Assembly: GCF_000212735.1 (NCBI RefSeq)
Contig: NC_015510.1
Coordinates: 7,069,001 to 7,133,000, forward strand
Source of the DNA: Haliscomenobacter hydrossis DSM 1100
GTDB lineage: Bacteria; Bacteroidota; Bacteroidia; Chitinophagales; Saprospiraceae
Length of the DNA stretch: 64,000 nucleotides
Direction of reading: 5' to 3'
Below the pieces are notes generated by a model. That model was not told the origin of the DNA, made no database searches, and worked only from the letters and a program-made list of their open reading frames with translations. The translations under genes were made by a program, and so were the position numbers. Below are positions 1 through 64,000 of this stretch, one piece after another. Each line of letters opens with the position of its first letter. The first letter of the stretch is position 1.

Positions 1-53
1 GGAGGTTCGAGGGTACGGAGGACAAAACCTTCGAACCCTCGAACTACCGAACC
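1..53. repeat. Right part of a GTTCG-type tandem-repeat hairpin
   Basis: The first bases carry GGTTCGAGGGT on one side and CCCTCGAACTACCGAACCC on the other, the same 8-nt unit (GTTCGAGG/GTTCGGGG and its complement) as the elements at 6936 and 35222. The left arm is cut by the window edge, so the full size is unknown. It ends directly at the stop codon of the minus-strand gene that follows. Confidence 0.6.
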
Positions 54-1145
54 CTACTTCGTTCTTCCCGACTGCACATCCGTTCGAATCCCGTATTTTT
101 CCGGTTTTTCCAATTGACGCAGTCTGGTTTCGAGTGCAATTTTATCCGCTTTCGTCAAGATCACCAAATCTGATTGACAAATTTGTGTCAATTCTTCAAT
201 AATCTTGGTTTGTACCTCCCAAAAGGAAGCTTTTGAAGCAGAAATATCATCAATGCAACGATTTTTGAGGAGAATTAGATCGTGCTCGAAGGGAGTTTTT
301 CGACGATAGAGCGAATCCATCTGTTGGAGCGCTTGAAAATGCAGACCACGACCCAAAAGACTATGCCCTTTACCCGCTGCGGTTTCAATGGTGTACCGGG
401 GGTAGTGGTATTCAATGCTATCGGATGGAAACTGCTGAATGCACCAATCAAAAAATTCGTCATCCATTTTGCCAATGGTGGTTGAGGCTCTGGTTTTAAA
501 AACGCCGTAGTGCGCAAAGAAGTGATAGGCGTCGGCAGTGCTGCTCATTTGTGGAACCACTCCGGGTAACACCGCAGGCAGCCAAAAGAGGTCGGGCAGG
601 GTATAGGTGGGATTGACCGCCAGCGCAAAAGCCGTATGTAACGATAAAGAATCCAGGAGTTCTCTAAATTGCCGGTAGGTTCGCGCCATTTCCTGATCAC
701 TTGATACGGTATGGAACCGTTGAGCGTAGCGGGTAATTTTTTTGGCTAAAGACTGGCCAAACAATGCCCCCAGGCGTTTGTTGGGCAATTGGGGTGCCGT
801 TTCTCCTTTTAGGTTGTACAATACGGCTCCATACACCCAGCCTATTTCTGCGTTTTTGGTGCGCACTTGCAGCCAGGGCTCTACATAGGATTTCCCTTGC
901 AGGAACAGGGGGGTCAAAAAAGGACTCACTTCGCCCAGGTCATGTAGTATTTCCCCTTTTTTCAGGTTGCGGATGGCTCTACCTGCTGTTCCAGGGGCTG
1001 AAAACAAACGAAAACCAGTATCGGGTACCCGAATAAGGGTGGGGTCTGATGGGAATGGTTCTGATTTGGAATGACAAGACGATAACGCCAGCAACAATAC
1101 CACTTGCACAATGGTCAGGCTAGAGGAAGAAAAAAACGTCCGCAT
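54..1145 (-). CDS. Putative lipoprotein with bacterial SH3-like domain
   Basis: This 363-residue protein begins with a lipoprotein signal: a hydrophobic stretch ending in LALSSC around residues 18-24, so it is probably lipidated at Cys24 and sorted to the periplasm or outer membrane. Residues about 40-110 look like a bacterial SH3 (SH3b) fold, with phrases such as VPDTGFRLFSAPG and WLQVRTKNAEIGWVYG that recur in SH3b modules. The remaining 250 residues match no family I recognise and are rich in aromatic and charged residues. SH3b domains often bind cell-wall peptides, but no enzymatic domain is visible here, so a role is not assigned. It is a monocistronic minus-strand gene followed at its 3' end by a tandem-repeat hairpin. 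Confidence 0.75.
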   Translation of the reverse strand: MRTFFSSSSLTIVQVVLLLALSSCHSKSEPFPSDPTLIRVPDTGFRLFSAPGTAGRAIRNLKKGEILHDLGEVSPFLTPLFLQGKSYVEPWLQVRTKNAEIGWVYGAVLYNLKGETAPQLPNKRLGALFGQSLAKKITRYAQRFHTVSSDQEMARTYRQFRELLDSLSLHTAFALAVNPTYTLPDLFWLPAVLPGVVPQMSSTADAYHFFAHYGVFKTRASTTIGKMDDEFFDWCIQQFPSDSIEYHYPRYTIETAAGKGHSLLGRGLHFQALQQMDSLYRRKTPFEHDLILLKNRCIDDISASKASFWEVQTKIIEELTQICQSDLVILTKADKIALETRLRQLEKPEKYGIRTDVQSGRTK

Positions 1146-1324
1146 GGCAAGGTAAAATTTTCAGCACAAAAAACCACTGCCCCAGGTTGAGCAGGAGAAG
1201 GTGGGGACAAAAGACAGTACTCAGCGTTTTTTCACTTTCTCTTCTCGGTCAGCAATTACTGATGCCTCTCGTCCCCTCAGTCACAACAAATATAAGTTGT
1301 TGCAGTAGGCAACAACTCACCCAA

Positions 1325-2191
1325 TTAGCCTAAATAAGATCTCAAGTTATTGCGATTGTACGACTTTCGCAAGCGGCGAATGGCGCGCTCTTTGATTTGC
1401 CGTACCCGCTCACGGGTCAAACCGTACATTTCACCAATTTCTTCGAGGGTTAAGGGCTTTTGCCCTTCCAGGCCATAATAAGCCGAAAGTACTTCAACCT
1501 CCCGAATGTTCAGGATTGACAAGCCCTGCTTGACTTCGTCTTTGAGGGATTGCTCCATCAAGCGGAAATCGGGACCCATATCGTCTTCATCAGTAATCAC
1601 ATCGAGCATTGTGGAATCACCCTCTTCGCCACTCAAAGGAGCATCTACACTCACGTGTCGGCCATTGCCCTTGAGCATATTGCCCACTTCTCTAGGGTTC
1701 ATTTCCAGCAATTCACCCAATTCTTCGTTGCTCGGTTCCCGTTCAAACTGTTGAATGAACGCGAGGTAAGCCTCGTTGACTTTGTTGTAAGAACCTACTT
1801 TGTTCAAAGGCAGGCGCACAATCCGCGAATATTCAACGATGGCTTGCAAGATCGATTGGCGAATCCACCAAACGGCGTACGAGATGAATTTAAAACCTTT
1901 GGTTTCATCAAAACGTTTGGCCGCTTTCATCAAACCGACGTTGCCCTCATTGATCAAATCACTGAGGGAAAGGCCCTGGTTTTGGTATTGTTTTGCGACG
2001 GAAACCACAAAGCGCAAGTTGGCACGAGTCAATTTGGCCATGGCATCATCATCTCCTTGTCGAATACGGCGCGCCAGCTCTGCTTCGTCATCGGCAGTAA
2101 GCATGGGGATCTTACCGATGTCGTTCAGGTATTTGTCCAGGGCCAAACTTTCGCGGGCCGTAATCTTGTTCGTAATTTTTAGCTGACGCAT
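1325..2191 (-). CDS. rpoD: RNA polymerase primary sigma factor (sigma-70/RpoD, short Bacteroidota type)
   Basis: This 288-residue protein is the housekeeping sigma factor that directs RNA polymerase to vegetative promoters. Region 1.2 ([15 protein letters not shown]), region 2 ([10 protein letters not shown], then [18 protein letters not shown] and the -10-melting segment around [13 protein letters not shown]) and region 4 ([20 protein letters not shown]) are intact. The long N-terminal region 1.1 of proteobacterial RpoD is absent, as is usual in Bacteroidota, where primary sigma factors are about 287 residues long. These factors read -33 TTTG and -7 TAnnTTTG elements, and such promoters occur repeatedly in this window. 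The gene is monocistronic with a long upstream spacer. Confidence 0.95.
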
Positions 2192-2547
2192 TACTTAGGA
2201 AGTTTTGGAATTAAGCAATTAAATGGGGTTATTTTTAACAATAAACACTGTGGGTAGAACGCAGTTTGACACAAGCTTTGAACGGATCACTTTGCATTCG
2301 GTTCCCCTTATCATACGCTTTCCTCTTAAAAATAGTTTCAAAATTTGAGAAAATCTTGATTTTATGCAGAAAAAAGTGCAAATCGGAGTTTTTTTCTACG
2401 ATCTGTTCCTTTAGACGCAAATTGTACGCCAAAAGTCAAGCTGAAAGTATGGAAAAAATAAGCATCGAGTTGCTATTCAGACCAAAATCAGTAAATGGGC
2501 TATTGATTGATGTGGGATATCGACTAAGTGCAAGGACTTTTGAATGC
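2192..2547. other. Spacer between the sigma-factor start and the end of a T9SS cargo gene
   Basis: This stretch of about 356 nt separates the 5' end of the sigma-factor gene from the 3' end of the next minus-strand gene, so it should hold the sigma-factor promoter and leader. I see no clear TAnnTTTG element, hairpin or RNA gene. A plus-strand open frame from about 2449 shows no recognisable protein and runs into the antisense of the next gene, so it was not called. Confidence 0.5.
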
Positions 2548-3456
2548 TCACTGCCAAATCAGTTTCAATGTCTTCTGCCGCAAATTTTTCAGATCGAATA
2601 CTTGCAAGAAATAAATCCCTTTGGGGAATGCAGTCAAAGAGAAATGATTATTTCCTTGGGAAAGGGCCTTTTGCTCCAACAAAGCTCCTAAGGCATTGAA
2701 TAGTTTACACTGGTACTGCCCAGGGTCTTCCAGGCGGAAAGAAAGCTGACCATCGCCATAATTTTGCAGAACTTGTAATCTGGAAAGTTCGCGGACATCA
2801 CGGGTACTTACCGGGTCGGCTCCCAATCTCGGCGCACAACTGAGTCCATCATTGTTTCCAACACCATATGGGTAACTATACAACAATTCATTTTTGTAGA
2901 AATAACAACTGAAGCTATTCGCACCGTCAGAAATAGCAGCAACTGGTGGTCTTAAAGTCTCTAAATCGATCGCACCAATGCCTTCTACCCAGTACAGATT
3001 GACAGCAAACTGGCGTGTGCTTAATTCCCAACGTTTGCGTGTGCTGCCATCAAGTAAGGTGATGCTGTCGATTTTTACGACTTTGAGGCGATAGGTAATT
3101 AAATCTATGGAGTCGCCTACATTTAGGTTGAAATTGTAAATCACCCGTTCTTGAGGGCGATTGGTGCTGCCAGGATCGCTGTAATAGTAGACAATTCCAG
3201 CGACCTCCCGATAATATTCCCTTGTGGTATCTATATTTTGTAAAGTTGGATCAACGGAAGTGTAGCGCTGATAGTAGTATTTGCCCTCAATTTCCACTGA
3301 ATCTTTAAAAAAAGTAAGATAAGGGTGGGTTCCTACCCAGTTTGGATAAGCAATCATCCGCCAACGGTTGTCTAAGTTGACAAATTTTTGCGCTCGTGCA
3401 GAATAGGTCGTGGAAATGAATAAAAGTATAATGTAGACGATTTTTTGAGCTTGCAT
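2548..3456 (-). CDS. Secreted protein with type IX secretion C-terminal sorting tail
   Basis: From the ATG at 3456 the product is about 302 residues and opens with a signal peptide (MQAQKIVYIILLFISTTYSA, then RAQ). The last 75 residues form a type A Por secretion-system tail: a beta-sandwich ending in GIYFLQVFDLKN...KTLKLIWQ, the pattern read by the type IX secretion machinery. The central region (residues about 25-210) matches no family I can name. A longer start at 3489 would place eleven hydrophilic residues before the signal peptide and is less likely. A PorP/SprF-like protein of the same secretion pathway is encoded at 37151-38209. The cargo function is unknown. Confidence 0.75.
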   Translation of the reverse strand: MQAQKIVYIILLFISTTYSARAQKFVNLDNRWRMIAYPNWVGTHPYLTFFKDSVEIEGKYYYQRYTSVDPTLQNIDTTREYYREVAGIVYYYSDPGSTNRPQERVIYNFNLNVGDSIDLITYRLKVVKIDSITLLDGSTRKRWELSTRQFAVNLYWVEGIGAIDLETLRPPVAAISDGANSFSCYFYKNELLYSYPYGVGNNDGLSCAPRLGADPVSTRDVRELSRLQVLQNYGDGQLSFRLEDPGQYQCKLFNALGALLEQKALSQGNNHFSLTAFPKGIYFLQVFDLKNLRQKTLKLIWQ

Positions 3457-3529
3457 GGCTTTGGGATTTAAAAGATTGTTGATAATCAACCCTTTTAGCG
3501 AAGAATGAATGCGAGCTTTTGATTTTTTA

Positions 3530-3537
3530 CAAAAATA
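3530..3537 (-). promoter_or_regulatory. -7 element of a Bacteroidota-type promoter (TATTTTTG)
   Basis: On the minus strand TATTTTTG lies about 75 nt upstream of the ATG at 3456. It matches TAnnTTTG; no good TTTG is visible 19-20 nt further upstream, so the call rests on the -7 element alone. Confidence 0.4.
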
Positions 3538-3597
3538 GTACCTTAAATGGAGGGAAGCACGGAGATTGGATTTTTTGTCCTGAAAGTTGCAGAATAA

Positions 3598-3828
3598 ATG
3601 AGCACCTTTATTCGCACACCACCAGGAAAAGCAAACGGCTGGGAAGCAATCGATGCGGATAAAGCTTATGCGGATAAAATTTACAATGAAGTACCAGGCA
3701 CTATCCCTGCGGGAGAAAGCCTGATTTGGGCTTTAGCAAAACAATCCGGAAAGTTTGAAAAGGTTTTAAGGTACCCCGCAGAAGATGGTGAGTATGAAAA
3801 ACCAATGATGGATAAGTTGGGACTTTGA
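3598..3828 (+). CDS. Small hypothetical protein (76 aa)
   Basis: A short open frame encodes a 76-residue hydrophilic protein with no signal peptide or membrane segment and a rather acidic C-terminal half (EDGEYEKPMMDKL). I do not recognise the family. It is the only frame between two oppositely oriented genes, its codon use looks like that of its neighbours, and it ends just before a strong hairpin that could terminate both it and pnp. It could be a small conserved Bacteroidota protein or a chance frame. Confidence 0.45.
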   Translation: MSTFIRTPPGKANGWEAIDADKAYADKIYNEVPGTIPAGESLIWALAKQSGKFEKVLRYPAEDGEYEKPMMDKLGL

Positions 3829-3851
3829 TTGTAGGCGGTTGCTCTAACAAC

Positions 3852-3890
3852 AAAAAAGCCTCCTGCACAAACAAACGTGCAGAAGGCTTT
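3852..3890 (-). terminator. Rho-independent terminator of pnp (probably bidirectional)
   Basis: The 13-bp inverted repeat AAGCCTCCTGCAC / GTGCAGAAGGCTT (one mismatch) surrounds an 8-nt loop. Read on the minus strand it follows the pnp stop by about 30 nt and ends in a run of six T. On the plus strand it follows the 76-aa gene and ends in TTTTG. Confidence 0.85.
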
Positions 3891-3918
3891 TGATCTAAAT
3901 CTATTTTCAAGCTAAAGC

Positions 3919-6252
3919 TTATTCTCTATCGCCCCAGCTACCACGTCCTCCGCGGTCACCGCCCCGGTCACCACCGCGATCGCGATCTCCACCGCCACCA
4001 CGACGGTCTCCGCCCCGGTCGCCACCGCCACCTCTGCGGTCGCCACCACGGTCACCGCCGCCACGGTATTCACCGCCGCGTCTTTCGCCGCCGCCACCGT
4101 TGTCGCCGCCGCCATTGTCTTCCATTCCGGGAGGTCTAGGCAACAAGGATTTGCGCGACAAGCGCATTTTGCCGGTCTTTTTGTCTACTTCCACCAGTTG
4201 GACTTTGATCTCGTCGCCTTCTTTCAGCACATCTTCCACATTGTCGATGCGGGTGTGGCTGATTTCGGAAACGTGCAACAAGCCACTCTTGCCGTTGAAG
4301 TCGACAAATACGCCGTAAGGCATCACCGACTTCACCACGCCGCGGAACACATCGCCTACGGTTGGGTTGAAGGTAATGCGATTTACCCACTCGATTGCGC
4401 TGTCAATGGCGTCTTTATTGGAAGAAGCGATGGTCACGTGACCTTTGTCGCCTTTTTCTTCAATGTTGATTTGAGTACCAGTAGAAGCCTGGATCTCCTG
4501 GATGACTTTTCCACCCGGGCCGATCACTGCACCAATGAAGCTCTTGTCGATGATGATCTCCACGATGCGTGGTGCGTGTGGCTTGTAATCTTCGCGAGGT
4601 ACTTCGATGGTTTTTTTCATCTCGTTGAGGATGTGCAAACGACCTTCACGCGCCTGACTAAGGGCACGAACGAGCAAATCGTAAGGCAGACCATCAATTT
4701 TGATGTCCATTTGGCAACCCGTGATGCCGTTTTCGGTACCGGTTACTTTGAAGTCCATATCGCCCAACGCATCTTCGTCACCGAGGATGTCACTCAGGAT
4801 AGCCACGCGGTCGCCTTCTTTGATCATCCCCATGGCGATCCCGGATACGGGTGCCTTGATTTTGATCCCGGCATCCATCAGCGCGAGCGTACCCGCACAA
4901 ACCGTAGCCATAGAGGAAGAACCATTGGATTCCAGGATATCGGATACAATCCGCACGGTGTAAGGCAGATCAGCAGGCATCACTTTGCGCAATGAGCGCG
5001 CCGCCAGGTTGGCGTGGCCCACTTCACGGCGGCCAGGGCCACGTGATGGTTTCACTTCACCCACAGAATAGCCAGGGAAGTTATAGTGCAGGATGAATTT
5101 CTCGTGGTACATCTCTTGCGAGTTGTCGATCATCTGCTCGTCGGTCTTGGTGCCCAAGGTCAACGAGGTCAAAGCCTGGGTTTCGCCACGGGTAAAGATG
5201 GCCGAACCATGGGTAGAAGGCAGATAGTCTACTTCAGACCAGATGTGGCGAATTTCGCTGGGCCCACGACCGTCCAAACGAATGCCATCCAGGATGACTT
5301 CACGAATGGTTTTTTTCTTCAGGACGTCAAAATAACGCTTAAAGAAGGGCTTTTTCTCTGGCCAGGCCTCTTCGCCATAAGCAAGCGCCATCTCTACTTC
5401 GGCTTCTTTTTTAACTTCTTCGAACTTCTTCTTGCGGGCATTTTTCTCCGAAGCACTGCTCGCTACCGCGCGAATTTTGTCAACAACCAGTTCCTTAAGT
5501 TTCTCTAGTACCCCTTCGTCTTCGGGAAGTGGTGGCACTTCACGTTTGATCAGCGCTTTGTCGCCGACCAGTTGGGCCAGGGCGATTTGGGCATGGCACT
5601 GTACTTTGATTGCTTCGTGGGCAATGCGCAAGGCATCAATCATGGATTCTTCATCCATTTCCTTGGCTTCACCTTCCACCATGGTGATGTCTTGCAAAGT
5701 AGCCGCTACGATCAAATCGATGTCGGCAGTTTTAAGTGCTTCTTTACCAGGATTGATGACAAATTCGCCGTTGATGCGGGCAACCCGAACCTCAGAGATG
5801 GGGCCCTGGAAGGGAATATCCGACACACTCAGCGCGGCCGAAGCAGCGAGTGCTACAAATGCGTCGGGCATTTCGTTTTTCTCCACCGAGATCAAGTTGA
5901 TCATGATCTGGGTGTCGTTCATGTAGTGATTGGGGAAGAGCGGGCGAATGGCCCGGTCAACCAAACGAGAGCACAATATCTCGTAGTCGGAAAGTTTGGT
6001 TTCGCGACGGAAGAAGTTGCCTGGAATACGACCTGATGAGGCAAATTTTTCTTGATAGTCCACGGATAGTGGAAAAAAATCTTGTCCAGCGCGGGCTTCT
6101 TTGTCTGAGGTAGCCACGGCGAAAATCATGGTATTGCCGCAACGCACCACTACCGAGCCGTCGGCTTGGGTAGCTAACTTACCCGTTTCGATGATCACTT
6201 CACGACCATCGGGTAAATTGAAAGACTTTGTGATTGGAATCTGTTGTCCCAT
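3919..6252 (-). CDS. pnp: Polyribonucleotide nucleotidyltransferase (PNPase) with RGG-rich tail
   Basis: PNPase degrades RNA 3' to 5' by phosphorolysis and is a core enzyme of cytoplasmic mRNA turnover. The 777-residue product shows the family order: first RNase PH domain (about 10-145), all-alpha linker, second RNase PH domain (about 325-545, with FTRGETQAL and the active-site region DILGDEDALGDMDFK), KH domain (about 565-625, VIGPGGKVIQEI) and S1 domain (about 635-700, GVFVDFNGKSGLLHVSEI). After the S1 domain comes a tail of roughly 75 residues built almost only from Gly, Arg, Asp and Glu (repeats such as GGDRGGDRRGGGG), which accounts for most of the excess over the usual 700 residues. It follows rpsO on the same strand, the common rpsO-pnp order, but each gene has its own terminator here. 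Confidence 0.95.
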   Translation of the reverse strand: MGQQIPITKSFNLPDGREVIIETGKLATQADGSVVVRCGNTMIFAVATSDKEARAGQDFFPLSVDYQEKFASSGRIPGNFFRRETKLSDYEILCSRLVDRAIRPLFPNHYMNDTQIMINLISVEKNEMPDAFVALAASAALSVSDIPFQGPISEVRVARINGEFVINPGKEALKTADIDLIVAATLQDITMVEGEAKEMDEESMIDALRIAHEAIKVQCHAQIALAQLVGDKALIKREVPPLPEDEGVLEKLKELVVDKIRAVASSASEKNARKKKFEEVKKEAEVEMALAYGEEAWPEKKPFFKRYFDVLKKKTIREVILDGIRLDGRGPSEIRHIWSEVDYLPSTHGSAIFTRGETQALTSLTLGTKTDEQMIDNSQEMYHEKFILHYNFPGYSVGEVKPSRGPGRREVGHANLAARSLRKVMPADLPYTVRIVSDILESNGSSSMATVCAGTLALMDAGIKIKAPVSGIAMGMIKEGDRVAILSDILGDEDALGDMDFKVTGTENGITGCQMDIKIDGLPYDLLVRALSQAREGRLHILNEMKKTIEVPREDYKPHAPRIVEIIIDKSFIGAVIGPGGKVIQEIQASTGTQINIEEKGDKGHVTIASSNKDAIDSAIEWVNRITFNPTVGDVFRGVVKSVMPYGVFVDFNGKSGLLHVSEISHTRIDNVEDVLKEGDEIKVQLVEVDKKTGKMRLSRKSLLPRPPGMEDNGGGDNGGGGERRGGEYRGGGDRGGDRRGGGGDRGGDRRGGGGDRDRGGDRGGDRGGRGSWGDRE

Positions 6253-6306
6253 AAATTGAAATCGCTTTTTGAATATGTCTTAACCTTCGTGTATCCTTAG
6301 TGGGTA

Positions 6307-6402
6307 GCTGAAAAGTTGAAGGGTTGAAAAGCTGAAAAGAGACTAAGACTGATGGAGAAATGGTATAACTTTTCTAAAACTTTCCTTAATTCAACATTTC
6401 AT
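6307..6402. repeat. Degenerate GTTGAAAA tandem-repeat element between rpsO and pnp
   Basis: The left side repeats GCTGAAAA/GTTGAAGG/GTTGAAAA four times; the right side is a poor complement (CTTTTCTAAAACTTTCC, then TTCAAC). It resembles a decayed version of the element at 32850. The rest of the 307-nt spacer 6253-6559 holds the rpsO terminator and nothing else I can identify. Confidence 0.35.
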
Positions 6403-6515
6403 TAAAAAACCTGAGCAGCATAAAAGGTTGTGCGGAGGAGATAATGAGAGAGGATCTTGTTGCTATTAACGCTTGCTCTTTTACCCCAAAATCAATCTGC
6501 ACTTACGCAAAAACA

Positions 6516-6548
6516 AAGGAAGCGCCCTCAAAAAGAGAACGCTTCCTT
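6516..6548 (-). terminator. Rho-independent terminator of rpsO
   Basis: AAGGAAGCG and CGCTTCCTT form a perfect 9-bp stem around a 15-nt loop just downstream of the rpsO stop codon. On the minus strand the stem is followed by TTTGTTTT. Confidence 0.8.
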
Positions 6549-6559
6549 GGCGTCTGGGA

Positions 6560-6835
6560 TTACTTACGAATGCCCAGTTGTTCAATTAGTTCGCGGTATT
6601 TCACAATATCTTTTTTGGAAAGGTATTGCAACAAACGCTTTCTTTTGCCGACGAGCATCAACAAGGTGCGCCGACAAGCGTGATCTTTCCGGTTTTGATT
6701 CAAGTGCTTGGACAGCTCCAGAATCCGGTAAGTAAAAAGTGCCACCTGGCCCTCAGTTGAGCCAGTGTTTTCAGCGGCTCCACCATACTGAGTAAAAAAC
6801 TCAGCTTTCTTCTCTTTTGTTAAATATACTGCCAT
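6560..6835 (-). CDS. rpsO: 30S ribosomal protein S15
   Basis: The 91-residue product has the length and sequence of S15, the primary binder of the 16S rRNA central domain needed for platform assembly of the small subunit. Family landmarks are TGSTEGQVALFTYRI (with the Gly-Ser-Thr-Glu-Gln signature), HLNQNRKDHACRRTLLMLV and KRKRLLQYLSKKD. It lies just upstream of pnp on the same strand. S15 often represses its own translation through its leader; the leader here (about 45 nt) is short and I cannot assign a binding fold to it. Confidence 0.95.
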   Translation of the reverse strand: MAVYLTKEKKAEFFTQYGGAAENTGSTEGQVALFTYRILELSKHLNQNRKDHACRRTLLMLVGKRKRLLQYLSKKDIVKYRELIEQLGIRK

Positions 6836-6885
6836 TGTGTTGGAATTAATACCGTTAGTGATTTCACGAATCAGTTACAGCGCCG

Positions 6886-6893
6886 CAAAGGTA
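6886..6893 (-). promoter_or_regulatory. -7 element of the rpsO promoter (TACCTTTG)
   Basis: Minus-strand TACCTTTG fits TAnnTTTG and lies about 50 nt upstream of the rpsO start. The -33 position holds T-rich sequence without a clear TTG. Confidence 0.5.
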
Positions 6894-6935
6894 AGTTTTT
6901 TGTGGAAAAGAAAAAATAAAATTTAAGGTTTTAGG

Positions 6936-7027
6936 GTTCGAAGTTCGGGGGTTCGGGGGTTCGAAGGTTGCACACAATTCTGCCCCAAACCCTCGAACCC
7001 CCAAACCCTCGAACCCTCGAACCCCCC
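6936..7027. repeat. GTTCGGGG tandem-repeat hairpin
   Basis: The left arm is four to five copies of an 8-nt unit (GTTCGAAG, GTTCGGGG), the right arm is the complement (ACCCTCGAACCCCC). They flank a short unrelated loop (CACACAATTCTG). The arms pair imperfectly. The element fills the space between the rpsO promoter and the stop codon of the dehydrogenase gene, both on the minus strand. Confidence 0.75.
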
Positions 7028-7792
7028 TCACAACATCATCCCACCCGAAACCTCGATGCGTTGGGCATTGATCCAGCGGGCATCCTCGGTACAAAGGAAA
7101 GCGACTACGCCGCCAATGTCTTCGGGTAGCCCGACACGGCTTAAGGCAGTAGCTGAAGCAATATTCGCGTTTAAGGCTGCATTGTCGCGTACAGCTCCTC
7201 CTCCGAAGTCGGTTTCAATGGCGCCCGGTGCAACTACATTGACCCGGATGCCTCGTACACCTAATTCTTTGGCCTGGTACTTGGTCAGGGTTTCGATGGC
7301 TCCTTTCATGGAAGCGTAAGCAGCATAGCCGGGGAAGGAGAACCGCGCCAGACCAGTCGAAATGTTGACGATACCTCCGCCGTCGTTGAGGAGCGGAAGG
7401 GCTTTTTGAGCCATAAAAAACCCACCTTTGAAGTGAATGTTCAACAAGGCATTGAATTGCTCTTCGGTGGTTTCAGCAAATGAGGCATGGATGCCGATTC
7501 CGGCGTTGTTGACCAAAAAATCGATTTTATCCCTATGGAATTGGGTATTCAGTATAGTACTCAACTGTGCAAAAAAGGCATCAAAACTTTTGCTCTCACC
7601 TACATTGAGGTGTAGCGCCGCCGCTTTTTGGCCCAAGGCTTCAATTTGTTGTACAACTTCGTGTGCTTCTGCTACCTTGCTCTGGTAAGTGATGATGACG
7701 TCAAGGCCCTTTTGGGCAAAGCGCAAAGCCATCTCCTTGCCGAGTCCACGGCTACCGCCCGTGATCAGCACAATTTTGTTTGTGGATGTCAT
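7028..7792 (-). CDS. SDR-family NAD(P)-dependent oxidoreductase
   Basis: This 254-residue protein is a classical short-chain dehydrogenase/reductase of the FabG-like type. It has the dinucleotide-binding motif TGGSRGLG (about residues 11-18), NNAG (about 92-95), the catalytic Ser in NISTG, the catalytic Tyr and Lys in YASMK (about 158-162), and a C-terminal segment ending in EVSGGMML. The substrate cannot be read from sequence. It lies directly downstream of an AraC-type regulator on the same strand, 107 nt apart, and its promoter is preceded by three 21-bp direct repeats, so control by that regulator is likely. A housekeeping FabG role is less likely given this setting. Confidence 0.9.
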   Translation of the reverse strand: MTSTNKIVLITGGSRGLGKEMALRFAQKGLDVIITYQSKVAEAHEVVQQIEALGQKAAALHLNVGESKSFDAFFAQLSTILNTQFHRDKIDFLVNNAGIGIHASFAETTEEQFNALLNIHFKGGFFMAQKALPLLNDGGGIVNISTGLARFSFPGYAAYASMKGAIETLTKYQAKELGVRGIRVNVVAPGAIETDFGGGAVRDNAALNANIASATALSRVGLPEDIGGVVAFLCTEDARWINAQRIEVSGGMML

Positions 7793-7818
7793 TGGTTGAT
7801 TTGTTTAAAATGATGCTG

Positions 7819-7848
7819 CAAAATTATGGGCAGCAGCGTCGGAAGTAA
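7819..7848 (-). promoter_or_regulatory. Promoter of the SDR gene (TAATTTTG, weak -33)
   Basis: Minus-strand TAATTTTG at 7819-7826 matches TAnnTTTG and lies 27 nt upstream of the start codon. Nineteen nt further upstream only TTTA is found, a poor -33, which suits an activator-dependent promoter. Confidence 0.6.
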
Positions 7849-7852
7849 ATGC

Positions 7853-7908
7853 GGGAATCAAACCAATAACTGCAAAAATCAAACATTAACTGCAAAAAAT
7901 CAAACATT
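7853..7908 (-). promoter_or_regulatory. Three 21-bp direct repeats: likely AraC-type operator
   Basis: Three copies of AATCAAAC(C/A)WTAACTGC follow each other; the invariant TCAAAC starts at 7858, 7879 and 7900, exactly 21 bp (two helical turns) apart. They begin a few bases upstream of the -33 region of the SDR promoter, where AraC-family activators bind. The distal copy overlaps the stop codon of the AraC gene. The 12-mer CAAAAATCAAAC of the middle repeat also occurs in the promoter of the AraC gene (8821-8832). Confidence 0.65.
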
Positions 7909-8808
7909 GGCTTTTTCGCGAAAAGTTTTGGGGGTGAGTTCCACCTGTTTTTTGAAGAAGTTGATGAAATGAGGGGATTCTTCGAAGCCCAAACTCCAGG
8001 CAATTTCTCCGATGTTCCAGGTGGTGTGGATGAGTAATGCCTTGGCTTCTTGAGCCACCCGTTCGGCAATCACTTGTGAGGTGGTTTTGCCCGTCGTTTC
8101 TTTCAGCGCGCGGTTGAGGTGATTGACGTGTACGGCCAATTGGGAAGCAAAATCCGTCGGTGAACGAAAAGCAATTTGTTGCCCACTCGATTCGATCGGA
8201 AACTGCCGTTCCAGCAACTCCGTAAACATCGAGGCAATGCGGGCTGCCCCGTTCGATGCCTCGTACAAGGAGGTTTTGGCGGGTTGCATTTTCAGTGCAG
8301 CGTGGATCAATTGCAGCACCAAAGTGCGCAGTACATCGTATTTGAAGGCAAAATCGGTGGCAATTTCTTTGTGCATTTGTTGGTAAATCAGTCGAATTGG
8401 CTCGACTTGATCTTCCGACAATTGGAACAGCGGATTGCCTCCCGGTTGGAAAACCGGATACTCCTTGATGTTGCCAAAATGGTTGAAAAATGCTTCGGTA
8501 AAAATGCAGAAATGCCCCGAATAGCCTGTCTCCAAAGGTTCCCATTTGTAAGGAATTTGAGGATTGGCAAAGAGTAGGGTAGGGCCATCGGTTTCGATGA
8601 CCTTATCGGCATAATGCGCACGGTTTTTGCCCAAAATGAAACTGATTTTGAAAAAATCCTTGCGGCTATAGGGCATGGGCTTGGCCTGTGGGCCAGAAAA
8701 GTCATCCAACCGGAATACATTGAAATGGCCGAGTTCCTTTTTCAGGTTTTCGGGCATCCAATTGGTTTTGGAGCGGTAGAAGTCTTCGACGCTTTCAGTT
8801 TTGTTCAT
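7900..8808 (-). CDS. AraC-family transcriptional regulator
   Basis: The 302-residue protein has an N-terminal cupin-like sensor half (about 20-170) and a C-terminal AraC/XylS DNA-binding domain (about 195-300). The second helix-turn-helix is clear: NIGEIAWSLGFEESPHFINFFKK followed by the VELTPKTFR ending of the family. The first helix-turn-helix is around FASQLAVHVNHLNRALKETTGK. The ligand is unknown. It probably activates the SDR gene directly downstream and may repress itself, because an operator-like 12-mer sits between the -33 and -7 elements of its own promoter. That promoter leaves almost no room for a leader. Confidence 0.9.
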   Translation of the reverse strand: MNKTESVEDFYRSKTNWMPENLKKELGHFNVFRLDDFSGPQAKPMPYSRKDFFKISFILGKNRAHYADKVIETDGPTLLFANPQIPYKWEPLETGYSGHFCIFTEAFFNHFGNIKEYPVFQPGGNPLFQLSEDQVEPIRLIYQQMHKEIATDFAFKYDVLRTLVLQLIHAALKMQPAKTSLYEASNGAARIASMFTELLERQFPIESSGQQIAFRSPTDFASQLAVHVNHLNRALKETTGKTTSQVIAERVAQEAKALLIHTTWNIGEIAWSLGFEESPHFINFFKKQVELTPKTFREKANV

Positions 8809-8812
8809 GGGG

Positions 8813-8842
8813 CAAAGTTACAAAAATCAAACCAGGATGCAA
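8813..8842 (-). promoter_or_regulatory. Promoter of the AraC gene (TTG, 19 nt, TAACTTTG) with embedded operator core
   Basis: On the minus strand TTG, a 19-nt spacer and TAACTTTG match the Bacteroidota consensus. Only four bases separate the -7 element from the ATG at 8808, so the transcript would be leaderless or nearly so. The spacer contains GTTTGATTTTTG, the core of the repeats upstream of the SDR gene. Confidence 0.65.
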
Positions 8843-8850
8843 TATTACAT

Positions 8851-9270
8851 TTACCCCGCGACCACATTCGCTTCCCAGGTAATTTTCGCCGTCTTCTCCA
8901 CAATCTTCGCTACTGAGCAATACTTCTCCATCGACATGTCTACGGCACGTTTGGCTTTGTCTACATCCAGGTCGCCGTACAAGTCAAACACGATGTGGAT
9001 GTCAGTAAATAGAGAAGGCGTTTTGTCTTTTTCCCGCTCCCCGTTGAGCGTCACTTTGATGTCTTGCAAAGGTTGGCGCATTTTGCGCAAGATGTCGATC
9101 ACGTCAATGGAACTACAAGCCCCCAAACTGCTGAGCAGCATTTCCATCGGGCGCATGCCACGGCCTCCACCGCCAATTGCAGGAGAAGCATCGGTTTCTA
9201 CACTATTTCCTTGTTCGTTGGTGGCCCGAAGATGAAAGGCATCGTCGAGGCGTTCGAGTTTGATGGTCAT
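8851..9270 (-). CDS. OsmC/Ohr-family peroxiredoxin-like protein
   Basis: From the ATG at 9270 the product is 139 residues, the normal OsmC length. OsmC/Ohr proteins reduce organic hydroperoxides with two cysteines; both are present, in LGACSSIDV (about residue 58) and MEKYCSVAK (about 123). An upstream start at 9372 would add 34 residues rich in Ser and Thr that are merely the translation of the adjacent tandem repeat, so I rejected it. The gene runs towards the AraC gene on the same strand and is separated from metX by a hairpin repeat. Confidence 0.9.
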   Translation of the reverse strand: MTIKLERLDDAFHLRATNEQGNSVETDASPAIGGGGRGMRPMEMLLSSLGACSSIDVIDILRKMRQPLQDIKVTLNGEREKDKTPSLFTDIHIVFDLYGDLDVDKAKRAVDMSMEKYCSVAKIVEKTAKITWEANVVAG

Positions 9271-9277
9271 AAATAAA

Positions 9278-9373
9278 GTTGAGGAGGTTGAGGAGGTTAA
9301 GGAGGTTGAGGAGGTTGAGGCTACCGCGAGCGCCATTGTCAAAATCGCTCGCGGTAGCCTCAACCTCCTCAAC
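9278..9373. repeat. GTTGAGGAG tandem-repeat hairpin with conserved core
   Basis: The left side has five copies of the 9-nt unit GTTGAGGAG (one reads GTTAAGGAG). The last 28 nt of it (9305-9332), ending in GGCTACCGCGAGCG, pair without mismatch with 9346-9373. The 13-nt loop is CCATTGTCAAAAT. The extra left-hand copies have no partner. The element lies between the metX stop and the OsmC start, both on the minus strand. Confidence 0.9.
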
Positions 9374-9396
9374 TTTCTAAACCACTCAACTCAAAT

Positions 9397-10503
9397 TTAA
9401 AATTTTTCCGAGCCCGGCAGCGCCACATTTGACACATTCCAGGCCTGTGAAGGACTGGGACTGGCGTCTATTTTGGCTTCTGGTGAAAAAAGAAATTGGC
9501 GAATGAGGGTTTCAATGCGTTGAAATTCAACCAAAAAACCATCATGTCCATAAATGCTTTCCAGCATGGTGTACTGCGCTCCCGTGATTCCTTTAGCAAT
9601 CTGCTCTTGCTCCCGGATCGGAAACAACAGATCCGTTTCGATCCCGATGACCAGGGTATTGGCCTTGACTTCGCGCAGCGCATTTTCTATTCCACCCCGC
9701 CCCCTGCCAACGTTATGGCTGTCCATGGCCCGGCTTAAAGTCAAATAAGAAAAAACATTAAAACGCTGCCAAAGTTTAAGTCCCTGGTAACGTTGGTACG
9801 AACTGGCGCGGAAACCGTCCAATTTCTCTTCCGAATCGGTTTGCGACAATTGATAAGTATCGTAGCTGCGGTAAGACAACATCGCGATGGACCGAGCAGT
9901 TTCCAAGCCCTTTTTACCTGCTTCTGGATGGCCTTCTTCCAAAAGGGTACTATCCGCATAAATGGCCATGCGCTGTGATTCGTTGAAAGCAATACCCCAG
10001 GGAGAATGTTGGGCATTGGTGGCCAGCAACACGATGTGCTCAAAAACGAGGGGTTGCTGAACGGCCCACTCCAGTACTTGTTGGCCACCCATCGAACCGC
10101 CCAGCGCCACCTGAATTTTTTCGATGCCCAATTCCACCCGCAACAACTCGTGTGCGGCAATCATGTCGCGTATACTCACCAGTGGAAAATCATGCCCATA
10201 AGGCTTTTGGGTAGCCGGATTGATGCTGGCTGGCCCGGTACTGCCGTAGCAGGAACCCAGCATGTTGGCACAAACAATGAAGTAATGTTCCGGGTCAAAA
10301 AGTTTGTCTACGCCTACGAGTCCATCCCACCAGTCAGCGGCTTCGGAGTTCCCGGTCAAGGCATGACAAACCCACACGACGTTGTCGCCCGCCGCGGAGA
10401 GTTGACCATAAGTATGATAAGCAATTTCGAGTTCAGGCAGCGTAGTGCCACATTCCAGTTGAAACGGTCGTGTGACCTTCCAGCGTTTGGGTGATTCGGC
10501 CAT
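9397..10503 (-). CDS. metX: Homoserine O-acetyltransferase
   Basis: MetX acetylates homoserine with acetyl-CoA, the entry step into methionine synthesis by direct sulfhydrylation. The 368-residue protein is an alpha/beta hydrolase with the nucleophile elbow GGSMGG (about residues 135-140), the substrate-binding motif MLGSCYGSTGP near residue 85, and the catalytic His in IYGHDGFLVE near residue 325. The MetX family may use acetyl or succinyl groups; acetyl is the usual activity for this type. Regulation is visible: a SAM-I-type riboswitch ends about 10 nt before the start codon, so high S-adenosylmethionine should turn the gene off. No other methionine gene lies nearby. Confidence 0.93.
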   Translation of the reverse strand: MAESPKRWKVTRPFQLECGTTLPELEIAYHTYGQLSAAGDNVVWVCHALTGNSEAADWWDGLVGVDKLFDPEHYFIVCANMLGSCYGSTGPASINPATQKPYGHDFPLVSIRDMIAAHELLRVELGIEKIQVALGGSMGGQQVLEWAVQQPLVFEHIVLLATNAQHSPWGIAFNESQRMAIYADSTLLEEGHPEAGKKGLETARSIAMLSYRSYDTYQLSQTDSEEKLDGFRASSYQRYQGLKLWQRFNVFSYLTLSRAMDSHNVGRGRGGIENALREVKANTLVIGIETDLLFPIREQEQIAKGITGAQYTMLESIYGHDGFLVEFQRIETLIRQFLFSPEAKIDASPSPSQAWNVSNVALPGSEKF

Positions 10504-10512
10504 TGATTTTTA

Positions 10513-10701
10513 GCGATTTTATATGCCCATTAATGGCGGGATTTGGCACCGTTACTTTTATTTAGTGAAAAGTGAAAAGTGAAAAGCGAAAAGCAGCTAA
10601 TCTTACTTTTCACTTTTCGCTTTTCACTTTTCGCTTAAAAAAGCATGGTTGCCAGAGGTTCTTAGAGCCCGTTCTCTCCCCTCTTCTCTATAAAATCACG
10701 C
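10513..10701 (-). promoter_or_regulatory. SAM-I (S-box) riboswitch of metX with repeat hairpin in P3
   Basis: Read on the minus strand, the metX leader contains the S-box landmarks in order: P1 5' strand GATTTTATA (10689-10697), then GAGAAGAGGGG, P2 with AGAG/CTCT and AGAGG/CCTCT pairing, CTGGCAACC, later GGTGCCAAATCCC, a P4 stem-loop (GCC ATTAAT GGGC) and P1 3' strand TATAAAATC (10515-10523), which is the exact complement of the 5' strand. CGGG in the P2 loop can pair with CCCG after GGTGCCAAAT as the family pseudoknot. P3 is extended by a 30-bp tandem-repeat hairpin (10564-10635), making the aptamer about 190 nt. P1 ends about 10 nt before the start codon and there is no poly-T tract, so control is probably translational. 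Confidence 0.85.
10564..10635. repeat. GTGAAAA tandem-repeat hairpin inside the SAM riboswitch
   Basis: Four copies of a 7-nt unit (GTGAAAA or GCGAAAA) form the left arm and their complements the right arm, giving 27 matches in 30 pairs around a 12-nt loop. The three mismatches are all T/C differences within the unit. The element lies between the CAACC and GGTGCC sides of riboswitch helix P3. Confidence 0.85.
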
Positions 10702-10728
10702 CTTTCGTGCAAGATGTGATTGAGGATG

Positions 10729-10759
10729 CAAAGTTAGGGTGCTGTTGGGAAATTTCAAA
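10729..10759 (-). promoter_or_regulatory. metX promoter (TTTG, 19 nt, TAACTTTG)
   Basis: Minus-strand TTTG (10756-10759) and TAACTTTG (10729-10736) are separated by exactly 19 nt, a perfect Bacteroidota vegetative promoter. Transcription would begin near 10722, about 20 nt before riboswitch helix P1. Confidence 0.8.
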
Positions 10760-10869
10760 CAGCAGAACAGAATTAGATTAAATAATTGTTAGTTGTCCTT
10801 TAGTGCTTGCTTAATTGCTGAAGACGCTGCATATTTACATTTTGTCTGAAAGCTGAAGGATCTTGTACG

Positions 10870-11820
10870 ATGAGTAAAAAAAGAAGAGTCATCTTTATTG
10901 ACAACACCCATCCTTTTCTTTTTCAACGCCTTACAGAGTTGGGTTTTTCTTGTGAAGCGCATTACAGCACCTCACGGGAAGAAATATTGAACCAGATGAG
11001 CGATTGCTTTGGGTTGGTCTTGCGCAGTCGTTTGCGGATTGATGCGGCGTTTTTGGCGCGTGGAAATGAGCTGGCCTTTGTAGCCCGCAGTGGAGTAGGG
11101 CTGGAACACATCGATATTGAAACTGCTGAACAACGGGGAGTACAAGTCCTGAGTTCACCGGAAGGAAGCCGTGATACGGTAGCTGAGCACGCCATTGGCA
11201 TGTTGTTGATGCTGATGAACAACCTGGGCCTGGCCGATCGACAAATCCGCGCTGGTCGCTGGGTACGCGCCGCCAATCGGGGCATTGAAATCAAGGGAAA
11301 AACCATTGGCATCATTGGTTATGGAAACATGGGTTCGGCTTTTGCCCAAAAAATCAGCGGTTTTGGTGCGCGACTGATTGCTTACGACAAATTCAAGTCG
11401 AACTATGCCGATGCATTGGTCAGCGAAGTCAGCCTGGAGCAGGTATGGGCCGAAGCGGACATTGTCACTTTACACATTCCGTACCTGCCCGAAAACTACC
11501 ACTTTGTCAATGACGCTTTTTTGCAGCGCTTTCAAAAGCCGATTTTTTTGGTCAACACCGCCCGTGGAACGATACTGAATACGGTCGATTTGGTGAAAAA
11601 CCTCCAAACAGGTAAGGTCTTGGGTGCGGCGCTGGATGTGTTTGAATACGAGGAACAATCCTTCGAAAACCTCAAACCCACTGAACTCCCTGAACCCTTT
11701 CAATACCTGCGCAGTGCCGACAATGTGGTGCTGACGCCCCATTTGGGTGGCAGTTCAGTGGAATCAAACGAAGGCCATGCCAGGGTTTTGGCTGAAAAAA
11801 TTGAAAAGTTATTCTGTTGA
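10870..11820 (+). CDS. D-2-hydroxyacid dehydrogenase (phosphoglycerate dehydrogenase-like)
   Basis: The 316-residue protein is a D-isomer-specific 2-hydroxyacid dehydrogenase. The NAD-binding motif GIIGYGNMG lies at about 140-148, the catalytic Arg in NTARGTILN near 232, and the catalytic His in LTPHLGGSS near 290; SRDTVAEHAIGMLL is the usual interdomain helix. It is of the short SerA-like type without C-terminal ACT domain, so it may act on 3-phosphoglycerate or on another 2-hydroxyacid; the substrate is not decided by sequence. It ends 5 nt before the SNF2 helicase start, suggesting co-transcription, although the two functions have no evident link. Confidence 0.85.
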   Translation: MSKKRRVIFIDNTHPFLFQRLTELGFSCEAHYSTSREEILNQMSDCFGLVLRSRLRIDAAFLARGNELAFVARSGVGLEHIDIETAEQRGVQVLSSPEGSRDTVAEHAIGMLLMLMNNLGLADRQIRAGRWVRAANRGIEIKGKTIGIIGYGNMGSAFAQKISGFGARLIAYDKFKSNYADALVSEVSLEQVWAEADIVTLHIPYLPENYHFVNDAFLQRFQKPIFLVNTARGTILNTVDLVKNLQTGKVLGAALDVFEYEEQSFENLKPTELPEPFQYLRSADNVVLTPHLGGSSVESNEGHARVLAEKIEKLFC

Positions 11821-11825
11821 GAAAT

Positions 11826-14780
11826 ATGCAATTGTTTTCAAATACGGCAGAGGCAATCGGCAAACACGAGGTCGTCTACAACCTGATGGAGGTAGCTGAA
11901 GGCACGTATTTGCCCAATGCCTATATTGTAAGTGTAGATCAGGACGGTTTTTTGGCCCACATTCGCCAAAAAGCCCTGGACGATACCATTGGGGCTTTTA
12001 AACTGGAGTTGGACAATACGCGGGCCAAATTGTTCAACATCATCGAAGAGTTGCAGCCCAAACACCTGGAGAAAAAATACAGCCCGCCCAAGAAGAAAGT
12101 CAAGCCCATTGAGGAATTATTGGCAGATAAAGACATTCAGCCCGTTTTGCTCAACTTCGTACACCGCAAACTGGACGAATTATTGGTTGTGGTGGTAGAG
12201 CAGCAACTGCCGCTCACCTGGAATGTTGACCGCCGGGGTCTGGTCAAGGATTTTGTGATGCAATTGCCCCAAAAAGACGCAGAACTGGACGTGCATTTGT
12301 ATTTTAATAAAACGAAAGACAACGTTCAATACCGTTTCCAATTGAGTGAAGGGGAGGAAAAACCCTGGGTCGTAAGCTCCAAAGAAGTAGTGCCCATCAC
12401 CAATCACCCGGCCTGGTTGTTTGTGGATTTCCGCCTCTGCAAAGTGGCTGACATCAACGGCAACATGGTCAAACCTTTCCAAAAGCGCGATGAAGTCATC
12501 ATCCCGGCCAATTCAGTGAAGACCTATTTCCAAAAGTTCATCCTGAAAGTTGCCGCCAAAGTTGACATTGAGGCCGAAGGTTTCGACGTCGTGGTTTGGG
12601 AGGAATTGACCGCTTGCCAATTGGAAATTGTCCCTAGTGTATTCAATGGCGACTGGGTTTTGGCCATGCAAATGCTGTATCCCCAAGCCGCGTTTATCTG
12701 GAACGACCGCCGGATGAAACGCACTTCGCTGGAATTTGGCGAAAACGACGTGCGTATCCATCAAGTACGCCGCAATCTGGAGCAGGAAAAACGCTACGTC
12801 AAAAGTATAAAAGCCCTCGGCCTCCACAACCCTGAGGCTTCTTATTTTACCACAATCGAAGCCAGCCGCGACCCCTTTAACTTGTTGAATTGGCTGCTTG
12901 AGCATCGTCCGGAATTGGAAAAAGCTGGATTCAAGGTACTCCCCGTACAACTCGAGGAGAAAAAGGTGTACCTGGCCAAGGCCCAGCTCAGCATCCATTC
13001 CGAACGCATCAACGACTGGTTTGACATCTACGGCGAGGTGCAAGTGGGCGAATTCAGCATCCCCTTTCTGGCCCTGGCGCGCAACATCCGCGAAGAAAAC
13101 CGCTTCTACGCGCTGCCCAATGGGGAATACTTCGTCATTCCCCTGGAGTGGATGGAAAAATTTCGTGCACTGATGCAATTTGCCCGCAAAGAAGGCAACG
13201 CCTTGCGGCTCAACAAAAGCCAGTACACCCTGGTCGACGAGTTGGGAATTGCCCAAAAATCCGGCCCAGTAGAGGAGGTTACCGATTTGGCGGATTATGT
13301 GCCCGGCTCCAAATTAAAAGCCGATCTCCGCCCTTACCAATTGGACGGCGTGCGCTGGCTCATCAAGCTGTACCGCAATGAATTGGGAGCTTGTTTGGCC
13401 GACGACATGGGTTTGGGTAAAACCCTACAGACCATTTCGGTACTGCTGTACGCCAAGGAGCAAAAAGCCGCCCTTCCTGATGGATCGGGTACGGGCAATC
13501 AGTTGGATATGTTTTCCGAAGTTGCCGGAGATGAAGAGTTTTTGCAAGCGCTCAATGCCTTGATCGTCTTGCCCGCTTCGCTGGTCTTCAACTGGGAAAG
13601 TGAGCTGAAAAAATTTGCACCCTCCCTTTCAATTTACAAACACGTAGGCCAACGGCGGTACGATGACATCCGTTTGTTGCGGCGCTTTGACGTGATTTTA
13701 ACCACCTACCAAACTGCCTTGCGCGACGAAGCCTTGCTGATGCAAATGGAGTTTGAGTACATCATCTTGGATGAAAGCCAACAGATCAAAAACCGGGAGA
13801 GTAAAATTTTCCAGTCGGTACACGATTTGCGGGGCAAACACCGGGTTTCCCTTTCGGGTACACCCATCGAGAACTCCCTAAGCGATCTTTGGGCGCAAAT
13901 GCAGTTCATCAACCCTGATTTGTTGGGCAATTATTCGTTTTTCAAACGCGAGTTCATTACCCCGATTGAAAAATACCAGATCGAGGACAAGAAAATCCGC
14001 TTGCGCAACCTCGTGGCACCCTACATGTTGCGCCGCACCAAGGAAGAGGTCGCCAAAGACTTGCCCCCGCTGACTACGCAGGTGTTCTACTCGGAAATGA
14101 CGCCCGAGCAGAAAAAAATGTACGAGCGTGAAAAAAGCGCCGCCCGGAATTTCCTCCTGGAAAACTACGACGAAAACAGCCCGCAATACCGCATTCTGGT
14201 GCTGCAATCCCTGACCAAATTGCGCCAATTGGTCAACCACCCGCGTTTGATCTCGGAGGAATACACCAAAGAAAGTGGCAAGTTCAATGACATCTTGCAG
14301 CAATGGGATACCATCCGGCGCAGTAACCACAAAGCGCTGTTTTTTAGCTCTTTTGTGCAATACCTGAACCTGTTTCGTGAAGAATTCCAGCAGCGCAAGC
14401 AGCAGTTCTCCTGGCTGACCGGTGATCTTACGGCCAACAAACGGGTGGAAGAAATCAAAAAATTTGAAGAAAACGCCGAGGTGCAATCTTTCCTGATCTC
14501 CATCAAATCGGGGGGCACGGGCCTCAATTTGACTGCCGCCGACTACGTCTTCATCCTCGATCCCTGGTGGAACCCCACCACCGAGCAACAGGCGATAGCA
14601 CGCGCACACCGGATCGGCCAGGAAAAAAGTGTGATTGCCATCAAGTTCATCACCAAAGACAGCATCGAGGAAAAGATCCTGAAACTACAGGATAGAAAGT
14701 CCAAACTAGCCGAGGACATCATTGAGAATGTGAATCGGGCGGAGTTCTCACGGGGGGATATTGAGTATTTGTTGGAGTAG
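11826..14780 (+). CDS. SNF2-family DNA-dependent ATPase (DEAD/DEAH helicase-like)
   Basis: This roughly 984-residue protein has a complete SNF2 motor in its C-terminal half: motif I DDMGLGKT (about 526), motif II DESQ (about 650), motif III SGTPIENSLSDLW (about 675), motif V GGTGLNLTAADYV (about 895) and motif VI QAIARAHRIGQ (about 920). The 500-residue N-terminal half is not a zinc-finger SWIM domain that I can recognise. Bacterial SNF2 proteins such as RapA remodel RNA polymerase or DNA-protein complexes; the exact role here is unknown. A TTG at 11817 overlaps the previous stop; the ATG at 11826 is preferred. The product lies directly upstream of a restriction-modification pair, but base composition differs sharply between them. 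Confidence 0.9.
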   Translation: MQLFSNTAEAIGKHEVVYNLMEVAEGTYLPNAYIVSVDQDGFLAHIRQKALDDTIGAFKLELDNTRAKLFNIIEELQPKHLEKKYSPPKKKVKPIEELLADKDIQPVLLNFVHRKLDELLVVVVEQQLPLTWNVDRRGLVKDFVMQLPQKDAELDVHLYFNKTKDNVQYRFQLSEGEEKPWVVSSKEVVPITNHPAWLFVDFRLCKVADINGNMVKPFQKRDEVIIPANSVKTYFQKFILKVAAKVDIEAEGFDVVVWEELTACQLEIVPSVFNGDWVLAMQMLYPQAAFIWNDRRMKRTSLEFGENDVRIHQVRRNLEQEKRYVKSIKALGLHNPEASYFTTIEASRDPFNLLNWLLEHRPELEKAGFKVLPVQLEEKKVYLAKAQLSIHSERINDWFDIYGEVQVGEFSIPFLALARNIREENRFYALPNGEYFVIPLEWMEKFRALMQFARKEGNALRLNKSQYTLVDELGIAQKSGPVEEVTDLADYVPGSKLKADLRPYQLDGVRWLIKLYRNELGACLADDMGLGKTLQTISVLLYAKEQKAALPDGSGTGNQLDMFSEVAGDEEFLQALNALIVLPASLVFNWESELKKFAPSLSIYKHVGQRRYDDIRLLRRFDVILTTYQTALRDEALLMQMEFEYIILDESQQIKNRESKIFQSVHDLRGKHRVSLSGTPIENSLSDLWAQMQFINPDLLGNYSFFKREFITPIEKYQIEDKKIRLRNLVAPYMLRRTKEEVAKDLPPLTTQVFYSEMTPEQKKMYEREKSAARNFLLENYDENSPQYRILVLQSLTKLRQLVNHPRLISEEYTKESGKFNDILQQWDTIRRSNHKALFFSSFVQYLNLFREEFQQRKQQFSWLTGDLTANKRVEEIKKFEENAEVQSFLISIKSGGTGLNLTAADYVFILDPWWNPTTEQQAIARAHRIGQEKSVIAIKFITKDSIEEKILKLQDRKSKLAEDIIENVNRAEFSRGDIEYLLE

Positions 14781-14912
14781 GGATGAGTGAAATTTGGGGT
14801 GGATGAATTGAAAACATAACGCATGTAGGAAAACTGTGTGCAAAGAGTAAAAAGGAATGAAAAGGTTGGGAATTGATGTTAATTTTACTTGACTATCAGA
14901 AAACAAATTTAA

Positions 14913-15632
14913 ATGGAAGGACTATCAACAGAAAAATACAACGAATTAATTTTTAAGGCGATAAAACACTTTTGGGACACCCGAAATGCTCAGGTAACAG
15001 GTAGTACTAAAGCAGATCAAGGTAATCGAAGTGCTGTTACGGGCGGAAAACAGTTGGATGGTTTTATTGAATTGCTTGTTAAGGTATCTGAAGATTTAGG
15101 CGTTCCGAAGACTTGTATTTATACTAAAGGGAACAGTTTGCCTGGATACTTTCGTCCAACCAAAGATTGGGATTTTTTAATAATCTCGCCTAAAAAACAG
15201 TTAATCGCCGTAATTGAATTTAAATCGCAAGTTGGATCGTTCGGAAACAATTTTAACAACAGAACTGAAGAGGCACTTGGTAGTGCTGTTGATTTTTGGA
15301 CAGCCTTTCGAGAGCAAGGATTCATACAGACTCAAGTACCATGGGTCGGATATGTGATTTTGGTTGAAAAAGCGGATAAATCAACTTTTCCAGTAAGACT
15401 ACAAGAACCTTATTTTAACATTCGCCCTGAATTTCAAGCTACCAGCTATTTGGATAGATATGCACTTTTATGTCAAAAATTAATGCAAGAACGACATTAC
15501 ACGGCAACTTCCCTAATCTGGACAAATGAGCATTTTGAGTACGGGGCACTAAACGAAGATATTTCGTTCGATTCATTTATGCTATCTTTCATGGGATTCA
15601 TTCAAGGAAAACTAAAAGATATTGTAGCATGA
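14913..15632 (+). CDS. Type II restriction endonuclease, PaeR7I/XhoI family
   Basis: The 239-residue protein matches the PaeR7I/XhoI family, which cleaves CTCGAG. The PD-(D/E)XK-type core is visible: TKDWDFLIISP followed by AVIEFKSQVGSFGNNFNNR (catalytic Asp, Glu and Lys around residues 88-110), a block characteristic of this family. The start ATG at 14913 follows a 130-nt AT-rich leader. Its stop overlaps the start of the methyltransferase gene by 4 nt (ATGA), so both are translated together. The pair is visibly richer in A and T than the flanking helicase and SusC genes, which points to horizontal transfer. CTCGAG occurs in this window (at least at 12951, 54974 and 61412), so the chromosome needs the companion methylase. 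Confidence 0.9.
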   Translation: MEGLSTEKYNELIFKAIKHFWDTRNAQVTGSTKADQGNRSAVTGGKQLDGFIELLVKVSEDLGVPKTCIYTKGNSLPGYFRPTKDWDFLIISPKKQLIAVIEFKSQVGSFGNNFNNRTEEALGSAVDFWTAFREQGFIQTQVPWVGYVILVEKADKSTFPVRLQEPYFNIRPEFQATSYLDRYALLCQKLMQERHYTATSLIWTNEHFEYGALNEDISFDSFMLSFMGFIQGKLKDIVA

Positions 15633-17212
15633 TCTACGGAACCAGATCTAATGGAAACCAACATGGACTAGTACTAACGAAACCGATTGTTGTCAACAAA
15701 ATGCTTGACATGGTTGGATATGTTCCCTCACGAAATTTAAGTTCCGTAAGAATTGTAGAACCTGCGGCCGGAGACGGAGCATTTGCTATTCCAATTATCA
15801 CTCGCCTTTATGAATCTTCATTGAATTTTGGATTTGATTTTGAAAAAGCCCTTTTGAATGTTAGGCTATACGAGATTGATCCAACAATGGCAGCTGCACT
15901 AAAGTGTCGAATTCAGGAAAAACTTCAAGTTTTAACAACTTCTGTCCCTGAAACCCTAATAAAAATAGAGGATTTTTTGTTGTCGAATTTTTTACCATGC
16001 GATATTGTAATTGGTAATCCACCATACGTAAGACATGAAAAAATTCCTGATCAGCAAAAGTATCTATATCGTAAAAAATTTAGAACTTTTACCCATAGGA
16101 GTGATCTATTCATTGCTTTCTATGAGAAAGGCCTAAGGATGTTGGAAGACAATGGCATTTTATCCTTTATTTGTTCGAATAGATGGCTGAAGAATCAATA
16201 TGGTAAGAATCTTCGGGAATTTATTGGGAACCATTTTTCATTGGACGAAGTAATAGACCTAGAGCATACCTCTCCATTTGAGGAAGAGGTAATCGCTTAT
16301 CCGGCTATTACGACAATAAGAAAGGCTTTCCCTAAAAAAGAGACCAACTACTTCCGAATTACTGATTTGTGTGAATTAGAGCAATTTTCATCCAATTTGA
16401 CTCCAAATAGAACGCTAAATCTTCAGACATCTAATTGGTTTTCAACTAAAGATACTGGTCAGGCACATGAAAAACACCTTGATTCGATCGTTAACCAAGG
16501 TTTTATAATTGGCATTGGGGTCGCAACTGGCTCTGATAAAGTATTTATCAGAGAGGACTTTAAGGATTTTGTGGAAAATGAACTGCTTTTACCTATTCTA
16601 ACTTCAAAAGATCTCAAGGGGAATCAACTCAATTGGTCTGGAAATTATATTCTAAATCCTTTTACTGCAAAAGGCAGTTTGATTGATTTAGAACTCTACC
16701 CAAAGGCTAACGACTATTTTCAATCACAGAAAGAAATTCTTCTTCAACGCCATGTTTCAAAAAAGAATCCTAAGCATTGGTACAGAACGATAGATCGGAT
16801 CAGTGTTGATCTTGCAAAAAAAGAAAAGATCATTCTGCCAGATATTTCTGGTAATTCTCAGTTGTTCATTGATAGAGGAAATTTCTATCTTCATCATAAT
16901 CTGTACTTCATTACAGGTAAAAGTTATAAAGAACTTGTGCTATTGGCATCCATTTTAATGTCGGATTTTGTTAAAAAACAACTGTTAGAGTTGGGAAACA
17001 AAATGAACGGAGGGTATCCTCGATGGCAAAGTCAAAATCTTAAAAAATTAAGAATCCCAGTCATAAGTTCTATGCCGAAAATTGCTAGGGAAAAACTTTT
17101 TGATGCTTATCATCGAAGTGATATAGATGAAATAAATAATCTTATTAATCCTTTGAGAATAGCGGAGTTTAAATTTACCGTTGGTCAGGCTAAGCTATTT
17201 GAATCTTATTGA
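15629..17212 (+). CDS. Type II DNA adenine methyltransferase (PaeR7I/XhoI partner)
   Basis: The 527-residue protein is an N6-adenine methyltransferase. Motif I is VEPAAGDGAF (about residues 44-53) and catalytic motif IV is NPPYVRHE (about 129-136). The C-terminal half should hold the target recognition domain (SQNLKKLRIPVI near the end resembles the family). It would protect CTCGAG sites from the endonuclease encoded just upstream, with which it overlaps by 4 nt. The length fits PaeR7I-type methylases (about 530 residues). The stop codon lies inside the 3' end of the convergent gene that follows (7-nt overlap), marking the right edge of the AT-rich segment. Confidence 0.9.
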   Translation: MIYGTRSNGNQHGLVLTKPIVVNKMLDMVGYVPSRNLSSVRIVEPAAGDGAFAIPIITRLYESSLNFGFDFEKALLNVRLYEIDPTMAAALKCRIQEKLQVLTTSVPETLIKIEDFLLSNFLPCDIVIGNPPYVRHEKIPDQQKYLYRKKFRTFTHRSDLFIAFYEKGLRMLEDNGILSFICSNRWLKNQYGKNLREFIGNHFSLDEVIDLEHTSPFEEEVIAYPAITTIRKAFPKKETNYFRITDLCELEQFSSNLTPNRTLNLQTSNWFSTKDTGQAHEKHLDSIVNQGFIIGIGVATGSDKVFIREDFKDFVENELLLPILTSKDLKGNQLNWSGNYILNPFTAKGSLIDLELYPKANDYFQSQKEILLQRHVSKKNPKHWYRTIDRISVDLAKKEKIILPDISGNSQLFIDRGNFYLHHNLYFITGKSYKELVLLASILMSDFVKKQLLELGNKMNGGYPRWQSQNLKKLRIPVISSMPKIAREKLFDAYHRSDIDEINNLINPLRIAEFKFTVGQAKLFESY

Positions 17213-17751
17213 GCTATCATCTTCCAAGCCCGCCGAATCCCCTCACTTTCCCCCACATTTTTAATTGGAGACAAGCCAATACCCATCCTCAGCTTGTTGA
17301 TAAGCGCTGTATCTTCTGCGGATTCTAGCCCTGCTCTTACCATCAACATTGCCGTTTTCAGTGCTCCGGCCTTCACCCGTACCGTATGCAGCGCATAACG
17401 CGCCGGGTGAATGTGCACATACTTTTTCGGTTCATTTCCCTGGCGCAAAGTCCATGCCGATCCATCAGACACCGTGATACTTTGATAACCTTGCTTAGTG
17501 GCCAAATGGGCTAAAAAAGCAGGTTCTTCAAAAACGAGGCACTCTTGCAAATTTGTAACAATTTCTACTCCAAGTTCAGCCGGGCTAAGTGCGCCCAGAT
17601 AAACATCCATTTGCGCGGCACCAATGCGCAACAAGTCCTCGTAAAAAAGAGGATCAGGAGTAGTTTGGATAAAATGCTGGATGTACCTCAAGTGGTGCTT
17701 CAAGGGATGAAAAAGAACCGGAGCGGCAATGTTAAAGGTTAAATCCATCAT
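17206..17751 (-). CDS. Hypothetical protein (181 aa)
   Basis: This convergent gene encodes a 181-residue soluble protein with no signal peptide or membrane segment. I do not recognise the family. It contains a conserved-looking block, NKLRMGIGLSPIKN (about 150-163), and an HIHPARY segment (about 112-118). Its base composition resembles the core genome rather than the adjacent restriction-modification genes. Its 3' end overlaps the methyltransferase stop by 7 nt. The function is unknown. Confidence 0.65.
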   Translation of the reverse strand: MMDLTFNIAAPVLFHPLKHHLRYIQHFIQTTPDPLFYEDLLRIGAAQMDVYLGALSPAELGVEIVTNLQECLVFEEPAFLAHLATKQGYQSITVSDGSAWTLRQGNEPKKYVHIHPARYALHTVRVKAGALKTAMLMVRAGLESAEDTALINKLRMGIGLSPIKNVGESEGIRRAWKMIAQ

Positions 17752-18042
17752 AGTTGTACAAGCAAATAAGCCTCAAAAATTACCAACCAAACAAAGCAAC
17801 CCTTCCCAAAGGTTCCTGCAACAAGCTTGCAAATAAAGGCAACAAGCCCCTAACCCTTTCCCATTTCCAAAGATAATTATGCCCAAGTTGGGGCGCTGTC
17901 ATAAATCCCCCCTGTTTTTGAACAATTTTCCCCCTAATATTCTGCTGCTGAGATCGGATTTTTGAGATCGTTGTTTGGCGTAGTCAAGGCTTGGTGGAAT
18001 TGAGTGTTTTTATCTGGCCGCTACCCTTAACGCTTTTACAAA
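17752..18042. other. Spacer upstream of the SusC gene
   Basis: About 290 nt between divergent genes. It should hold the promoter of the SusC/SusD operon, but I see no good TTTG/TAnnTTTG pair. The direct repeat GAGATCG (two copies, 14 bp apart, near 17950-17971) is the only regular pattern and may be chance. Confidence 0.4.
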
Positions 18043-21000
18043 ATGCAAACTCACTCACTTATGAAGTTCTCTACATCTTTTCCAAGTATGATGAGGTGGA
18101 TGATGATTCCAGTAGGAATACTCTTCGCCACGCTATTGAGTGCTCAGATGCGGACCATCACCGGACGAATCAGCTCGTCGGACGGAGAAGCCCTGATTGG
18201 CGCAACCGTTCAGGTGCAGTCCACTACAGTCCGCGGTGCGGTCACTGATGCGAATGGAAACTATTCCATTCAAGCAGCCACCGGTGAAACCCTGGTGTTT
18301 GCTTACCTGGGCCTTGCTTCCAAAACCCTGCAAATAGGGAACGAAACTGTTGTAAACATGGAATTGGAACCCGACGCTACCTTGTTGGAAGAAACGGTGG
18401 TGGTGGGTTATGGTACCGCCAGAAAAAGCGACCTGACTGGTGCGGTTGGCTCAGTTACGGGCGAACAAATCAAAAGTTCGGTGTTCACCAACTTTGACCA
18501 GGCCTTGCAAGGTCGGATTGCGGGGGTACAAGTAACCCAAAACTCGGGTGCACCGGGTGGCGCTGCCTCCATCCGCATTCGAGGAGCCAACTCCATTACG
18601 GGTTCCAGTGAACCACTTTATGTCATCGACGGAATTCCTTTCCAGGGTGATGGTTCGGGGGTATCGGGTTTTGACTGGGCGGGCGGGGCCAATGGCCAAA
18701 ACCGCGTCAACCCGCTGGCGGCCATCAACCCCAACGACATCGTGAGCATTGAAGTACTAAAAGATGCGTCTGCTTCGGCGATCTACGGCGCTCGTGCGGC
18801 CAACGGCGTGATCCTCGTAACCACCCGGCGCGGCAAAAAGGGCGAATCAAAAGTATCGTACAACACTTTTTACGCCGAACAAACCCTGCCACGGCGCATC
18901 GAAATGATGAACCTGCCTCAGTTTGCCGATTATCAGGCCCAAGTTACCGCCGATTTGGGTTTACAATTGAACCAGCGCTACCTGGATCCCAGCCTTTTGG
19001 GCAATGGTACCGATTGGCAGGATGAAGTTTTCCGCAACGCGGGCATGAACAGCCACCAGCTTTCAGTCAGTGGGGGCACCGACAAAACCACGTATGCCAT
19101 CTCTGGTGGCCTTTTCCAACAAGACGGGATCATCATTGGTTCGGATTTTAACCGTTATACCACCCGCATAAACTTAGACAATCAAGTAAAAAGTTGGCTC
19201 AAAATTGGCGGTAGCTTTGCTTACGCCAATACCAACGAAAAAATCACCCTCAACGACGGGGGCGACGGCGTAATCATTCAAGCCCTGGTGATGGCACCCG
19301 ATGTACCTGTGAAGGACATCAATGGGGAATACGCCGGTCCAGAGGCACAAGCCGGAGCGTCGTCTTACAACCCGGTTGCCGCGGCTTTGCAGCGCAACAA
19401 TACCCTGCAGCGCCAACGCATCATGGCCAACGTGTACGGAGATTTGACCTTGATGAAAGGCCTGACCTTCCGCTCAGAACTCAGTTTTGACGACAACAAC
19501 TCTTTGAACAAAGCCTTCCAGCCAACTTACAAGTGGGGAGTACTGATCAACCGTGAAAACCAGTTGCGTCAGCGGGAGGAGAGCAGCTTCTTTTGGATTT
19601 TGAAAAACTACCTTACTTATAATGTGACGGTAGGCCAAAAGCACAAGATAACCGCCATGCTGGGGCAGGAAGCCCAAAAGTCCAACTGGGAAGGCTCCGT
19701 AGTGACCAAGAAGAACTTTTCTTCCAACGACATTCAAGTGTTGAGTGAGGGAGATGACGTCACCTCCCGTACCTCAGGATGGAAAGACGGGGCTGCCATT
19801 GAGTCCTACTTTGGCCGCTTCAACTACAATTTGAGCGAACGTTACCTCTTTACCTTCACCATGCGTGCCGACGGTTCCTCCAAATTTGGTCCCGAAAACC
19901 GCTGGGGTTACTTCCCTTCGGGCTCATTTGCCTGGAGATTGGGCGAAGAAGACTTCATGAAAAGTTTGAATACCGACGTGAAACTGCGCATTGGTTATGG
20001 CGAAGTGGGCAACCAGGCCATCGGCAACTACCTCTTTGGTTCGGCATTACAAACCATCAATACCCCTTTTGGCACTGCTTACCGCCTGCAACAAATTGCC
20101 AACCCCAAACTGAAGTGGGAAGCTACTCAGCAGTGGAACGTCGGGGTTGACCTTTCTTTGCTCAAAGGTCGGGTTGATATGACCATCGATTTGTACCAAA
20201 AGCGCACCAACGACATGTTGCTGCAACTCTCTGTACCTAGCTACCTGGGTGGTTCGGGTTACAACGACATCCGCGCTCCGTTCGCCAACGTAGGGCAAAT
20301 GGAAAACAAGGGGATCGACCTGTCTTTGAATTCCCGCAACATTAAAAACGACAATTTCAGCTGGAATACCGACTTTACCCTCTCCCTGAACCGCAACAAA
20401 GTGGTCGCACTGGACGATGACGCCCGCGTTTATTGGAGGAACCTTTACTGGTACAGCGAATTCCAAACCGCTACCCGTACGGGAGTAGGTTTGCCATTGG
20501 GCCAGTTTTATGGGTATGTGACCGATGGGTTGTTTAGCAGCCAGGAAGACATTTTGGCCCACGCGGTACAAATTGCTGATCCGGCCAACGAAGGCAAAAA
20601 CCTAGTGGACAAAAGAACGGGCGTGTGGATTGGCGACATCCGCTTCAAAGACCTGAACGGTGACGGCGTAATCAACACCAACGACCAAACCATCATCGGC
20701 AACCCCAACCCGGATTTCACCATTGGTTTGAACAACACCTTTAGCTACAAAAATTTCGACCTGACCCTTTATTTGACGGGATCATACGGCGCGGAAATTC
20801 TGAACTACTCGCGGGTACAAATTGAAGGCCAAACCACCATTTTTGGCAACCAGGCTCGCACGGTAGACAACCGCGTACGTTACGGACTTAAAAATCCAGC
20901 AGGTTCTGATCTCGATCCCGCCAACGTTATTCTGGCCAATCCAGGTGCGGCATTGCCCCGGCCTACCACGACCGACAACAACCGGAACACCCGCATGTCG

Positions 21001-21264
21001 GATCGTTTCATCGAAGATGGTTCGTATACCCGCATCCAGAACATCCGCCTGGGCTATACTTTCCCCACGCAGATGCTGCAAAAATTCCGCGTCCAGAAAT
21101 TGAGATTGTACGTCAACGCCCAGAACGTGTACACGATCACGAACTATTCCGGTTATGATCCAGAAATTGGTGCTTTCAACCAGGATCCGCTGCTGCAAAA
21201 CGTCGACATGGGCCGTTATCCAACCCCTCGGGTGATCACTTTTGGATTGGATGTTGATTTCTGA
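18043..21264 (+). CDS. SusC/RagA-family TonB-linked outer membrane protein
   Basis: The 1073-residue protein is the TonB-dependent channel of a SusCD-type nutrient importer. After a signal peptide (about residues 1-34, ending in LLSAQ) comes a carboxypeptidase-regulatory-like domain (about 37-115), the SusC signature with ETVVVGYGTARKSDLTGAVG, a plug domain (GRIAGVQVTQNSGAPGG, LYVIDGIPF, KDASASAIYGARAANGVI) and a 22-strand barrel to the C-terminus (RYPTPRVITFGLDVDF). It is followed by the SusD partner at 45 nt and by two glycan-binding lipoproteins on the same strand, forming a four-gene operon. No SusR, HTCS, ECF sigma or anti-sigma gene is next to it. The substrate cannot be read from sequence; the binding-protein type suggests a polysaccharide. 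Confidence 0.95.
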   Translation: MQTHSLMKFSTSFPSMMRWMMIPVGILFATLLSAQMRTITGRISSSDGEALIGATVQVQSTTVRGAVTDANGNYSIQAATGETLVFAYLGLASKTLQIGNETVVNMELEPDATLLEETVVVGYGTARKSDLTGAVGSVTGEQIKSSVFTNFDQALQGRIAGVQVTQNSGAPGGAASIRIRGANSITGSSEPLYVIDGIPFQGDGSGVSGFDWAGGANGQNRVNPLAAINPNDIVSIEVLKDASASAIYGARAANGVILVTTRRGKKGESKVSYNTFYAEQTLPRRIEMMNLPQFADYQAQVTADLGLQLNQRYLDPSLLGNGTDWQDEVFRNAGMNSHQLSVSGGTDKTTYAISGGLFQQDGIIIGSDFNRYTTRINLDNQVKSWLKIGGSFAYANTNEKITLNDGGDGVIIQALVMAPDVPVKDINGEYAGPEAQAGASSYNPVAAALQRNNTLQRQRIMANVYGDLTLMKGLTFRSELSFDDNNSLNKAFQPTYKWGVLINRENQLRQREESSFFWILKNYLTYNVTVGQKHKITAMLGQEAQKSNWEGSVVTKKNFSSNDIQVLSEGDDVTSRTSGWKDGAAIESYFGRFNYNLSERYLFTFTMRADGSSKFGPENRWGYFPSGSFAWRLGEEDFMKSLNTDVKLRIGYGEVGNQAIGNYLFGSALQTINTPFGTAYRLQQIANPKLKWEATQQWNVGVDLSLLKGRVDMTIDLYQKRTNDMLLQLSVPSYLGGSGYNDIRAPFANVGQMENKGIDLSLNSRNIKNDNFSWNTDFTLSLNRNKVVALDDDARVYWRNLYWYSEFQTATRTGVGLPLGQFYGYVTDGLFSSQEDILAHAVQIADPANEGKNLVDKRTGVWIGDIRFKDLNGDGVINTNDQTIIGNPNPDFTIGLNNTFSYKNFDLTLYLTGSYGAEILNYSRVQIEGQTTIFGNQARTVDNRVRYGLKNPAGSDLDPANVILANPGAALPRPTTTDNNRNTRMSDRFIEDGSYTRIQNIRLGYTFPTQMLQKFRVQKLRLYVNAQNVYTITNYSGYDPEIGAFNQDPLLQNVDMGRYPTPRVITFGLDVDF

Positions 21265-21309
21265 TGCTTTGCATTAACACGAAATCAGCAACCTAAAAAC
21301 AACATCAAC

Positions 21310-22968
21310 ATGAAACATCATTTCAAATACATCATCTCCTTTTGGGCAGTACTTTTGGTCAGTTCTTGTGGCAAAGAATTCCTGGACATCTCGCCAGTAG
21401 ACCGGTTGACTGCTGATAATTTTTACCGCACCGAAACTGAGATCAAAGCATCTACGGCTTCATTGTACGGTTTCCCCTGGTTTGATTTTAACGACAAGTT
21501 TTTCTGGTGTGCGGGCGACGAAATGTCGGGCAACATCTACCATACCTGGGACCAGGAAGGGCAGTTTTTCTACTTTTCCTTCACCGAAGGTAATGCGCAC
21601 ATTTCTTCCGGATGGAGAGGTTTGTTCCGCGTGATTTCTTACGCCAACTCCATCATCAACGACATGCCACCAGCAGCGGCGGGCAAAGTGAGTGACGTGG
21701 TGATCAATCGCGCACTGGGTGAAGCGCGTTTCATGCGGGGAACGGCTTATTACATGTTGGCCGAATTTTGGGGTGATGTGCCGATCGTAGAAAACTCTAC
21801 CGAACTGGTATCGGCCAATAACCTGATTTTGCCCAAAAACACCCGCACAAGTGTGTATGAATTGGTACGCCGGGACTTGACATTTGCTGCCGAAAACCTG
21901 CCCACCTCGGACAACCCGGGGCGGGTAACCCAGTGGTCGGCCAAAGGCATGTTGGCCAAATTGTACTTGACCATGGCGCAAAATTTGAGCGATGGTAAGT
22001 CGGCGGAAAACTTTGGCAAAGCCAAAGCATTGGCTGCCGAAGTCATCGAAACCAGTGGCCTTTCTTTGCTGCCGAACTACGCAGACTTGTTCAAAATTGA
22101 AAACAACAACAATCAGGAGTCGCTTTTTGCCATGCAGTGGATGGAAGGATCTTATGGCATTGGCAACAGCCGTCAGGCCAACTGGGCACGCAGCTCGGTC
22201 ATTACGGGCAACAGCGAAGCCTGGGGAGGTGGAAAAGGGGTTACCTATGATTTCATCCAGGATGTAGAGCCCGGAGACAAACGCCAGCCTTCGATTTACA
22301 TGAAGCCCGGCGACCATTATCCCGACATCAACAAAACCAGTGGAGGCTACACCTTCCTACTGGTCAACCGTGACCCCAACGATCCGAACATCACCCTGGA
22401 AAATGCTCCGCCCGTACTCAATAGTTTGAAAAAATACATCGTGGGTAGTGCCGAAGACAACGCTGGAAAAGTATCTACCGGGCAAGCCGTCGCCTTGAAC
22501 CAGTACATTATGCGTCTGGCGGATGTGTACCTGGTTTATGCGGAGGCAACCCTTGGGGCTGCACCTTCCACTGCCGATGCCAAAGCCTTGCAATACTTCA
22601 ACGCCATCCGTACCCGCGCTGGCTTACCTACTAAAAACAGCATCACTTTTGCCGATATTTTGAAAGAACGCCGGATCGAGTTTGGCCTGGAGAGCATTAG
22701 CTGGTTTGACGTCAAACGGTTTTATTACCGCGACCCACAAGCCGCTTTGGCCTATTTGAGTGCGCAGGAGAAAGAGTACACTTACTTCCGCATCAATACG
22801 CCCAACGCTCCGGATGAAAATACCCCTGCTGGGTATCAATTGAATCCACCAGCCAGTCTGGTCAAGGTAGATGCCTCCAAGATGTTTTTGCCGATTCCCG
22901 CTGCCGAAGTGGTCGCCAACGCCCAATTGGCACCGGGTGCCCCGGCCGTAGAGTATCAGTTTAAGTAG
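21310..22968 (+). CDS. SusD/RagB-family nutrient-binding lipoprotein
   Basis: The 552-residue lipoprotein (lipobox VSSCGKEFLD, Cys at about 21) is the SusD lid of the SusC channel, exposed on the cell surface. SusD landmarks are the N-terminal FLDISPVDRLTADNFY, a TPR-like core, the mid-protein segment MRGTAYYMLAEFWGDVPIV, and the C-terminal KERRIEFGLESISWFDVKRF followed by FLPIPAAEV. It binds the oligomeric substrate and opens or closes the SusC barrel. It sits between SusC and two surface glycan-binding proteins. Confidence 0.95.
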   Translation: MKHHFKYIISFWAVLLVSSCGKEFLDISPVDRLTADNFYRTETEIKASTASLYGFPWFDFNDKFFWCAGDEMSGNIYHTWDQEGQFFYFSFTEGNAHISSGWRGLFRVISYANSIINDMPPAAAGKVSDVVINRALGEARFMRGTAYYMLAEFWGDVPIVENSTELVSANNLILPKNTRTSVYELVRRDLTFAAENLPTSDNPGRVTQWSAKGMLAKLYLTMAQNLSDGKSAENFGKAKALAAEVIETSGLSLLPNYADLFKIENNNNQESLFAMQWMEGSYGIGNSRQANWARSSVITGNSEAWGGGKGVTYDFIQDVEPGDKRQPSIYMKPGDHYPDINKTSGGYTFLLVNRDPNDPNITLENAPPVLNSLKKYIVGSAEDNAGKVSTGQAVALNQYIMRLADVYLVYAEATLGAAPSTADAKALQYFNAIRTRAGLPTKNSITFADILKERRIEFGLESISWFDVKRFYYRDPQAALAYLSAQEKEYTYFRINTPNAPDENTPAGYQLNPPASLVKVDASKMFLPIPAAEVVANAQLAPGAPAVEYQFK

Positions 22969-22995
22969 CATTGTTAAACGATCAAAACAGACAAC

Positions 22996-24186
22996 ATGAA
23001 ATCCTTTTTTTCATATACTGCCTTATTTATGGTCTTGGCGCTCAGCATTTTTTCCTGTAAAAAGGACGACAATGATGCTGCCAGCACCGGCACTCCGGTG
23101 GTCAAGTACATCCGGATTACCGACCCCCGAGCTGGGGATTCACTGGTAGTTGGCGCCTTCATGGGCGGCTTGATTGCCATTGTAGGTGAAAACCTGCAAA
23201 ATACCCGCGAGCTTTGGTTCAACGACCAAAAAGCCAACTTGAGCCCAACCTACATCACCAACAAAACCATTTTGGTGAATGTACCCAGCACCGTGCCTAG
23301 CATCGTGACCAATAAAATGCGTTTCGTGTTTGCCGATGGCAGCGAATTGCTGCACGATTTTTCGGTGAACGTCCCCGCACCTACCCTTACCGGGATCAAG
23401 TGTGAATACGTACCGGCTGGAGGCATTGTGGAACTGGTCGGAGACTTTTTCTTTGAGCCGAAGGTGTTCTTTACCGATAATGTAGCGGCAGAACTGGTTT
23501 CCATTACGAAAACCAAACTGGAGGTAAGAGTACCCGCAGGTGCCAAGCCTGGTCCGATCACCATACAAACCAATTTCGGTAAGGTAAAATCACGCTTTTT
23601 CTTCCGCGACAACCGCAACATCATCCTGGATTACGATAGCAAACTACACGAAACCTGGACTGCTCCGGTTACAGCAGCTTCTGCTGATCCACTCGTTACG
23701 GGTTGTGATGGCAGTTACGCCATGTTCAAACACAAAGCCAATGGTGCCTGGCAATGGACCAACGAACTGACCATGCAATACTGGGCAACCCGTGGACGTG
23801 GACGGGTTCCGGTCGCCACTGGCTCCATCAACGATTTGACCCTCAAGTTTGAATGCAATGTACCGATCGAATGGAAGGATGTACGGATGGAAATGTTCTT
23901 TGGCCCCTATGCCGATGATCATGGCCGTGATGCTGCTGGTACGGCAATTGCGCGCTGGAAACCCTGGAAAGAGGGACCTTTCAAAACCAATGGCTGGGTG
24001 ACCATTTCAATTCCATTGACCGAGTTCAAATACGGCAAGGATGATTCAGATACCGATGAAATTGGTACCCGCAAAATCGAGAACCTGTCCAATTTGACGA
24101 ATGTGGTATTTATGCTCTTTGGGCCAGCCAACGGTGCCAATCCTGTGCAAATTGCCATTGACAACATTCGCATCGTTCAAAATTAA
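22996..24186 (+). CDS. IPT/TIG surface glycan-binding lipoprotein (SGBP-B-like)
   Basis: The 396-residue lipoprotein (Cys in LSIFSCKKDD, about 21) has two IPT/TIG immunoglobulin-like domains (about 40-205) and a C-terminal beta-sandwich (about 215-396). That domain resembles the C-terminal ligand-binding domain of the Bacteroides xyloglucan surface protein SGBP-B, with IARWKPWKEGPFKTNGWVTI and a final IAIDNIRIVQ. Such proteins present polysaccharide to SusCD. It lies 28 nt after susD and 12 nt before a longer paralogue with the same C-terminal domain, clearly one operon. The resemblance to xyloglucan binders does not prove the ligand. Confidence 0.85.
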   Translation: MKSFFSYTALFMVLALSIFSCKKDDNDAASTGTPVVKYIRITDPRAGDSLVVGAFMGGLIAIVGENLQNTRELWFNDQKANLSPTYITNKTILVNVPSTVPSIVTNKMRFVFADGSELLHDFSVNVPAPTLTGIKCEYVPAGGIVELVGDFFFEPKVFFTDNVAAELVSITKTKLEVRVPAGAKPGPITIQTNFGKVKSRFFFRDNRNIILDYDSKLHETWTAPVTAASADPLVTGCDGSYAMFKHKANGAWQWTNELTMQYWATRGRGRVPVATGSINDLTLKFECNVPIEWKDVRMEMFFGPYADDHGRDAAGTAIARWKPWKEGPFKTNGWVTISIPLTEFKYGKDDSDTDEIGTRKIENLSNLTNVVFMLFGPANGANPVQIAIDNIRIVQN

Positions 24187-24197
24187 AAGTAGACGTC

Positions 24198-26306
24198 ATG
24201 TTTCCTAAGCTAGTTATAAAACCAGTCCAATTTTCCTTTTTACTCTTGGGGGTACTTTTTGTGCTCAACAACTGCAAAAAGGATGACGACATCGCCAGCG
24301 GTTTGGTACAACTCAATAGTTTTGGTCCTTCTCCGGCGTTGCGAGGTGGGGAATTGCGCTTCATCGGTACCAACCTGGATCAAGTCACTGCGGTGATTTT
24401 GCCCAACAACGTGGAAGTGACTACGTTTAAAAGCAAGACGCCAGAGTTGTTGGTGATTGAAGTACCCAAAGCTACGGTAGAAGGCAAAGTAAGCCTGAAA
24501 ACCGCACAAGGGAATATCACTTCCAAATCCTTGTTGACCATTTCTGAGCCGATTGCGATCACCAGCTTCAGTCCGGCAAAATTGCGGCCTGGGGCTACCT
24601 TGACCATCGAGGGTACTTACCTCAACTTGATCGAGGAGATCATTTTTAGCAATAAAAAATCGGTGACGGCTTTTAAAAGTCAAACCGAAACCAAGATCGA
24701 GGTGCTCGTACCCGCCGATGCCCAATCGGGTGTATTCGTGATTTCGAATGGGATGCTTGATCCGATTTTGATCGAATCGGCTACGCCACTGGATGTTACG
24801 GTGCCAACCGTGAGCAAAATTTCACCCAGCCCGGTAAAGGCAGGCGCAAATCTGACCATTGAAGGAACCGATCTGGATTTGACCAAAGAGATCACCTTCC
24901 CCGGTGGCAGCAAAGTGAGCGCATTTGAAAGCATTGAAGCGGGAAAAATCGTCGTAAAAGTGCCCGCCAACAGCCAGGATGGTGCAGTCAAACTGGGCTT
25001 GGCTTCTCTGGTGGAGGTCAGTTCTACCCCACAAGTCAGCATGTTACTGCCGACCATTACCGATATCGCGCCTAACCCTGCCAAAACAGGCGGTAAAATT
25101 ACGGTAAAGGGTAAAGACCTCGATTTGGTAACGACCGTAACGTTTGGTGGCAACAAAACGGGATCCATTCAGTCGGGCCGTACCGCCACCGAAATAGAAG
25201 TAAATGTACCCGCCGATGCCACGGTTAGTACGGTCAGCTTTGCTACTGCTGCCAACAAATCCGTGACTTCCGGGGAAACCTTGAGTCTGGTAAAACCCAG
25301 CATTTCGGCCATTGCACCCGCCGATATTCAGGTCAACAAAGAACTGACCATTACGGGTACCAATTTGGACATTGTGGCCAAAGTGAAGTTCAACGGCGGA
25401 AAAGAAGTGGAGGTGAACAATCCTTCGGCTACACAAATCAAAGTGCAGGTACCCGTAGGAACCATCTCCGGCAACATCTCCGTGGTGGCCACCAATGGTG
25501 ACGAGGTCAGCTCAGAGCAACAGCTCAACATCCTGGCTTCTACAGCTTCGGTCATCACCAAGATGCCTACTTCGGCTAAACCGGGTCAAAAAATCCGCAT
25601 CGAAGGGGAAAACCTGGACGAAATTAGTGAAGTAATTTTCCCTGTGGGTGTAACGGCAACCATGTTTGGCTCAAAATCCAATACGGTGATTGAAGTGTTC
25701 ATTCCTACCAAAACCAAAACCGGGGTTGGCCGCATCAAATTCATCACGACAAAAGGCGAAACCGTTGAGTCCCCTGAAATCAATATTCAGGGCATTGACC
25801 CGATTGCAGATTTGAGTTTGGTGTTCTTCGATTTTGACAACCTTGGCCGCTGGTGGGGCGACGCCGGGGTGAATGAAAAAGACCCTGCGCTAACTGTAGA
25901 TGGCTCGAACTACTTCCGGGTCAACCAAAATTGCAACGGCTGGACGGGCTTCTTCTGGCGCAATGGTGCCAACAACTTTCCCGGCAATGTTGTAGGCACC
26001 CAGATCAGCAAGTACGTCATGAAATTTGACGTAAATGTGCTTTCGCCCATTACTGGAGGTGAATTCGCCTGGCGGATGAAAGGTTCGGAAGGCGACTTCT
26101 GGTACCGCTGGAAGCCCTGGGAGGCCACGGGCTCTTACAAAACCGATGGCTGGATTACCGTCACCGTTCCACTGACGGCTTTCTCGGATGGCAGCAAGGG
26201 CATCGTGAACCTGGCTTCGATTACCGAAGATTTTGGGGTAGCCTTCAATGCGGGTAGCTCTACCGTCAATGTATGCATCGACAATGTGCGTTTGGAATTG
26301 AAATAA
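24198..26306 (+). CDS. Multi-IPT/TIG surface glycan-binding lipoprotein
   Basis: The 702-residue protein starts with a lipoprotein signal (Cys in VLNNCKKDDD, about 26). Six IPT/TIG repeats follow, each opening with a phrase like IT-I-P-PAK-GG-ITVKGKDLD and spaced by about 80 residues (starts near 36, 113, 201, 280, 364, 448), forming a long stalk. The C-terminal domain (about 530-702) repeats the glycan-binding domain of the previous protein (WYRWKPWEATGSYKTDGWITV, VCIDNVRLELK). It probably carries the binding head farther from the membrane than its two-repeat paralogue. It is the last gene of the SusC/SusD operon and is followed by a strong terminator; no glycoside hydrolase follows. Confidence 0.85.
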   Translation: MFPKLVIKPVQFSFLLLGVLFVLNNCKKDDDIASGLVQLNSFGPSPALRGGELRFIGTNLDQVTAVILPNNVEVTTFKSKTPELLVIEVPKATVEGKVSLKTAQGNITSKSLLTISEPIAITSFSPAKLRPGATLTIEGTYLNLIEEIIFSNKKSVTAFKSQTETKIEVLVPADAQSGVFVISNGMLDPILIESATPLDVTVPTVSKISPSPVKAGANLTIEGTDLDLTKEITFPGGSKVSAFESIEAGKIVVKVPANSQDGAVKLGLASLVEVSSTPQVSMLLPTITDIAPNPAKTGGKITVKGKDLDLVTTVTFGGNKTGSIQSGRTATEIEVNVPADATVSTVSFATAANKSVTSGETLSLVKPSISAIAPADIQVNKELTITGTNLDIVAKVKFNGGKEVEVNNPSATQIKVQVPVGTISGNISVVATNGDEVSSEQQLNILASTASVITKMPTSAKPGQKIRIEGENLDEISEVIFPVGVTATMFGSKSNTVIEVFIPTKTKTGVGRIKFITTKGETVESPEINIQGIDPIADLSLVFFDFDNLGRWWGDAGVNEKDPALTVDGSNYFRVNQNCNGWTGFFWRNGANNFPGNVVGTQISKYVMKFDVNVLSPITGGEFAWRMKGSEGDFWYRWKPWEATGSYKTDGWITVTVPLTAFSDGSKGIVNLASITEDFGVAFNAGSSTVNVCIDNVRLELK

Positions 26307-26337
26307 AGAGATTGACTAAATAGTGTTCTATTGCTAG

Positions 26338-26370
26338 AGGCTGACTGGGTGAAACTGGTCAGCCTTTTTT
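26338..26370 (+). terminator. Rho-independent terminator of the SusC/SusD operon
   Basis: AGGCTGAC pairs with GTCAGCCT around GGGTGAAA-containing loop sequence, followed directly by TTTTTT. It lies 31 nt after the last stop codon of the operon. Confidence 0.9.
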
Positions 26371-26477
26371 CATACTCACTCAACACCACTCAGTTCTATA
26401 CTCAGACTTCATCTGATGTAAGTATAGGTGAGCATCACTAAAATACACCACAACTTCAATTTAAACTTAGTTTTTTT

Positions 26478-26716
26478 ACCGCAGAGTAAAGGAGTATACG
26501 CAGAGTTTCGCGGAGTTTTTTTAGGTGCACCTGCGGTGCAGAGAGGCCCCAGAGTTCGCCATTACTGAAGCTTGGTTCATTACCCTTTGTCAAACATAAT
26601 ACTTGTTTTTAGGCAAGATCTTCCTGGAGTTCGAACTCCAGCCAACGCAGGTGGCAAACTCCTTAATACTAAAAAAACTCCGCGAAACTCTGCGTGTACT
26701 CCGTTCACTCTGCGGT
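26478..26716. repeat. Nested palindromic element of about 240 bp
   Basis: The outer arms (26478-26523 and 26670-26716) are about 46 bp long and match at roughly nine of ten positions; they start ACCGCAGAGT and contain ACGCAGAGTTTCGCGGAG. Inside, CACCTGCG pairs with CGCAGGTG, AGGTGCACCT is a palindrome, and CTGGAGTTCGAACTCCAG (26624-26641) is a perfect 18-bp palindrome. No open frame is present. The remaining bases of the 517-nt spacer (26307-26823) hold the operon terminator and the promoter of the next gene. Confidence 0.85.
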
Positions 26717-26764
26717 GAAAAATGAGTAATGTGGGTTATTCATTCGGGAGGATGAGCGAAAATC

Positions 26765-26794
26765 TTGAACTAGCAGACAAATTTTGTAATTTTG
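26765..26794 (+). promoter_or_regulatory. Promoter of the U32 gene (TTG, 19 nt, TAATTTTG)
   Basis: TTG at 26765-26767 and TAATTTTG at 26787-26794 are 19 nt apart, a full match to the Bacteroidota consensus. The start codon follows 29 nt downstream. Confidence 0.75.
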
Positions 26795-26823
26795 CGCCTT
26801 GCCCGAATGATTAGCTGAAAGAA

Positions 26824-28710
26824 ATGCAGTTGCACGGAATGAGAAAAAAAATTGAGATCCTGGCTCCGGCCAAAAACCTGTACCAGGGCATGGCCGCCGT
26901 CAATGCTGGCGCAGACGCCGTGTACATCGGCGCACCCTTGTTCGGCGCCCGCACCAATGCCACAAACTCATTGGAGGACATCACCGAGATGGTCAGGTAC
27001 GCCCACTTGTTCAAAGCGAAGGTACTCGTGACCCTCAATACTATTTTGTACGACAACGAACTGGAACCCTGCCGGAAACTCATCTGGGAACTGTACCACA
27101 TCGGCGTGGATGCCATCATCGTACAGGACATGGGGATTTTGGAAATGGAGCTCCCACCCATCGCCATCCATGCCAGCACCCAGGCCAACAACCGGGATGC
27201 TGCTCATGTGAAATTTTTGGCCGATGCCGGCATCAAACGCGTAGTCCTGGCCCGGGAATTGAACTTGGATCAGGTCCGTGAAATCCACGAAGCCAGCGAC
27301 GTAGAACTGGAATTTTTTGTCACCGGTGCGCTGTGTGTATCCTTCAGCGGCAATTGTTACATGAGCATTGCCAACGGCGAACGCTCGGCCAACCGCGGCT
27401 CCTGCGCCCAGAACTGCCGCCTGCCTTACCAGTTGATCGACGGGAAAGGCAATACCCTTATCGAAAGCAGTCACCTCTTGTCGATCAAGGATTTGGATCT
27501 GAGCGAGGAGCTGCCCAATTTGATCGAAGCGGGGGTTTCTTCCTTTAAAATAGAAGGCCGGTTGAAAGACATTGTGTACGTCAAAAACAACACTTCTTAC
27601 CTGCGCAAAAAACTGGATACCTTCCTGGAAGCCCATGCGGATCAATTCCAAAAGGCCTCCTCAGGCCGAACTTTTTACAATTTTGAGCCGGAACTGGATC
27701 GCAGCTTCAACCGGGGCTATACCGATTATTTTGTCAACCACCGCCGCGAAAAAATCGGCTCCTGGGAAAGCCCCAAGTCCAAGGGGCAGTACATCGGCAA
27801 ATTGCTGGAAGTGAAAGCCAACGGCTACCGGATCGAAAACCACGAGCTGCTCAACAACGGCGACGGCCTGTATTTTCTCAACGAACAAGGCATCGCCGAT
27901 GGCACCCAGGTCAACATCATCATCAACGACCTGGTGGTGCCCAACGTACTGAAACCCTTGGCCGTTGGTACCGAAATATACCGCAACCTGGATGCCGAGT
28001 TCAGTCGGATGATTGAAAATGAAAACAGCGCCGTGCGGAAAATCGGCGTAAAAATGCGCTTCAGCGAAACCGAAACTGGTTTTAGCCTGCAAGTGGTGGA
28101 CGAGGACGGGCACACCTACACTGCAAACCTCGAAGCGCCCAAAGAACCCGCCAAAAACGCCGAGGGACTGATCGAAAACATCACCAAGAACCTCGCTAAA
28201 ACCGGTAGCACCCCCTTCATCGCGGATGAAATTGCGGTGGATTTTTCACAAAACTGGTTTTTGCCCAATTCAAAAGTCAACGAAATCCGGCGGGCGGCCT
28301 TGGAACAACTGGCGGACATCCGCATTCGGGATTACCAAAGGGAAGCAACCCAGATCGTCAAAACTGAACACCCTTACCCGGTGAAAGCGCTCGATTTTAC
28401 CTACAACGTGTCCAATAAATTGGCCCGGGCATTTTACCAGCGCCACGGCGTTACCGACATCGAAAAAGCCTTTGAGTTGCAGTGGGATCCCGGCAAATCT
28501 CGGGTGATGGTGACCAAATATTGCGTAAAATACGAATTGGGCAAATGCCCGCGTTACCAGCGCAATACCATGGGCGAAAAACTCGCCGAACCGCTCACCC
28601 TGAAACACGGGGAGGTGGAGTATAAGTTGAAGTTCAACTGTAAGCCTTGTGAGATGGAGATTTGGGAGAAGGACGCGGAATTGGTGTTGGAGGATGATGG
28701 GATGGATTGA
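26824..28710 (+). CDS. U32-family protein (RlhA/TrhP-type RNA hydroxylation factor)
   Basis: The 628-residue protein belongs to peptidase family U32: ILAPAKNLYQGMAAVNAGADAVYIGAPLFGAR-type N-terminus (kept in pieces: APAKNLYQG, AVYIGAPLFG), then the signature GALCVSFSGNCYMS and RGSCAQNCRLPY (about 175-200) with the clustered cysteines. A further Cys group lies near the C-terminus (KYCVKYELGKCP, FNCKPCEMEIW). Members formerly called collagenases are now known as prephenate-dependent RNA hydroxylation factors: RlhA (about 650 residues, 23S rRNA) and TrhP (about 450, tRNA). The length and the C-terminal extension favour the RlhA group. A perfect promoter precedes it. Confidence 0.85.
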   Translation: MQLHGMRKKIEILAPAKNLYQGMAAVNAGADAVYIGAPLFGARTNATNSLEDITEMVRYAHLFKAKVLVTLNTILYDNELEPCRKLIWELYHIGVDAIIVQDMGILEMELPPIAIHASTQANNRDAAHVKFLADAGIKRVVLARELNLDQVREIHEASDVELEFFVTGALCVSFSGNCYMSIANGERSANRGSCAQNCRLPYQLIDGKGNTLIESSHLLSIKDLDLSEELPNLIEAGVSSFKIEGRLKDIVYVKNNTSYLRKKLDTFLEAHADQFQKASSGRTFYNFEPELDRSFNRGYTDYFVNHRREKIGSWESPKSKGQYIGKLLEVKANGYRIENHELLNNGDGLYFLNEQGIADGTQVNIIINDLVVPNVLKPLAVGTEIYRNLDAEFSRMIENENSAVRKIGVKMRFSETETGFSLQVVDEDGHTYTANLEAPKEPAKNAEGLIENITKNLAKTGSTPFIADEIAVDFSQNWFLPNSKVNEIRRAALEQLADIRIRDYQREATQIVKTEHPYPVKALDFTYNVSNKLARAFYQRHGVTDIEKAFELQWDPGKSRVMVTKYCVKYELGKCPRYQRNTMGEKLAEPLTLKHGEVEYKLKFNCKPCEMEIWEKDAELVLEDDGMD

Positions 28711-28916
28711 AATAAGGCTCGGAACCGGATAGTCCAAGCGGTGCTGGTATTTGACACAAGCCTTAATTTTTGCAACGTGCATACTCATGCGTCAGAGACA
28801 CGGAAATAATGGGTTCAAGTCAGACATTGAACCAGCAGCAGGCGGTGGGGTATTGGAGACTTGTGTTAGCGGGGGTGAATGCTAATTGTTTGAAATAAAC
28901 ATCCTCGTGCGTTGAT

Positions 28917-31358
28917 CTATTCATTTCGTAGTGAACATATGGGGTTTGTAACTGATGCTTTAACTGATTGATAACAAACTGTAATAAAGGCTACTGCAAA
29001 TGAAGCAAAACCTACGCCTAAAATTGTCCATGTACTAATTTGAATCCTAAAAGCAAAGCTGCGTAGCCACCATGTTTCCATGATGTACCAGGAAATCGGG
29101 ATGGCCAATAGAAAAGAAATTAAAACAGTTCCTGTAAATCCACGTGTTAACAGAAAAAACACATCCAGAATGCCCGCACCAAATACTTTACGAATCTCAA
29201 TTTCTTTGGAGCGCAAACTGGCTGTATAAGTAGAAAGACCAAGCAATCCAATCAAGGCTATGAAGATGCTAAGGCCAGAAAATAACGCAAAGACTCTGCT
29301 CATTCGTTCTTCTTTTCGGTAGTTAGATTCAACAACATCGTCAAGAAATCTAAATTGAAAAGGTGAATTGGGGGCTAAATCTTTCCACTTGGCTTCAATT
29401 TGTGAAATGGCTGTTGCATTAGCACTTGGTTTAAGCCTCGCCACCACGTAGCTCATCCGGCTGAATATAATTTCGTTGCTCTGAATGACCAATGGGGTGA
29501 TTGTTTCATGTAGCGTTTTATAGTTAAAGTCTTTAATGACTCCAATTACAGTAAAGGTAATTCGCTCTCCAGAGCGATATGTCTGCTCAATAAAGGTTAT
29601 CTTTTTACCTATGGGATTTGATAGACCAAATGTTTTTACGGCAGATTCGTTTAGAATCACTGAAAGCGAATCATTAGTAGATGCGGAAAACATGTTGCCA
29701 TCAAGTAACTTAAAGCCCATTGTTTCCGCAAACTCGTCTCCAATTTCCATAGTATGCATCGACCTCATTTCAGGGGAATCTTCTGATTGATACTGTTGGG
29801 GATAAATGCCTCCCATCGAGGGCATTGATAAACTTCCTGCTACCGAAACCACTTGGTTTAGCTGCTTAATTTCCTCCACTAAACGGCGCGTAAACTGAGG
29901 CTTCATGTGAAAATCTCCTTCAATTACCAATAGCGCATCCTTGTTAAAACCTAAGTCTTTCTGGCTTATAAACTTTGACTGTTGCAGCATGACCAATGTG
30001 CAAATGATCAAGGTAATCGAAACCCAAAATTGAAAAACTACCAGTCCGCTCCTTATCCATTTACCTTTTGAAGTAGCCGTGAAATTGCCTTTCAATACGC
30101 TAACTGGTTTGAAAGAAGACAGTACAAAAGATGGGTAAAGTCCAGATAAAAGCCCTAATGTAATAGTTAACACAATGAACCCAAAAATCGTATTCGAGGC
30201 AAATCTTATTTGTAAGTTTTTTTCTACAAGGAGGTTAAAATATGGCAAAGCAATAATGGTTAGCAAAATGGATAAACCCACTCCCATGAAACTTACGATG
30301 AGGGACTCGCTCAAAAATTGATAGATTAATTGCCGCTTGAACGAACCCAACGCTTTTCTGACCCCAACTTCTCTGGCTCGTTCATGCGAGCGAGCTGTGG
30401 CAAGGTTTATAAAATTAATGCAGGCAATGATGAAGATAAGCATAGAGATGGCCATCAGTATTCTTATCAAAATGATGTTACCACTGGGTTTCATGCCACC
30501 AATGTTGTCAGGATCTAAATAAATACCTGTAAGTGGACGCAGGAAATAGCGAAATCCATTACCTGCTTTTTTGTACTCAGCCCATGACATTCTATTTGCC
30601 TGCTCAAAGTCGGCAGCTGCATACAAATCCACCATAGTGGGAAACTTTGATTCAAGCGTTGCTGGATTTGCGCCCTCTTTCAATTTCAAGTAACAATAGG
30701 TATCAGGTCGGTTAAAATTATCGATATTGAATCGTTCGATCGTGTTAATTGAGATCAATATGTTGAATGTAAAATGAGTATTCTCTGGTGGGTCTTTACA
30801 AATGCCTGTAACCGTAAAAACATCGCCCGACATCGTGATTAATTTTCCGAAAGCATCCTCATCACCAAAAAGCCGCTTGGCTGTACTTTCGGTGAGCACC
30901 ATACTCTTAGGATGCAGGAGCATCGTCTTACGATCGCCCTTCAAGACTTTGAAACTAAATATGTTGAAAAGATTATTATCGGCGGCATATACACCACTCT
31001 CCAGAAAATTTAGCTCACTTTTATCAGAACCTTTGTAAGAAATTCTCATGTCATCGAATGGGCCACAAATGTTTGTCGCCTGCTTTACCTCGGGATAATC
31101 CTTAACTAACACACTTGCAAAAGAATGCGGAACACCTGCTTGAATAATCGTTTGATCAGGTTGCTTTAGCTCCAGAACAAGTTTGTGTATTTGTTTAGCA
31201 TCGACAAAGTCTTTGTCATATGAAAGTTCACTCTTGACAAATAAAGTGAGCAGAATGCAGCTTGTCATCCCAACTGATAATCCGAGAACATTGATAAGTG
31301 TATATCCTTTCTGTCTGATTAAATTCCGGAATGCAACTTTAAAATAGTTCTTGAACAT
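28917..31358 (-). CDS. FtsX/MacB-like ABC transporter permease
   Basis: The 813-residue membrane protein has the double-unit architecture common in Bacteroidota: an N-terminal helix (about 20-42), a MacB periplasmic core domain, three helices with the FtsX motif (ARSHERAREVGVRKALGSFKR split over about 325-345), a further helix near 425, a second periplasmic domain, and a second FtsX unit (SLRSKEIEIRKVFGAG, about 720) with three helices to the end. No ATPase gene is adjacent, so it would rely on an unlinked partner or act as an orphan. Such permeases extrude antimicrobials, lipoproteins or other hydrophobic compounds; the substrate is unknown. The gene looks richer in A and T than recF and the U32 gene on either side. 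Confidence 0.9.
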   Translation of the reverse strand: MFKNYFKVAFRNLIRQKGYTLINVLGLSVGMTSCILLTLFVKSELSYDKDFVDAKQIHKLVLELKQPDQTIIQAGVPHSFASVLVKDYPEVKQATNICGPFDDMRISYKGSDKSELNFLESGVYAADNNLFNIFSFKVLKGDRKTMLLHPKSMVLTESTAKRLFGDEDAFGKLITMSGDVFTVTGICKDPPENTHFTFNILISINTIERFNIDNFNRPDTYCYLKLKEGANPATLESKFPTMVDLYAAADFEQANRMSWAEYKKAGNGFRYFLRPLTGIYLDPDNIGGMKPSGNIILIRILMAISMLIFIIACINFINLATARSHERAREVGVRKALGSFKRQLIYQFLSESLIVSFMGVGLSILLTIIALPYFNLLVEKNLQIRFASNTIFGFIVLTITLGLLSGLYPSFVLSSFKPVSVLKGNFTATSKGKWIRSGLVVFQFWVSITLIICTLVMLQQSKFISQKDLGFNKDALLVIEGDFHMKPQFTRRLVEEIKQLNQVVSVAGSLSMPSMGGIYPQQYQSEDSPEMRSMHTMEIGDEFAETMGFKLLDGNMFSASTNDSLSVILNESAVKTFGLSNPIGKKITFIEQTYRSGERITFTVIGVIKDFNYKTLHETITPLVIQSNEIIFSRMSYVVARLKPSANATAISQIEAKWKDLAPNSPFQFRFLDDVVESNYRKEERMSRVFALFSGLSIFIALIGLLGLSTYTASLRSKEIEIRKVFGAGILDVFFLLTRGFTGTVLISFLLAIPISWYIMETWWLRSFAFRIQISTWTILGVGFASFAVAFITVCYQSVKASVTNPICSLRNE

Positions 31359-31587
31359 GGTTAAATTGAATTGTTTATGCAGTTATATAAAAACCCGCAT
31401 TGCGTCTTTTCACTTAGTCCTTAGTTGCGGGTAAGTTCGCTTACACCGCATATCATTTTCTTTCGGCTACGTGGTTTATGTACGCGGTACTATAATTACC
31501 TTACCTGCGAATATAGCAAGCGATTGTTTATCAGACAAGTAATTATCTATTAAATTATAAAATCATCAATCAGGCTTTTGGCTCTAC

Positions 31588-32685
31588 CTACCCAATCTTC
31601 CCATCCTCCACCACAAAACGCCGATACTCCACCCCAAACTGCGCCACTATCTCCGCAATCCTTGTCTCATGTGTATCCGTAATAAAAATCTGCCCAAACT
31701 GCCCCTCAGTAAGCAAGCGCAGGAGGTGCGTCACGCGCTGTGCATCCAGCTTATCAAACAAGTCATCGAGGAGCAAAATGGGCGGAACCGCTTTGTTTTG
31801 CCGCAGCATTTCGTACTGCGCCAGTTTGAGTGCCAGCAAAAAAGACTTGAGCTGCCCTTGGGAGCCGAATTTTTTCAGGGGATGTTCGCCCAGGCTAAAC
31901 ACCAGGTCATCGCGGTGGATGCCTTTGGTGGTGCGCTGCAAGGCAAGGTCGCGTTGGCGGCTGTTGGCCAGCAAGTCCCCCAGGTCGTTTTCCAGCAATT
32001 GAGACTCATAGGTGAGTTGAACTTCTTCTCCCCGGCCAGAGATGTACTGGTGGGTAGATTGGAAAATGGCGGTGAATTTTTGCGCAAATTTTGCCCTTTG
32101 CTCCAACACGTACAGCGCGGGGTCAATCAACTGTTCGTCGTACACGTCTAGCAAGCTCAGGTTGCCGCCGCTGCGTTCGGCCAGGTTCTTGAGCAGCGCG
32201 TTGCGTTGATGCAGCACCTTGTTGTAGGCAATCAGTTCGTAGAGGTAGCGTTGGTCCAGTTGGGAGAGGGTGTTGTCCAAAAAACGGCGGCGCTCTTCGC
32301 TGCCTTCCCGGATGAGTTGAATGTCGTCGGGGCCGATGAACACCACGGGCAACAAGCCGATGTGCTCGGCCAGTTTGGCGTAGGCCACATCGTTGCGCTC
32401 CAGTTCTTTGAGTTTGCGGGGCATGACCTTGGCGACAATCTTCTCTTTTTTGCCGTGCAGGACAAAGTGGCCTTCCAAACGGAAAAACGCCTCATGGTGT
32501 CGTGCAATGGCGTTATCCGTTAAATTGAAATGGCTTTTGGCCATACACAGGTAATAAATGGCATCGAGCAGGTTGGTTTTGCCCATACCGTTGTTGCCAA
32601 CCAGGCAATTGAGCCGGGGAGAGCAGTCAAGTTTTTGATTTTCGTAATTTTTAAAATTAGCTAAAGCAATGCGTTCGAGATACAT
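31588..32685 (-). CDS. recF: DNA replication and repair protein RecF
   Basis: RecF is an SMC-like ATPase that loads RecA at single-strand gaps through RecO and RecR. The 365-residue protein has Walker A GNNGMGKTN (about 30-38), the ABC signature region GSQGQLKSFLLALKLAQ (about 270-286) and Walker B PPILLLDDLFDKLD (about 297-310). The length is that of the family. It is isolated from dnaA and dnaN and is divergent from pdhA across a spacer with two tandem-repeat hairpins. Confidence 0.95.
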   Translation of the reverse strand: MYLERIALANFKNYENQKLDCSPRLNCLVGNNGMGKTNLLDAIYYLCMAKSHFNLTDNAIARHHEAFFRLEGHFVLHGKKEKIVAKVMPRKLKELERNDVAYAKLAEHIGLLPVVFIGPDDIQLIREGSEERRRFLDNTLSQLDQRYLYELIAYNKVLHQRNALLKNLAERSGGNLSLLDVYDEQLIDPALYVLEQRAKFAQKFTAIFQSTHQYISGRGEEVQLTYESQLLENDLGDLLANSRQRDLALQRTTKGIHRDDLVFSLGEHPLKKFGSQGQLKSFLLALKLAQYEMLRQNKAVPPILLLDDLFDKLDAQRVTHLLRLLTEGQFGQIFITDTHETRIAEIVAQFGVEYRRFVVEDGKIG

Positions 32686-32706
32686 TGGGTGTGAACTTTA
32701 CTGAAT

Positions 32707-32817
32707 AGGTTGAGGAAGGTTGAGAGAGGTTGAGGAGGTTTAGGCTACCGCAGCGACTTTGACAATGACGCTGCGGTAGCCTAAACCTCCTCAACTTCTC
32801 TCAACCTTCCTCAACTT
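32707..32817. repeat. GTTGAGGA tandem-repeat hairpin with conserved core
   Basis: Left arm 32707-32755 and right arm 32769-32817 pair over 48-49 bp with about one or two mismatches, around the 13-nt loop ACTTTGACAATGA. Units vary (GTTGAGGAA, GTTGAGAGA, GTTTAGG) and each variant is matched in the opposite arm. The core GGCTACCGCAGCG and a loop complementary to that at 9333 show it is the same family in inverted orientation. It lies between divergent recF and pdhA. Confidence 0.9.
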
Positions 32818-32849
32818 TATGGCATTTCGGGCGTTGAAGGTAAAATAAA

Positions 32850-32946
32850 AAGTTGAAGAGTTGAAGCGTTTAAAAGTTGAAAGGAGAACTACAGATGGGT
32901 GCTATCCCTCTTTTCAACTTTTCAACTTCTAAACTTTTCAACTTTC
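32850..32946. repeat. GTTGAAAA tandem-repeat hairpin
   Basis: The left arm has four 8-nt units (GTTGAAGA, GTTGAAGC, GTTTAAAA, GTTGAAAG), the right arm four to five complements (TTTTCAAC, TTCTAAAC). They pair imperfectly around a loop of about 25 nt (ACTACAGATGGGTGC). It follows the GTTGAGGA element in the same divergent spacer and ends just before the pdhA promoter. Confidence 0.75.
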
Positions 32947-32957
32947 CTTTGAAGATA

Positions 32958-32965
32958 TATATTTG
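32958..32965 (+). promoter_or_regulatory. -7 element of the pdhA promoter (TATATTTG)
   Basis: TATATTTG matches TAnnTTTG and lies about 60 nt before the ATG of pdhA. At the -33 distance only TTT of the hairpin arm is present, so the repeat element may supply the upstream part of this promoter. Confidence 0.5.
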
Positions 32966-33027
32966 CCTTATCTTTAGCTCGACTATTCAACAAACATAGC
33001 GAAGATTCGCTAAAACATGCAGTGCAC

Positions 33028-34065
33028 ATGGATTCGGTTGTAGAAAAGAAAGCATCAGCAAAAAAACGCAGCAATCAAGTTACCTACAGCAAAGAGCAGT
33101 ACCTTTTTTGGTATGAGTTGATGCTGCGCATCCGCCGTTTTGAAGAACGCGCGCTGATGATGTATGGACAGCAAAAGATTCGCGGTTTCTGTCACGTGTA
33201 CATTGGCCAGGAAGCGATCGCTGCCGGCATTGAATCGGCCATCACCAAGCAGGATGGCATTGTTACGGCATATCGCCAGCACGGTATTGCCCTGGGTAGA
33301 GGCGTGACTTCCCGCGAAGTCATGGCCGAACTCTACGGCAAATCAACCGGGATTGTCAAAGGCAAAGGAGGCTCCATGCACTTTTTCGACGCCCGCAACA
33401 AATATTTTGGAGGCAACGGGATTGTTGGTGCCCAAATTCCGATTGGTACCGGGATTGGTTTTGCCGAAAAATACAAAGGCACCCAAAACTTCTGTGTCAC
33501 CATGTTTGGCGACGGAGCATCCCGGCAAGGGGCTTTGTACGAGTCTTTCAACATGGCCATGACCTGGAAACTGCCCGTGTTGTACATCGTTGAAAACAAC
33601 GGTTACGCCATGGGAACTTCTGTAGAGCGGACGTCCAACGTCGAAGAACTGTGGAAAATCGGGCTCAGCTTCGAAATGCCCAGTGAATCGGTAGATGGCA
33701 TGAGTCCTGAATCGGTACACGAAGCCATTTCCCGCGCTGCCGAGCACATCCGCGCAGGCAAGGGGCCATATTTCCTGGAAATTCGCACTTACCGCTACAA
33801 AGGCCACTCGGTTTCCGATCCGGCTAAATACCGCACCAAAGAGGAGGTTCAAGCTTATCAGGACCGCGACCCGATCAAAGTGACCGAGGACAAAATTGTC
33901 TCTGGAAAAATTGCGACGGCAGAAGAAATTCAGGCCATCAAGGATAAAATTAAAGCAGAGATTGAGGACGCGGTTCAATTCGCGGAAGACTCTCCTTATC
34001 CCGATGCTTCGGAGCTGTTCACCGACAATTATACCGATACGGATTATCCGTACATCAAGTATTGA
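33028..34065 (+). CDS. pdhA: Pyruvate dehydrogenase E1 component, alpha subunit
   Basis: The 345-residue protein is the alpha subunit of a thiamine-diphosphate-dependent 2-oxoacid dehydrogenase E1, which decarboxylates pyruvate and passes the acetyl group to E2 lipoate. The ThDP/Mg motif starts at GDGASRQGALYESF and ends in VENNGYAMG (about 165-195); YRQHGIALGRGV and KGGSMHFFD are family landmarks; the phosphorylation-loop region YRYKGHSVSDPAKYR is present. The ATG at 33028 is preferred to the GTG at 33022. The beta subunit and E2 are not adjacent, so the complex is encoded elsewhere. A perfect terminator follows. Confidence 0.92.
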   Translation: MDSVVEKKASAKKRSNQVTYSKEQYLFWYELMLRIRRFEERALMMYGQQKIRGFCHVYIGQEAIAAGIESAITKQDGIVTAYRQHGIALGRGVTSREVMAELYGKSTGIVKGKGGSMHFFDARNKYFGGNGIVGAQIPIGTGIGFAEKYKGTQNFCVTMFGDGASRQGALYESFNMAMTWKLPVLYIVENNGYAMGTSVERTSNVEELWKIGLSFEMPSESVDGMSPESVHEAISRAAEHIRAGKGPYFLEIRTYRYKGHSVSDPAKYRTKEEVQAYQDRDPIKVTEDKIVSGKIATAEEIQAIKDKIKAEIEDAVQFAEDSPYPDASELFTDNYTDTDYPYIKY

Positions 34066-34093
34066 GCAGCACATGTAGTGCTGCTCCCCAAGG

Positions 34094-34131
34094 ATACGGC
34101 GGTACCAATGTGGCTACCGCCGTATTTTTTT
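34094..34131 (+). terminator. Rho-independent terminator of pdhA
   Basis: ATACGGCGGTA and TACCGCCGTAT form a perfect 11-bp stem around a 10-nt loop, followed by seven T. It begins 29 nt after the stop codon. Confidence 0.95.
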
Positions 34132-34136
34132 GTCGG

Positions 34137-34294
34137 AGGAACGGAATGAAATAAAATTACAAAGTTGGCTCGGCTATTTTTTGATTTGGCAAGGCGTGAG
34201 GAAGGCGCATAGCTAGCCTACGTAACTGACGAATAACGCAGCAAAATCAAAAAAGAGCCCAGGCAGGATGTAATTTTATTTCATTTCCGTTCCT
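34137..34294. repeat. Hairpin repeat of about 158 bp (AGGAACGGAA type)
   Basis: Outer arms 34137-34160 and 34270-34294 match over 24 bp with a single inserted base (AGGAACGGAATGAAATAAAA side). Inside, TTTTTTGATTT pairs with AAATCAAAAAA, and the centre holds GCGTGAGGAAGGCGCATAGC...CTACGTAACTGACG. It lies between the pdhA terminator and the promoter of the TPR gene, has no coding frame, and resembles in size and design the element at 48276. Confidence 0.8.
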
Positions 34295-34322
34295 TAAATA
34301 GGGGGGGAAACAAAACTTTATT

Positions 34323-34330
34323 TATTTTTG
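34323..34330 (+). promoter_or_regulatory. -7 element of the TPR-gene promoter (TATTTTTG)
   Basis: TATTTTTG lies about 100 nt before the start codon. A -33 TTG is not visible at the right distance (a run of G is there instead). Confidence 0.4.
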
Positions 34331-34431
34331 CGTCCCGAAGCGCATGTTTGGATGCTCAGCTCGCTCATTTTTGCTTGCAAAACAAAAATCCAAACCTGCG
34401 CCGAGAGATAACCAGCTAACTTATATAGAAA

Positions 34432-35151
34432 ATGGCAAAAGGAAGACAGGTGCGTAAGGTCGCTTCTCCTAAGGCTGCTACTCGGCCAGAAGACGAAGTT
34501 TTAGTGGACATTGTAGAGGTACGCGACCGTGCACAGGACACGTTGAATCGTTTTCGTAAACCTTTGATGATCGCAGGCGGTGCCTTGTTGGTGCTGATAA
34601 TAGGCTTAATCGCGTGGAAGTTGTACGTGAATGCACAGCAAAAAGACGCTGTTGAGCAAATGCGCCAAGCCGAACGTTTGTTCGAGCGCGACTCTTTTGC
34701 TGTAGCCATGTTGACTACCTTACCCGGTGGTTTCAAAGGCTTTCCCAAAATCATTGAAGATTTTCCTGGCACTCCAGCCGCAAACCTGGCGAATTATTAC
34801 TCGGGGGTTTGTTTGCTGAACCTGGGCAAATACGAAGCAGCCATCAGTTACCTGAAGGATTTTAGTGCAAAAGGCGCCATAATGCCCATCATGAAAAATG
34901 GTGCACTAGGCGATGCTTATTCGGAGCTTAAAGACTTCGCTCAAGCAAAGAGCTACTACAAAAAAGCAGTAAACGTTACTAAAAACGACATGCTCACTCC
35001 TTTTTACCTCAAGCGTCTGGCGATGCTGGCCGAAATGGAAAAAGATTACGCTGCTGCACGTGACTACTACCAGGAGTTGAAAGATGAGTATCCAAGTGCC
35101 CCAGAAGGCCAGGATGCTGAAAAATATTTGATCTATTTGGAAGGAAAATAA
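34432..35151 (+). CDS. Tetratricopeptide-repeat inner-membrane protein
   Basis: The 239-residue protein has a charged N-terminus (1-42), one transmembrane helix (about 43-65, PLMIAGGALLVLIIGLIAW) and a periplasmic region with TPR motifs (about 120-235; NYYSGVCLLNLGKYEAAISYL, GDAYSELKDFAQAKSYYKKA, DYAAARDYYQEL). The layout resembles the YfgM type of membrane-anchored TPR scaffold linked to the Sec translocon, but the sequence alone does not prove that role. It has its own promoter and is followed by a tandem-repeat hairpin. Confidence 0.85.
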   Translation: MAKGRQVRKVASPKAATRPEDEVLVDIVEVRDRAQDTLNRFRKPLMIAGGALLVLIIGLIAWKLYVNAQQKDAVEQMRQAERLFERDSFAVAMLTTLPGGFKGFPKIIEDFPGTPAANLANYYSGVCLLNLGKYEAAISYLKDFSAKGAIMPIMKNGALGDAYSELKDFAQAKSYYKKAVNVTKNDMLTPFYLKRLAMLAEMEKDYAAARDYYQELKDEYPSAPEGQDAEKYLIYLEGK

Positions 35152-35221
35152 TCTTTTCCAAGGGTCACTTTGTTTGTGGAAAGGTAAGGAGGCTAGGTGG
35201 CTTTCTTACCTTTTTTTGTTC

Positions 35222-35320
35222 GGAGGTTCGTGGGTTCGTGGGTTCGTGGGTTAAACGGGTCGCTGAGCGAAGTTTAACTCCCGAACCCTCGAACTCCCGA
35301 ACCCCCGAACCCCCGAACTC
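35222..35320. repeat. GTTCGTGG/GTTCGGGG tandem-repeat hairpin
   Basis: The left arm has three copies of GGTTCGTG and ends GGGTTAAAC; the right arm starts GTTTAAC and runs through five or six copies of CCCGAACC/CTCGAACT. The tip TCGCTGAGCGA is a small hairpin. T in the left units stands opposite C-derived G in the right, so RNA pairing would use G-U wobbles. It lies 16 nt before the ribH start and would add a spurious Pro/Ser-rich N-terminus if translated. Confidence 0.8.
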
Positions 35321-35336
35321 TTTAAACCTAACAAAA

Positions 35337-35855
35337 ATGGCCAGCGCCCTCAAAAACTTATCTCAATACGACGAAAACGCCCTGCCTTCCGCCGCAGACT
35401 TGCGTTTTGGCATCGTAGTAGCCGATTGGAATGCCCAGATTACCCACGCTTTGTACCAGGGTTGTTTGGAAACCTTACTCAAGCATGGGGCAAAAGAAGA
35501 AAACATCCACATGATCCAGGTGCCAGGGTCATTTGAGTTGCCTGCGGGTGCTCGTTTGTTGGCTGGTGCCCACAAACTGGATGCCATCGTTGCCATTGGT
35601 TGTGTCATCAAAGGGGAAACCAACCACAATGAATACATCAACAACAGTGTGGCCCTGGGATTGACAAATCTGGGTGTTGCGACCAATATTCCTTGTATTT
35701 TTGGCGTGTTGACGCCCAATGACGAACAACAGGCCCTTGACCGTGCGGGGGGCAAACACGGCAACAAAGGAATTGAAGCTGGCGTTACCGCCATTCGAAT
35801 GGCCGCGTTGAAGCAGGCCTTGCAAAAAGGGGAAAAAGGGAAAATTGGATTTTAA
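35337..35855 (+). CDS. ribH: 6,7-dimethyl-8-ribityllumazine synthase
   Basis: RibH condenses 5-amino-6-ribitylaminouracil with 3,4-dihydroxy-2-butanone 4-phosphate, the penultimate step of riboflavin synthesis. From the ATG at 35337 the product has 172 residues. Landmarks are GIVVADWNAQITHALYQG, the phosphate- and substrate-binding VPGSFELPAGARLL, and AIGCVIKGETNHNEYI with the catalytic His. A start at 35238 is rejected because its extra 33 residues come from the repeat element. RibH lies 14 nt upstream of ribBA, which supplies its butanone substrate. No FMN riboswitch is visible in the leader. Confidence 0.95.
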   Translation: MASALKNLSQYDENALPSAADLRFGIVVADWNAQITHALYQGCLETLLKHGAKEENIHMIQVPGSFELPAGARLLAGAHKLDAIVAIGCVIKGETNHNEYINNSVALGLTNLGVATNIPCIFGVLTPNDEQQALDRAGGKHGNKGIEAGVTAIRMAALKQALQKGEKGKIGF

Positions 35856-35869
35856 ATACCCAAAGCAAC

Positions 35870-37012
35870 ATGGAAACTCAGACCATTGATACCATTCAAC
35901 TCAATACTGTTGAAGAAGCCGTAGCGGCCATCCGCAACGGAGAAGTCATCATTGTAGTGGATGATGAAGACCGGGAAAACGAAGGCGATTTTATTTGTGC
36001 CGCAGAAACGGTTACGCCGGAAATCATCAACTTTATGGCGACGCATGGACGGGGACTGATTTGTACCCCCATCGATGAACGTCGCGCCGATGAGCTTGAC
36101 TTGCCGATGATGGTCTCTTCCAATACTGCTCTGCACGAGACCGCCTTTACGGTTTCCATCGATTTAATTGGCCAGGGTTGTACTACGGGGATTTCGGCCT
36201 ATGATCGGGCCACGGGCATCCGGGCCTTGGTGAACCCCGCTACTACGAGTACCGATTTTGCTCGTCCGGGGCACATTTTCCCCCTGCGGGCCAAGCAGGG
36301 AGGCGTTCTTCGCCGTACAGGCCATACCGAGGCGGCCATCGATTTGGCGCGGATGGCGGGGCTGTATCCGGCGGGGGTACTGGTCGAAGTACTCAATGAA
36401 GATGGAACGATGGCGCGTTTGCCCCAGTTGCTCAAGATTGCGGAACGTTTTGGGCTAAAAATCATTTCGATCGATGACCTGGTGGCGTACCGGATGCAAA
36501 CCGAGCGCCTGGTGAAGCGGGCTACTTCGGTACAATTGCCCACCCGTTTTGGTGACTTCGAAATCATTGCTTTTGAACAAATACCCGGTGGCGATGTCCA
36601 CCTGGCATTCAAACATGGCAACTGGGATCAGGATGAACCGGTATTGGTTCGGGTACACTCTTCATCCGAAGCTGGAGACATCATCGGCAATTTGTTTGAT
36701 GATCAGGCACTCCACCACCGCCAGGCCATTGAAGCCATTCAAAAGGAAGGCAAAGGTTTGGTGCTGTTCATGCGCCAGTCCGAGAAAGGGGATGCAGCAT
36801 TGCTTGCGGCATTGCAACAGCTGAAAGTACAACAGGAACAAGGCAAAGAAATGAAAATACCCACGATAATGACCCAACGCGATTTTGGGGTGGGGGCGCA
36901 GATTTTGCGCGATCTGGGGGTGTGTAAGTTGCGGCTGCTCACCAATCATCCCCGGCGTAGAGTGGGCTTGATCGGGTATGGATTGGAGATTGTGGAGAAT
37001 GTACCTTTTTGA
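35870..37012 (+). CDS. ribBA: RibBA-type protein: active DHBP synthase with degenerate GTP cyclohydrolase II domain
   Basis: The 380-residue protein joins a 3,4-dihydroxy-2-butanone 4-phosphate synthase domain (about 10-208) to a GTP cyclohydrolase II-like domain (about 215-380). The first is intact: VDDEDRENEGD with the acidic metal and substrate ligands, and GHTEAAIDLARMAG. The second keeps the fold landmarks (RDFGVGAQILRDLGV, RLLTNHPRR, IVENVPF) but lacks the three zinc cysteines: where active enzymes read HSECLTGD...RCDCG, this one has HSSSEAGD...LFDD, and the catalytic RQEGRGIGL stretch reads RQSEKGDAAL. So it is predicted to make only the butanone phosphate, and a separate RibA would be needed. 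It forms an operon with ribH. Confidence 0.9.
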   Translation: METQTIDTIQLNTVEEAVAAIRNGEVIIVVDDEDRENEGDFICAAETVTPEIINFMATHGRGLICTPIDERRADELDLPMMVSSNTALHETAFTVSIDLIGQGCTTGISAYDRATGIRALVNPATTSTDFARPGHIFPLRAKQGGVLRRTGHTEAAIDLARMAGLYPAGVLVEVLNEDGTMARLPQLLKIAERFGLKIISIDDLVAYRMQTERLVKRATSVQLPTRFGDFEIIAFEQIPGGDVHLAFKHGNWDQDEPVLVRVHSSSEAGDIIGNLFDDQALHHRQAIEAIQKEGKGLVLFMRQSEKGDAALLAALQQLKVQQEQGKEMKIPTIMTQRDFGVGAQILRDLGVCKLRLLTNHPRRRVGLIGYGLEIVENVPF

Positions 37013-37014
37013 GA

Positions 37015-37146
37015 AGTTGAGGAGGTTGAGAAGGTTGAGGCTACCGCGAGCGATTTAGACAAATCTTTATGTGACATAGTTTTTCTTTTGTCAAAATCGC
37101 TCAAATGTCGCTCGCGGTAGCCTCAACCTTCTCAACCTCCTCAACT
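37015..37146. repeat. GTTGAGGAG tandem-repeat hairpin with perfect 38-bp stem
   Basis: 37015-37052 and 37109-37146 are exact complements over 38 bp: units GTTGAGGAG, GTTGAGAAG, then GTTGAGGCTACCGCGAGCG. The GTTGAGAAG variant in the left arm is matched by CTTCTCAAC in the right. The loop is 56 nt and contains TTTTGTCAAAATCGCT, related to the short loop of the element at 9278. It separates the convergent ribBA and PorP-like genes and may terminate both. Confidence 0.95.
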
Positions 37147-37150
37147 AATT

Positions 37151-38209
37151 TTAAAACTTCGGACACAACACCGTCTCATTATCATAATTCCCCAAAAAGG
37201 CCAGGGAAATCTCCAGTGCTCCCAGGCGCCGCCCGGAAGTTGTCAAATTCCCCAAACGCGCATCATAGCTCACGCCAATCAGGAAGTTGCTGTATTCAAT
37301 TCCCGTCATCAGGATCACGGCGTCGGGCGTGAATCTGTTGGTAAAATTGCGCACGGGGCGAACCCAGCCCCCCAGGTGTAGTGCCGTTCCGGCAATGTCG
37401 TCCAGTAAAAAACGGAAATTCCCGCCAGCATTCACTGTCAAGTGTGGCCCCTGAATATACCCCAGTATCCGGGGAGAAAACTGTACCCGATTGTTGATGG
37501 GGTACTGCAAATTGACGTAAGCCGAATATTTGCGAAACAACTGGTTGTCGTTGCGCCGCTCTTCAACTTCTTCCCGAGCATAAAAACTGATCTGTGGCTC
37601 CAGCACGTGGTGCATGGCTGCTCCGGCAAAAATGGCCAGCTTGTCTCCTGGAGAGTAGGTATAGTTGAGTCCAACAGCAATGTCGCCATACCCAAAATTA
37701 TTGAAAGGATAAACCTCCGCGGTGGGATCGGTATACCCGTCCTGGCCATTGAACTGATCCTCAAAAGTTAGGTTCTCGTAGTTGATGTTGCGTTGGCCAA
37801 TGCCAAATTGCACCCCCAGAGAAAGGAACTGATCTCCATAGCGGGTGAGCGATTTGTGGTACGCACCCGAAAGGGCAATGGTATTGGTATAAAAATTGAC
37901 CGAGGAGCTGCGGTCGTTCAAAAATATCATGCCCAAACCGGCAGCATCGCGCGAAGTTTTGCGGTTTTTACCTACATCGATGCGAAAATCAGCCGCTGCC
38001 GAAAAAGTCGTGTAGGGTTCATCCAGCAAATTGCGTCCCTGATCGCGGTAGATGGTCGATATGCGGTATTTGCCGTCAAAAGCACCGGTAAGTCCGGGAT
38101 TGAGGTACAAAGGGGAAGCATAAAACTGGGAAAAGTGGGTGTCCTGCGCTTGAATGCTTAGGATGGTCAACAACAGTGCCAGAACAGTGATACCGTAGTG
38201 TTTTCGCAT
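37151..38209 (-). CDS. PorP/SprF-family type IX secretion outer-membrane protein
   Basis: The product is about 352 residues from the ATG at 38209, which places the signal peptide (MRKHYGITVLALLLTILSIQ, then AQ) at the N-terminus. The family start QDTHFSQFYASPLYLNPGLTG follows (given in parts: THFSQFYASP, LNPGLTGAF), then beta-strands of a predicted outer-membrane barrel and the C-terminal SGRRLGALEISLAF. PorP/SprF proteins work with the type IX secretion system or, as paralogues often next to adhesins, with surface display of specific cargo. No adhesin or PorE-like gene is adjacent here, so this is probably a solitary paralogue. Confidence 0.85.
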   Translation of the reverse strand: MRKHYGITVLALLLTILSIQAQDTHFSQFYASPLYLNPGLTGAFDGKYRISTIYRDQGRNLLDEPYTTFSAAADFRIDVGKNRKTSRDAAGLGMIFLNDRSSSVNFYTNTIALSGAYHKSLTRYGDQFLSLGVQFGIGQRNINYENLTFEDQFNGQDGYTDPTAEVYPFNNFGYGDIAVGLNYTYSPGDKLAIFAGAAMHHVLEPQISFYAREEVEERRNDNQLFRKYSAYVNLQYPINNRVQFSPRILGYIQGPHLTVNAGGNFRFLLDDIAGTALHLGGWVRPVRNFTNRFTPDAVILMTGIEYSNFLIGVSYDARLGNLTTSGRRLGALEISLAFLGNYDNETVLCPKF

Positions 38210-38236
38210 AGGAATATTCTTTGAATAAATTGGGTG

Positions 38237-38244
38237 CAAAAGTA
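38237..38244 (-). promoter_or_regulatory. -7 element of the PorP-like gene (TACTTTTG)
   Basis: Minus-strand TACTTTTG lies 28 nt upstream of the ATG at 38209. The -33 region lacks a clear TTG. Confidence 0.5.
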
Positions 38245-38400
38245 TCGATTCGCCGCGGTTTATTTCGATTATAACCCACTTTCACAACGGTATTCAGAAG
38301 TTTTTATTATTTTTGATCAGCTTGTAGCGACGCGATTCATCTCATTGCTACTGCAACATCTTGCGAATCTATCGTTAATACATTTGCCAATACCTTTTCT

Positions 38401-39270
38401 TTGGAAAGCAAACGACACATTCATTTGGGCATCTGCCCCCTCAGTGTGGTACCCGTAAGGCATACCCCCTCTCAACGCAGCGAGATGAGTTCTCAATTGC
38501 TCTTTGGGGAGACGGTAGAGGTATTGGAAGAAAAGGGCAAACAATGGTGCAAGATTCGCGCTTCCTGCGACAATTTCATCGGTTGGGTGGAAAGCAACCA
38601 GATCAAAGCCATCACCCCTTCCGAGTTTGAACGCTTCAATGCTCATTTTGCCTACAGCCTGGAGTTGATGCAACCCGTAATGGGGGCCGATCATTTTATT
38701 CCCATCACCATGGGTGCGCGTTTGCCCGAATTTGACGGCATTCGCTTCCGTTTAGGGGAGGTATATTATACTTTTAGTGGACAAGCGGTAGTTCCTGGAG
38801 ATTTCCAGCCCAGCGCCGATTTTATCCTCAAATTGGCCAAACGGTATTTGAATACCCCTTTTTTGTGGGGCGGTCGGTCACCTTTCGGCATGGACAGCCC
38901 CGGTCTGGTACAAATGGTGTTTCAAATGGCGGGTTTTAAAGTCCCCCGCGAAGCCTCCGCCCAAATCGAGATTGGCGACACCATCGATTTTATCGAAAAT
39001 GCTCAACCCGGAGACCTCGCTTTTTTTGAAAACAACCAAAACCGCATCAGCCACGTCGGTATTTTGATGCCCGACAACAAAATCATCCACAGCTTTGGTG
39101 GGGTGCGCATCGATAAAATCGACCATTATGGCATTTACGACGAAGCCCGGCAGATGTACAGCAAAAGATTGCGCTTGATCAAGCGGATTTTGCCGACAAT
39201 TCCGCGCAAGAATGTGCCGAATGAGGTGTCGGAAGTGGAAAGTAGTGGGGTGCAAGCGGAGTTGTTTTGA
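38401..39270 (+). CDS. NlpC/P60-like protein with SH3b domain, catalytic Cys replaced
   Basis: The 289-residue protein has an N-terminal SH3b region (about 10-70, GETVEVLEEKGKQWCKIRA, NFIGWVESNQI) and a C-terminal NlpC/P60 fold (about 140-265). Active members cleave cell-wall peptides with the Cys of a DCSG motif. Here LWGGRSPFGMDSPGLVQMVF has Ser-Pro where Cys-Ser is expected, while the His positions (ISHVGILM, IIHSFGG) remain. It is therefore probably a non-catalytic wall-binding protein. The only start in frame after the upstream stop is TTG at 38401; the next ATG (28 codons on) would cut into the SH3b domain. No signal peptide is seen. Confidence 0.85.
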   Translation: MESKRHIHLGICPLSVVPVRHTPSQRSEMSSQLLFGETVEVLEEKGKQWCKIRASCDNFIGWVESNQIKAITPSEFERFNAHFAYSLELMQPVMGADHFIPITMGARLPEFDGIRFRLGEVYYTFSGQAVVPGDFQPSADFILKLAKRYLNTPFLWGGRSPFGMDSPGLVQMVFQMAGFKVPREASAQIEIGDTIDFIENAQPGDLAFFENNQNRISHVGILMPDNKIIHSFGGVRIDKIDHYGIYDEARQMYSKRLRLIKRILPTIPRKNVPNEVSEVESSGVQAELF

Positions 39271-39274
39271 GACT

Positions 39275-39304
39275 TGACCTTTAAAGCCGAATACTTTATT
39301 TTTG
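39275..39304 (+). promoter_or_regulatory. Promoter of the Uma2 gene (TTG, 19 nt, TATTTTTG)
   Basis: TTG at 39275-39277 and TATTTTTG at 39297-39304 are 19 nt apart. The start codon lies 13 nt after the -7 element, giving a very short leader. Confidence 0.7.
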
Positions 39305-39317
39305 TAAAAAAGGGAAG

Positions 39318-39956
39318 ATGTCAGCCAATTCAGTTTCTATACACAATGATGAATCTAAGCAAGTTGTTGGTCAATCTACCAATCGCCAACCTCGTCCTAT
39401 TTCCTGGGCGGAGTTTCAAAGAAGATACCTGAGCCGAGAAGATGGATATAAGTATGAGTGGGTAAATCAGCAAGTTGTCAAGTCAAAACATATGGATTAC
39501 TCCCAGTTTTTTATTGTCAATAATTTTTTAGCATTGTTTGAAAAACTTCGTTCTACGGGCCAGGTAAATGGCATGTTGATGCCCGAAGGAGATATTTTCT
39601 TTGGTCCTAACCATCGTCGACCAGATATCGCCTACCTCAGCCAGGATCAAATTGCCCGAACCGCCCACGGAGAAAATCAGGTGCCTGCTTTTGTGATTGA
39701 GATCATTTCCACCAAAGATCAGATGAACCGGGTACACGAAAAAATGACCAATTATCGAGAAGCAGCGGTGCAAATTGTTTGGCATGTTTTCCCCCTGATT
39801 CAGCAGGTACATGTCTATTCAGGTAAGGGATTGAAAAAAATGACAGTTTGTTTGGGAACGGATGTGTGTTCGGCAAATCCAGTTTTGGATGGTTTTGAGT
39901 TGAGTGTGAATGAGGTGTTTAAGAAGCCTGAATTGCCGGATACCGTCAAGTCATAG
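39318..39956 (+). CDS. Uma2-family (DUF820) putative endonuclease
   Basis: The 212-residue protein has the Uma2/DUF820 fold, a PD-(D/E)XK nuclease relative abundant in cyanobacteria and Bacteroidota. Visible family features are an opening PISWAEFQRRYLS, KYEWVNQQVV, the acidic residue in RRPDIAYLS (about 102) and VIEIISTKDQ (about 130), then YREAAVQIVWHV. Cellular roles of Uma2 proteins are not known; they have been linked to mobile DNA. A promoter lies directly in front, and the gene stands alone before the WD40 region. Confidence 0.85.
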   Translation: MSANSVSIHNDESKQVVGQSTNRQPRPISWAEFQRRYLSREDGYKYEWVNQQVVKSKHMDYSQFFIVNNFLALFEKLRSTGQVNGMLMPEGDIFFGPNHRRPDIAYLSQDQIARTAHGENQVPAFVIEIISTKDQMNRVHEKMTNYREAAVQIVWHVFPLIQQVHVYSGKGLKKMTVCLGTDVCSANPVLDGFELSVNEVFKKPELPDTVKS

Positions 39957-40102
39957 CTTGAAGTATAGTCACATCTGCATTATTTTTCGCAATCATCATG
40001 AAGAAATCACGTTAGCCCGACTATTTTTACAAAATACGGTAAAGATTGCTTGTAAACTGGAAAATTAGTGCAAAGTGCTCTCGGATTCAGAGAGAGATTG
40101 GC

Positions 40103-40110
40103 TACTTTTG
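40103..40110 (+). promoter_or_regulatory. -7 element of the WD40 gene (TACTTTTG)
   Basis: TACTTTTG lies 16 nt upstream of the ATG at 40127 and matches TAnnTTTG. A -33 TTG is not evident. Confidence 0.45.
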
Positions 40111-40126
40111 ATGCAAAATCCAGTTT

Positions 40127-40564
40127 ATGTTTCACTGTAATCAACAAACCTCAACATTCAGCCTCAACTCAATCCTGGGTTTAGCTTTTCTTCTACTTAC
40201 CAACTACAATTTTGCTCAACATAATAGCATTGAGCTAAAACGCGGCCATCAAGGCTGGTTGAATACCTATACCCTTTCTCCAAGTAATAAATACCTTGTG
40301 ACAGCGGGGACGGATAATCAATTGATCGTTTGGGACTATGCAACCGGGCGGCAGATTCGTGAGATAAAAGATCAGGAAGCGGTGACGGCCTTGGAAATAT
40401 CAACGGATGATCGATTTTTGTTTAGTGCCGATACGGCGAGTCGAGTGAAGAAATGGGATTTGGTGACGGGAAAATTAGTGTTTGAGTTGGTGGCGCATGG
40501 GGCACGACACCCTGAGGATGAGGAAGGAACGCTGAGGGCATTAGATATAGACGATTCAAAGTAG
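40127..40564 (+). pseudogene. WD40-repeat protein, N-terminal fragment ending at an in-frame TAG
   Basis: This fragment of 145 residues begins with a signal-like hydrophobic segment (about 15-30, LGLAFLLLTNYNFAQ) and contains two WD40 blades (KYLVTAGTDNQLIVWDYATG, RFLFSADTASRVKKWDLVTG). It stops at TAG 40562-40564, but the same frame stays open without further stop into the next fragment, which continues with WD40 blades. So one point change separates them. Together with the segments at 40565 and 42989 it formed one gene of about 1105 codons. The promoter and start are intact, so a truncated product could still be made. Confidence 0.75.
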
Positions 40565-41795
40565 GAAATACTAACCAAAAGATATCATTCCAACAAAGTT
40601 GCCAGAAAGTCCGATTTGCCACTCGATATCCATTTGGTATTGAGTAACAATGGGCAGTTTCTGATTACAGGAGGTCGAGATAAAAAGATCAATGTTTGGG
40701 ATGCAAATACGGGAAAACGCATTCAAAGTTTTTTGGATCATCAGAATCCTATAACTGCCTTACACCTTAGCAAGGATATGAAATATCTTGTCAGCCAAGA
40801 TGATTCCTATCAAATAAGTATTCGATCCTACCCAAGTGGTAAAGTCATCTCAGTTTTTCCATCAAGTACAAACATATCTCAGCACAATTTTTCGAAGAAT
40901 GGGGGTTACCTAAATCACCAACCGGCTTTAGATACCTTGCAAAAAATCAATCTGATTAATGGTGAAATTGAATCCACTATAAAATTAGACAGGTGGTTGT
41001 ATAGAATGATAATCACTAGAGACGAAACAAAAATTCTGGGTCTTGGAAGCCAGGATACCTCCTTTTATCTTGATGCAAAAACTGGAAAAATTATTGAAAA
41101 AAATGTATACTTAAGCGGAGCCAAGTCCTTCAAAACTGACTTAAAGGGACGAATTGTATTTATGAACAAAACTGAGAAGAAAATTTTCATATTTGATTCT
41201 CAACTTAAAACGTATACAACAACATTTGGTGTATTTACTTCTGATATTCAGGAAATAAATTTTAGTAAGGATGGTCAACATATCTTGATTAACGATTCAG
41301 AGCTTAATCTTGAACATCTTGATCTGCGGAATTCAAGGAAGCTAATCTTAAGTACTTATCCTTTAGTAAAATCCCGGAATAAGCATCACGCTGAACTCAG
41401 CCCTGATGCAAAAAAATTAGCTATAGCAACTTCTGATGGTAGTATTCAAGTATGGGATACTGAAAACAAATCTTTACAACAAGGAAGCACGGATTATGTC
41501 TCAACAGATGCTTTTCAAGGAGGTTGGACGAGGATTAGCCCAGCTATTTCTGATTTAAACTTTTCAGCAGATGGGAAACAGATTATTTTAGCTGACTATA
41601 CCTACGGCTTGTATTTCTTTGACGTTAATAAATTATCAAATCAGTTTTTCTACAACAACCATCGACAAAATGATTTTAACCTTATTCAGCCCCTCAAAGA
41701 TTCTTCTTTGTTTTTGGTCAATTACATCGATGAAAGTTATGGAGGTTTTTATCAGTTTGATACACAGGAGCTTTCAAAAGATAATATCAGGACTA
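40565..41795 (+). pseudogene. WD40-repeat protein, middle fragment, interrupted by IS630
   Basis: In frame with the preceding fragment, this segment encodes about 410 residues of beta-propeller blades (FLITGGRDKKINVWDANTGK, KKLAIATSDGSIQVWDTENK). An internal TTG at 40616 could serve as a start but has no obvious promoter. The frame runs into the insertion sequence after TA 41794-41795 and stops four codons into it, at 41806. Removing the element and one TA copy joins ACT-AGC-TAT without frameshift to the last fragment. Confidence 0.75.
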
Positions 41796-41814
41796 GTGGT
41801 GGATAAATTCTAAG

Positions 41815-41845
41815 TTGTCGCAGTTTTAGAAATTGTGTATTTTTG
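41815..41845 (+). promoter_or_regulatory. Transposase promoter of the IS630 element (TTG, 20 nt, TATTTTTG)
   Basis: TTG at 41815-41817 and TATTTTTG at 41838-41845 are 20 nt apart and fit the host consensus. The transposase ATG follows 9 nt later, so the leader is almost absent. Confidence 0.65.
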
Positions 41846-41854
41846 CTATAAAAA

Positions 41855-42325
41855 ATGAAGGCAAGATACAGAATACACCTGAGTAAAAAAGAGCGGGAAA
41901 CGCTGCTGGATTGGATAAAGACAGGCAAGCGCAAAGCCCAACACATCCAATATTGCCATATTTTACTCAATAGTGATGAAAGTGAAGGTAGAAAACCACC
42001 ACGAATGACGGACGTAGCAGACAGGTACCAGAGCACGGCAAGAACAGTGGAGCGAGTAAAAAAAGCATTCTGTGATGAAGGGATGTCTTTGTTTGAAGCC
42101 AAAGAAAGAAAAACGCGGAGTGATAAAAAGATAGATGCGCGAGCGGAAGCGCATCTCATTGCGCTGCTTTGTCAATCGCCACCCAATGATGCGCCTCGGT
42201 GGAAATTGCAAATGTTGGCAGATTGCTTAGTGGAATTAGAGATAGTAGAATCGATCTCTAAAATGTCGATCAGCAAATTGTTAAAAAAAATGAACTTAAG
42301 CCCTTCAAAAAAGCGCAATACGTGA
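41855..42325 (+). CDS. IS630 transposase, orfA (DNA-binding part)
   Basis: The 156-residue product is the N-terminal part of an IS630 transposase with two helix-turn-helix units (about 5-70, including RMTDVADRYQSTARTVERVKK, in parts; and a second near 85-150). It ends in SPSKKRNT. The frame contains A AAA AAG just before its end; a -1 shift there would continue into orfB. Alone it could bind the element ends and act as a repressor. Confidence 0.85.
   Translation: MKARYRIHLSKKERETLLDWIKTGKRKAQHIQYCHILLNSDESEGRKPPRMTDVADRYQSTARTVERVKKAFCDEGMSLFEAKERKTRSDKKIDARAEAHLIALLCQSPPNDAPRWKLQMLADCLVELEIVESISKMSISKLLKKMNLSPSKKRNT
42307..42313 (+). other. Predicted -1 ribosomal frameshift site (A AAA AAG)
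   Basis: In the orfA frame the codons read TCA AAA AAG, placing A-AAA-AAG in the classical -1 slippery phase. After the shift the protein reads SKKAQYVIPAES, which restores the IPxE-type junction normally found inside single-frame IS630 transposases, immediately before the DDE domain. Confidence 0.7.
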
Positions 42326-42972
42326 TACCAGCAGAATCAAGTGCTGCTTTTGTGTACCAAATGGAAAAGGTATTGGATGTTTACGAAAGACCATACGACG
42401 CTGACTTTCCAGTAGTTTGCATGGATGAGTCTCCAAAGCAAATAATTGACTACAAGCAAATTACGATCTCAGATGGAAGTAGGTTACAAGATTCAGAATA
42501 TGTGCGTTTGGGCGTTGCGGAATTATTCGTGGCATTCGAACCTCTCGCTGGCCATCGGGAAATGACCATTGAGGATGATCATACGACCACGACTTGGGTA
42601 AATTTCATGGCCGCTCAAATGGATACCCAATACCAAGAAGCTAAAAAGGTAACCTGGGTGATGGATAATTTTGTCACCCACAAGCCAGAAAATTTTTACA
42701 AAGTATTTCCACCTGCTCAGGCCAAAGCTTACGTGGATCGGATGGATTTTGTGTATACCCCCAAACACGGGTCATGGTTAAACATGGCAGAAATACAATT
42801 TGCTTTGGTGGGACGTGATGCTTTGGACAAACCCTTCAAAAGCAAAAAGGAGGTGGAAGGAGCAGTTAAAATTTGGGAGATTGCGCAAAATCAGCTCCGG
42901 AAAGGAGCAAATTGGCAATTCACCACTGAGAAAGCCCGAATCAAACTCAAGAAGTTGTATCCGACTATTTAA
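42322..42972 (+). CDS. IS630 transposase, orfB (DDE catalytic part)
   Basis: The 216-residue frame holds the catalytic triad: Asp in VVCMDESPKQ, Asp in WVMDNFVTH and Glu in GSWLNMAEIQF. A GTG at 42322 overlaps the orfA stop (GTGA), so either coupled re-initiation or, more likely, the -1 frameshift at 42307 produces the active enzyme of about 372 residues. The DDE transposase cuts the element ends and inserts it at TA. Confidence 0.88.
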   Translation: MIPAESSAAFVYQMEKVLDVYERPYDADFPVVCMDESPKQIIDYKQITISDGSRLQDSEYVRLGVAELFVAFEPLAGHREMTIEDDHTTTTWVNFMAAQMDTQYQEAKKVTWVMDNFVTHKPENFYKVFPPAQAKAYVDRMDFVYTPKHGSWLNMAEIQFALVGRDALDKPFKSKKEVEGAVKIWEIAQNQLRKGANWQFTTEKARIKLKKLYPTI

Positions 42973-42988
42973 AATTTATTCACCACTA

Positions 42989-44637
42989 GCTATAAATTTG
43001 TGCTGCCAGAAGGCCTTTCTGTTACAAAGCAATTTTCAAAGAGGTTCGTACTCGATCGTGGAATATATAATTTTGAAAAAAAAATAATTAGTCTTTATGG
43101 GTATCATGAATATGATGAGAATTTACTGATATCATACTTTGGGAAAAACTATAAGGACAGCACAATTCTCAATTTTGAACGGGATTTTCGGGATCGAGTA
43201 GTTAATAATTTTTGGGTAGTTCCCAGCACAGATTCTTTGCTTGTCAAAACGGGAGAGGGAAATATGTTCATTTTTCACCCTTTGCGTGAAACTTTAGCCC
43301 GGATCAAGTTTATTGATGATGAAAAAATAGCCAATTTTGCTTTCAGCCCTAACAATCGATTTTTTGTTCGAGTACTACTCAACCAAGGAATTGTTGAAAT
43401 AAGGAAAACCAATAGCAGAGTTTTGCAGTTGAGTCGTAGTTTCCCCGATTCGAAAATTAAGTTGATGGCCTTCACCCCATCTGGTAAAAATTTGGTGCTT
43501 TCAGACGGCAATAAGATTTGGAATTGGGACATCGAACAAGATACTGTTCACCAATTTTCAGATTTTTACATAAGCAATAAACAAACAAGGGCATTTGATT
43601 CTGGCTTATATGTTCATCTTCTTACTTCGGGGAAATTAATCTTTCAAAATTTCAATCTTGATAATAAAGCCAACAATAAAGTAATTGATTTATATACTGG
43701 TCAGTTAGAGGTACTCGAAAAAGGCACTTTATTTAGTAGATTTTTTAAATCAAAAGGCAAAATGTACTTCGACGATCGTTTTGGTACCTTTACAAATTTA
43801 TTGGATCAGGAAGAAATAATCACCTTTCCTCAAAGCATCAATGGTATTGCAAGCATGAATTTCTCCCCAAAAGGAAATCTAGTGGGGTTAATTCACGGCC
43901 CCTATGGCGAATTTACCCTCTGGAATGTAAAACAGAAAAGGGTAGTCTTTTCCAAAACAGGAATAGAAACCCTTTATAAAGCAGAAATTGATCTTGCTGA
44001 TAGCCTTATTGCATTGAGCAGTAAGAACTTGATCTTCATTTTAGATGCTAAAAGTGGAGCAGAAAAAGCCATTATCCCTATTGAAACGGGTTCGCCAAGA
44101 CGGATAGTTTTACAATTTTCTTATGATTCTCGATATTTATTTATCAATTGCCCTCATGAAGGATTGGTTATAATCTGGGATTTACTTAAAAGAGTAGCCC
44201 TCCGGAACTTTTCATTCAAATATGATAGTGGATACTTGATTGGAATCTCCCAAGACAATCAATTCATTTACGGAGCCGTGGATGGCTCGGTGTTTGCCTA
44301 TAACCAACAAGGCAAAGAACTGTATCGGCTTCAATTGAAAGAAAGAGATATTGATGTCGAATACTTTCTCAATGACCATAAAATCATCGTGGCATCCAAT
44401 AAAGGAGTTATTTATCAAATTGATGCTCAATCAGGCAATTTACTTAAAACCATCTATTTAGGTAATTATCAAAGCTGGATTGCCGTTGATCAGGACAGTC
44501 AAGTTGAAACTTCTTATAATGCATATAAGTACATACATTATCGAACGAAAGGAGGTGGAATTGGCTTATTTCCAGAAAAAAAGCGCTCGGATAAAGTTTC
44601 GAATTTTGAATTTATACCCGCTTTGTTGAAACATTAA
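42989..44637 (+). pseudogene. WD40-repeat protein, C-terminal fragment
   Basis: This downstream part of the interrupted gene encodes about 548 residues. Blades are recognisable (NLVLSDGNKIWNWDIEQD, YLFINCPHEGLVIIWDLLKR, NQFIYGAVDGSVFAYNQQGK). The longest frame with a start begins at GTG 43000. In the intact ancestor it followed SYKFVLPEG without a break. The ending GGGIGLFPEKKRSDK resembles C-termini of other large Bacteroidota WD40 proteins. No promoter for it is visible except read-through from the element. Confidence 0.75.
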
Positions 44638-44840
44638 TCCTGAAAAGATCAATAAGGATGTATATTTTGCTCGATCAAATTTCGCTTTCCTGATAAAAGA
44701 ATCTCTTCCATTTAATTACAGCCCCATTTTTAGACAAACCAAGCAAAATTCAGGCTGAACAACAGCGCCTGCTACTGGACTTTTTCATCAAATGGGCATA
44801 GACTTGTAGTGTAATTCTAAAACCCTTAATGTTTTAAACA

Positions 44841-45341
44841 ATGAAAAAGAATCTAAGCCCTGAGGACATTACCGTACTTAAAAAAGCGCGCAATAGAGGG
44901 CTCTTTCCTGATATCGTGTTTTGGTTGTTTATCCTGGCTTTTGTTGTCGCATATACAGTTTGGCGGATTCAAGAAGATGAATTTCGGGGAGTAGACTTAT
45001 TGCTTTATGGGATGTATATTCCTTTTCTTGTCTTCTTGTTTAATGGACTTTTTATATATGGAAGAGAAATCAAGCAGGGTGAAAAAATTGTGTTGTATGC
45101 AATTTGTAAAGTAATTACCAAGCAGAGGGAAAACAAGTCATACAACTATCTGGCCATAGGAGGTTACGGTGATGTAGACCTCTCCGGGTACAATAAAAAA
45201 CATTACAGCTCGGTTTTTACAGAGCGTCCAGAGCGTTTCGAAATACACCTGGCACCAAAGACGCAGATCATTTTATTTGCCAAAAAAATACCACCGGTTG
45301 TCTATCCACCTGCCCAGCCAGTAAAAGCCAAGCGAAGATAA
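44841..45341 (+). CDS. Hypothetical membrane protein with two transmembrane helices
   Basis: The 166-residue protein has two predicted membrane helices (about 24-43, DIVFWLFILAFVVAYTVW, and about 56-75, LLYGMYIPFLVFLFNGLFIY) and a cytoplasmic or periplasmic C-terminal half of about 90 residues ending in a basic tail (PVKAKRR). I do not recognise the family. It follows the WD40 remnant after about 200 nt, in which a short stop-bounded frame (ending LLLDFFIKWA) may be a remnant of something else. It converges on the permease gene across a strong hairpin. Confidence 0.7.
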   Translation: MKKNLSPEDITVLKKARNRGLFPDIVFWLFILAFVVAYTVWRIQEDEFRGVDLLLYGMYIPFLVFLFNGLFIYGREIKQGEKIVLYAICKVITKQRENKSYNYLAIGGYGDVDLSGYNKKHYSSVFTERPERFEIHLAPKTQIILFAKKIPPVVYPPAQPVKAKRR

Positions 45342-45355
45342 ATTGAACCAGGATT

Positions 45356-45405
45356 GGTGCATTTGTAGAGGCGCAATTTCTCACGCCTCTACAAATCGCT
45401 GCACC
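45356..45405. terminator. Hairpin between convergent genes (GTAGAGGCG type)
   Basis: GGTGC-ATTTGTAGAGGCG pairs with CGCCTCTACAAAT-CGCT-GCACC: 13 bp without mismatch plus an outer 5 bp, loop of about 10 nt. It lies between two convergent genes and ends at the permease stop codon, so it can terminate both. Sequences with GTAGAG-CGC are known to me as dispersed hairpins in other bacteria, so it may be a repeat as well. Confidence 0.75.
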
Positions 45406-47814
45406 CTACTCCGACTTCAAAGACCGCGCCGGATTCACCAACGCCGCTTTAATCGATTCATAACTGGAGGTCAACAAAGCTACCCCCAGGGTGATCAGCA
45501 CCGCAAAAATCATTGTGCCAATTCCAATCGGAATGCGGTAAGTATAATCTTTCAACCAGGCATCCATCAGGTACCAACCCACTGGGGCGGCAATCAGAAA
45601 GGCAATAACTACCAGTACGGCAATCTCCCGACCAAACAGATTCAGAATCTGCGCCAAAGTGGCACCCAGCACTTTGCGCACCCCAATCTCTTTGGCTTTT
45701 TGCGCCGCCATAAATTTAATCAAACCATACAAACCCAAGCAGCCGATAAATATGGCGATCATCGAAAAGATGCGCACCAGACGCAGCATGGTATTCACAA
45801 ACTCGTAATTGCGGGCGATGCTTTCGTCCAGAAAGTTTTGTTCATACAAGTGATCGGGAAAATAACCATTCCAGAGTTTTTCCACTGCTTTCATGGTTTG
45901 TTGCAGGTTGGTGCTGCTCAATTTTATGGCGCAGTTGTAGTGGATGTTTTTGTAGGTGAAAATCGCAATCGGATCGATGGCGTTTTCAAAAGAAGAATTG
46001 TTCCAGTTTTTCAATACCCCATAAATTGGCGCAGTTACTCCCCAAACGTTCATGGTTTTGCCGACTGCATCTTCAGGGTCTTTAAGCCCCAGCCTTTCGA
46101 CCACTTTTTCATTGATCAAATACCCTTGAATGGTGTCGCTGCGGGGGATATTTTTGCCGGCGACCAGGGTCAATCCAAAAGTTTCCAGGTAGTGTTCGTC
46201 CCCGTTTTTGTTGTTCATTTGCCAAACCTCGTCCTTCTGGCGGGTATCAAAACGCACATTGCTGGTATTGTTCGAATTGGTGGTGGGGGTAAACAAGCAG
46301 AAGCTGGCATTTTTTACACCGGGTATCTCCAACAAACGTTCGCGGAAAGTAGTTTGGTTGATTTTGTCGGGGGTAGGGATACTGATTTCCACAATCCCTT
46401 TGGTCTCATAGCCCACCGATTTGTTCATCATGAAGTCAACTTGCCCATTGATCACCAAGGTGCAAATGATCAACAACTGGATGAGCACAAACTGCACGAC
46501 GATCAAGCTCCGGCGAATGTTAAACCCGCCCGCTTGTTGTTGACTGATGCCTCCTTTAAGGGCGGCAACGGGTCTGAACCCCGCTAAAATCAACCCGGGG
46601 TATGAACCCGCCAAAAATACCACCGTGACAAATAATCCGAGGATGAACAACCACAACGTGGGGTCATTCCAGTAAACCTTGCTCGGCCAACCGCCACCCA
46701 AATTTAAAGATTCGTTGAGGTAGGGGAGAGAAAGGATAGCCAAGCCAAACCCGATGACCAGGGCGATCAGCGTAATGACCCCGGTTTCGGAGATGAATTG
46801 GAAAAAAACCTGTCCACGTTTGCCACCCACTGCTTTGCGAATGCCTACTTCCTTGGCCCGGCGCATGGCTTGCGCAGTAGCCATGTTGATGAAGTTGAAA
46901 CAAGCCGTAGCGATCAGGAAAAGCCCAATCGTAGCCATGATGTAGATCCATTTGTACGGAACCGGACCATAATAGCGCTCCGAATGGTGCATCTCGCTGA
47001 ATTTGACCGCCAGGTGGGCATAGGATTTTGCATCTTTGCCGTGGTATTTGTTATTGATGGTGTCCAGTTGAACCTGGAATTGAGCGGCACTAAATCCTTC
47101 TGGCAACAATGCAAAACAATAGGTATTGGAATTGACTCCGCTCCAGGTATCCAACTCGGGGCCACCATAGGAAAAATCGCGGTTGTTTTCTAGGGTAGCA
47201 AAGGATACAAAAAACTCGTAAGGCAAATCGGTATTTTCGGGCGGACTGTTGACGATCCCGGTAACTTCCAGATTGAGTTGATTTTCCAGCTTGATGATGC
47301 GCCCGATGGGGTCATCATCGCCAAAATATTTCTTGGCCATGCCTTCGCTGATGACGACGGTATTGGGCTTTTTCAGCGAACTGGGCGCACCAACTTGCCA
47401 CTCGTAGTCAAATATTTTAAAATATTCGGGAGTGGTGTAGGCCAATTTTGGACCAGGGCCTTCCTTGAACTTTTTCACCGGACGCCCATTGGCATCAATC
47501 AAAGCCATTAGTTTTTCATAACCTTCGATACAGATGGTGGCAGACAGCGCTGAAGTTTCATCCCGCACAGCCTTCCAGGTTGGCGGTGGAACCCCTTTGG
47601 AGTAGCTGGTGCCATCAAAATGAAACTCGGTGGTCACTTGATAAATGCGATCAATATTGGCATGAAATGCATCGTGGGTGGTATGGAACCGGATGAACCA
47701 AAAAACCATCAAGCCACAAGCAATGCCCAAGCTAAGTCCCAGTACATTGAGGAATGCATATACGCGGTTGCGCCGTAAATTGCGCCAGGTGATTTTCAGA
47801 TAGTTTTGCAGCAT
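45406..47814 (-). CDS. FtsX/MacB-like ABC transporter permease
   Basis: The 802-residue protein has the same double architecture as the permease at 28917: N-terminal helix (about 20-42), MacB-type periplasmic domain, FtsX unit (AMRRAKEVGIRKAVGGKRGQ, about 310-330), central helices, second periplasmic domain and second FtsX unit (AAQKAKEIGVRKVLGATLA, about 700). The C-terminus NPARSLKSE resembles the other one (NPICSLRNE). No ATPase is adjacent. The two are paralogues, but this copy has the base composition of the core genome. Confidence 0.9.
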   Translation of the reverse strand: MLQNYLKITWRNLRRNRVYAFLNVLGLSLGIACGLMVFWFIRFHTTHDAFHANIDRIYQVTTEFHFDGTSYSKGVPPPTWKAVRDETSALSATICIEGYEKLMALIDANGRPVKKFKEGPGPKLAYTTPEYFKIFDYEWQVGAPSSLKKPNTVVISEGMAKKYFGDDDPIGRIIKLENQLNLEVTGIVNSPPENTDLPYEFFVSFATLENNRDFSYGGPELDTWSGVNSNTYCFALLPEGFSAAQFQVQLDTINNKYHGKDAKSYAHLAVKFSEMHHSERYYGPVPYKWIYIMATIGLFLIATACFNFINMATAQAMRRAKEVGIRKAVGGKRGQVFFQFISETGVITLIALVIGFGLAILSLPYLNESLNLGGGWPSKVYWNDPTLWLFILGLFVTVVFLAGSYPGLILAGFRPVAALKGGISQQQAGGFNIRRSLIVVQFVLIQLLIICTLVINGQVDFMMNKSVGYETKGIVEISIPTPDKINQTTFRERLLEIPGVKNASFCLFTPTTNSNNTSNVRFDTRQKDEVWQMNNKNGDEHYLETFGLTLVAGKNIPRSDTIQGYLINEKVVERLGLKDPEDAVGKTMNVWGVTAPIYGVLKNWNNSSFENAIDPIAIFTYKNIHYNCAIKLSSTNLQQTMKAVEKLWNGYFPDHLYEQNFLDESIARNYEFVNTMLRLVRIFSMIAIFIGCLGLYGLIKFMAAQKAKEIGVRKVLGATLAQILNLFGREIAVLVVIAFLIAAPVGWYLMDAWLKDYTYRIPIGIGTMIFAVLITLGVALLTSSYESIKAALVNPARSLKSE

Positions 47815-47916
47815 AGGGAAAGGTTGAACGTATTCTTGGGAATAGACTACGCTAAAAAGATGCCAGTTGTATGAAATCCTGTAAATTAATGTTTTGTACC
47901 CAGTTCAAAATGGAAA

Positions 47917-47958
47917 GGTGTCCGAATTTGAACATTTTTCTGTTCAAAGCCGGACACC
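47917..47958 (-). terminator. Interrupted hairpin downstream of the 94-aa membrane gene
   Basis: GGTGTCCG pairs with CGGACACC and, inside, TTGAACA with TGTTCAA, around TTTTTC. It begins 16 nt after the stop of the minus-strand gene at 47974. The T-tract is poor (TTTCCATTTT on the minus strand). Confidence 0.6.
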
Positions 47959-47973
47959 TTGCTGACCAACGGA

Positions 47974-48258
47974 TCAATTCCAACGTGGTTTGCCGATCAT
48001 GATAAACAAAATAAAAAACAAGTATAAAAGGCCGGGAATGGCCAATATCCCCAGCAGTATTTTGGCCAAGGTCATGTACTCAATCGATTTGAGCCACAAA
48101 CTGCCCAACATCACCACCGCCAGTCCCAATAGCAAGAGCATCCAAATGCCCATGTTGAACGAGGACACCGAGCCATCGGCCAGGCCAATGAAAAAGAAAT
48201 ACAAGACGACCAGCGAAATGATGGCATCAAAGCCCCATAAAATCCAGAAGAAGCTCAT
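47974..48258 (-). CDS. Small membrane protein (94 aa)
   Basis: The 94-residue protein is almost entirely hydrophobic with three predicted helices (about 5-25, FWILWGFDAIISLVVLYFFF; 35-53; 65-88) and a short polar C-terminus (GKPRWN). Such proteins are common in Bacteroidota and are often loosely labelled osmoprotectant permease, without support. It lies 160 nt upstream of the permease on the same strand, with a hairpin between them, so co-transcription is doubtful. Confidence 0.7.
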   Translation of the reverse strand: MSFFWILWGFDAIISLVVLYFFFIGLADGSVSSFNMGIWMLLLLGLAVVMLGSLWLKSIEYMTLAKILLGILAIPGLLYLFFILFIMIGKPRWN

Positions 48259-48275
48259 GTTGATTCAGGTTTTTT

Positions 48276-48439
48276 AGAGCATGTCTAAATATTTTTGTTT
48301 TAGGCGAAAATGAGGCCGATTGAGGGTGAATGAGGCACGAAAAGCGGAGTGTAGCAGCGCTACATGAGCATTTTCGGAACGAAATTCACCCTCAATCGGG
48401 CCATTTGCAGCAAAACAAAAAATTTTAGACATGCTCTTA
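48276..48439. repeat. Hairpin repeat of about 164 bp (AGAGCATGTCTAAA type)
   Basis: Outer arms AGAGCATGTCTAAA and TTTAGACATGCTCT are exact complements; next come TTTTTGTTTT/AAAACAAAAA and, inside, GATTGAGGGTGAAT/ATTCACCCTCAATC. The centre reads GAGGCACGAAAAGC...GTAGCAGCGCTAC. Size and layering match the element at 34137, and both have GCAGCAAAA near the right inner arm. It fills the space between two minus-strand genes. Confidence 0.85.
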
Positions 48440-48454
48440 GGTGTTTAAACAGGT

Positions 48455-50206
48455 TTATTTATCGTAAAAACGCCACTGGGTTTTGAAATCCCGCTTGAGG
48501 TTTTGATTGATCAAAATGGCGCGCAGCATTTCCACCGGCAGCGCATTTTCTTGCAAAATGGCATCGTGGTACTGCTTGTAGCTCATCTTTTTGGTGTCGA
48601 CCAATTCTTTTTTCAAGGCATAAAATTGCAAGCCACCAATCATGTACGCAAGTTGGTACAGGGGCCCATAATTGCCGGTAAACGAACGACGTACTTCTCC
48701 TTCGGCATTGGCGCGTTCGTGCCCAACCCGATCCACCAAAAAATCGATGCACTGCTGGGGCTTCCAAATGCCCATGTGGTAATTCAGCGAAAAAATGATC
48801 CGTGCACAGCGGTGCATGCGCCAAAACAACATGCCAATGCGGTCTTCTGGCGAACGAGGAAACTTCATGTCCCACAGGATAAACTCCCAATACAGGGCAT
48901 TGCCTTCGTGCCAAAATGGAGTTCCAAAGTTGCGGTAAGTTTTATAACGATTGTTCATAAAACCTTGCAAATGGTGCCCCGCAATCAACTCGTGGTGTAC
49001 CGTAGCCCTGGAAAAATGCGGGTTGTTGCCGCGCATGCTCATCATTTTTTCATCATAACTCATCGTAGGCGTCGGATAAGAAATGATCAGCGATTCACCT
49101 CCCAGAAAAAACGGACTGACCAGCTGGCGTTCTGCCGACATCATGTTCACCCGCCAGGTTTCTTCGGCGATGGGGGAGATGTTGACCAGGTCGTATTTTT
49201 TCAAAAAAGCCACCGACTGTTCGTACAATTCGAGCATGGCCTGGGGTTGTTGGCCGGGCGCGACAAAGCTGTTTTTTACTTTTTCCTGGGCTGCTTTCCA
49301 GTCCGTCCCAAACCCCATTTCCTTACTGGCCTTGAGCAGTTCGGCATCACACCAGGCAAATTCCTTGTTGGCAATTTCCGTCAATTCTTCCGGCGTATAG
49401 GGAATAAACTCCAGTTTGAGTTGTCGGATCAGCTCCTCCCGACCAATGGGCCTGCCGATGATGCCACTGCCGTCGTCCTTTTGGGTGGAGTTGGGTTTGC
49501 CTTTGCCGAGCAAGCCTTTGGCGTAGCTGTCCAGTTCGCTATCCAGGCTGCTGTATGTTTTGGGTATCCACCAGGAAAACTGGGGATCGTAAGCGTTGTA
49601 AAAGGCAAAATAACTTTTTAAAACACCTTGCAGTCCTTTTACCGCCTCGGAAGCCAGGGTGGCCAGGTGTTGCTCCACACCTTCTGCTTCTTTCAATTTT
49701 TCATTGGCCTGCATGACCGCTTTGAGGATGCCATCCATTTCTTTGGCCACCTCCTGGGCGTTGACACTCACGCCACGAGCCCGCGGTTTCGCCAAAGTAT
49801 AGATGCGGTCAGAGAAAGGCAAAAAACGCACAATCTGGCCGTAGTTGCTTTGTTCTTGTTGCAATTTATACTGCTCGTCTTCGAGGTTGCGCTTAAACAA
49901 CAGGTAATCGACCTTGCCATTGATGTTCATTTTGTCAAACTCAACCTGTTCCAATTGTTTGAGGTTGTCGGCAATGAGTTGCAACAAGCGTTGGCGTCGT
50001 TCGGGAGAATTGTAGCTCGAAACCTGACCGCGCGACTCCATTGGATTGCTGGTGGCGTAAAAACGCATCAGACTGCCTTTGTCCGCGTCATACTGCACCA
50101 TTTGGTGGTTCATTTCGCTGGTTTGCAGGTAAAGGGTACTGGTTTGGGCGTACAAAAAGTGGAGGCATAACATTCCTGCAAAAAACAAGGTAAGCGGTTT
50201 TTTCAT
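48455..50206 (-). CDS. DUF885-family secreted metallopeptidase-like protein
   Basis: The 583-residue protein starts with a signal peptide (about 1-20, ending FLYAQ) and belongs to DUF885, an alpha-helical family with a zinc-peptidase motif. Here it reads HHELIAGHHLQG (about 415-425), keeping the HExxxxH arrangement of the family, with GNALYWEFILWD downstream supplying the third ligand region. The substrate is unknown; peptidase or carboxypeptidase activity in the periplasm is the usual proposal. It may share a transcript with the lipoprotein gene 29 nt upstream. Confidence 0.85.
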   Translation of the reverse strand: MKKPLTLFFAGMLCLHFLYAQTSTLYLQTSEMNHQMVQYDADKGSLMRFYATSNPMESRGQVSSYNSPERRQRLLQLIADNLKQLEQVEFDKMNINGKVDYLLFKRNLEDEQYKLQQEQSNYGQIVRFLPFSDRIYTLAKPRARGVSVNAQEVAKEMDGILKAVMQANEKLKEAEGVEQHLATLASEAVKGLQGVLKSYFAFYNAYDPQFSWWIPKTYSSLDSELDSYAKGLLGKGKPNSTQKDDGSGIIGRPIGREELIRQLKLEFIPYTPEELTEIANKEFAWCDAELLKASKEMGFGTDWKAAQEKVKNSFVAPGQQPQAMLELYEQSVAFLKKYDLVNISPIAEETWRVNMMSAERQLVSPFFLGGESLIISYPTPTMSYDEKMMSMRGNNPHFSRATVHHELIAGHHLQGFMNNRYKTYRNFGTPFWHEGNALYWEFILWDMKFPRSPEDRIGMLFWRMHRCARIIFSLNYHMGIWKPQQCIDFLVDRVGHERANAEGEVRRSFTGNYGPLYQLAYMIGGLQFYALKKELVDTKKMSYKQYHDAILQENALPVEMLRAILINQNLKRDFKTQWRFYDK

Positions 50207-50235
50207 TGGTTAGTTGTTTGGTGTTTGAGGGTGTA

Positions 50236-51222
50236 CTACTTTAGGCGATAAAGTATTCCCCGATAAGCGATCCAGGCTTCTTTACCACTGGCACTAAGAT
50301 AATCGTTTTGGGAGATTTGTACATAGAGTGGTTTGCGGGAACGGTTGGTTGTAGCAAAACGAGCCGTTTTTGTATCAATAGTTAAGGTATACTGCATCGC
50401 TGAGCGCGATTTGTAATTGGGGTAATCGAGTTGTGTACCCATCGGTATCTCTCCGGTGGTTTCTAACACAAGAGCACCATCACTGGCTTTGTATAAGCCG
50501 GTTTCAGGGTTGTACTTCCAGCCGGGGTTCAAGGGGGCTTCAATCATGCCGTATTGCCGGGTAAATTTATCTACGTCCACTGAATCAATCAGCGACCAAA
50601 TCGTTCTGGTTTTATCTACAGCTTGTGCCAGTACGACACAACCTCCCCCTTTGGGTAAATTTAAGACCCGCACAGAAGGGCACGTTTTGAGGTATTTTTC
50701 GCGAGCAGGCAGGTATAGCTCCAATTGTTCTTTGGGTAGTAATTCTTCCAGGTTTGTTTTAGTCGGAAAACTATTTTCGGCGTAATAGGGAATCTCTTCA
50801 CTGAGTTCAAGGCGCTCGGTGTCGTACAGACGGACTTTGTCGTTGAGGAACAAGACCAGGTTTTTGTGTTCAATCCACAGGTGGGCAGGGTCATTGAATT
50901 CAAATTTGGGCAAATCCTTGCGCTTGCGCAGTTGACCATTGGCGCTAAAGCAAAGCAATTGGTAGTCGGTACGCCAGCGCTCCTCCACGGTGTTGTTGGG
51001 GTTGATTTTGTTGTGGGCCAGTACGAAGATTTCTTGTCGTTCTTTGGAGATCAAAAAGGTTTGAACCACATACTCAGTATCCAAAGGTATTTCATCCACC
51101 ACCATCGCAACATTATCGGTATTGGGAAACCAGGGTAAATTTTGTTTGGGGTTGTCGTCGCGTTTTCCACAACCAAAAAGAAAAGAAAGTAGAGACATGC
51201 TGATGAGGGTGAAATGTTTCAA
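50236..51222 (-). CDS. Hypothetical lipoprotein (328 aa)
   Basis: The protein has a lipoprotein signal (MSLLSFLFGCGKRDD, Cys near 18). The rest is a mainly beta protein whose segments alternate hydrophobic and polar residues (for example LLCFSANGQLRKRKDLPKF, NLVLFLNDKVRLYDTERLEL), suggesting a propeller-like fold, but no named repeat can be assigned. The function is unknown. It precedes the DUF885 gene with a 29-nt gap, so the two may form an operon. It is divergent from the glycosidase-like/SUMF gene. Confidence 0.75.
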   Translation of the reverse strand: MKHFTLISMSLLSFLFGCGKRDDNPKQNLPWFPNTDNVAMVVDEIPLDTEYVVQTFLISKERQEIFVLAHNKINPNNTVEERWRTDYQLLCFSANGQLRKRKDLPKFEFNDPAHLWIEHKNLVLFLNDKVRLYDTERLELSEEIPYYAENSFPTKTNLEELLPKEQLELYLPAREKYLKTCPSVRVLNLPKGGGCVVLAQAVDKTRTIWSLIDSVDVDKFTRQYGMIEAPLNPGWKYNPETGLYKASDGALVLETTGEIPMGTQLDYPNYKSRSAMQYTLTIDTKTARFATTNRSRKPLYVQISQNDYLSASGKEAWIAYRGILYRLK

Positions 51223-51308
51223 GGCAATGTTTTTGTTGAGAATGCTATGCTTTTCAAAAGTAAATCATTTCTTTTAATTCTTGAAGCTGATCAACTGAAA
51301 AGCGCCCT

Positions 51309-51326
51309 ATACCCCGCACGGGGTAT
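51309..51326. promoter_or_regulatory. 18-bp palindrome in the divergent spacer
   Basis: ATACCCCGCACGGGGTAT is two perfect 8-bp half-sites around CA, 24 nt before the ATG at 51351 and about 90 nt before the divergent lipoprotein gene. It may be an operator or an mRNA hairpin that hides the ribosome site. No regulator gene is nearby. Confidence 0.5.
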
Positions 51327-51350
51327 GGTACTACGAAAACCAAATGAGAA

Positions 51351-54131
51351 ATGAAACAGTTCAACCGCCTTACCCTATTGGTGATTTATTTAGTCCTGCC
51401 TTTTTTGACTATTGCTCAGGTTGGCCCACAAATGCGCTCCAATGCAGCAAGTTTTGACCTTTGCTCCTATGTCCTCAATGGCCAGACGCAATTCAGCCGG
51501 GCTGCAGTTTTCCAGCGTCAGGTGCAGGACACTTTTTTTTACCGTCAAGGCAAACTGGAACTGGCTTTTTGGCCCGAAAAAACAGCCGGTAATTACCAAA
51601 AGTATGCCCTGCGCTTGCGCAATTCCAGTGTAGGTGACACCCTTACTTTGGAAAATGTGGTACCGTTTGGCGCTGGGTCAGAGCGGGTTTACCTTACGGG
51701 CCTGGGCAAACATCCCTTGTCGCGAGCGCACTTGTTTCGCCCTGGCATGAAACCCGTCAATGTCATCGTGCCGGACAATGCCTGGCATTTGGGTTATGCG
51801 GATTCCCAGTCCAGCGATGGCCAAAAATTCTGCGCCCTGACCCGCCGCGTGGCCTGGTCGCAACAGCACATCCAGCGTCGCCGTTTTGAAACCATCCTCT
51901 TTTCCGGTGGCAGTGTGACTTACCATTTTTGGGTCATGTCCTATCAGGGCGAATGGCAAGCGGGACTGCGGCGCGTCTTTCAGGAACATTACCTGTTCGA
52001 TCTGGAAGGAAAAACCTTTGATGAAACCTTGTACCAACGTGCCGACCTGCAATGGATCCGCAAAACTTACGCCATGCACCTGATCATGGCCTGGGATCGC
52101 GATTTTTACGACCCCAAAACCCAAAAATACACTTACGAGGAGTTTTTGAAAAAAACCAAACCGCTCTATGGCGGAGATGAAGTGGTAGGCATTTGGCCCA
52201 ATTGGCCCATGCTGGGGCTCGACCAACGCAACCAGTGGGACATGTACCGCGCTTTACCCGGAGGCTTGAGTCGCCTGAAGCAATTGGCTGAACTTGGTCG
52301 CAAAAAATACGCCACCAAGTTTTTCATCAGCTACAATCCCTGGGACGAAAGCACCCGCTGGGTAGACCACCACACGGGCATGTCGGAAATGATTGAAGCC
52401 ATCACCGCCGATGGTGTGGTGCTGGATACCGAGGGCAAATCCAGCCCCGAACGCCAGGCTGCTGCCGACAAAGTCCGCCCCGGCGTGATCATGTACAGTG
52501 AAGGCATGGCTGTACCCAAGGATATGGAGGGTATTGTATCCGGACGGGTCCACAACGCCTTGTACTACCCACCATTGCTGAACCTGAACAAGTTTATCCG
52601 CCCCGATTTTGCCATTTTTCGGGTGGCGGAGTTGTACCTGGAACCCATTCGGCGGGAATACGCCCTTTCGATGTTCAATGGCTACGGCACGGAGGTCAAC
52701 CAGTTTCGCCCCGGGCATCCCAATTGGGTAGAGGAAGATTACCGTTTTTGGGGGCGAACCTTGCGGGTGTTGCGCGAAAATTCCAGCGTTTTTACCCAAA
52801 AACAATTCCTGCCACTGCTGGCTACACAACGCGACAGCATTTACGTCAACCAGTGGCCGGGCACAAATAAAACGGTATTCACCCTTTTCAGTTTGCAGCC
52901 TGCGGGCTATCGTGGTCCTCTTTTTGAAACGCCGCAGCAATCGGCTCATCACGTGGTGGACTTGTGGAATCATACCGAAATTAAACCGCTGGAAAAAGAT
53001 GGCCGTTGGCAAATTCCGGTTGATCTGGAAGCTTTTGCCCAAAAATGGCAGGGGACCAACAATGAAGGCGCGGTAGGGGCGATTGCTATTTTTCCAGAAT
53101 TGTTGCAGGTAGAACGCAAGGGAGATGTATTGAGTTTTTCGGCTTCCCGTGGGCAAACCATTCGCATTTGGTCGGGGCATCCTGCTTACGATCAGACGCC
53201 CAAAGAATACAAAACTACGACCCAACAGATTGCCTTGCACCGGGTATTTGAGCATCCCGAAGGCAAGTTTGTCATCCAGCTATTGGAAGATGGAGAACTG
53301 TTGGACGAAAGAGTCATTTGGGTGGAAACGGGATTGGCGCGATTGACCAGTCAAAAGGCTACCTATTTTCCAGCGACAACGGTACCTGTGGGCATGCTCC
53401 GCATCCCCGAGGGCACTTTCCGCATGAAGGTAAAATACGGCGACGATTTTATCCCTAATCCACGCGAATATCCAGAGGAAGAATTAAGCATCCCCGCTTT
53501 TTTGATGGACAAACACCCCGTGACCAATGTGCAATTTGGGCAGTTTTTGCAAGTTTCCAAATACCACCCCCAAGATACTACCAACTTCCTGCGACACTGG
53601 CGGGGCGGTAAAATTCCGCAGGGGCAGGAGCAGTTTCCGGTCACTTATGTCAGTTATGAAGACGCGCAGGCTTACGCCCGCTGGGCTGGAAAACGCCTGC
53701 CGACCGAGATCGAATGGCAATACGCTGCGCAAACTTCCGATCTGCGGGAATGGCCCTGGAGCAAAGATGCCCAGGTGAAACGTACACAACAGGTCATCAC
53801 CGAAACGCTTACGGTGTCAAAGATACAAGTGGATTCTACCTTGTGCAATACGGGCAACGGCAAATTGTACCCGGTAGGATCCTACCCGAAAGGCGCGAAC
53901 CCCTTTGGTCTGGAAGACCTGGTGGGCTGCGTTTGGCAAATCACCAATGATGTGTACAGCAATGGCACCAACCAGTTTTTGATCCTCAAAGGTGGCAGTT
54001 ATTACCTGCCCGCCAGCAGTTGGTGGTACGTGGAAGGTGGCCCGCGGGAATTGAGTTACACCCAAAAATTGATGCGGATATCGCCGGGGTTTGAACGGAA
54101 TGGGACGACGGGGTTTCGGTGCGCGCGGTGA
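51351..54131 (+). CDS. Glycosidase-like barrel fused to a SUMF1/FGE-like domain
   Basis: The 926-residue secreted protein (signal peptide 1-23, ending LTIAQ) has two parts. Residues about 60-660 look like a clan-GH-D-like glycosidase: a beta-rich N-terminal region, then a barrel-like core with MHLIMAWDRDFYDP, EVVGIWPNWPMLGLD, FFISYNPWDESTRW and DGVVLDTEGKSSPER, where the aspartates could be catalytic. Residues about 685-926 are a formylglycine-generating-enzyme-like (SUMF) domain: RIPEGTFRM, MDKHPVTNVQFGQFL, YARWAGKRLPTEIEWQYAA, GLEDLVGCVWQITND, GTTGFRCAR. The paired copper-binding cysteines of true FGE are missing near LKGGSYYLPAS. So this domain is likely structural or sugar-binding. The assignment of the first half is inference from motifs. 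Confidence 0.75.
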   Translation: MKQFNRLTLLVIYLVLPFLTIAQVGPQMRSNAASFDLCSYVLNGQTQFSRAAVFQRQVQDTFFYRQGKLELAFWPEKTAGNYQKYALRLRNSSVGDTLTLENVVPFGAGSERVYLTGLGKHPLSRAHLFRPGMKPVNVIVPDNAWHLGYADSQSSDGQKFCALTRRVAWSQQHIQRRRFETILFSGGSVTYHFWVMSYQGEWQAGLRRVFQEHYLFDLEGKTFDETLYQRADLQWIRKTYAMHLIMAWDRDFYDPKTQKYTYEEFLKKTKPLYGGDEVVGIWPNWPMLGLDQRNQWDMYRALPGGLSRLKQLAELGRKKYATKFFISYNPWDESTRWVDHHTGMSEMIEAITADGVVLDTEGKSSPERQAAADKVRPGVIMYSEGMAVPKDMEGIVSGRVHNALYYPPLLNLNKFIRPDFAIFRVAELYLEPIRREYALSMFNGYGTEVNQFRPGHPNWVEEDYRFWGRTLRVLRENSSVFTQKQFLPLLATQRDSIYVNQWPGTNKTVFTLFSLQPAGYRGPLFETPQQSAHHVVDLWNHTEIKPLEKDGRWQIPVDLEAFAQKWQGTNNEGAVGAIAIFPELLQVERKGDVLSFSASRGQTIRIWSGHPAYDQTPKEYKTTTQQIALHRVFEHPEGKFVIQLLEDGELLDERVIWVETGLARLTSQKATYFPATTVPVGMLRIPEGTFRMKVKYGDDFIPNPREYPEEELSIPAFLMDKHPVTNVQFGQFLQVSKYHPQDTTNFLRHWRGGKIPQGQEQFPVTYVSYEDAQAYARWAGKRLPTEIEWQYAAQTSDLREWPWSKDAQVKRTQQVITETLTVSKIQVDSTLCNTGNGKLYPVGSYPKGANPFGLEDLVGCVWQITNDVYSNGTNQFLILKGGSYYLPASSWWYVEGGPRELSYTQKLMRISPGFERNGTTGFRCAR

Positions 54132-54252
54132 TACCGACGAATTCTACCTCAACTCCTTCAAATTCTAACCGACAAACACCAAAATCGGAAAATGTCGCAT
54201 CTTTATTTTCGTTAAATACTTGTTTGAATGTGTACACAAAATAAAGATAGAC

Positions 54253-55800
54253 ATGAAAAAAACACTCAGCCTGGCGGCTTTGGCATTGCTGTTGCTTGGG
54301 TCACTCCACAGCCAATCCCGCTTTTCTTTCGAAGACCCACAAATGGATACTTTTTTTGCCAATAAAGCAAATATCCCAGTGGTGAAGGGGAGGTTGTTGA
54401 ATTGCACCAAAGCAGACCTGGATACCTTTCTCATTCGTTATGTTTTGGTGGTTCCTACCCCCGAACGGCAGTCGATGCGTTATGCTGATCTTAAAAAAGA
54501 TGGCTCTTTTGAAATCAAACTGGATTATGCCATCCCGTACCAGCAGATTTGGTTGATGTTGCCGTTTAGCTTTTCTGAGGTTATTGCCAACAAAGACCTA
54601 TACATCGAAGCAGATGTTCGAGCGCTGAGGAATACCTACAATATGCACAAAGAAAAAGGAACAGATCTTCCGGTTGGTCATGATCTGGTTTATCAGGGAA
54701 CCGATGCCGCAATCAACCAAATGAAAAACCAGTACACCAATTTCGAACCAGAGACAAGGCAGGAATTTTACAAATTGCATAGCGTTGCTTGGAACCATAA
54801 GCTTACAACAACAGAAAGGACTAAGGCCTGGACGCAGGCTTTTGCTATACTGGAAGCCATGGAGCAACGATTTTTAGAACAACACCCATTTGAAGACGGC
54901 TGGATTTTAGAGAATGAACGAAAATCAGAATATTACGGCTATCTTTTTATGATAAACTTAACCAGTAGAATACCTCGAGGTGATGCATTAATACCCCAAG
55001 GAGATACGTTGAAAGAAGCTTTTTTGCACAAACCTTATTTGGTTTCCAATGATGGCAACTCCTATTATCGGTACTTGTCTTATCTCTTGTCCAATCCTCC
55101 GAAAGAGGATATTCTAGACGGATTGGCTAAAGTGAATTTTTCCGCACGAAAAGCGGATTTGGTCAAAACCATCGGCGGCCCCGAAGGCTTATACGAACGC
55201 GAAGCCTACATCGAAAAAATGCTCCCCACCATGCAGTCCAACTGGTGCAAAGATCTGATTCAACAAGAGCTCGCCAGCAAAAAGCAACAAACCGCACAAA
55301 TCAATGCGACCATACAAAGCATGCCCCAGAGCACCAGCAAAACGAGCCTGGGTAAATCCATTGGCTCTTTGCCCCAAGGTGCCAATTTGTATGTAGCCGA
55401 GGAAGAAAACATCGACAGCCTGGTGCAGCGCATTCGCGCCTTGTACCCCCAACAAGCCATCATCATCGATGTATGGGCAACCTGGTGCGCTCCTTGTATT
55501 GACGACATCAAAAACAGCAAACCCACCAAAGACAAACTAAAAGAATTGCCCGTGAAAGTGGTTTACCTTTGCGTAAGCAACAGCTCTACGGAAGACAAAT
55601 GGAAAAAAAAGGTGGCAGAACTGGGCGTGGATGGCGACCACATTTGGCTGTCTGGCAAACTATCGACCGCCATCATGGAAAGATATGGCCTCGCTGGTTA
55701 CCCCAGTTATGTCTTCATTGATCCTAAAGGGGTGTACCACCCTAAAATGATTCAGAGCATTCAGTACTTGGATATTGAGGGCCTTAAAAAAAGATTGTAA
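54253..55800 (+). CDS. Secreted thioredoxin-fold (TlpA-like) protein
   Basis: From the ATG at 54253 the product has 515 residues with a signal peptide (MKKTLSLAALALLLLGSLHS). The C-terminal 150 residues form a TlpA/ResA-type thioredoxin domain with the redox motif WATWCAPC (about residue 410) and the cis-proline loop GLAGYPSYVFID. The N-terminal 350 residues are a helical region of the kind found in Bacteroidota redoxins, with no enzyme signature. It likely reduces or isomerises disulfides in the periplasm. A start at 54220 would put a charged stretch before the signal peptide. The gene converges on the LytTR regulator gene with a 6-nt gap. Confidence 0.88.
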   Translation: MKKTLSLAALALLLLGSLHSQSRFSFEDPQMDTFFANKANIPVVKGRLLNCTKADLDTFLIRYVLVVPTPERQSMRYADLKKDGSFEIKLDYAIPYQQIWLMLPFSFSEVIANKDLYIEADVRALRNTYNMHKEKGTDLPVGHDLVYQGTDAAINQMKNQYTNFEPETRQEFYKLHSVAWNHKLTTTERTKAWTQAFAILEAMEQRFLEQHPFEDGWILENERKSEYYGYLFMINLTSRIPRGDALIPQGDTLKEAFLHKPYLVSNDGNSYYRYLSYLLSNPPKEDILDGLAKVNFSARKADLVKTIGGPEGLYEREAYIEKMLPTMQSNWCKDLIQQELASKKQQTAQINATIQSMPQSTSKTSLGKSIGSLPQGANLYVAEEENIDSLVQRIRALYPQQAIIIDVWATWCAPCIDDIKNSKPTKDKLKELPVKVVYLCVSNSSTEDKWKKKVAELGVDGDHIWLSGKLSTAIMERYGLAGYPSYVFIDPKGVYHPKMIQSIQYLDIEGLKKRL

Positions 55801-55806
55801 AGCGGT

Positions 55807-56514
55807 TTACCCCATCTCCTCCAGATACTCCAGAATCTCTTTTCTTCTGGCGCGGCTGATTGGAATGGTAGTCTCATTGATAAACACACACTGGGGTTGC
55901 CAGCCTGTGACCGCTTTCAAATTGATCACAAAACTGCGATGAACCTGTAGGAAGGGAGGAAGGAGTAAATCTTCCAGCATGTCCGTCAAGGACTTACGTT
56001 GAACCAGGACGCCTTGATGTTTCGTGTGCACTTCAACGTATACATGATCTGCCTTTAAGTACAAAATGTCTTCTGCTGGTACAAGGTATATGTTCGACCC
56101 GTCGTAAATGCTGAGTTTGGTTTCATGGAAGCTTTGAGTCTCTTGTTTGTGCAGGGCAATTTCTATGTTGGCGTAAAGGGCTGAGGCCTGGATGGGTTTG
56201 GTCAAAAAAGACGCAGGAAATGTTTGTTTGGCCTGATCAATATGCTTTTTGTCGGTTTGCGAGGTCAGGTAAATAAAAGGCACAGTTTGCACTTGCTGCT
56301 GAAGAAAGATCGCCAGGTCAATTCCTGTTTTGGGACCGCTTAATCGGATATCGATCAGCACCAGGTCAGGCTGCTCCGCTGTCAAAAGTTGTACTGCTTC
56401 CTCATAAGAAATGGCTATGCCACTCACCTGATACCCCTGCTGCTCCAGGTACCTTTGTATGGTATCCGCAATTAAGATTTCGTCTTCGACGATTAGGATC
56501 TTCCACTTTCTCAA
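55807..56514 (-). CDS. LytTR-family response regulator
   Basis: The 235-residue protein has a receiver domain (about 1-120; acidic DE pair in VEDEILIAD, phospho-acceptor Asp in LVLIDIRLSG near 55, Lys in FLTKPIQ near 105) and a LytTR DNA-binding domain (about 135-235; YLKADHVYVEVHTK, RKSLTDMLEDLL, QVHRSFVINL). LytTR proteins bind pairs of 9-bp direct repeats about 12 bp apart. Such a pair lies upstream of the astacin gene at 59204-59239, two genes away. Its partner kinase is encoded immediately upstream, 34 nt away on the same strand. Confidence 0.93.
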   Translation of the reverse strand: MRKWKILIVEDEILIADTIQRYLEQQGYQVSGIAISYEEAVQLLTAEQPDLVLIDIRLSGPKTGIDLAIFLQQQVQTVPFIYLTSQTDKKHIDQAKQTFPASFLTKPIQASALYANIEIALHKQETQSFHETKLSIYDGSNIYLVPAEDILYLKADHVYVEVHTKHQGVLVQRKSLTDMLEDLLLPPFLQVHRSFVINLKAVTGWQPQCVFINETTIPISRARRKEILEYLEEMG

Positions 56515-56548
56515 GGTAGAATTGTTTAATGACTCAATTCCGGGAAAC

Positions 56549-58378
56549 TCAAACTGCTTCTAAGTTAGCTGCATTTTTTTCCTGGAAAAAAATAGTATAG
56601 CTAGCCCCGCCTTCATTTTGCGATTCCACTTGCCCTTTTAATTGGCGAGCCATACTTCTGATCAAATAGGCCCCCAAGCCACCTTCCCGGCCCTTCAAAT
56701 GACCGCTTGGAAAGCCGGGTCCATTGTCTTTGTAAAACAAATAGAATCCATTTTGTTCGGATTTCAACTGAATGTCAATAAGCGCTGGGCGGCCCTTTTG
56801 ACGGCCATATTTAAAACTATTGGTAATCAATTCATTCAACATAATCCCAAGGGGAATCAAGGTATCTAGATTAAAGAACTGTTCCGGGATTTTCAGCTGG
56901 AATGTTGAGTCTTCCCTGGCCATGGCTTGCTGGAGGTGTGAACAGAGTTTTTTGGTGTAATTCAAAAAGTCCACCAGTTGTCCTTCTTGCCCCTGGTACA
57001 ACACATCATGCACTGCTGCAATCGCGTAGATTCTGGAAGACATGGCCTCCAAACCATTGCGGGTGTTTTCGTCCTTGATGTCTTCTTTTTGCAGCTCCAA
57101 TAAACTGATGATCACTTGGAGGTTGTTTTTCACCCGGTGATGGATTTCACCTTGCAGCATAATCTGTTGTTCAAGGGAGTGGGACAATTTTTGGTTCGTT
57201 TCAAGAATGGTTTTGGACTGTTGCCTGGTGATCCGATTGGCTTTTCGCAGGCGCAAATAATAATAAACCAAAATGCTGGTAAAAAACAGGGTGATACAAA
57301 CCATAATCAAGGCACCACGAAAGCGCTGTCGCTCCAAAACGAGGAGTTGTTCTTGTATTTTGAGTTGCTGCGTGCGTTGTTCGTCTTTGTACTTTCCGTC
57401 CACTTCTACCGCGCGATCGTGGTCTTGCAGTTCCATAAACAAAACCTTTTGCGACCAGCCCCGATTTGAATAAAAATACGCAGAATCAAGCCTGCCAAGT
57501 TGTTTGTAAATCCCGCCCTTATTCAAGTAGGCCTCGTGTAAAGTAGCGTTTTTTTCATCTCCAGCCGCTATCGACTGATAGGCGGTTACAATAGATGAGT
57601 CGACATACAACCTGGCTTTGTGGTGATCCACAAGTTTTAAATATAAGCCCGCAATGTGCAGGCATTCCTCACTTAAGCGCTTATAGTTGTGCATTCTACG
57701 TAGAATTCCAGCAGATTGTTCATGGTGTTTGATTGCAGTTTGAGGTTGCCCTTCCTCTTCATAAAACCCCATCAAGGTGTGGCCATCTGCGACCAGGAAA
57801 GGAAGTTTGAACGCTTCGGCAGTTTTAATAGCCTCCAATGCGAAATACCGCACACTATCGGGGTACCCAAAATTGTAATGCCAGGATGCACTCCTAATTG
57901 CCAAGGCAGGATATGTGGCATTTAAACCATGTTGAACAATCGCCATTCGAGCATCGCCAAGGTTTGTTTTAGCCTGATTTGGCCTTTGCAATTTTTGGTG
58001 CAATTGAGCCAGCCCCAGGCAGGCTTCTGCATGGATCCGCCACTGGCCTTTCAGGCGGCTTTTTTCTTTTACGGCGTTGAGTATCCGCATGGCCTGCACA
58101 TTCCTGTTGTCATTGGCATAAGCAATACCCAGGTTCAAGGTTACATCTAAAAAGAAAGAAGTATGGGTTAATTTTTGCTCTTCCAATTGTTGGAGGAGCG
58201 GCGAGAGATAATAAATCGAACTGTCATTTCGTGATAGATCAATGAGTTGCTTTGCCTTGCTTAGCGTTTGCTGCATTTGAGCGGGAATGACCCGTTCGGG
58301 TGATTGAGCCAATGAGGCCAACTTTATTCCCAAGAGTAAAACAATACTCGTGAAAGTAAAAGAAAGCAGCCTTCCCAT
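56549..58378 (-). CDS. Sensor histidine kinase with TPR region, HisKA_2 type
   Basis: From the ATG at 58378 the protein has about 609 residues: signal peptide, a tetratricopeptide-like helical region (about 30-330), one membrane helix (about 355-375, GALIMVCITLFFTSILVYYY), a short coiled coil, the HisKA_2 phospho-acceptor motif GEIHHRVKNNLQVI (about 415) and a HATPase domain (NELITNSFKYG, DNGPGFPSG, GLGAYLIRSMA). The acceptor His is in HHRVKNN. It would phosphorylate the LytTR regulator downstream. The periplasmic TPR region suggests sensing of a protein partner rather than a small ligand. The start at 58420 would add 14 residues and spoil the signal peptide. Confidence 0.9.
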   Translation of the reverse strand: MGRLLSFTFTSIVLLLGIKLASLAQSPERVIPAQMQQTLSKAKQLIDLSRNDSSIYYLSPLLQQLEEQKLTHTSFFLDVTLNLGIAYANDNRNVQAMRILNAVKEKSRLKGQWRIHAEACLGLAQLHQKLQRPNQAKTNLGDARMAIVQHGLNATYPALAIRSASWHYNFGYPDSVRYFALEAIKTAEAFKLPFLVADGHTLMGFYEEEGQPQTAIKHHEQSAGILRRMHNYKRLSEECLHIAGLYLKLVDHHKARLYVDSSIVTAYQSIAAGDEKNATLHEAYLNKGGIYKQLGRLDSAYFYSNRGWSQKVLFMELQDHDRAVEVDGKYKDEQRTQQLKIQEQLLVLERQRFRGALIMVCITLFFTSILVYYYLRLRKANRITRQQSKTILETNQKLSHSLEQQIMLQGEIHHRVKNNLQVIISLLELQKEDIKDENTRNGLEAMSSRIYAIAAVHDVLYQGQEGQLVDFLNYTKKLCSHLQQAMAREDSTFQLKIPEQFFNLDTLIPLGIMLNELITNSFKYGRQKGRPALIDIQLKSEQNGFYLFYKDNGPGFPSGHLKGREGGLGAYLIRSMARQLKGQVESQNEGGASYTIFFQEKNAANLEAV

Positions 58379-58442
58379 GCATCCAATTAATTTTGATAAA
58401 GTTGCCCGAAAGGTATACAAATTCCTTTGTAGTTTTATGTCT

Positions 58443-58463
58443 TCAGGCCAGGTATAGCGGCCT
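58443..58463. promoter_or_regulatory. Small inverted repeat in the leader of the FISUMP gene
   Basis: CAGGCC and GGCCTG flank AGGTATAGC, 23 nt before the ATG at 58486, within the divergent spacer between the kinase and this gene. It could be an operator or leader hairpin; no more can be said. Confidence 0.35.
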
Positions 58464-58485
58464 GAACAATCTCAATTTTGCCACT

Positions 58486-59199
58486 ATGAAATTGCCGAAA
58501 ATCATTACAATACTCGTCCGCCTTGTCATTTTTACCGGGATCCTAGCCAGCAACCTCCTTCCAACAAGTTGTACAACGGACTCCCCGCAACAAGCTGGGA
58601 AAACATCCAAGGCAAAGGAATCACCAGTTGATCTTTGTACCGATAAAGCTGGAAACAGTTACAAAACCATCAAAATAGGCACCCAAACCTGGATGGCAGA
58701 GGACTTGCGGAACGGCAAAATTGAATGTGACCATGACCTAAAAGTTATCTTTTCAGACGGCCTGGAACGGGGACCAGGCGTTGCTTTTTATGATACGCTT
58801 CCGCATTATGCTTTTTACAACAATAAAGATTTGGGCAATAATGGGATTATTTACAATTATGGCGTAATTCAAAGTTGTTCCATTTGCCCGGAAGGTTACA
58901 GGATTCCTACTAAAGCGGATTGGGAAGTGTTGATCAAGCAACTCGGCGGATGGAGTGTGGCCGGGAAGAGACTACTCAGTGGTGGCGATAGTGGCTTTAA
59001 TGCAACACTGAATGGCCGGATCGACAGTTATGGCTCGGGTTTACAAAATGCCATTGGATTTTGGTGGAGCAATGACCTGGCTGTACACTCCCCCAAAAAG
59101 GAGGCCTTTGCCTTTGAAGTGAATAACCTGGGAATTGTCAAAATCAAAGGGCAGGATATTCGGGTTGGAAACCATGTGCGCTGCATCAAGATGAAGTAA
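58486..59199 (+). CDS. FISUMP-domain lipoprotein
   Basis: From the ATG at 58486 the protein has 237 residues with a lipoprotein signal (Cys in LLPTSCTTD, about 26). It carries a Fibrobacter succinogenes major paralogous (FISUMP) domain: DKAGNSYKTIKIGTQTWMAEDLR near 55, CPEGYRIPTKADWEVL, SGFNATLNGRI and the final VRCIKM. Domains of this type are frequent on Bacteroidota surface proteins; the function is unknown. It is divergent from the two-component operon, and a start at 58393 would place 31 residues before the signal peptide. Confidence 0.85.
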   Translation: MKLPKIITILVRLVIFTGILASNLLPTSCTTDSPQQAGKTSKAKESPVDLCTDKAGNSYKTIKIGTQTWMAEDLRNGKIECDHDLKVIFSDGLERGPGVAFYDTLPHYAFYNNKDLGNNGIIYNYGVIQSCSICPEGYRIPTKADWEVLIKQLGGWSVAGKRLLSGGDSGFNATLNGRIDSYGSGLQNAIGFWWSNDLAVHSPKKEAFAFEVNNLGIVKIKGQDIRVGNHVRCIKMK

Positions 59200-59203
59200 A
59201 AAA

Positions 59204-59239
59204 TACCATTCAGAACATACTGGCTACCGTTTAGAACAT
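59204..59239 (+). promoter_or_regulatory. LytTR-type binding site: two 15-bp direct repeats, 21-bp period
   Basis: TACCATTCAGAACAT (59204-59218) and TACCGTTTAGAACAT (59225-59239) are direct repeats whose starts are 21 bp apart. The second contains ACCGTTTAG, a full match to the general LytTR half-site (W-M-M-G-T-T-N-R-K); the first differs by one base. They lie 5 nt after the FISUMP stop and about 165 nt before the astacin gene. A possible -7 element TATTTTTA is at 59277-59284, with no -33 TTG. Confidence 0.65.
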
Positions 59240-59403
59240 CGTCCTGTCCAAAGCAAATGCAGGTGGGGGAAGGGGCTATTTTTATGCTTACAAGAATGGT
59301 TTACAGGCAAAATCAAAACACCTGAAACCATGAAGTTACTTTGCCACGAAACCTGATTTCGCAAGGTATAAGTAACTATGTGCAACCTAAAACTCTAATT
59401 AAA

Positions 59404-61521
59404 ATGAGGTCAATCATGAGAAATTTTCTTTTGTTTATTTTGGTCTTTTTTATCTCTGCGCATTCCTCCATTGCTCAATCAAAGCCTGGTATAATTACAG
59501 CTGGGGTTAAGCTTACGGAAGGGCAACGCATTTATTCCGCAAATGAAAGCCACTACCTGATCGTACAACCCGATGGCAACCTATGTATCTACACCAGTGC
59601 AGATGCCTTTGTGTGGTGTAGTATGGCAAACAAAGGCAGCGGAAGTTATTTGATTTTGCAAAACGACGGAAATTTGGTGGTTTATGATCGCAACAATCAA
59701 GCCTCGTGGTCAAGCCAGACACAAGCGTTTTATGACGCCAAATACGGGACGAGCGAATGGAAACCCGTTCGTGCTGTTCTGGAGAATGATGGAACCCTTT
59801 GCTTGTATACGGTTGCCAACAGGAAAGTATGGAACAGTACCGCAGGTAAAATTAATACTGGAGGTGCTGCCACAGAGACCAAGCCTATACCAACAGAAGG
59901 ATTCACCGGCCCAACTACAAAAAGAGAGTTAAACATCGTGCTGCCCGGGGCCAGAAGTGCACAGAATGTTCAAGTGGAAGTTACTGAAGACGGAAGGGTG
60001 TTTTTTCAAAGCGATATGTTCTTGGGAAAAGTCGAAGATTTTAACACCCCCCCGAAAGAAGATAACTCTCCACTCTGGCCAAATTCTACCATTCCTTATG
60101 TCATTGCCGCAGGACACCCTGAAAAAGACCTTATCCTGGCAGGGATCAATGAAATAAACTCTAAAACAAATCTTTGTCTAACCCCTCGGACGAACCAACC
60201 AGATTACGTTGAATTTGTCGCAGAACAGGGAAATTGGTCTGCGGTGGGTAGAATAAAAGGCCCTCAGAAAATCTCAATTCAAGTTGGTGGAGCCGTAATG
60301 GCCACTGTGGCTCATGAAATATTGCACGCAGCAGGTTTCGACCATATGCAAAGTCGCGAAGACCGTGACAATTATGTTAGGATCAACTTCGGCAACATTA
60401 CAGCTGGCAAAGAACATAATTTCGAAAGACTGAAGGACAAAGCAAGCAATATGGGTGCTTACGATTTCTCCTCTGTCATGCATTATCACGCTAAGGCTTT
60501 TACCAAAAATGGCCAAAATACCATTGATGTCAAAAATGGTCAGACTCCTGCCAGTATGGGACAACGCGATGGTTTGAGTGCCGGAGATATTGCAGCCGTG
60601 GCATCAATCTATACCCCAAGTCCTTGCAAACCCGCTACAACTGGAGCAGTGACTTCTACTAAACCTGCCCCAACTTCTTCCACCTGTGAAGCCAAAGATG
60701 CTGTAAAAAAATACCAAACAACCATGAAACCCGGCGACCGTATAGTAGAAAAAGAAAAATTGGTGTCGGCTAACGGCCGTTTCCAACTGCGCGGAACGCC
60801 CAATGGTGATTTTGTGATCGAAGAGATTATGAACAGCAACAACTGTCAATTCAAGGAAGTGTTCCGTTTTCCCTTGACAGGACCAATTGGCAACCCACCT
60901 GCTGTGAGTTTTTTAAGCTTCAATCCTGATGGAAACATTTGTATAGATAGCAAGCAACGCAAAAATTATTGTGCAACCAACGGTCGGGATAACCTTGCAA
61001 CGACAATACTTGGCAAAGTTAAGAACGCCGAATTGACCGACGATGGACGCTTGAGGCTGATTAACAACAATGGACAAGAAATATGGGCTACCTCACCTCC
61101 TACCAATACGAATCCCATAAGTGTAGCCAATCTTGCCCCCTTTAACAAAACCAAATCTTTTGTATTGGTAAACGAGACTTTCAATAAAAATGAAACCCTC
61201 ACCTCAGACAACAACCAATACCAATGCCGGATAACGCCACAAAATCGCTTCGTCATTGAAAAAATCTCAATCGGGATAGAGAACGGTCAGCAGGTCATTA
61301 CTGAACGAGTGGAAATTTGGAATAAACCATATGGCGCGGATTACATAACAATAAAAGACGGGTATATGATTCTGGATTGCTTCTATAATAAACCACCAGC
61401 TGCGAATCTTTCTCGAGCGAGGTTTCGTCTAATAGAGAAGTGGAAACTTGAAGATGACGGCAAGATACAACTTTATAGTGGTGGCACAAGCTTTGTAATG
61501 TGTCCTGTAGATGGTAATTGA
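59404..61521 (+). CDS. Secreted astacin-like metalloprotease with bulb-lectin domains
   Basis: From the ATG at 59404 the product is about 705 residues with a signal peptide (ending SAHSSIAQ). Residues about 25-140 form a B-lectin (mannose-binding bulb lectin-like) domain with repeats such as YLIVQPDGNLCIYTS, YLILQNDGNLVVYDR and AVLENDGTLCLYT. The protease domain (about 200-395) has the astacin zinc motif HEILHAAGFDH and the Met-turn SSVMHYHAKAF with its Tyr ligand. A second, weaker lectin-like or beta-trefoil-like region (about 430-705) follows. It probably cleaves proteins outside the cell after binding mannose-type glycans. The LytTR site upstream suggests two-component control. No type IX tail is visible. 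Confidence 0.88.
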   Translation: MRSIMRNFLLFILVFFISAHSSIAQSKPGIITAGVKLTEGQRIYSANESHYLIVQPDGNLCIYTSADAFVWCSMANKGSGSYLILQNDGNLVVYDRNNQASWSSQTQAFYDAKYGTSEWKPVRAVLENDGTLCLYTVANRKVWNSTAGKINTGGAATETKPIPTEGFTGPTTKRELNIVLPGARSAQNVQVEVTEDGRVFFQSDMFLGKVEDFNTPPKEDNSPLWPNSTIPYVIAAGHPEKDLILAGINEINSKTNLCLTPRTNQPDYVEFVAEQGNWSAVGRIKGPQKISIQVGGAVMATVAHEILHAAGFDHMQSREDRDNYVRINFGNITAGKEHNFERLKDKASNMGAYDFSSVMHYHAKAFTKNGQNTIDVKNGQTPASMGQRDGLSAGDIAAVASIYTPSPCKPATTGAVTSTKPAPTSSTCEAKDAVKKYQTTMKPGDRIVEKEKLVSANGRFQLRGTPNGDFVIEEIMNSNNCQFKEVFRFPLTGPIGNPPAVSFLSFNPDGNICIDSKQRKNYCATNGRDNLATTILGKVKNAELTDDGRLRLINNNGQEIWATSPPTNTNPISVANLAPFNKTKSFVLVNETFNKNETLTSDNNQYQCRITPQNRFVIEKISIGIENGQQVITERVEIWNKPYGADYITIKDGYMILDCFYNKPPAANLSRARFRLIEKWKLEDDGKIQLYSGGTSFVMCPVDGN

Positions 61522-61531
61522 TAATTAGAAC

Positions 61532-61579
61532 AACATGAGTTGTACCTTGACCAAAAGCGACCAAGGTACAACTCATGTT
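61532..61579 (+). terminator. Perfect 18-bp hairpin after the astacin gene
   Basis: AACATGAGTTGTACCTTG pairs exactly with CAAGGTACAACTCATGTT around a 12-nt loop, 11 nt after the stop codon. There is no T-tract, so termination may need other factors; it could also be a dispersed hairpin. The rest of the 309-nt spacer 61522-61830 holds the receptor promoter and the small inverted repeat CAGACG...CGTCTG (61746-61763). Confidence 0.7.
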
Positions 61580-61690
61580 AATGCGTTATATGCAGCCTCA
61601 TTTTGTCAAACAAGTCAACTCATTGGATTAAAAAGTGCTTAAAATGCGTTAAAAAACGGCTTTGCGTTTTTATTTTCACCTCTACTTTGT

Positions 61691-61698
61691 TACTTTTG
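61691..61698 (+). promoter_or_regulatory. -7 element of the TonB-receptor promoter (TACTTTTG)
   Basis: TACTTTTG fits TAnnTTTG and lies about 130 nt upstream of the ATG at 61831, leaving a leader of about 125 nt. The leader contains CAGACGGACATTCGTCTG, a short hairpin. The -33 region is T-rich without a clear TTG. Confidence 0.5.
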
Positions 61699-61830
61699 CG
61701 TCAATGCAATAAGCATTCCTATCTACATACAGCTTCATTTATTGACAGACGGACATTCGTCTGCACGGTACTCTCACACATTTTTACTTTAATACACTTT
61801 TTTTTACTCTAACTCTAAAATGTTAATCCT

Positions 61831-64000
61831 ATGTCCAAGTACTTACTCGGCCTGTTGTGCCTTTTGCCATTTTTGGTCGAAGGCCAAATGGTAAAAGGCC
61901 GTATTGCCGACGCCCAAAATCAGCCACTCAAAGGTGTTGCCATTCAATGGAAAGAAAGCGCTTCTGGTGTAGAAAGCAATGCTGAAGGGCGTTTCGAAAT
62001 CGCTATCCAACCAAACTTAAAAGAAAAAGTATTGGTGTTTTCCCTGTTGGGTTACGCACCACACGAGATAGAGGTCAAAGAAGACCTATATCTTGAGGTT
62101 GAACTGCTTGCTACCAGCATTGACCTCAGTACCTTCACCATCCGTGAATTGAGCCAACAGCGCACCGTGATCGAACGTTTGCCCGAAGTGGTGGGCACTT
62201 ACATTGCCTCGGGTAAAAAGAACGAGGTGATCCAGATTGCCGAAATGGATGTCAACCTGGCCGACAAAACCGGACGTCAACTCTTTGCCAAAGTGCCCGG
62301 CGTGTTCGTTTACGACATGGATGGCTCGGGCAATCAACTCAACATCGCCACCCGCGGTCTCGACCCGCACCGCTCTTGGGAATACAATGTACGCCTCAAT
62401 GGTGTGATGACCAACAGCGATCTGTACGGTTATCCCGCCAGCCATTTCAGCGCACCCATGGAGAGTATCGAACGGGTGGAACTCATTCGCGGCACAGCCT
62501 CTTTGCAATACGGAGCCACTTACGGCGGGATGGTCAATTATGTGACCAAAACAGCAGACACTACCCGCAAAATCTCCTACGAAGGCAATTTCAACTACGG
62601 CTCCTTCAATACCCGCAGCATGTATCACGCTATTGGGGGTAAAATCGGGAAATTGACCTACTACGCCTATGCGCACAACCGCGCCTCCGACGCTTATCGC
62701 GATAACGGCGACAGCAAATCCAATGGGCAGTTTCTTTCCCTGGGCTACGCCTTTTCTCCAACCCTAACCTTGAAAGCGGAAATTGCGCATTCATACTATA
62801 ATTACCACATTCCCGGGCCGCTTTCAGATGCGATGTTTTACGACAATCCCCGGCAGGCTACCCGCCAGCGAAATTATTATGCACCGGATATTTGGGTGCC
62901 TTCACTCAATCTGGACTGGCAAATCAGTCCAAAGACCCAGCTCAGCATCATCGCCAATGGCTTATACGGTACCCGCAACAGTGTGATGTTCATCGGTTTT
63001 GCGGACAAACAAGACTTGCCCAATGCCCAGGGCGTGTATTCCAACCGCCAGGTAGACATCGATTATTTTAACAGCTTTACTACCGAAGCCCGGTTGAAAC
63101 ACCAGTTTTCTACGGGGAGCATCAAACACACCACCGTAGCGGGCATTCGGTACATCAACAATGACCTCAACCGCAAACAGATTGGCACGGGTACAGCAGG
63201 CTTTGATTATGACCTCAGCCTCACTAAACCCGGTTATGGTCGTGATTTATGGTTCAGCACAGGCAACGTAGCGGTGTTTGCCGAACACCTCTTGCAACTG
63301 ACGCCACGTTTTTCTTTTTCTGGAGGTACCCGCATCGAATATGGACAAACGGATATGACGGGCACCATCTCTTATCTGGCCCCAGCCAAAGTGCCCAATC
63401 AAATCTTACACCGTTTCCCTTTGTTTGGTGCAAGTGCACAGTACAAATTGAACGGATTTGCCAGTTTGTACGCAGGCATTTCGGAAGCATACCGCCCCAT
63501 TATTTTTGCTGATGTGATTCCTGCCAATGCCCTGGAAAAAATTGACTCCAATTTGCTGGATTCCAGGGGCTTTAATGCCGAGCTTGGGATTCGTGGAAAC
63601 TGGCGCAATCGTGTGCATTTCGACGTGTCGGTGTTTGCCTTGCATTACAACAATCGCGTGGGCAGTACGATCATCCAGGAAAACGGGCAGTCATTGGTGT
63701 TTAAAACCAACCTCGGCAACAGCATCACCCGGGGAATCGAATTTTACACCGAGATCAATGTATTGGAAACCAAAAATGCCAAAATCAGTCTCTTTACCTC
63801 TACGTCTTATTTTGATGCCAGATATGTGCAGGGCACGCTGGTGGCAGGGGGCAAAATCACCGAAATTGCTGGCAACCGCATCGAGGCCACTCCCAGATGG
63901 ATGACCCGCAACGGCCTGCAGGGACGTTATCGCGGATTGAGTGCGGCCTTACAATACAGCTGGGTCGATATGAGCTATTCTGACCCAGAAAATACGGTTA
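61831..64000 (+). CDS. TonB-dependent outer-membrane receptor (FecA-like), cut by window end
   Basis: The frame is open from ATG 61831 to the end of the window, 723 codons without stop. A signal peptide (MSKYLLGLLCLLPFLVEG, then Q) is followed by a carboxypeptidase-regulatory-like domain (about 20-95, VKGRIADAQNQPLKGVAIQW in parts), a plug domain (AKVPGVFVYDMDGSG, ERVELIRGTASLQYGATYGGMVNYV, about 130-240) and much of the barrel. The motif NIATRGLDPHRSWEYNVRLNG resembles ferric citrate-type receptors, so iron-chelate uptake is possible. There is no SusD gene in the visible part and no anti-sigma signalling domain at the N-terminus, so it is not a FecA-type transducer. Confidence 0.9.
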   Translation, partial: MSKYLLGLLCLLPFLVEGQMVKGRIADAQNQPLKGVAIQWKESASGVESNAEGRFEIAIQPNLKEKVLVFSLLGYAPHEIEVKEDLYLEVELLATSIDLSTFTIRELSQQRTVIERLPEVVGTYIASGKKNEVIQIAEMDVNLADKTGRQLFAKVPGVFVYDMDGSGNQLNIATRGLDPHRSWEYNVRLNGVMTNSDLYGYPASHFSAPMESIERVELIRGTASLQYGATYGGMVNYVTKTADTTRKISYEGNFNYGSFNTRSMYHAIGGKIGKLTYYAYAHNRASDAYRDNGDSKSNGQFLSLGYAFSPTLTLKAEIAHSYYNYHIPGPLSDAMFYDNPRQATRQRNYYAPDIWVPSLNLDWQISPKTQLSIIANGLYGTRNSVMFIGFADKQDLPNAQGVYSNRQVDIDYFNSFTTEARLKHQFSTGSIKHTTVAGIRYINNDLNRKQIGTGTAGFDYDLSLTKPGYGRDLWFSTGNVAVFAEHLLQLTPRFSFSGGTRIEYGQTDMTGTISYLAPAKVPNQILHRFPLFGASAQYKLNGFASLYAGISEAYRPIIFADVIPANALEKIDSNLLDSRGFNAELGIRGNWRNRVHFDVSVFALHYNNRVGSTIIQENGQSLVFKTNLGNSITRGIEFYTEINVLETKNAKISLFTSTSYFDARYVQGTLVAGGKITEIAGNRIEATPRWMTRNGLQGRYRGLSAALQYSWVDMSYSDPENTV

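Follow-up and report, generated by a model that had tools for sequence, protein, structure and literature searches.

Cyanobacteria have small dispersed repeats that are mobile, very small and associated with tandem heptamers (7-mers), and MITEs are short, non-autonomous elements with inverted-repeat ends. The hairpins described here were examined in a window comprising a 64,000 nucleotide stretch of the Haliscomenobacter hydrossis DSM 1100 genome (NC_015510.1, positions 7,069,001 to 7,133,000) and beyond it. They resemble MITEs in that the outer ends of some families (TTTCACCAC, AATGGGARCGCGG) are conserved but differ from them in that the ends of the GTT families vary in length; no parent transposon was seen in 1.664 Mb, and inspection by eye revealed no target-site duplication. 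They also resemble the REPIN, REP and BIME elements associated with RAYTs, described as many short, palindromic, extragenic, hairpin-forming and apparently mobile elements with several sequence groups per genome (PMC3116915, PMC3733652). Unlike those elements, the present hairpins have arms in which words of 7-10 bases are repeated in tandem, with gaps that vary, and no linked RAYT was seen; one site can change family between sister species, and hairpins are nested at the apices of others. Organelle hairpin and double-hairpin elements, including those of the Allomyces work cited there, are likewise mobile-looking and intergenic, vary between close relatives and are tolerated within structural RNA genes (PMC2800124, PMC7218506); the present hairpins differ in occupying a bacterial chromosome, in the co-existence of about a dozen word families, in their tandem-word arms and in apex nesting. 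Nothing recognised as these elements was found among open-licence papers, nor by searching with the repeat letters. Spacer repeat families are usually pictured as one sequence over many places, whereas here the hairpin and the place recur and the spelling changes.

Tandem-word hairpins in the window and the genome

Re-examination of the window confirmed that the places named in an earlier note as inverted structures built of tandem units are such structures, with the units given there (hairpins are listed without strand). GTTCG-family hairpins lie at 1-55, cut by the window edge (this hairpin starts 13 bases earlier, at genome position 7068988, and is complete in the genome), at 6936-7026, whose loop (GCACACAATTCTGCCC) is found again, in altered form, in six further GTTCG elements, and at 35222-35320, directly after a terminator-like stem with a T-run. 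GTTGAGG-family hairpins are present at 32707-32817 (core GCTACCGCAGCG) and at 37015-37147 (core GCTACCGCGAGCG), the latter filling a convergent spacer. A GTTGAA-family hairpin is located at 32850-32945, a GTTGAGGAG-family hairpin at 9278-9392 (inner core GCTACCGCGAGCG) and a GTGAAAA-family hairpin at 10557-10643, within the loop of a riboswitch. The place at 6307, previously called degenerate, proved to be so, with a degenerate GTTGAA/GCTGAA-type array and a weak inverted partner at 6302-6402. A related hairpin at 26491-26703, additional to those listed earlier, has two CGCAGAGTTT words per arm and is not classed as tandem by the detector.

The expectation that further copies would be found genome-wide, and more often than in shuffled sequence, was borne out. 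In 1.264 Mb of the H. hydrossis genome there were 237 inverted repeats with a score of at least 15, and 110 of these have tandem-word arms belonging to about a dozen word families; a dinucleotide shuffle of the same 1.264 Mb (one per block) produced none with a score of at least 15 and 25 of score 12-14. When at most 2 mismatches were allowed, pattern GTTGAGGAGGTTGAGG had 461 matches genome-wide compared to 30 for the reversed control. The figure of 110 is a low count because the strict detector misses half of the named elements in the window, finding three of the eight named places whole (10564, 32707 and 37015) and 9278 mostly, as 9295-9384; the hairpins at 1, 6936, 32850 and 35222 are seen by eye and have too many mismatches for this detector. 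Arrays defined by words only (at least two words) occurred as 107 inward pairs, one outward pair and 10 direct pairs, with a further 159 lacking a partner, 70 of which represent the weak word set CAGC. The description of the unit as purine-rich and beginning with GT is too narrow, as the CACAGATT, CACAAAG, GCGGAT, ACGACG and CAGC families have the same design.

In the manner of REPINs and REPs the hairpins are high copy, palindromic and extragenic, with 93 of the 110 lying in spacers and the other 17 placed within genes or at their ends by a home-made gene caller. All spacer orientations are used, as had been noted previously, but not evenly (chi-square p 0.0007 for the 93 spacer hairpins): divergent spacers are under-used, with 7 hairpins versus 20 expected, whilst convergent spacers contain 27 versus 17 and co-directional spacers 59 versus 56.

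Shared sites and changing words in congeners

A congener had a hairpin at the same site in 24 of 60 tests where H. hydrossis has one, compared to 3 of 66 tests at places without one in H. hydrossis (Fisher p 8e-7; a laxer detector was used, and these figures replace the first automated ortholog tables). Words at the 24 co-occupied sites were the same in three cases, GTTCG/GTTCC in four and different in 17, as judged by reading, with at least one of the 17 consisting of neighbouring words (GTTGAA versus GTTGAG, at 1145969 in G002). Between sister congeners, with approximately 91% coding identity, the word differs at 7 of 14 shared sites. Amongst the window sites, 9278 carries the same family in congeners G001 and G004 and holds no hairpin in G002 or G003; this site is most simply explained by a loss, since H. 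hydrossis, G001 and G004 share the family and G002, the sister of G004, is empty. The 35222 site has a GTTGAAAT hairpin in G002 and a mixed GTTCG/GTTCC element in G004 and is empty in G001, the GTTGAGG family at 37015 is also found in G004, and no hairpin like that at 32850 is present at this place in G001, G002 or G004. In relatives, the mapped flanks of empty sites lay 2, 8, 17 and 27 bases apart. At 32707 the same family is present in G001 and G004 and a CAGC-family hairpin in G002; by eye, the edges of this CAGC hairpin keep possible remnants of GTTGAG arms.

Some hairpin vocabularies are species-specific. GTTCG arrays of at least three words numbered 63 in the H. hydrossis sample and none in samples of four congeners, and GTTCC arrays of at least three words numbered 13 in the G004 sample and none in the other samples, all of these samples having been drawn around places matching the H. 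hydrossis genome rather than at random. CACRGATT hairpins gave 59 pattern matches in H. hydrossis (overlaps counted) and none in 118 other related genomes, the four congeners included, these relatives being draft genomes in which contigs may break at repeats; elsewhere they were found in at least 108 stretches, Bacteroides and Flavobacterium isolates included. Absence of the CACAGATT hairpin from relatives is incomplete, since three contigs filed under Saprospiraceae carry it among the matches listed. All 22 contigs filed under other phyla, among the 80 CACAGATT contigs listed, are metagenome-assembled and may be misbinned.

The GTGAAAA hairpin of the window is contained in the P3 apical loop of a SAM riboswitch aptamer (RF00162; 10516-10696, minus strand). 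This loop contains unrelated hairpins in G001, G002 and G004 and is plain in G003, and the change in spelling between sister species reaches inside a riboswitch. The other SAM aptamers listed from 60 related genomes have lengths of 96-125 bases, apart from two that measure 144 and 166 bases. GTGAAAA hairpins were found only in H. hydrossis among 296 genomes of a phylum sample drawn without the congeners; GTGAAAA arrays are present in congeners G001, G002 and G004.

Arms, cores and apical nesting

Loops and cores are common to distant copies, in both orientations, and the gap bases between words vary among copies with a common loop and are often mirrored across both arms. Inner core GGTCRCCGAGCGRAGYCGAGGTG had a flanking stem with a score of at least 8 in 16 of 28 copies, compared to 19 of 5000 random places, and 8 of the 12 copies lacking such a stem are clustered near 355 kb. 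Pairs of core GCTACCGC had a flanking stem with a score of at least 10 in 23 of 30 cases; a count of 25 outer stems from the same analysis was not used for nesting because at least 14 represent one array continuing past a mismatch. At two sites the core is present in G002, with the same arm word and another loop in G001 (at one of them also in G004).

Slippage, one of the sources of such arms suggested in the earlier note, is not the general one, as in the seven families tested the likeness of adjacent units was no greater than composition would give, but it does act in some arms. One arm of the element at genome position 1056644 holds approximately 17 copies of GTTGATGAAG and the other arm is spelled differently, and in one G002 element each arm contains four identical units, with arms that differ from each other. 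In the GTTCG and GTTGAGG families units two apart resemble each other more than neighbours do. Hairpin-templated copying between arms, also suggested, had mixed support. In-register unit identity exceeded all 300 partner swaps in GTTGAGG, CACAGATT and GCGGATT (three of seven families), with a weak excess in GTTCG and none in CACAAAG, GTGAAAA and GTTGAA. This unit-register test replaced a mirror test by local alignment, which ignores register and had given GTTCG values of 0.71 for own and 0.72 for other arms, own below other for GTGAAAA and small excesses elsewhere. Stem changes between orthologous elements were mostly one-sided (56 versus 20), with 13 two-sided Watson-Crick changes.

Possible origin and spread of the hairpins

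We favour, with a rough probability of 0.6, the reading that these hairpins form a large population, with fast turnover, of mobile DNA elements that are very small and non-autonomous. Each element is a palindrome with tandem-word arms pointing to the apex, where a second or third palindrome (the core) is often nested. Elements would enter tolerant places, namely right after stop codons and in the apical loops of pre-existing hairpins, including the loops of other such hairpins and of a riboswitch. Copies would spread as whole hairpins, presumably moved by an enzyme acting in trans, and a place that gained, lost and regained a hairpin would end up with a different one carrying a new word. Loops and cores common to distant copies, empty sites, co-occupancy, species-specific words and apex nesting all argue for mobility. 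That one kind of process operates whatever the unit, as proposed from the window alone, is supported by the layout, polarity and sites that the families share, and a transposase acting in trans is a possible maker of the hairpins. They offer a natural series in which to study the spread of tiny palindromes, the reason for their location in hairpin loops and the agent that moves them.

Several observations stand against mobility. Neither a transposase nor a longer parent element sharing their ends turned up in 1.664 Mb (19% of the genome, with genes called in all but the last 0.4 Mb), Y1 transposase-like genes are unlinked to the hairpins, and comparison by eye with relatives at approximately 79% identity revealed no target-site duplication. 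Element 592727 has ATTATTT on both flanks, and its kin are without such a flank repeat. In the same 1.664 Mb, convergent arms of nine word families 200-4000 bases apart formed six pairs, one of which encloses a gene and is read as two neighbouring elements. With regard to carriage by phage, three hairpin patterns had no match in viral contigs. Variation of gap bases between loop-sharing copies, mirrored in the arms, is not predicted by plain parent copying, and the 12 of 28 inner core copies without a flanking stem also argue against mobility, as does the incomplete absence of the CACAGATT hairpin from relatives.

Shared sites could result from inheritance of an old hairpin that is rewritten in place, the arms being altered by slippage (including of two-unit blocks) and fold-back templating such that words drift or switch. 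We consider this unlikely, though the best of the alternatives. It is consistent with sites being shared far more than words, with the differing hairpins of congeners in the SAM riboswitch loop when the other listed aptamers are mostly 96-125 bases long, with the alternating likeness of GTTCG and GTTGAGG units, the run of like units at 1056644, the mixed element in G004 at 35222 and the two-sided Watson-Crick changes. Local rewriting does not, however, give one word in many copies per genome and none in congener samples, and the cores and loops shared by distant copies, the empty sites in relatives and the predominance of one-sided changes further argue against it. Somewhat less probable again is a trans-acting machinery writing word-repeat hairpins at DNA hairpin apices, with a tandem-word arm, a partner copied by fold-back and a species-specific template setting the word. 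The whole vocabulary of a species would then change together, somewhat as the telomerase template sets the telomere word; hints of this are that arms point inward, that gap bases are mirrored in copies with a common loop, that shared sites carry species-specific words and that cores keep a near-fixed register at the apex. Neither an enzyme nor a template of this kind was found.

It is doubtful that the hairpins are functional stem-loops of RNA 3' ends (terminators or stabilisers) with structure selected and sequence free. The position of 72 co-directional cases, a median of 12.5 bases after the upstream stop and 70.5 ahead of the next start (59 being closer to the stop), is consistent with such a role, as are the depletion of divergent spacers and one-sided orthologous changes that gave G.U in 37 comparisons versus 19 leaving a mismatch, on RNAalifold pairs favouring paired columns. 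Because such pair counts favour paired columns, a strand-symmetry test was chosen for this question, and on the transcribed strand of the 72 cases there were 40 G.U versus 49 A.C mismatches (p 0.40) rather than the G.U excess expected of an RNA-selected stem-loop. A T-run as in intrinsic terminators was next to the stem in only 12 of 110 tandem hairpins and 9 of 127 other hairpins, in agreement with the earlier view that these are not simply terminators. With no RNA-strand bias and few T-runs, RNA selection and termination explain the hairpins poorly, and both the terminator and the stabiliser readings are disfavoured; in addition, numerous orthologous sites are empty and the 35222 hairpin follows a separate terminator-like stem. 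Structure kept without sequence need not mean conserved RNA function.

Equally improbable is that the Y1 transposases of the genome move the hairpins as REPINs. Consistent with this are the hairpin-forming inverted doublets with compensatory changes that make up published REPINs (PMC3116915) and the presence of seven Y1 transposase-like genes, three of which adjoin other palindromes, REP-like in appearance. Against it, no linkage to a RAYT was seen, none of the seven genes (0/7) having a tandem-word hairpin within 1.5 kb, and published REPINs have one conserved REP per end and lie beside their RAYT (PMC3116915), rather than having variable tandem words.

Tandem-word hairpins across the genome and at individual sites

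When the spacers for which the earlier note had described one hairpin design with differing units were read directly, those units were found as tandem arrays in inverted order. The window (7069001-7133000 of the main contig of the 8.77 Mb genome) was included in a sample of three genome blocks totalling 1.264 Mb, or 1.664 Mb (19% of the genome) with a fourth block. A scan of the 1.264 Mb returned 237 inverted repeats scoring at least 15, compared with none in one dinucleotide shuffle per block. In 110 of the 237, both arms contain a word that repeats every 6-12 bases, confirming that further copies of the design exist. These belonged to the GTTCG (27), GTTGAGG (19), GCGGATT (14), CACAGATT (11), CACAAAG (8), ACGACG (8), GTGAAAA (7), CAGC (5), GTTGAA (4), GCAGAGTTT (2) and TTTTAG (1) families, with four placed in no word family. 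Hairpins between co-directional genes (n = 72) lay a median of 12.5 bases past the upstream stop codon, the stop being the nearer end in 59.

To compare sites, 48 spacers from six stretches of the window's genome were mapped by their flanks to three congeners. The relative carried a hairpin in 24 of 60 tests where the window's genome has a tandem hairpin but in only 3 of 66 where it has none (Fisher p 8e-7). Judged by reading the sequences, the word was the same in 3 of the 24 pairs (window 9278 twice, 32707 once), GTTCG was matched with GTTCC in 4 and the word differed in 17. The sister genomes G002 and G004 share approximately 91% coding identity, with approximately 86% to G001 and, for all three, approximately 79% to the window's genome. 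After exclusion of four non-tandem rows of 18, there were 14 G002 tandem hairpins with a mapped place in G004; the same element was present at 5 and the word differed at 7, whilst of the remaining two, one retained the word type with another loop and one stood opposite a palindrome of another type.

Rfam assigns the minus strand of window 10516-10696 to a SAM riboswitch (66.3 bits against a cut-off of 44.4), with an alpha/beta hydrolase gene downstream. Its P3 loop is filled by a GTGAAAA hairpin, with P3 itself lying below that hairpin in the structure prediction. G001, G002 and G004 carry differing hairpins in the same loop and G003 a plain 26-base segment, with no 10-mer shared between any two of the five loop sequences. 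The riboswitch was present in 38 of 60 related genomes, and hits outside these four measured 96-125 bases, with two exceptions of 144 and 166 bases. The 166-base riboswitch (L392, in G346, which belongs to a different family within the order) likewise carries a long, purine-rich hairpin in the P3 loop.

Arm structure and nesting

Arrays of at least two words, detected by word alone, included 107 paired arms in which the word precedes its complement, one in the opposite order and 10 direct pairs; 159 arrays, 70 of them from the weak CAGC word set, had no partner within 200 bases. In-register unit identity between an element's own two arms exceeded that of all 300 partner swaps for GTTGAGG (0.42 against 0.24 swapped), CACAGATT (0.43 against 0.10) and GCGGATT (0.86 against 0.53), with a weaker excess for GTTCG (0.43 against 0.32). 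Values for CACAAAG (0.64 against 0.40), GTGAAAA (0.86 against 0.92) and GTTGAA (0.25 against 0.15) fell inside the range of the swaps. Adjacent units were no more alike than composition predicts in any of the seven families tested, which disfavours single-unit slippage as a general source of the repetition, slippage being part of one mechanism suggested in the earlier note. Units two apart were more alike than neighbouring ones in GTTCG (0.29 against 0.16) and GTTGAGG (0.38 against 0.11). Some arms do look slipped: at genome 1056644-1056900 one arm comprises approximately 17 near-identical GTTGATGAAG units and the facing arm is shorter and spelled differently, with an AAGGTG hairpin at the same place in G002 and G004, and in one G002 element an arm of four GATGAAA units faces an arm of four GATGAGA units. 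At genome 3347916-3348070 three tandem left arms of a CACAGATT element are followed by a single right arm, and a nested pair lies nearby at 3344713.

Many hairpins enclose a second palindrome, or core, at the apex. Core GCTACCGC was paired with its complement at 30 places in 1.664 Mb, 23 of them with a flanking stem scoring at least 10, and slightly varied forms were found in several genomes within GTTGAGG, GTTGAA, GATGA, AATGAAA and GAGTTTTGAAGTG-type arms. A second core, GGTCRCCGAGCGRAGYCGAGGTG, had a flanking stem scoring at least 8 in 16 of 28 copies compared with 19 of 5000 random places, in nearly fixed register; 8 of the 12 stemless copies formed a single cluster near 355 kb. Its stems were of GTTCG, GTTGAA, GTTTTAG and GTTGAGG type, with two (223343 and 1009447) matching none of these, and in one copy GGTCRCCGAGCGRAGYCGAGGTG lies within GCTACCGC within GTTGAGG arms, making three levels of nesting. 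The CACAGATT elements at 1050850 and 1148389 are both enclosed by a CCCGCCTGCGGCGG palindrome. CACAAAG elements at genome 1121302, 3074452 and 3313360 are enclosed by an outer palindrome containing ATCCCGAATTTTT, and a palindrome resembling this outer one adjoins a remnant CAGC arm in G001.

Stem pairing and change between species

Selected pairing in transcripts should favour G.U over A.C on the transcribed strand. The 72 co-directional hairpins showed no such excess (40 against 49, p 0.40), which counts against selected RNA pairing, and mismatches occupied 123 of 2340 stem positions, detection being biased toward good stems. The stems therefore look like DNA palindromes, well matched at birth and now decaying. 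Ten orthologous sets were compared, each a single element from two or three species; 535 of the pair comparisons showed no change and 9 were gapped. One-sided changes numbered 56 (37 between Watson-Crick and G.U) against 20 two-sided changes (13 from Watson-Crick to Watson-Crick), so that continuous arm-to-arm correction is not visible in these sets. Copies sharing a loop show mirrored differences, suggesting that arms were rematched at some births.

Word distribution and relation to mobile elements

GTTCG arrays of at least three words numbered 63 in 1.25 Mb of the window's genome and were absent from the sampled sequence of G001 (111 kb), G002 (195 kb), G004 (177 kb) and G003 (57 kb), although one G004 arm, at site 35222, mixes GTTCG and GTTCC. 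GTTCC arrays were found 13 times in G004 and in no other genome sampled, GATGA arrays were most frequent in G002, and GTTGAG, GTTGAA and GTGAAAA were common to several. The CACRGATT hairpin had 59 matches in the whole of the window's genome and none among 118 other related genomes, including four congeners. The CACAGATT hairpin was found in at least 108 stretches of a species collection; among the 80 matches listed, 58 were from Bacteroidota (three filed under Saprospiraceae, the rest including Bacteroides and Flavobacterium isolates) and 22, all metagenome-assembled, were filed under other phyla. Of the listed hairpins 22 were inspected, and in many of them the gaps are mirrored and CCACAGATT forms the outer end. 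This patchy distribution suggests transfer, or repeated starts of the same word.

No tandem-word hairpin was present in the 1.5 kb flanks of the genome's seven Y1 transposase-like genes, which held other palindromes or nothing, and no longer element sharing hairpin ends was found in 1.664 Mb. The hairpins are classed, as a working assignment, as non-autonomous mobile palindromes and are not filed with REPIN or MITE families, whose defining links proved absent or ambiguous here. The Y1 transposase-like gene L093 is followed (genome 7331205-7331800) by palindrome CTACAAACGTGTGACCTCTCCGAGGTC, a possible REP partner, and two others, L094 (2122) and L095 (1134), adjoin palindromes containing CCCCGAAGGGGTG. 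A non-tandem palindromic element of approximately 160 bases with ends AGGAACGGAA and TTCCGTTCC lies at window 34145-34286, and many other copies at 82-91% identity are spread over this genome and those of congeners.
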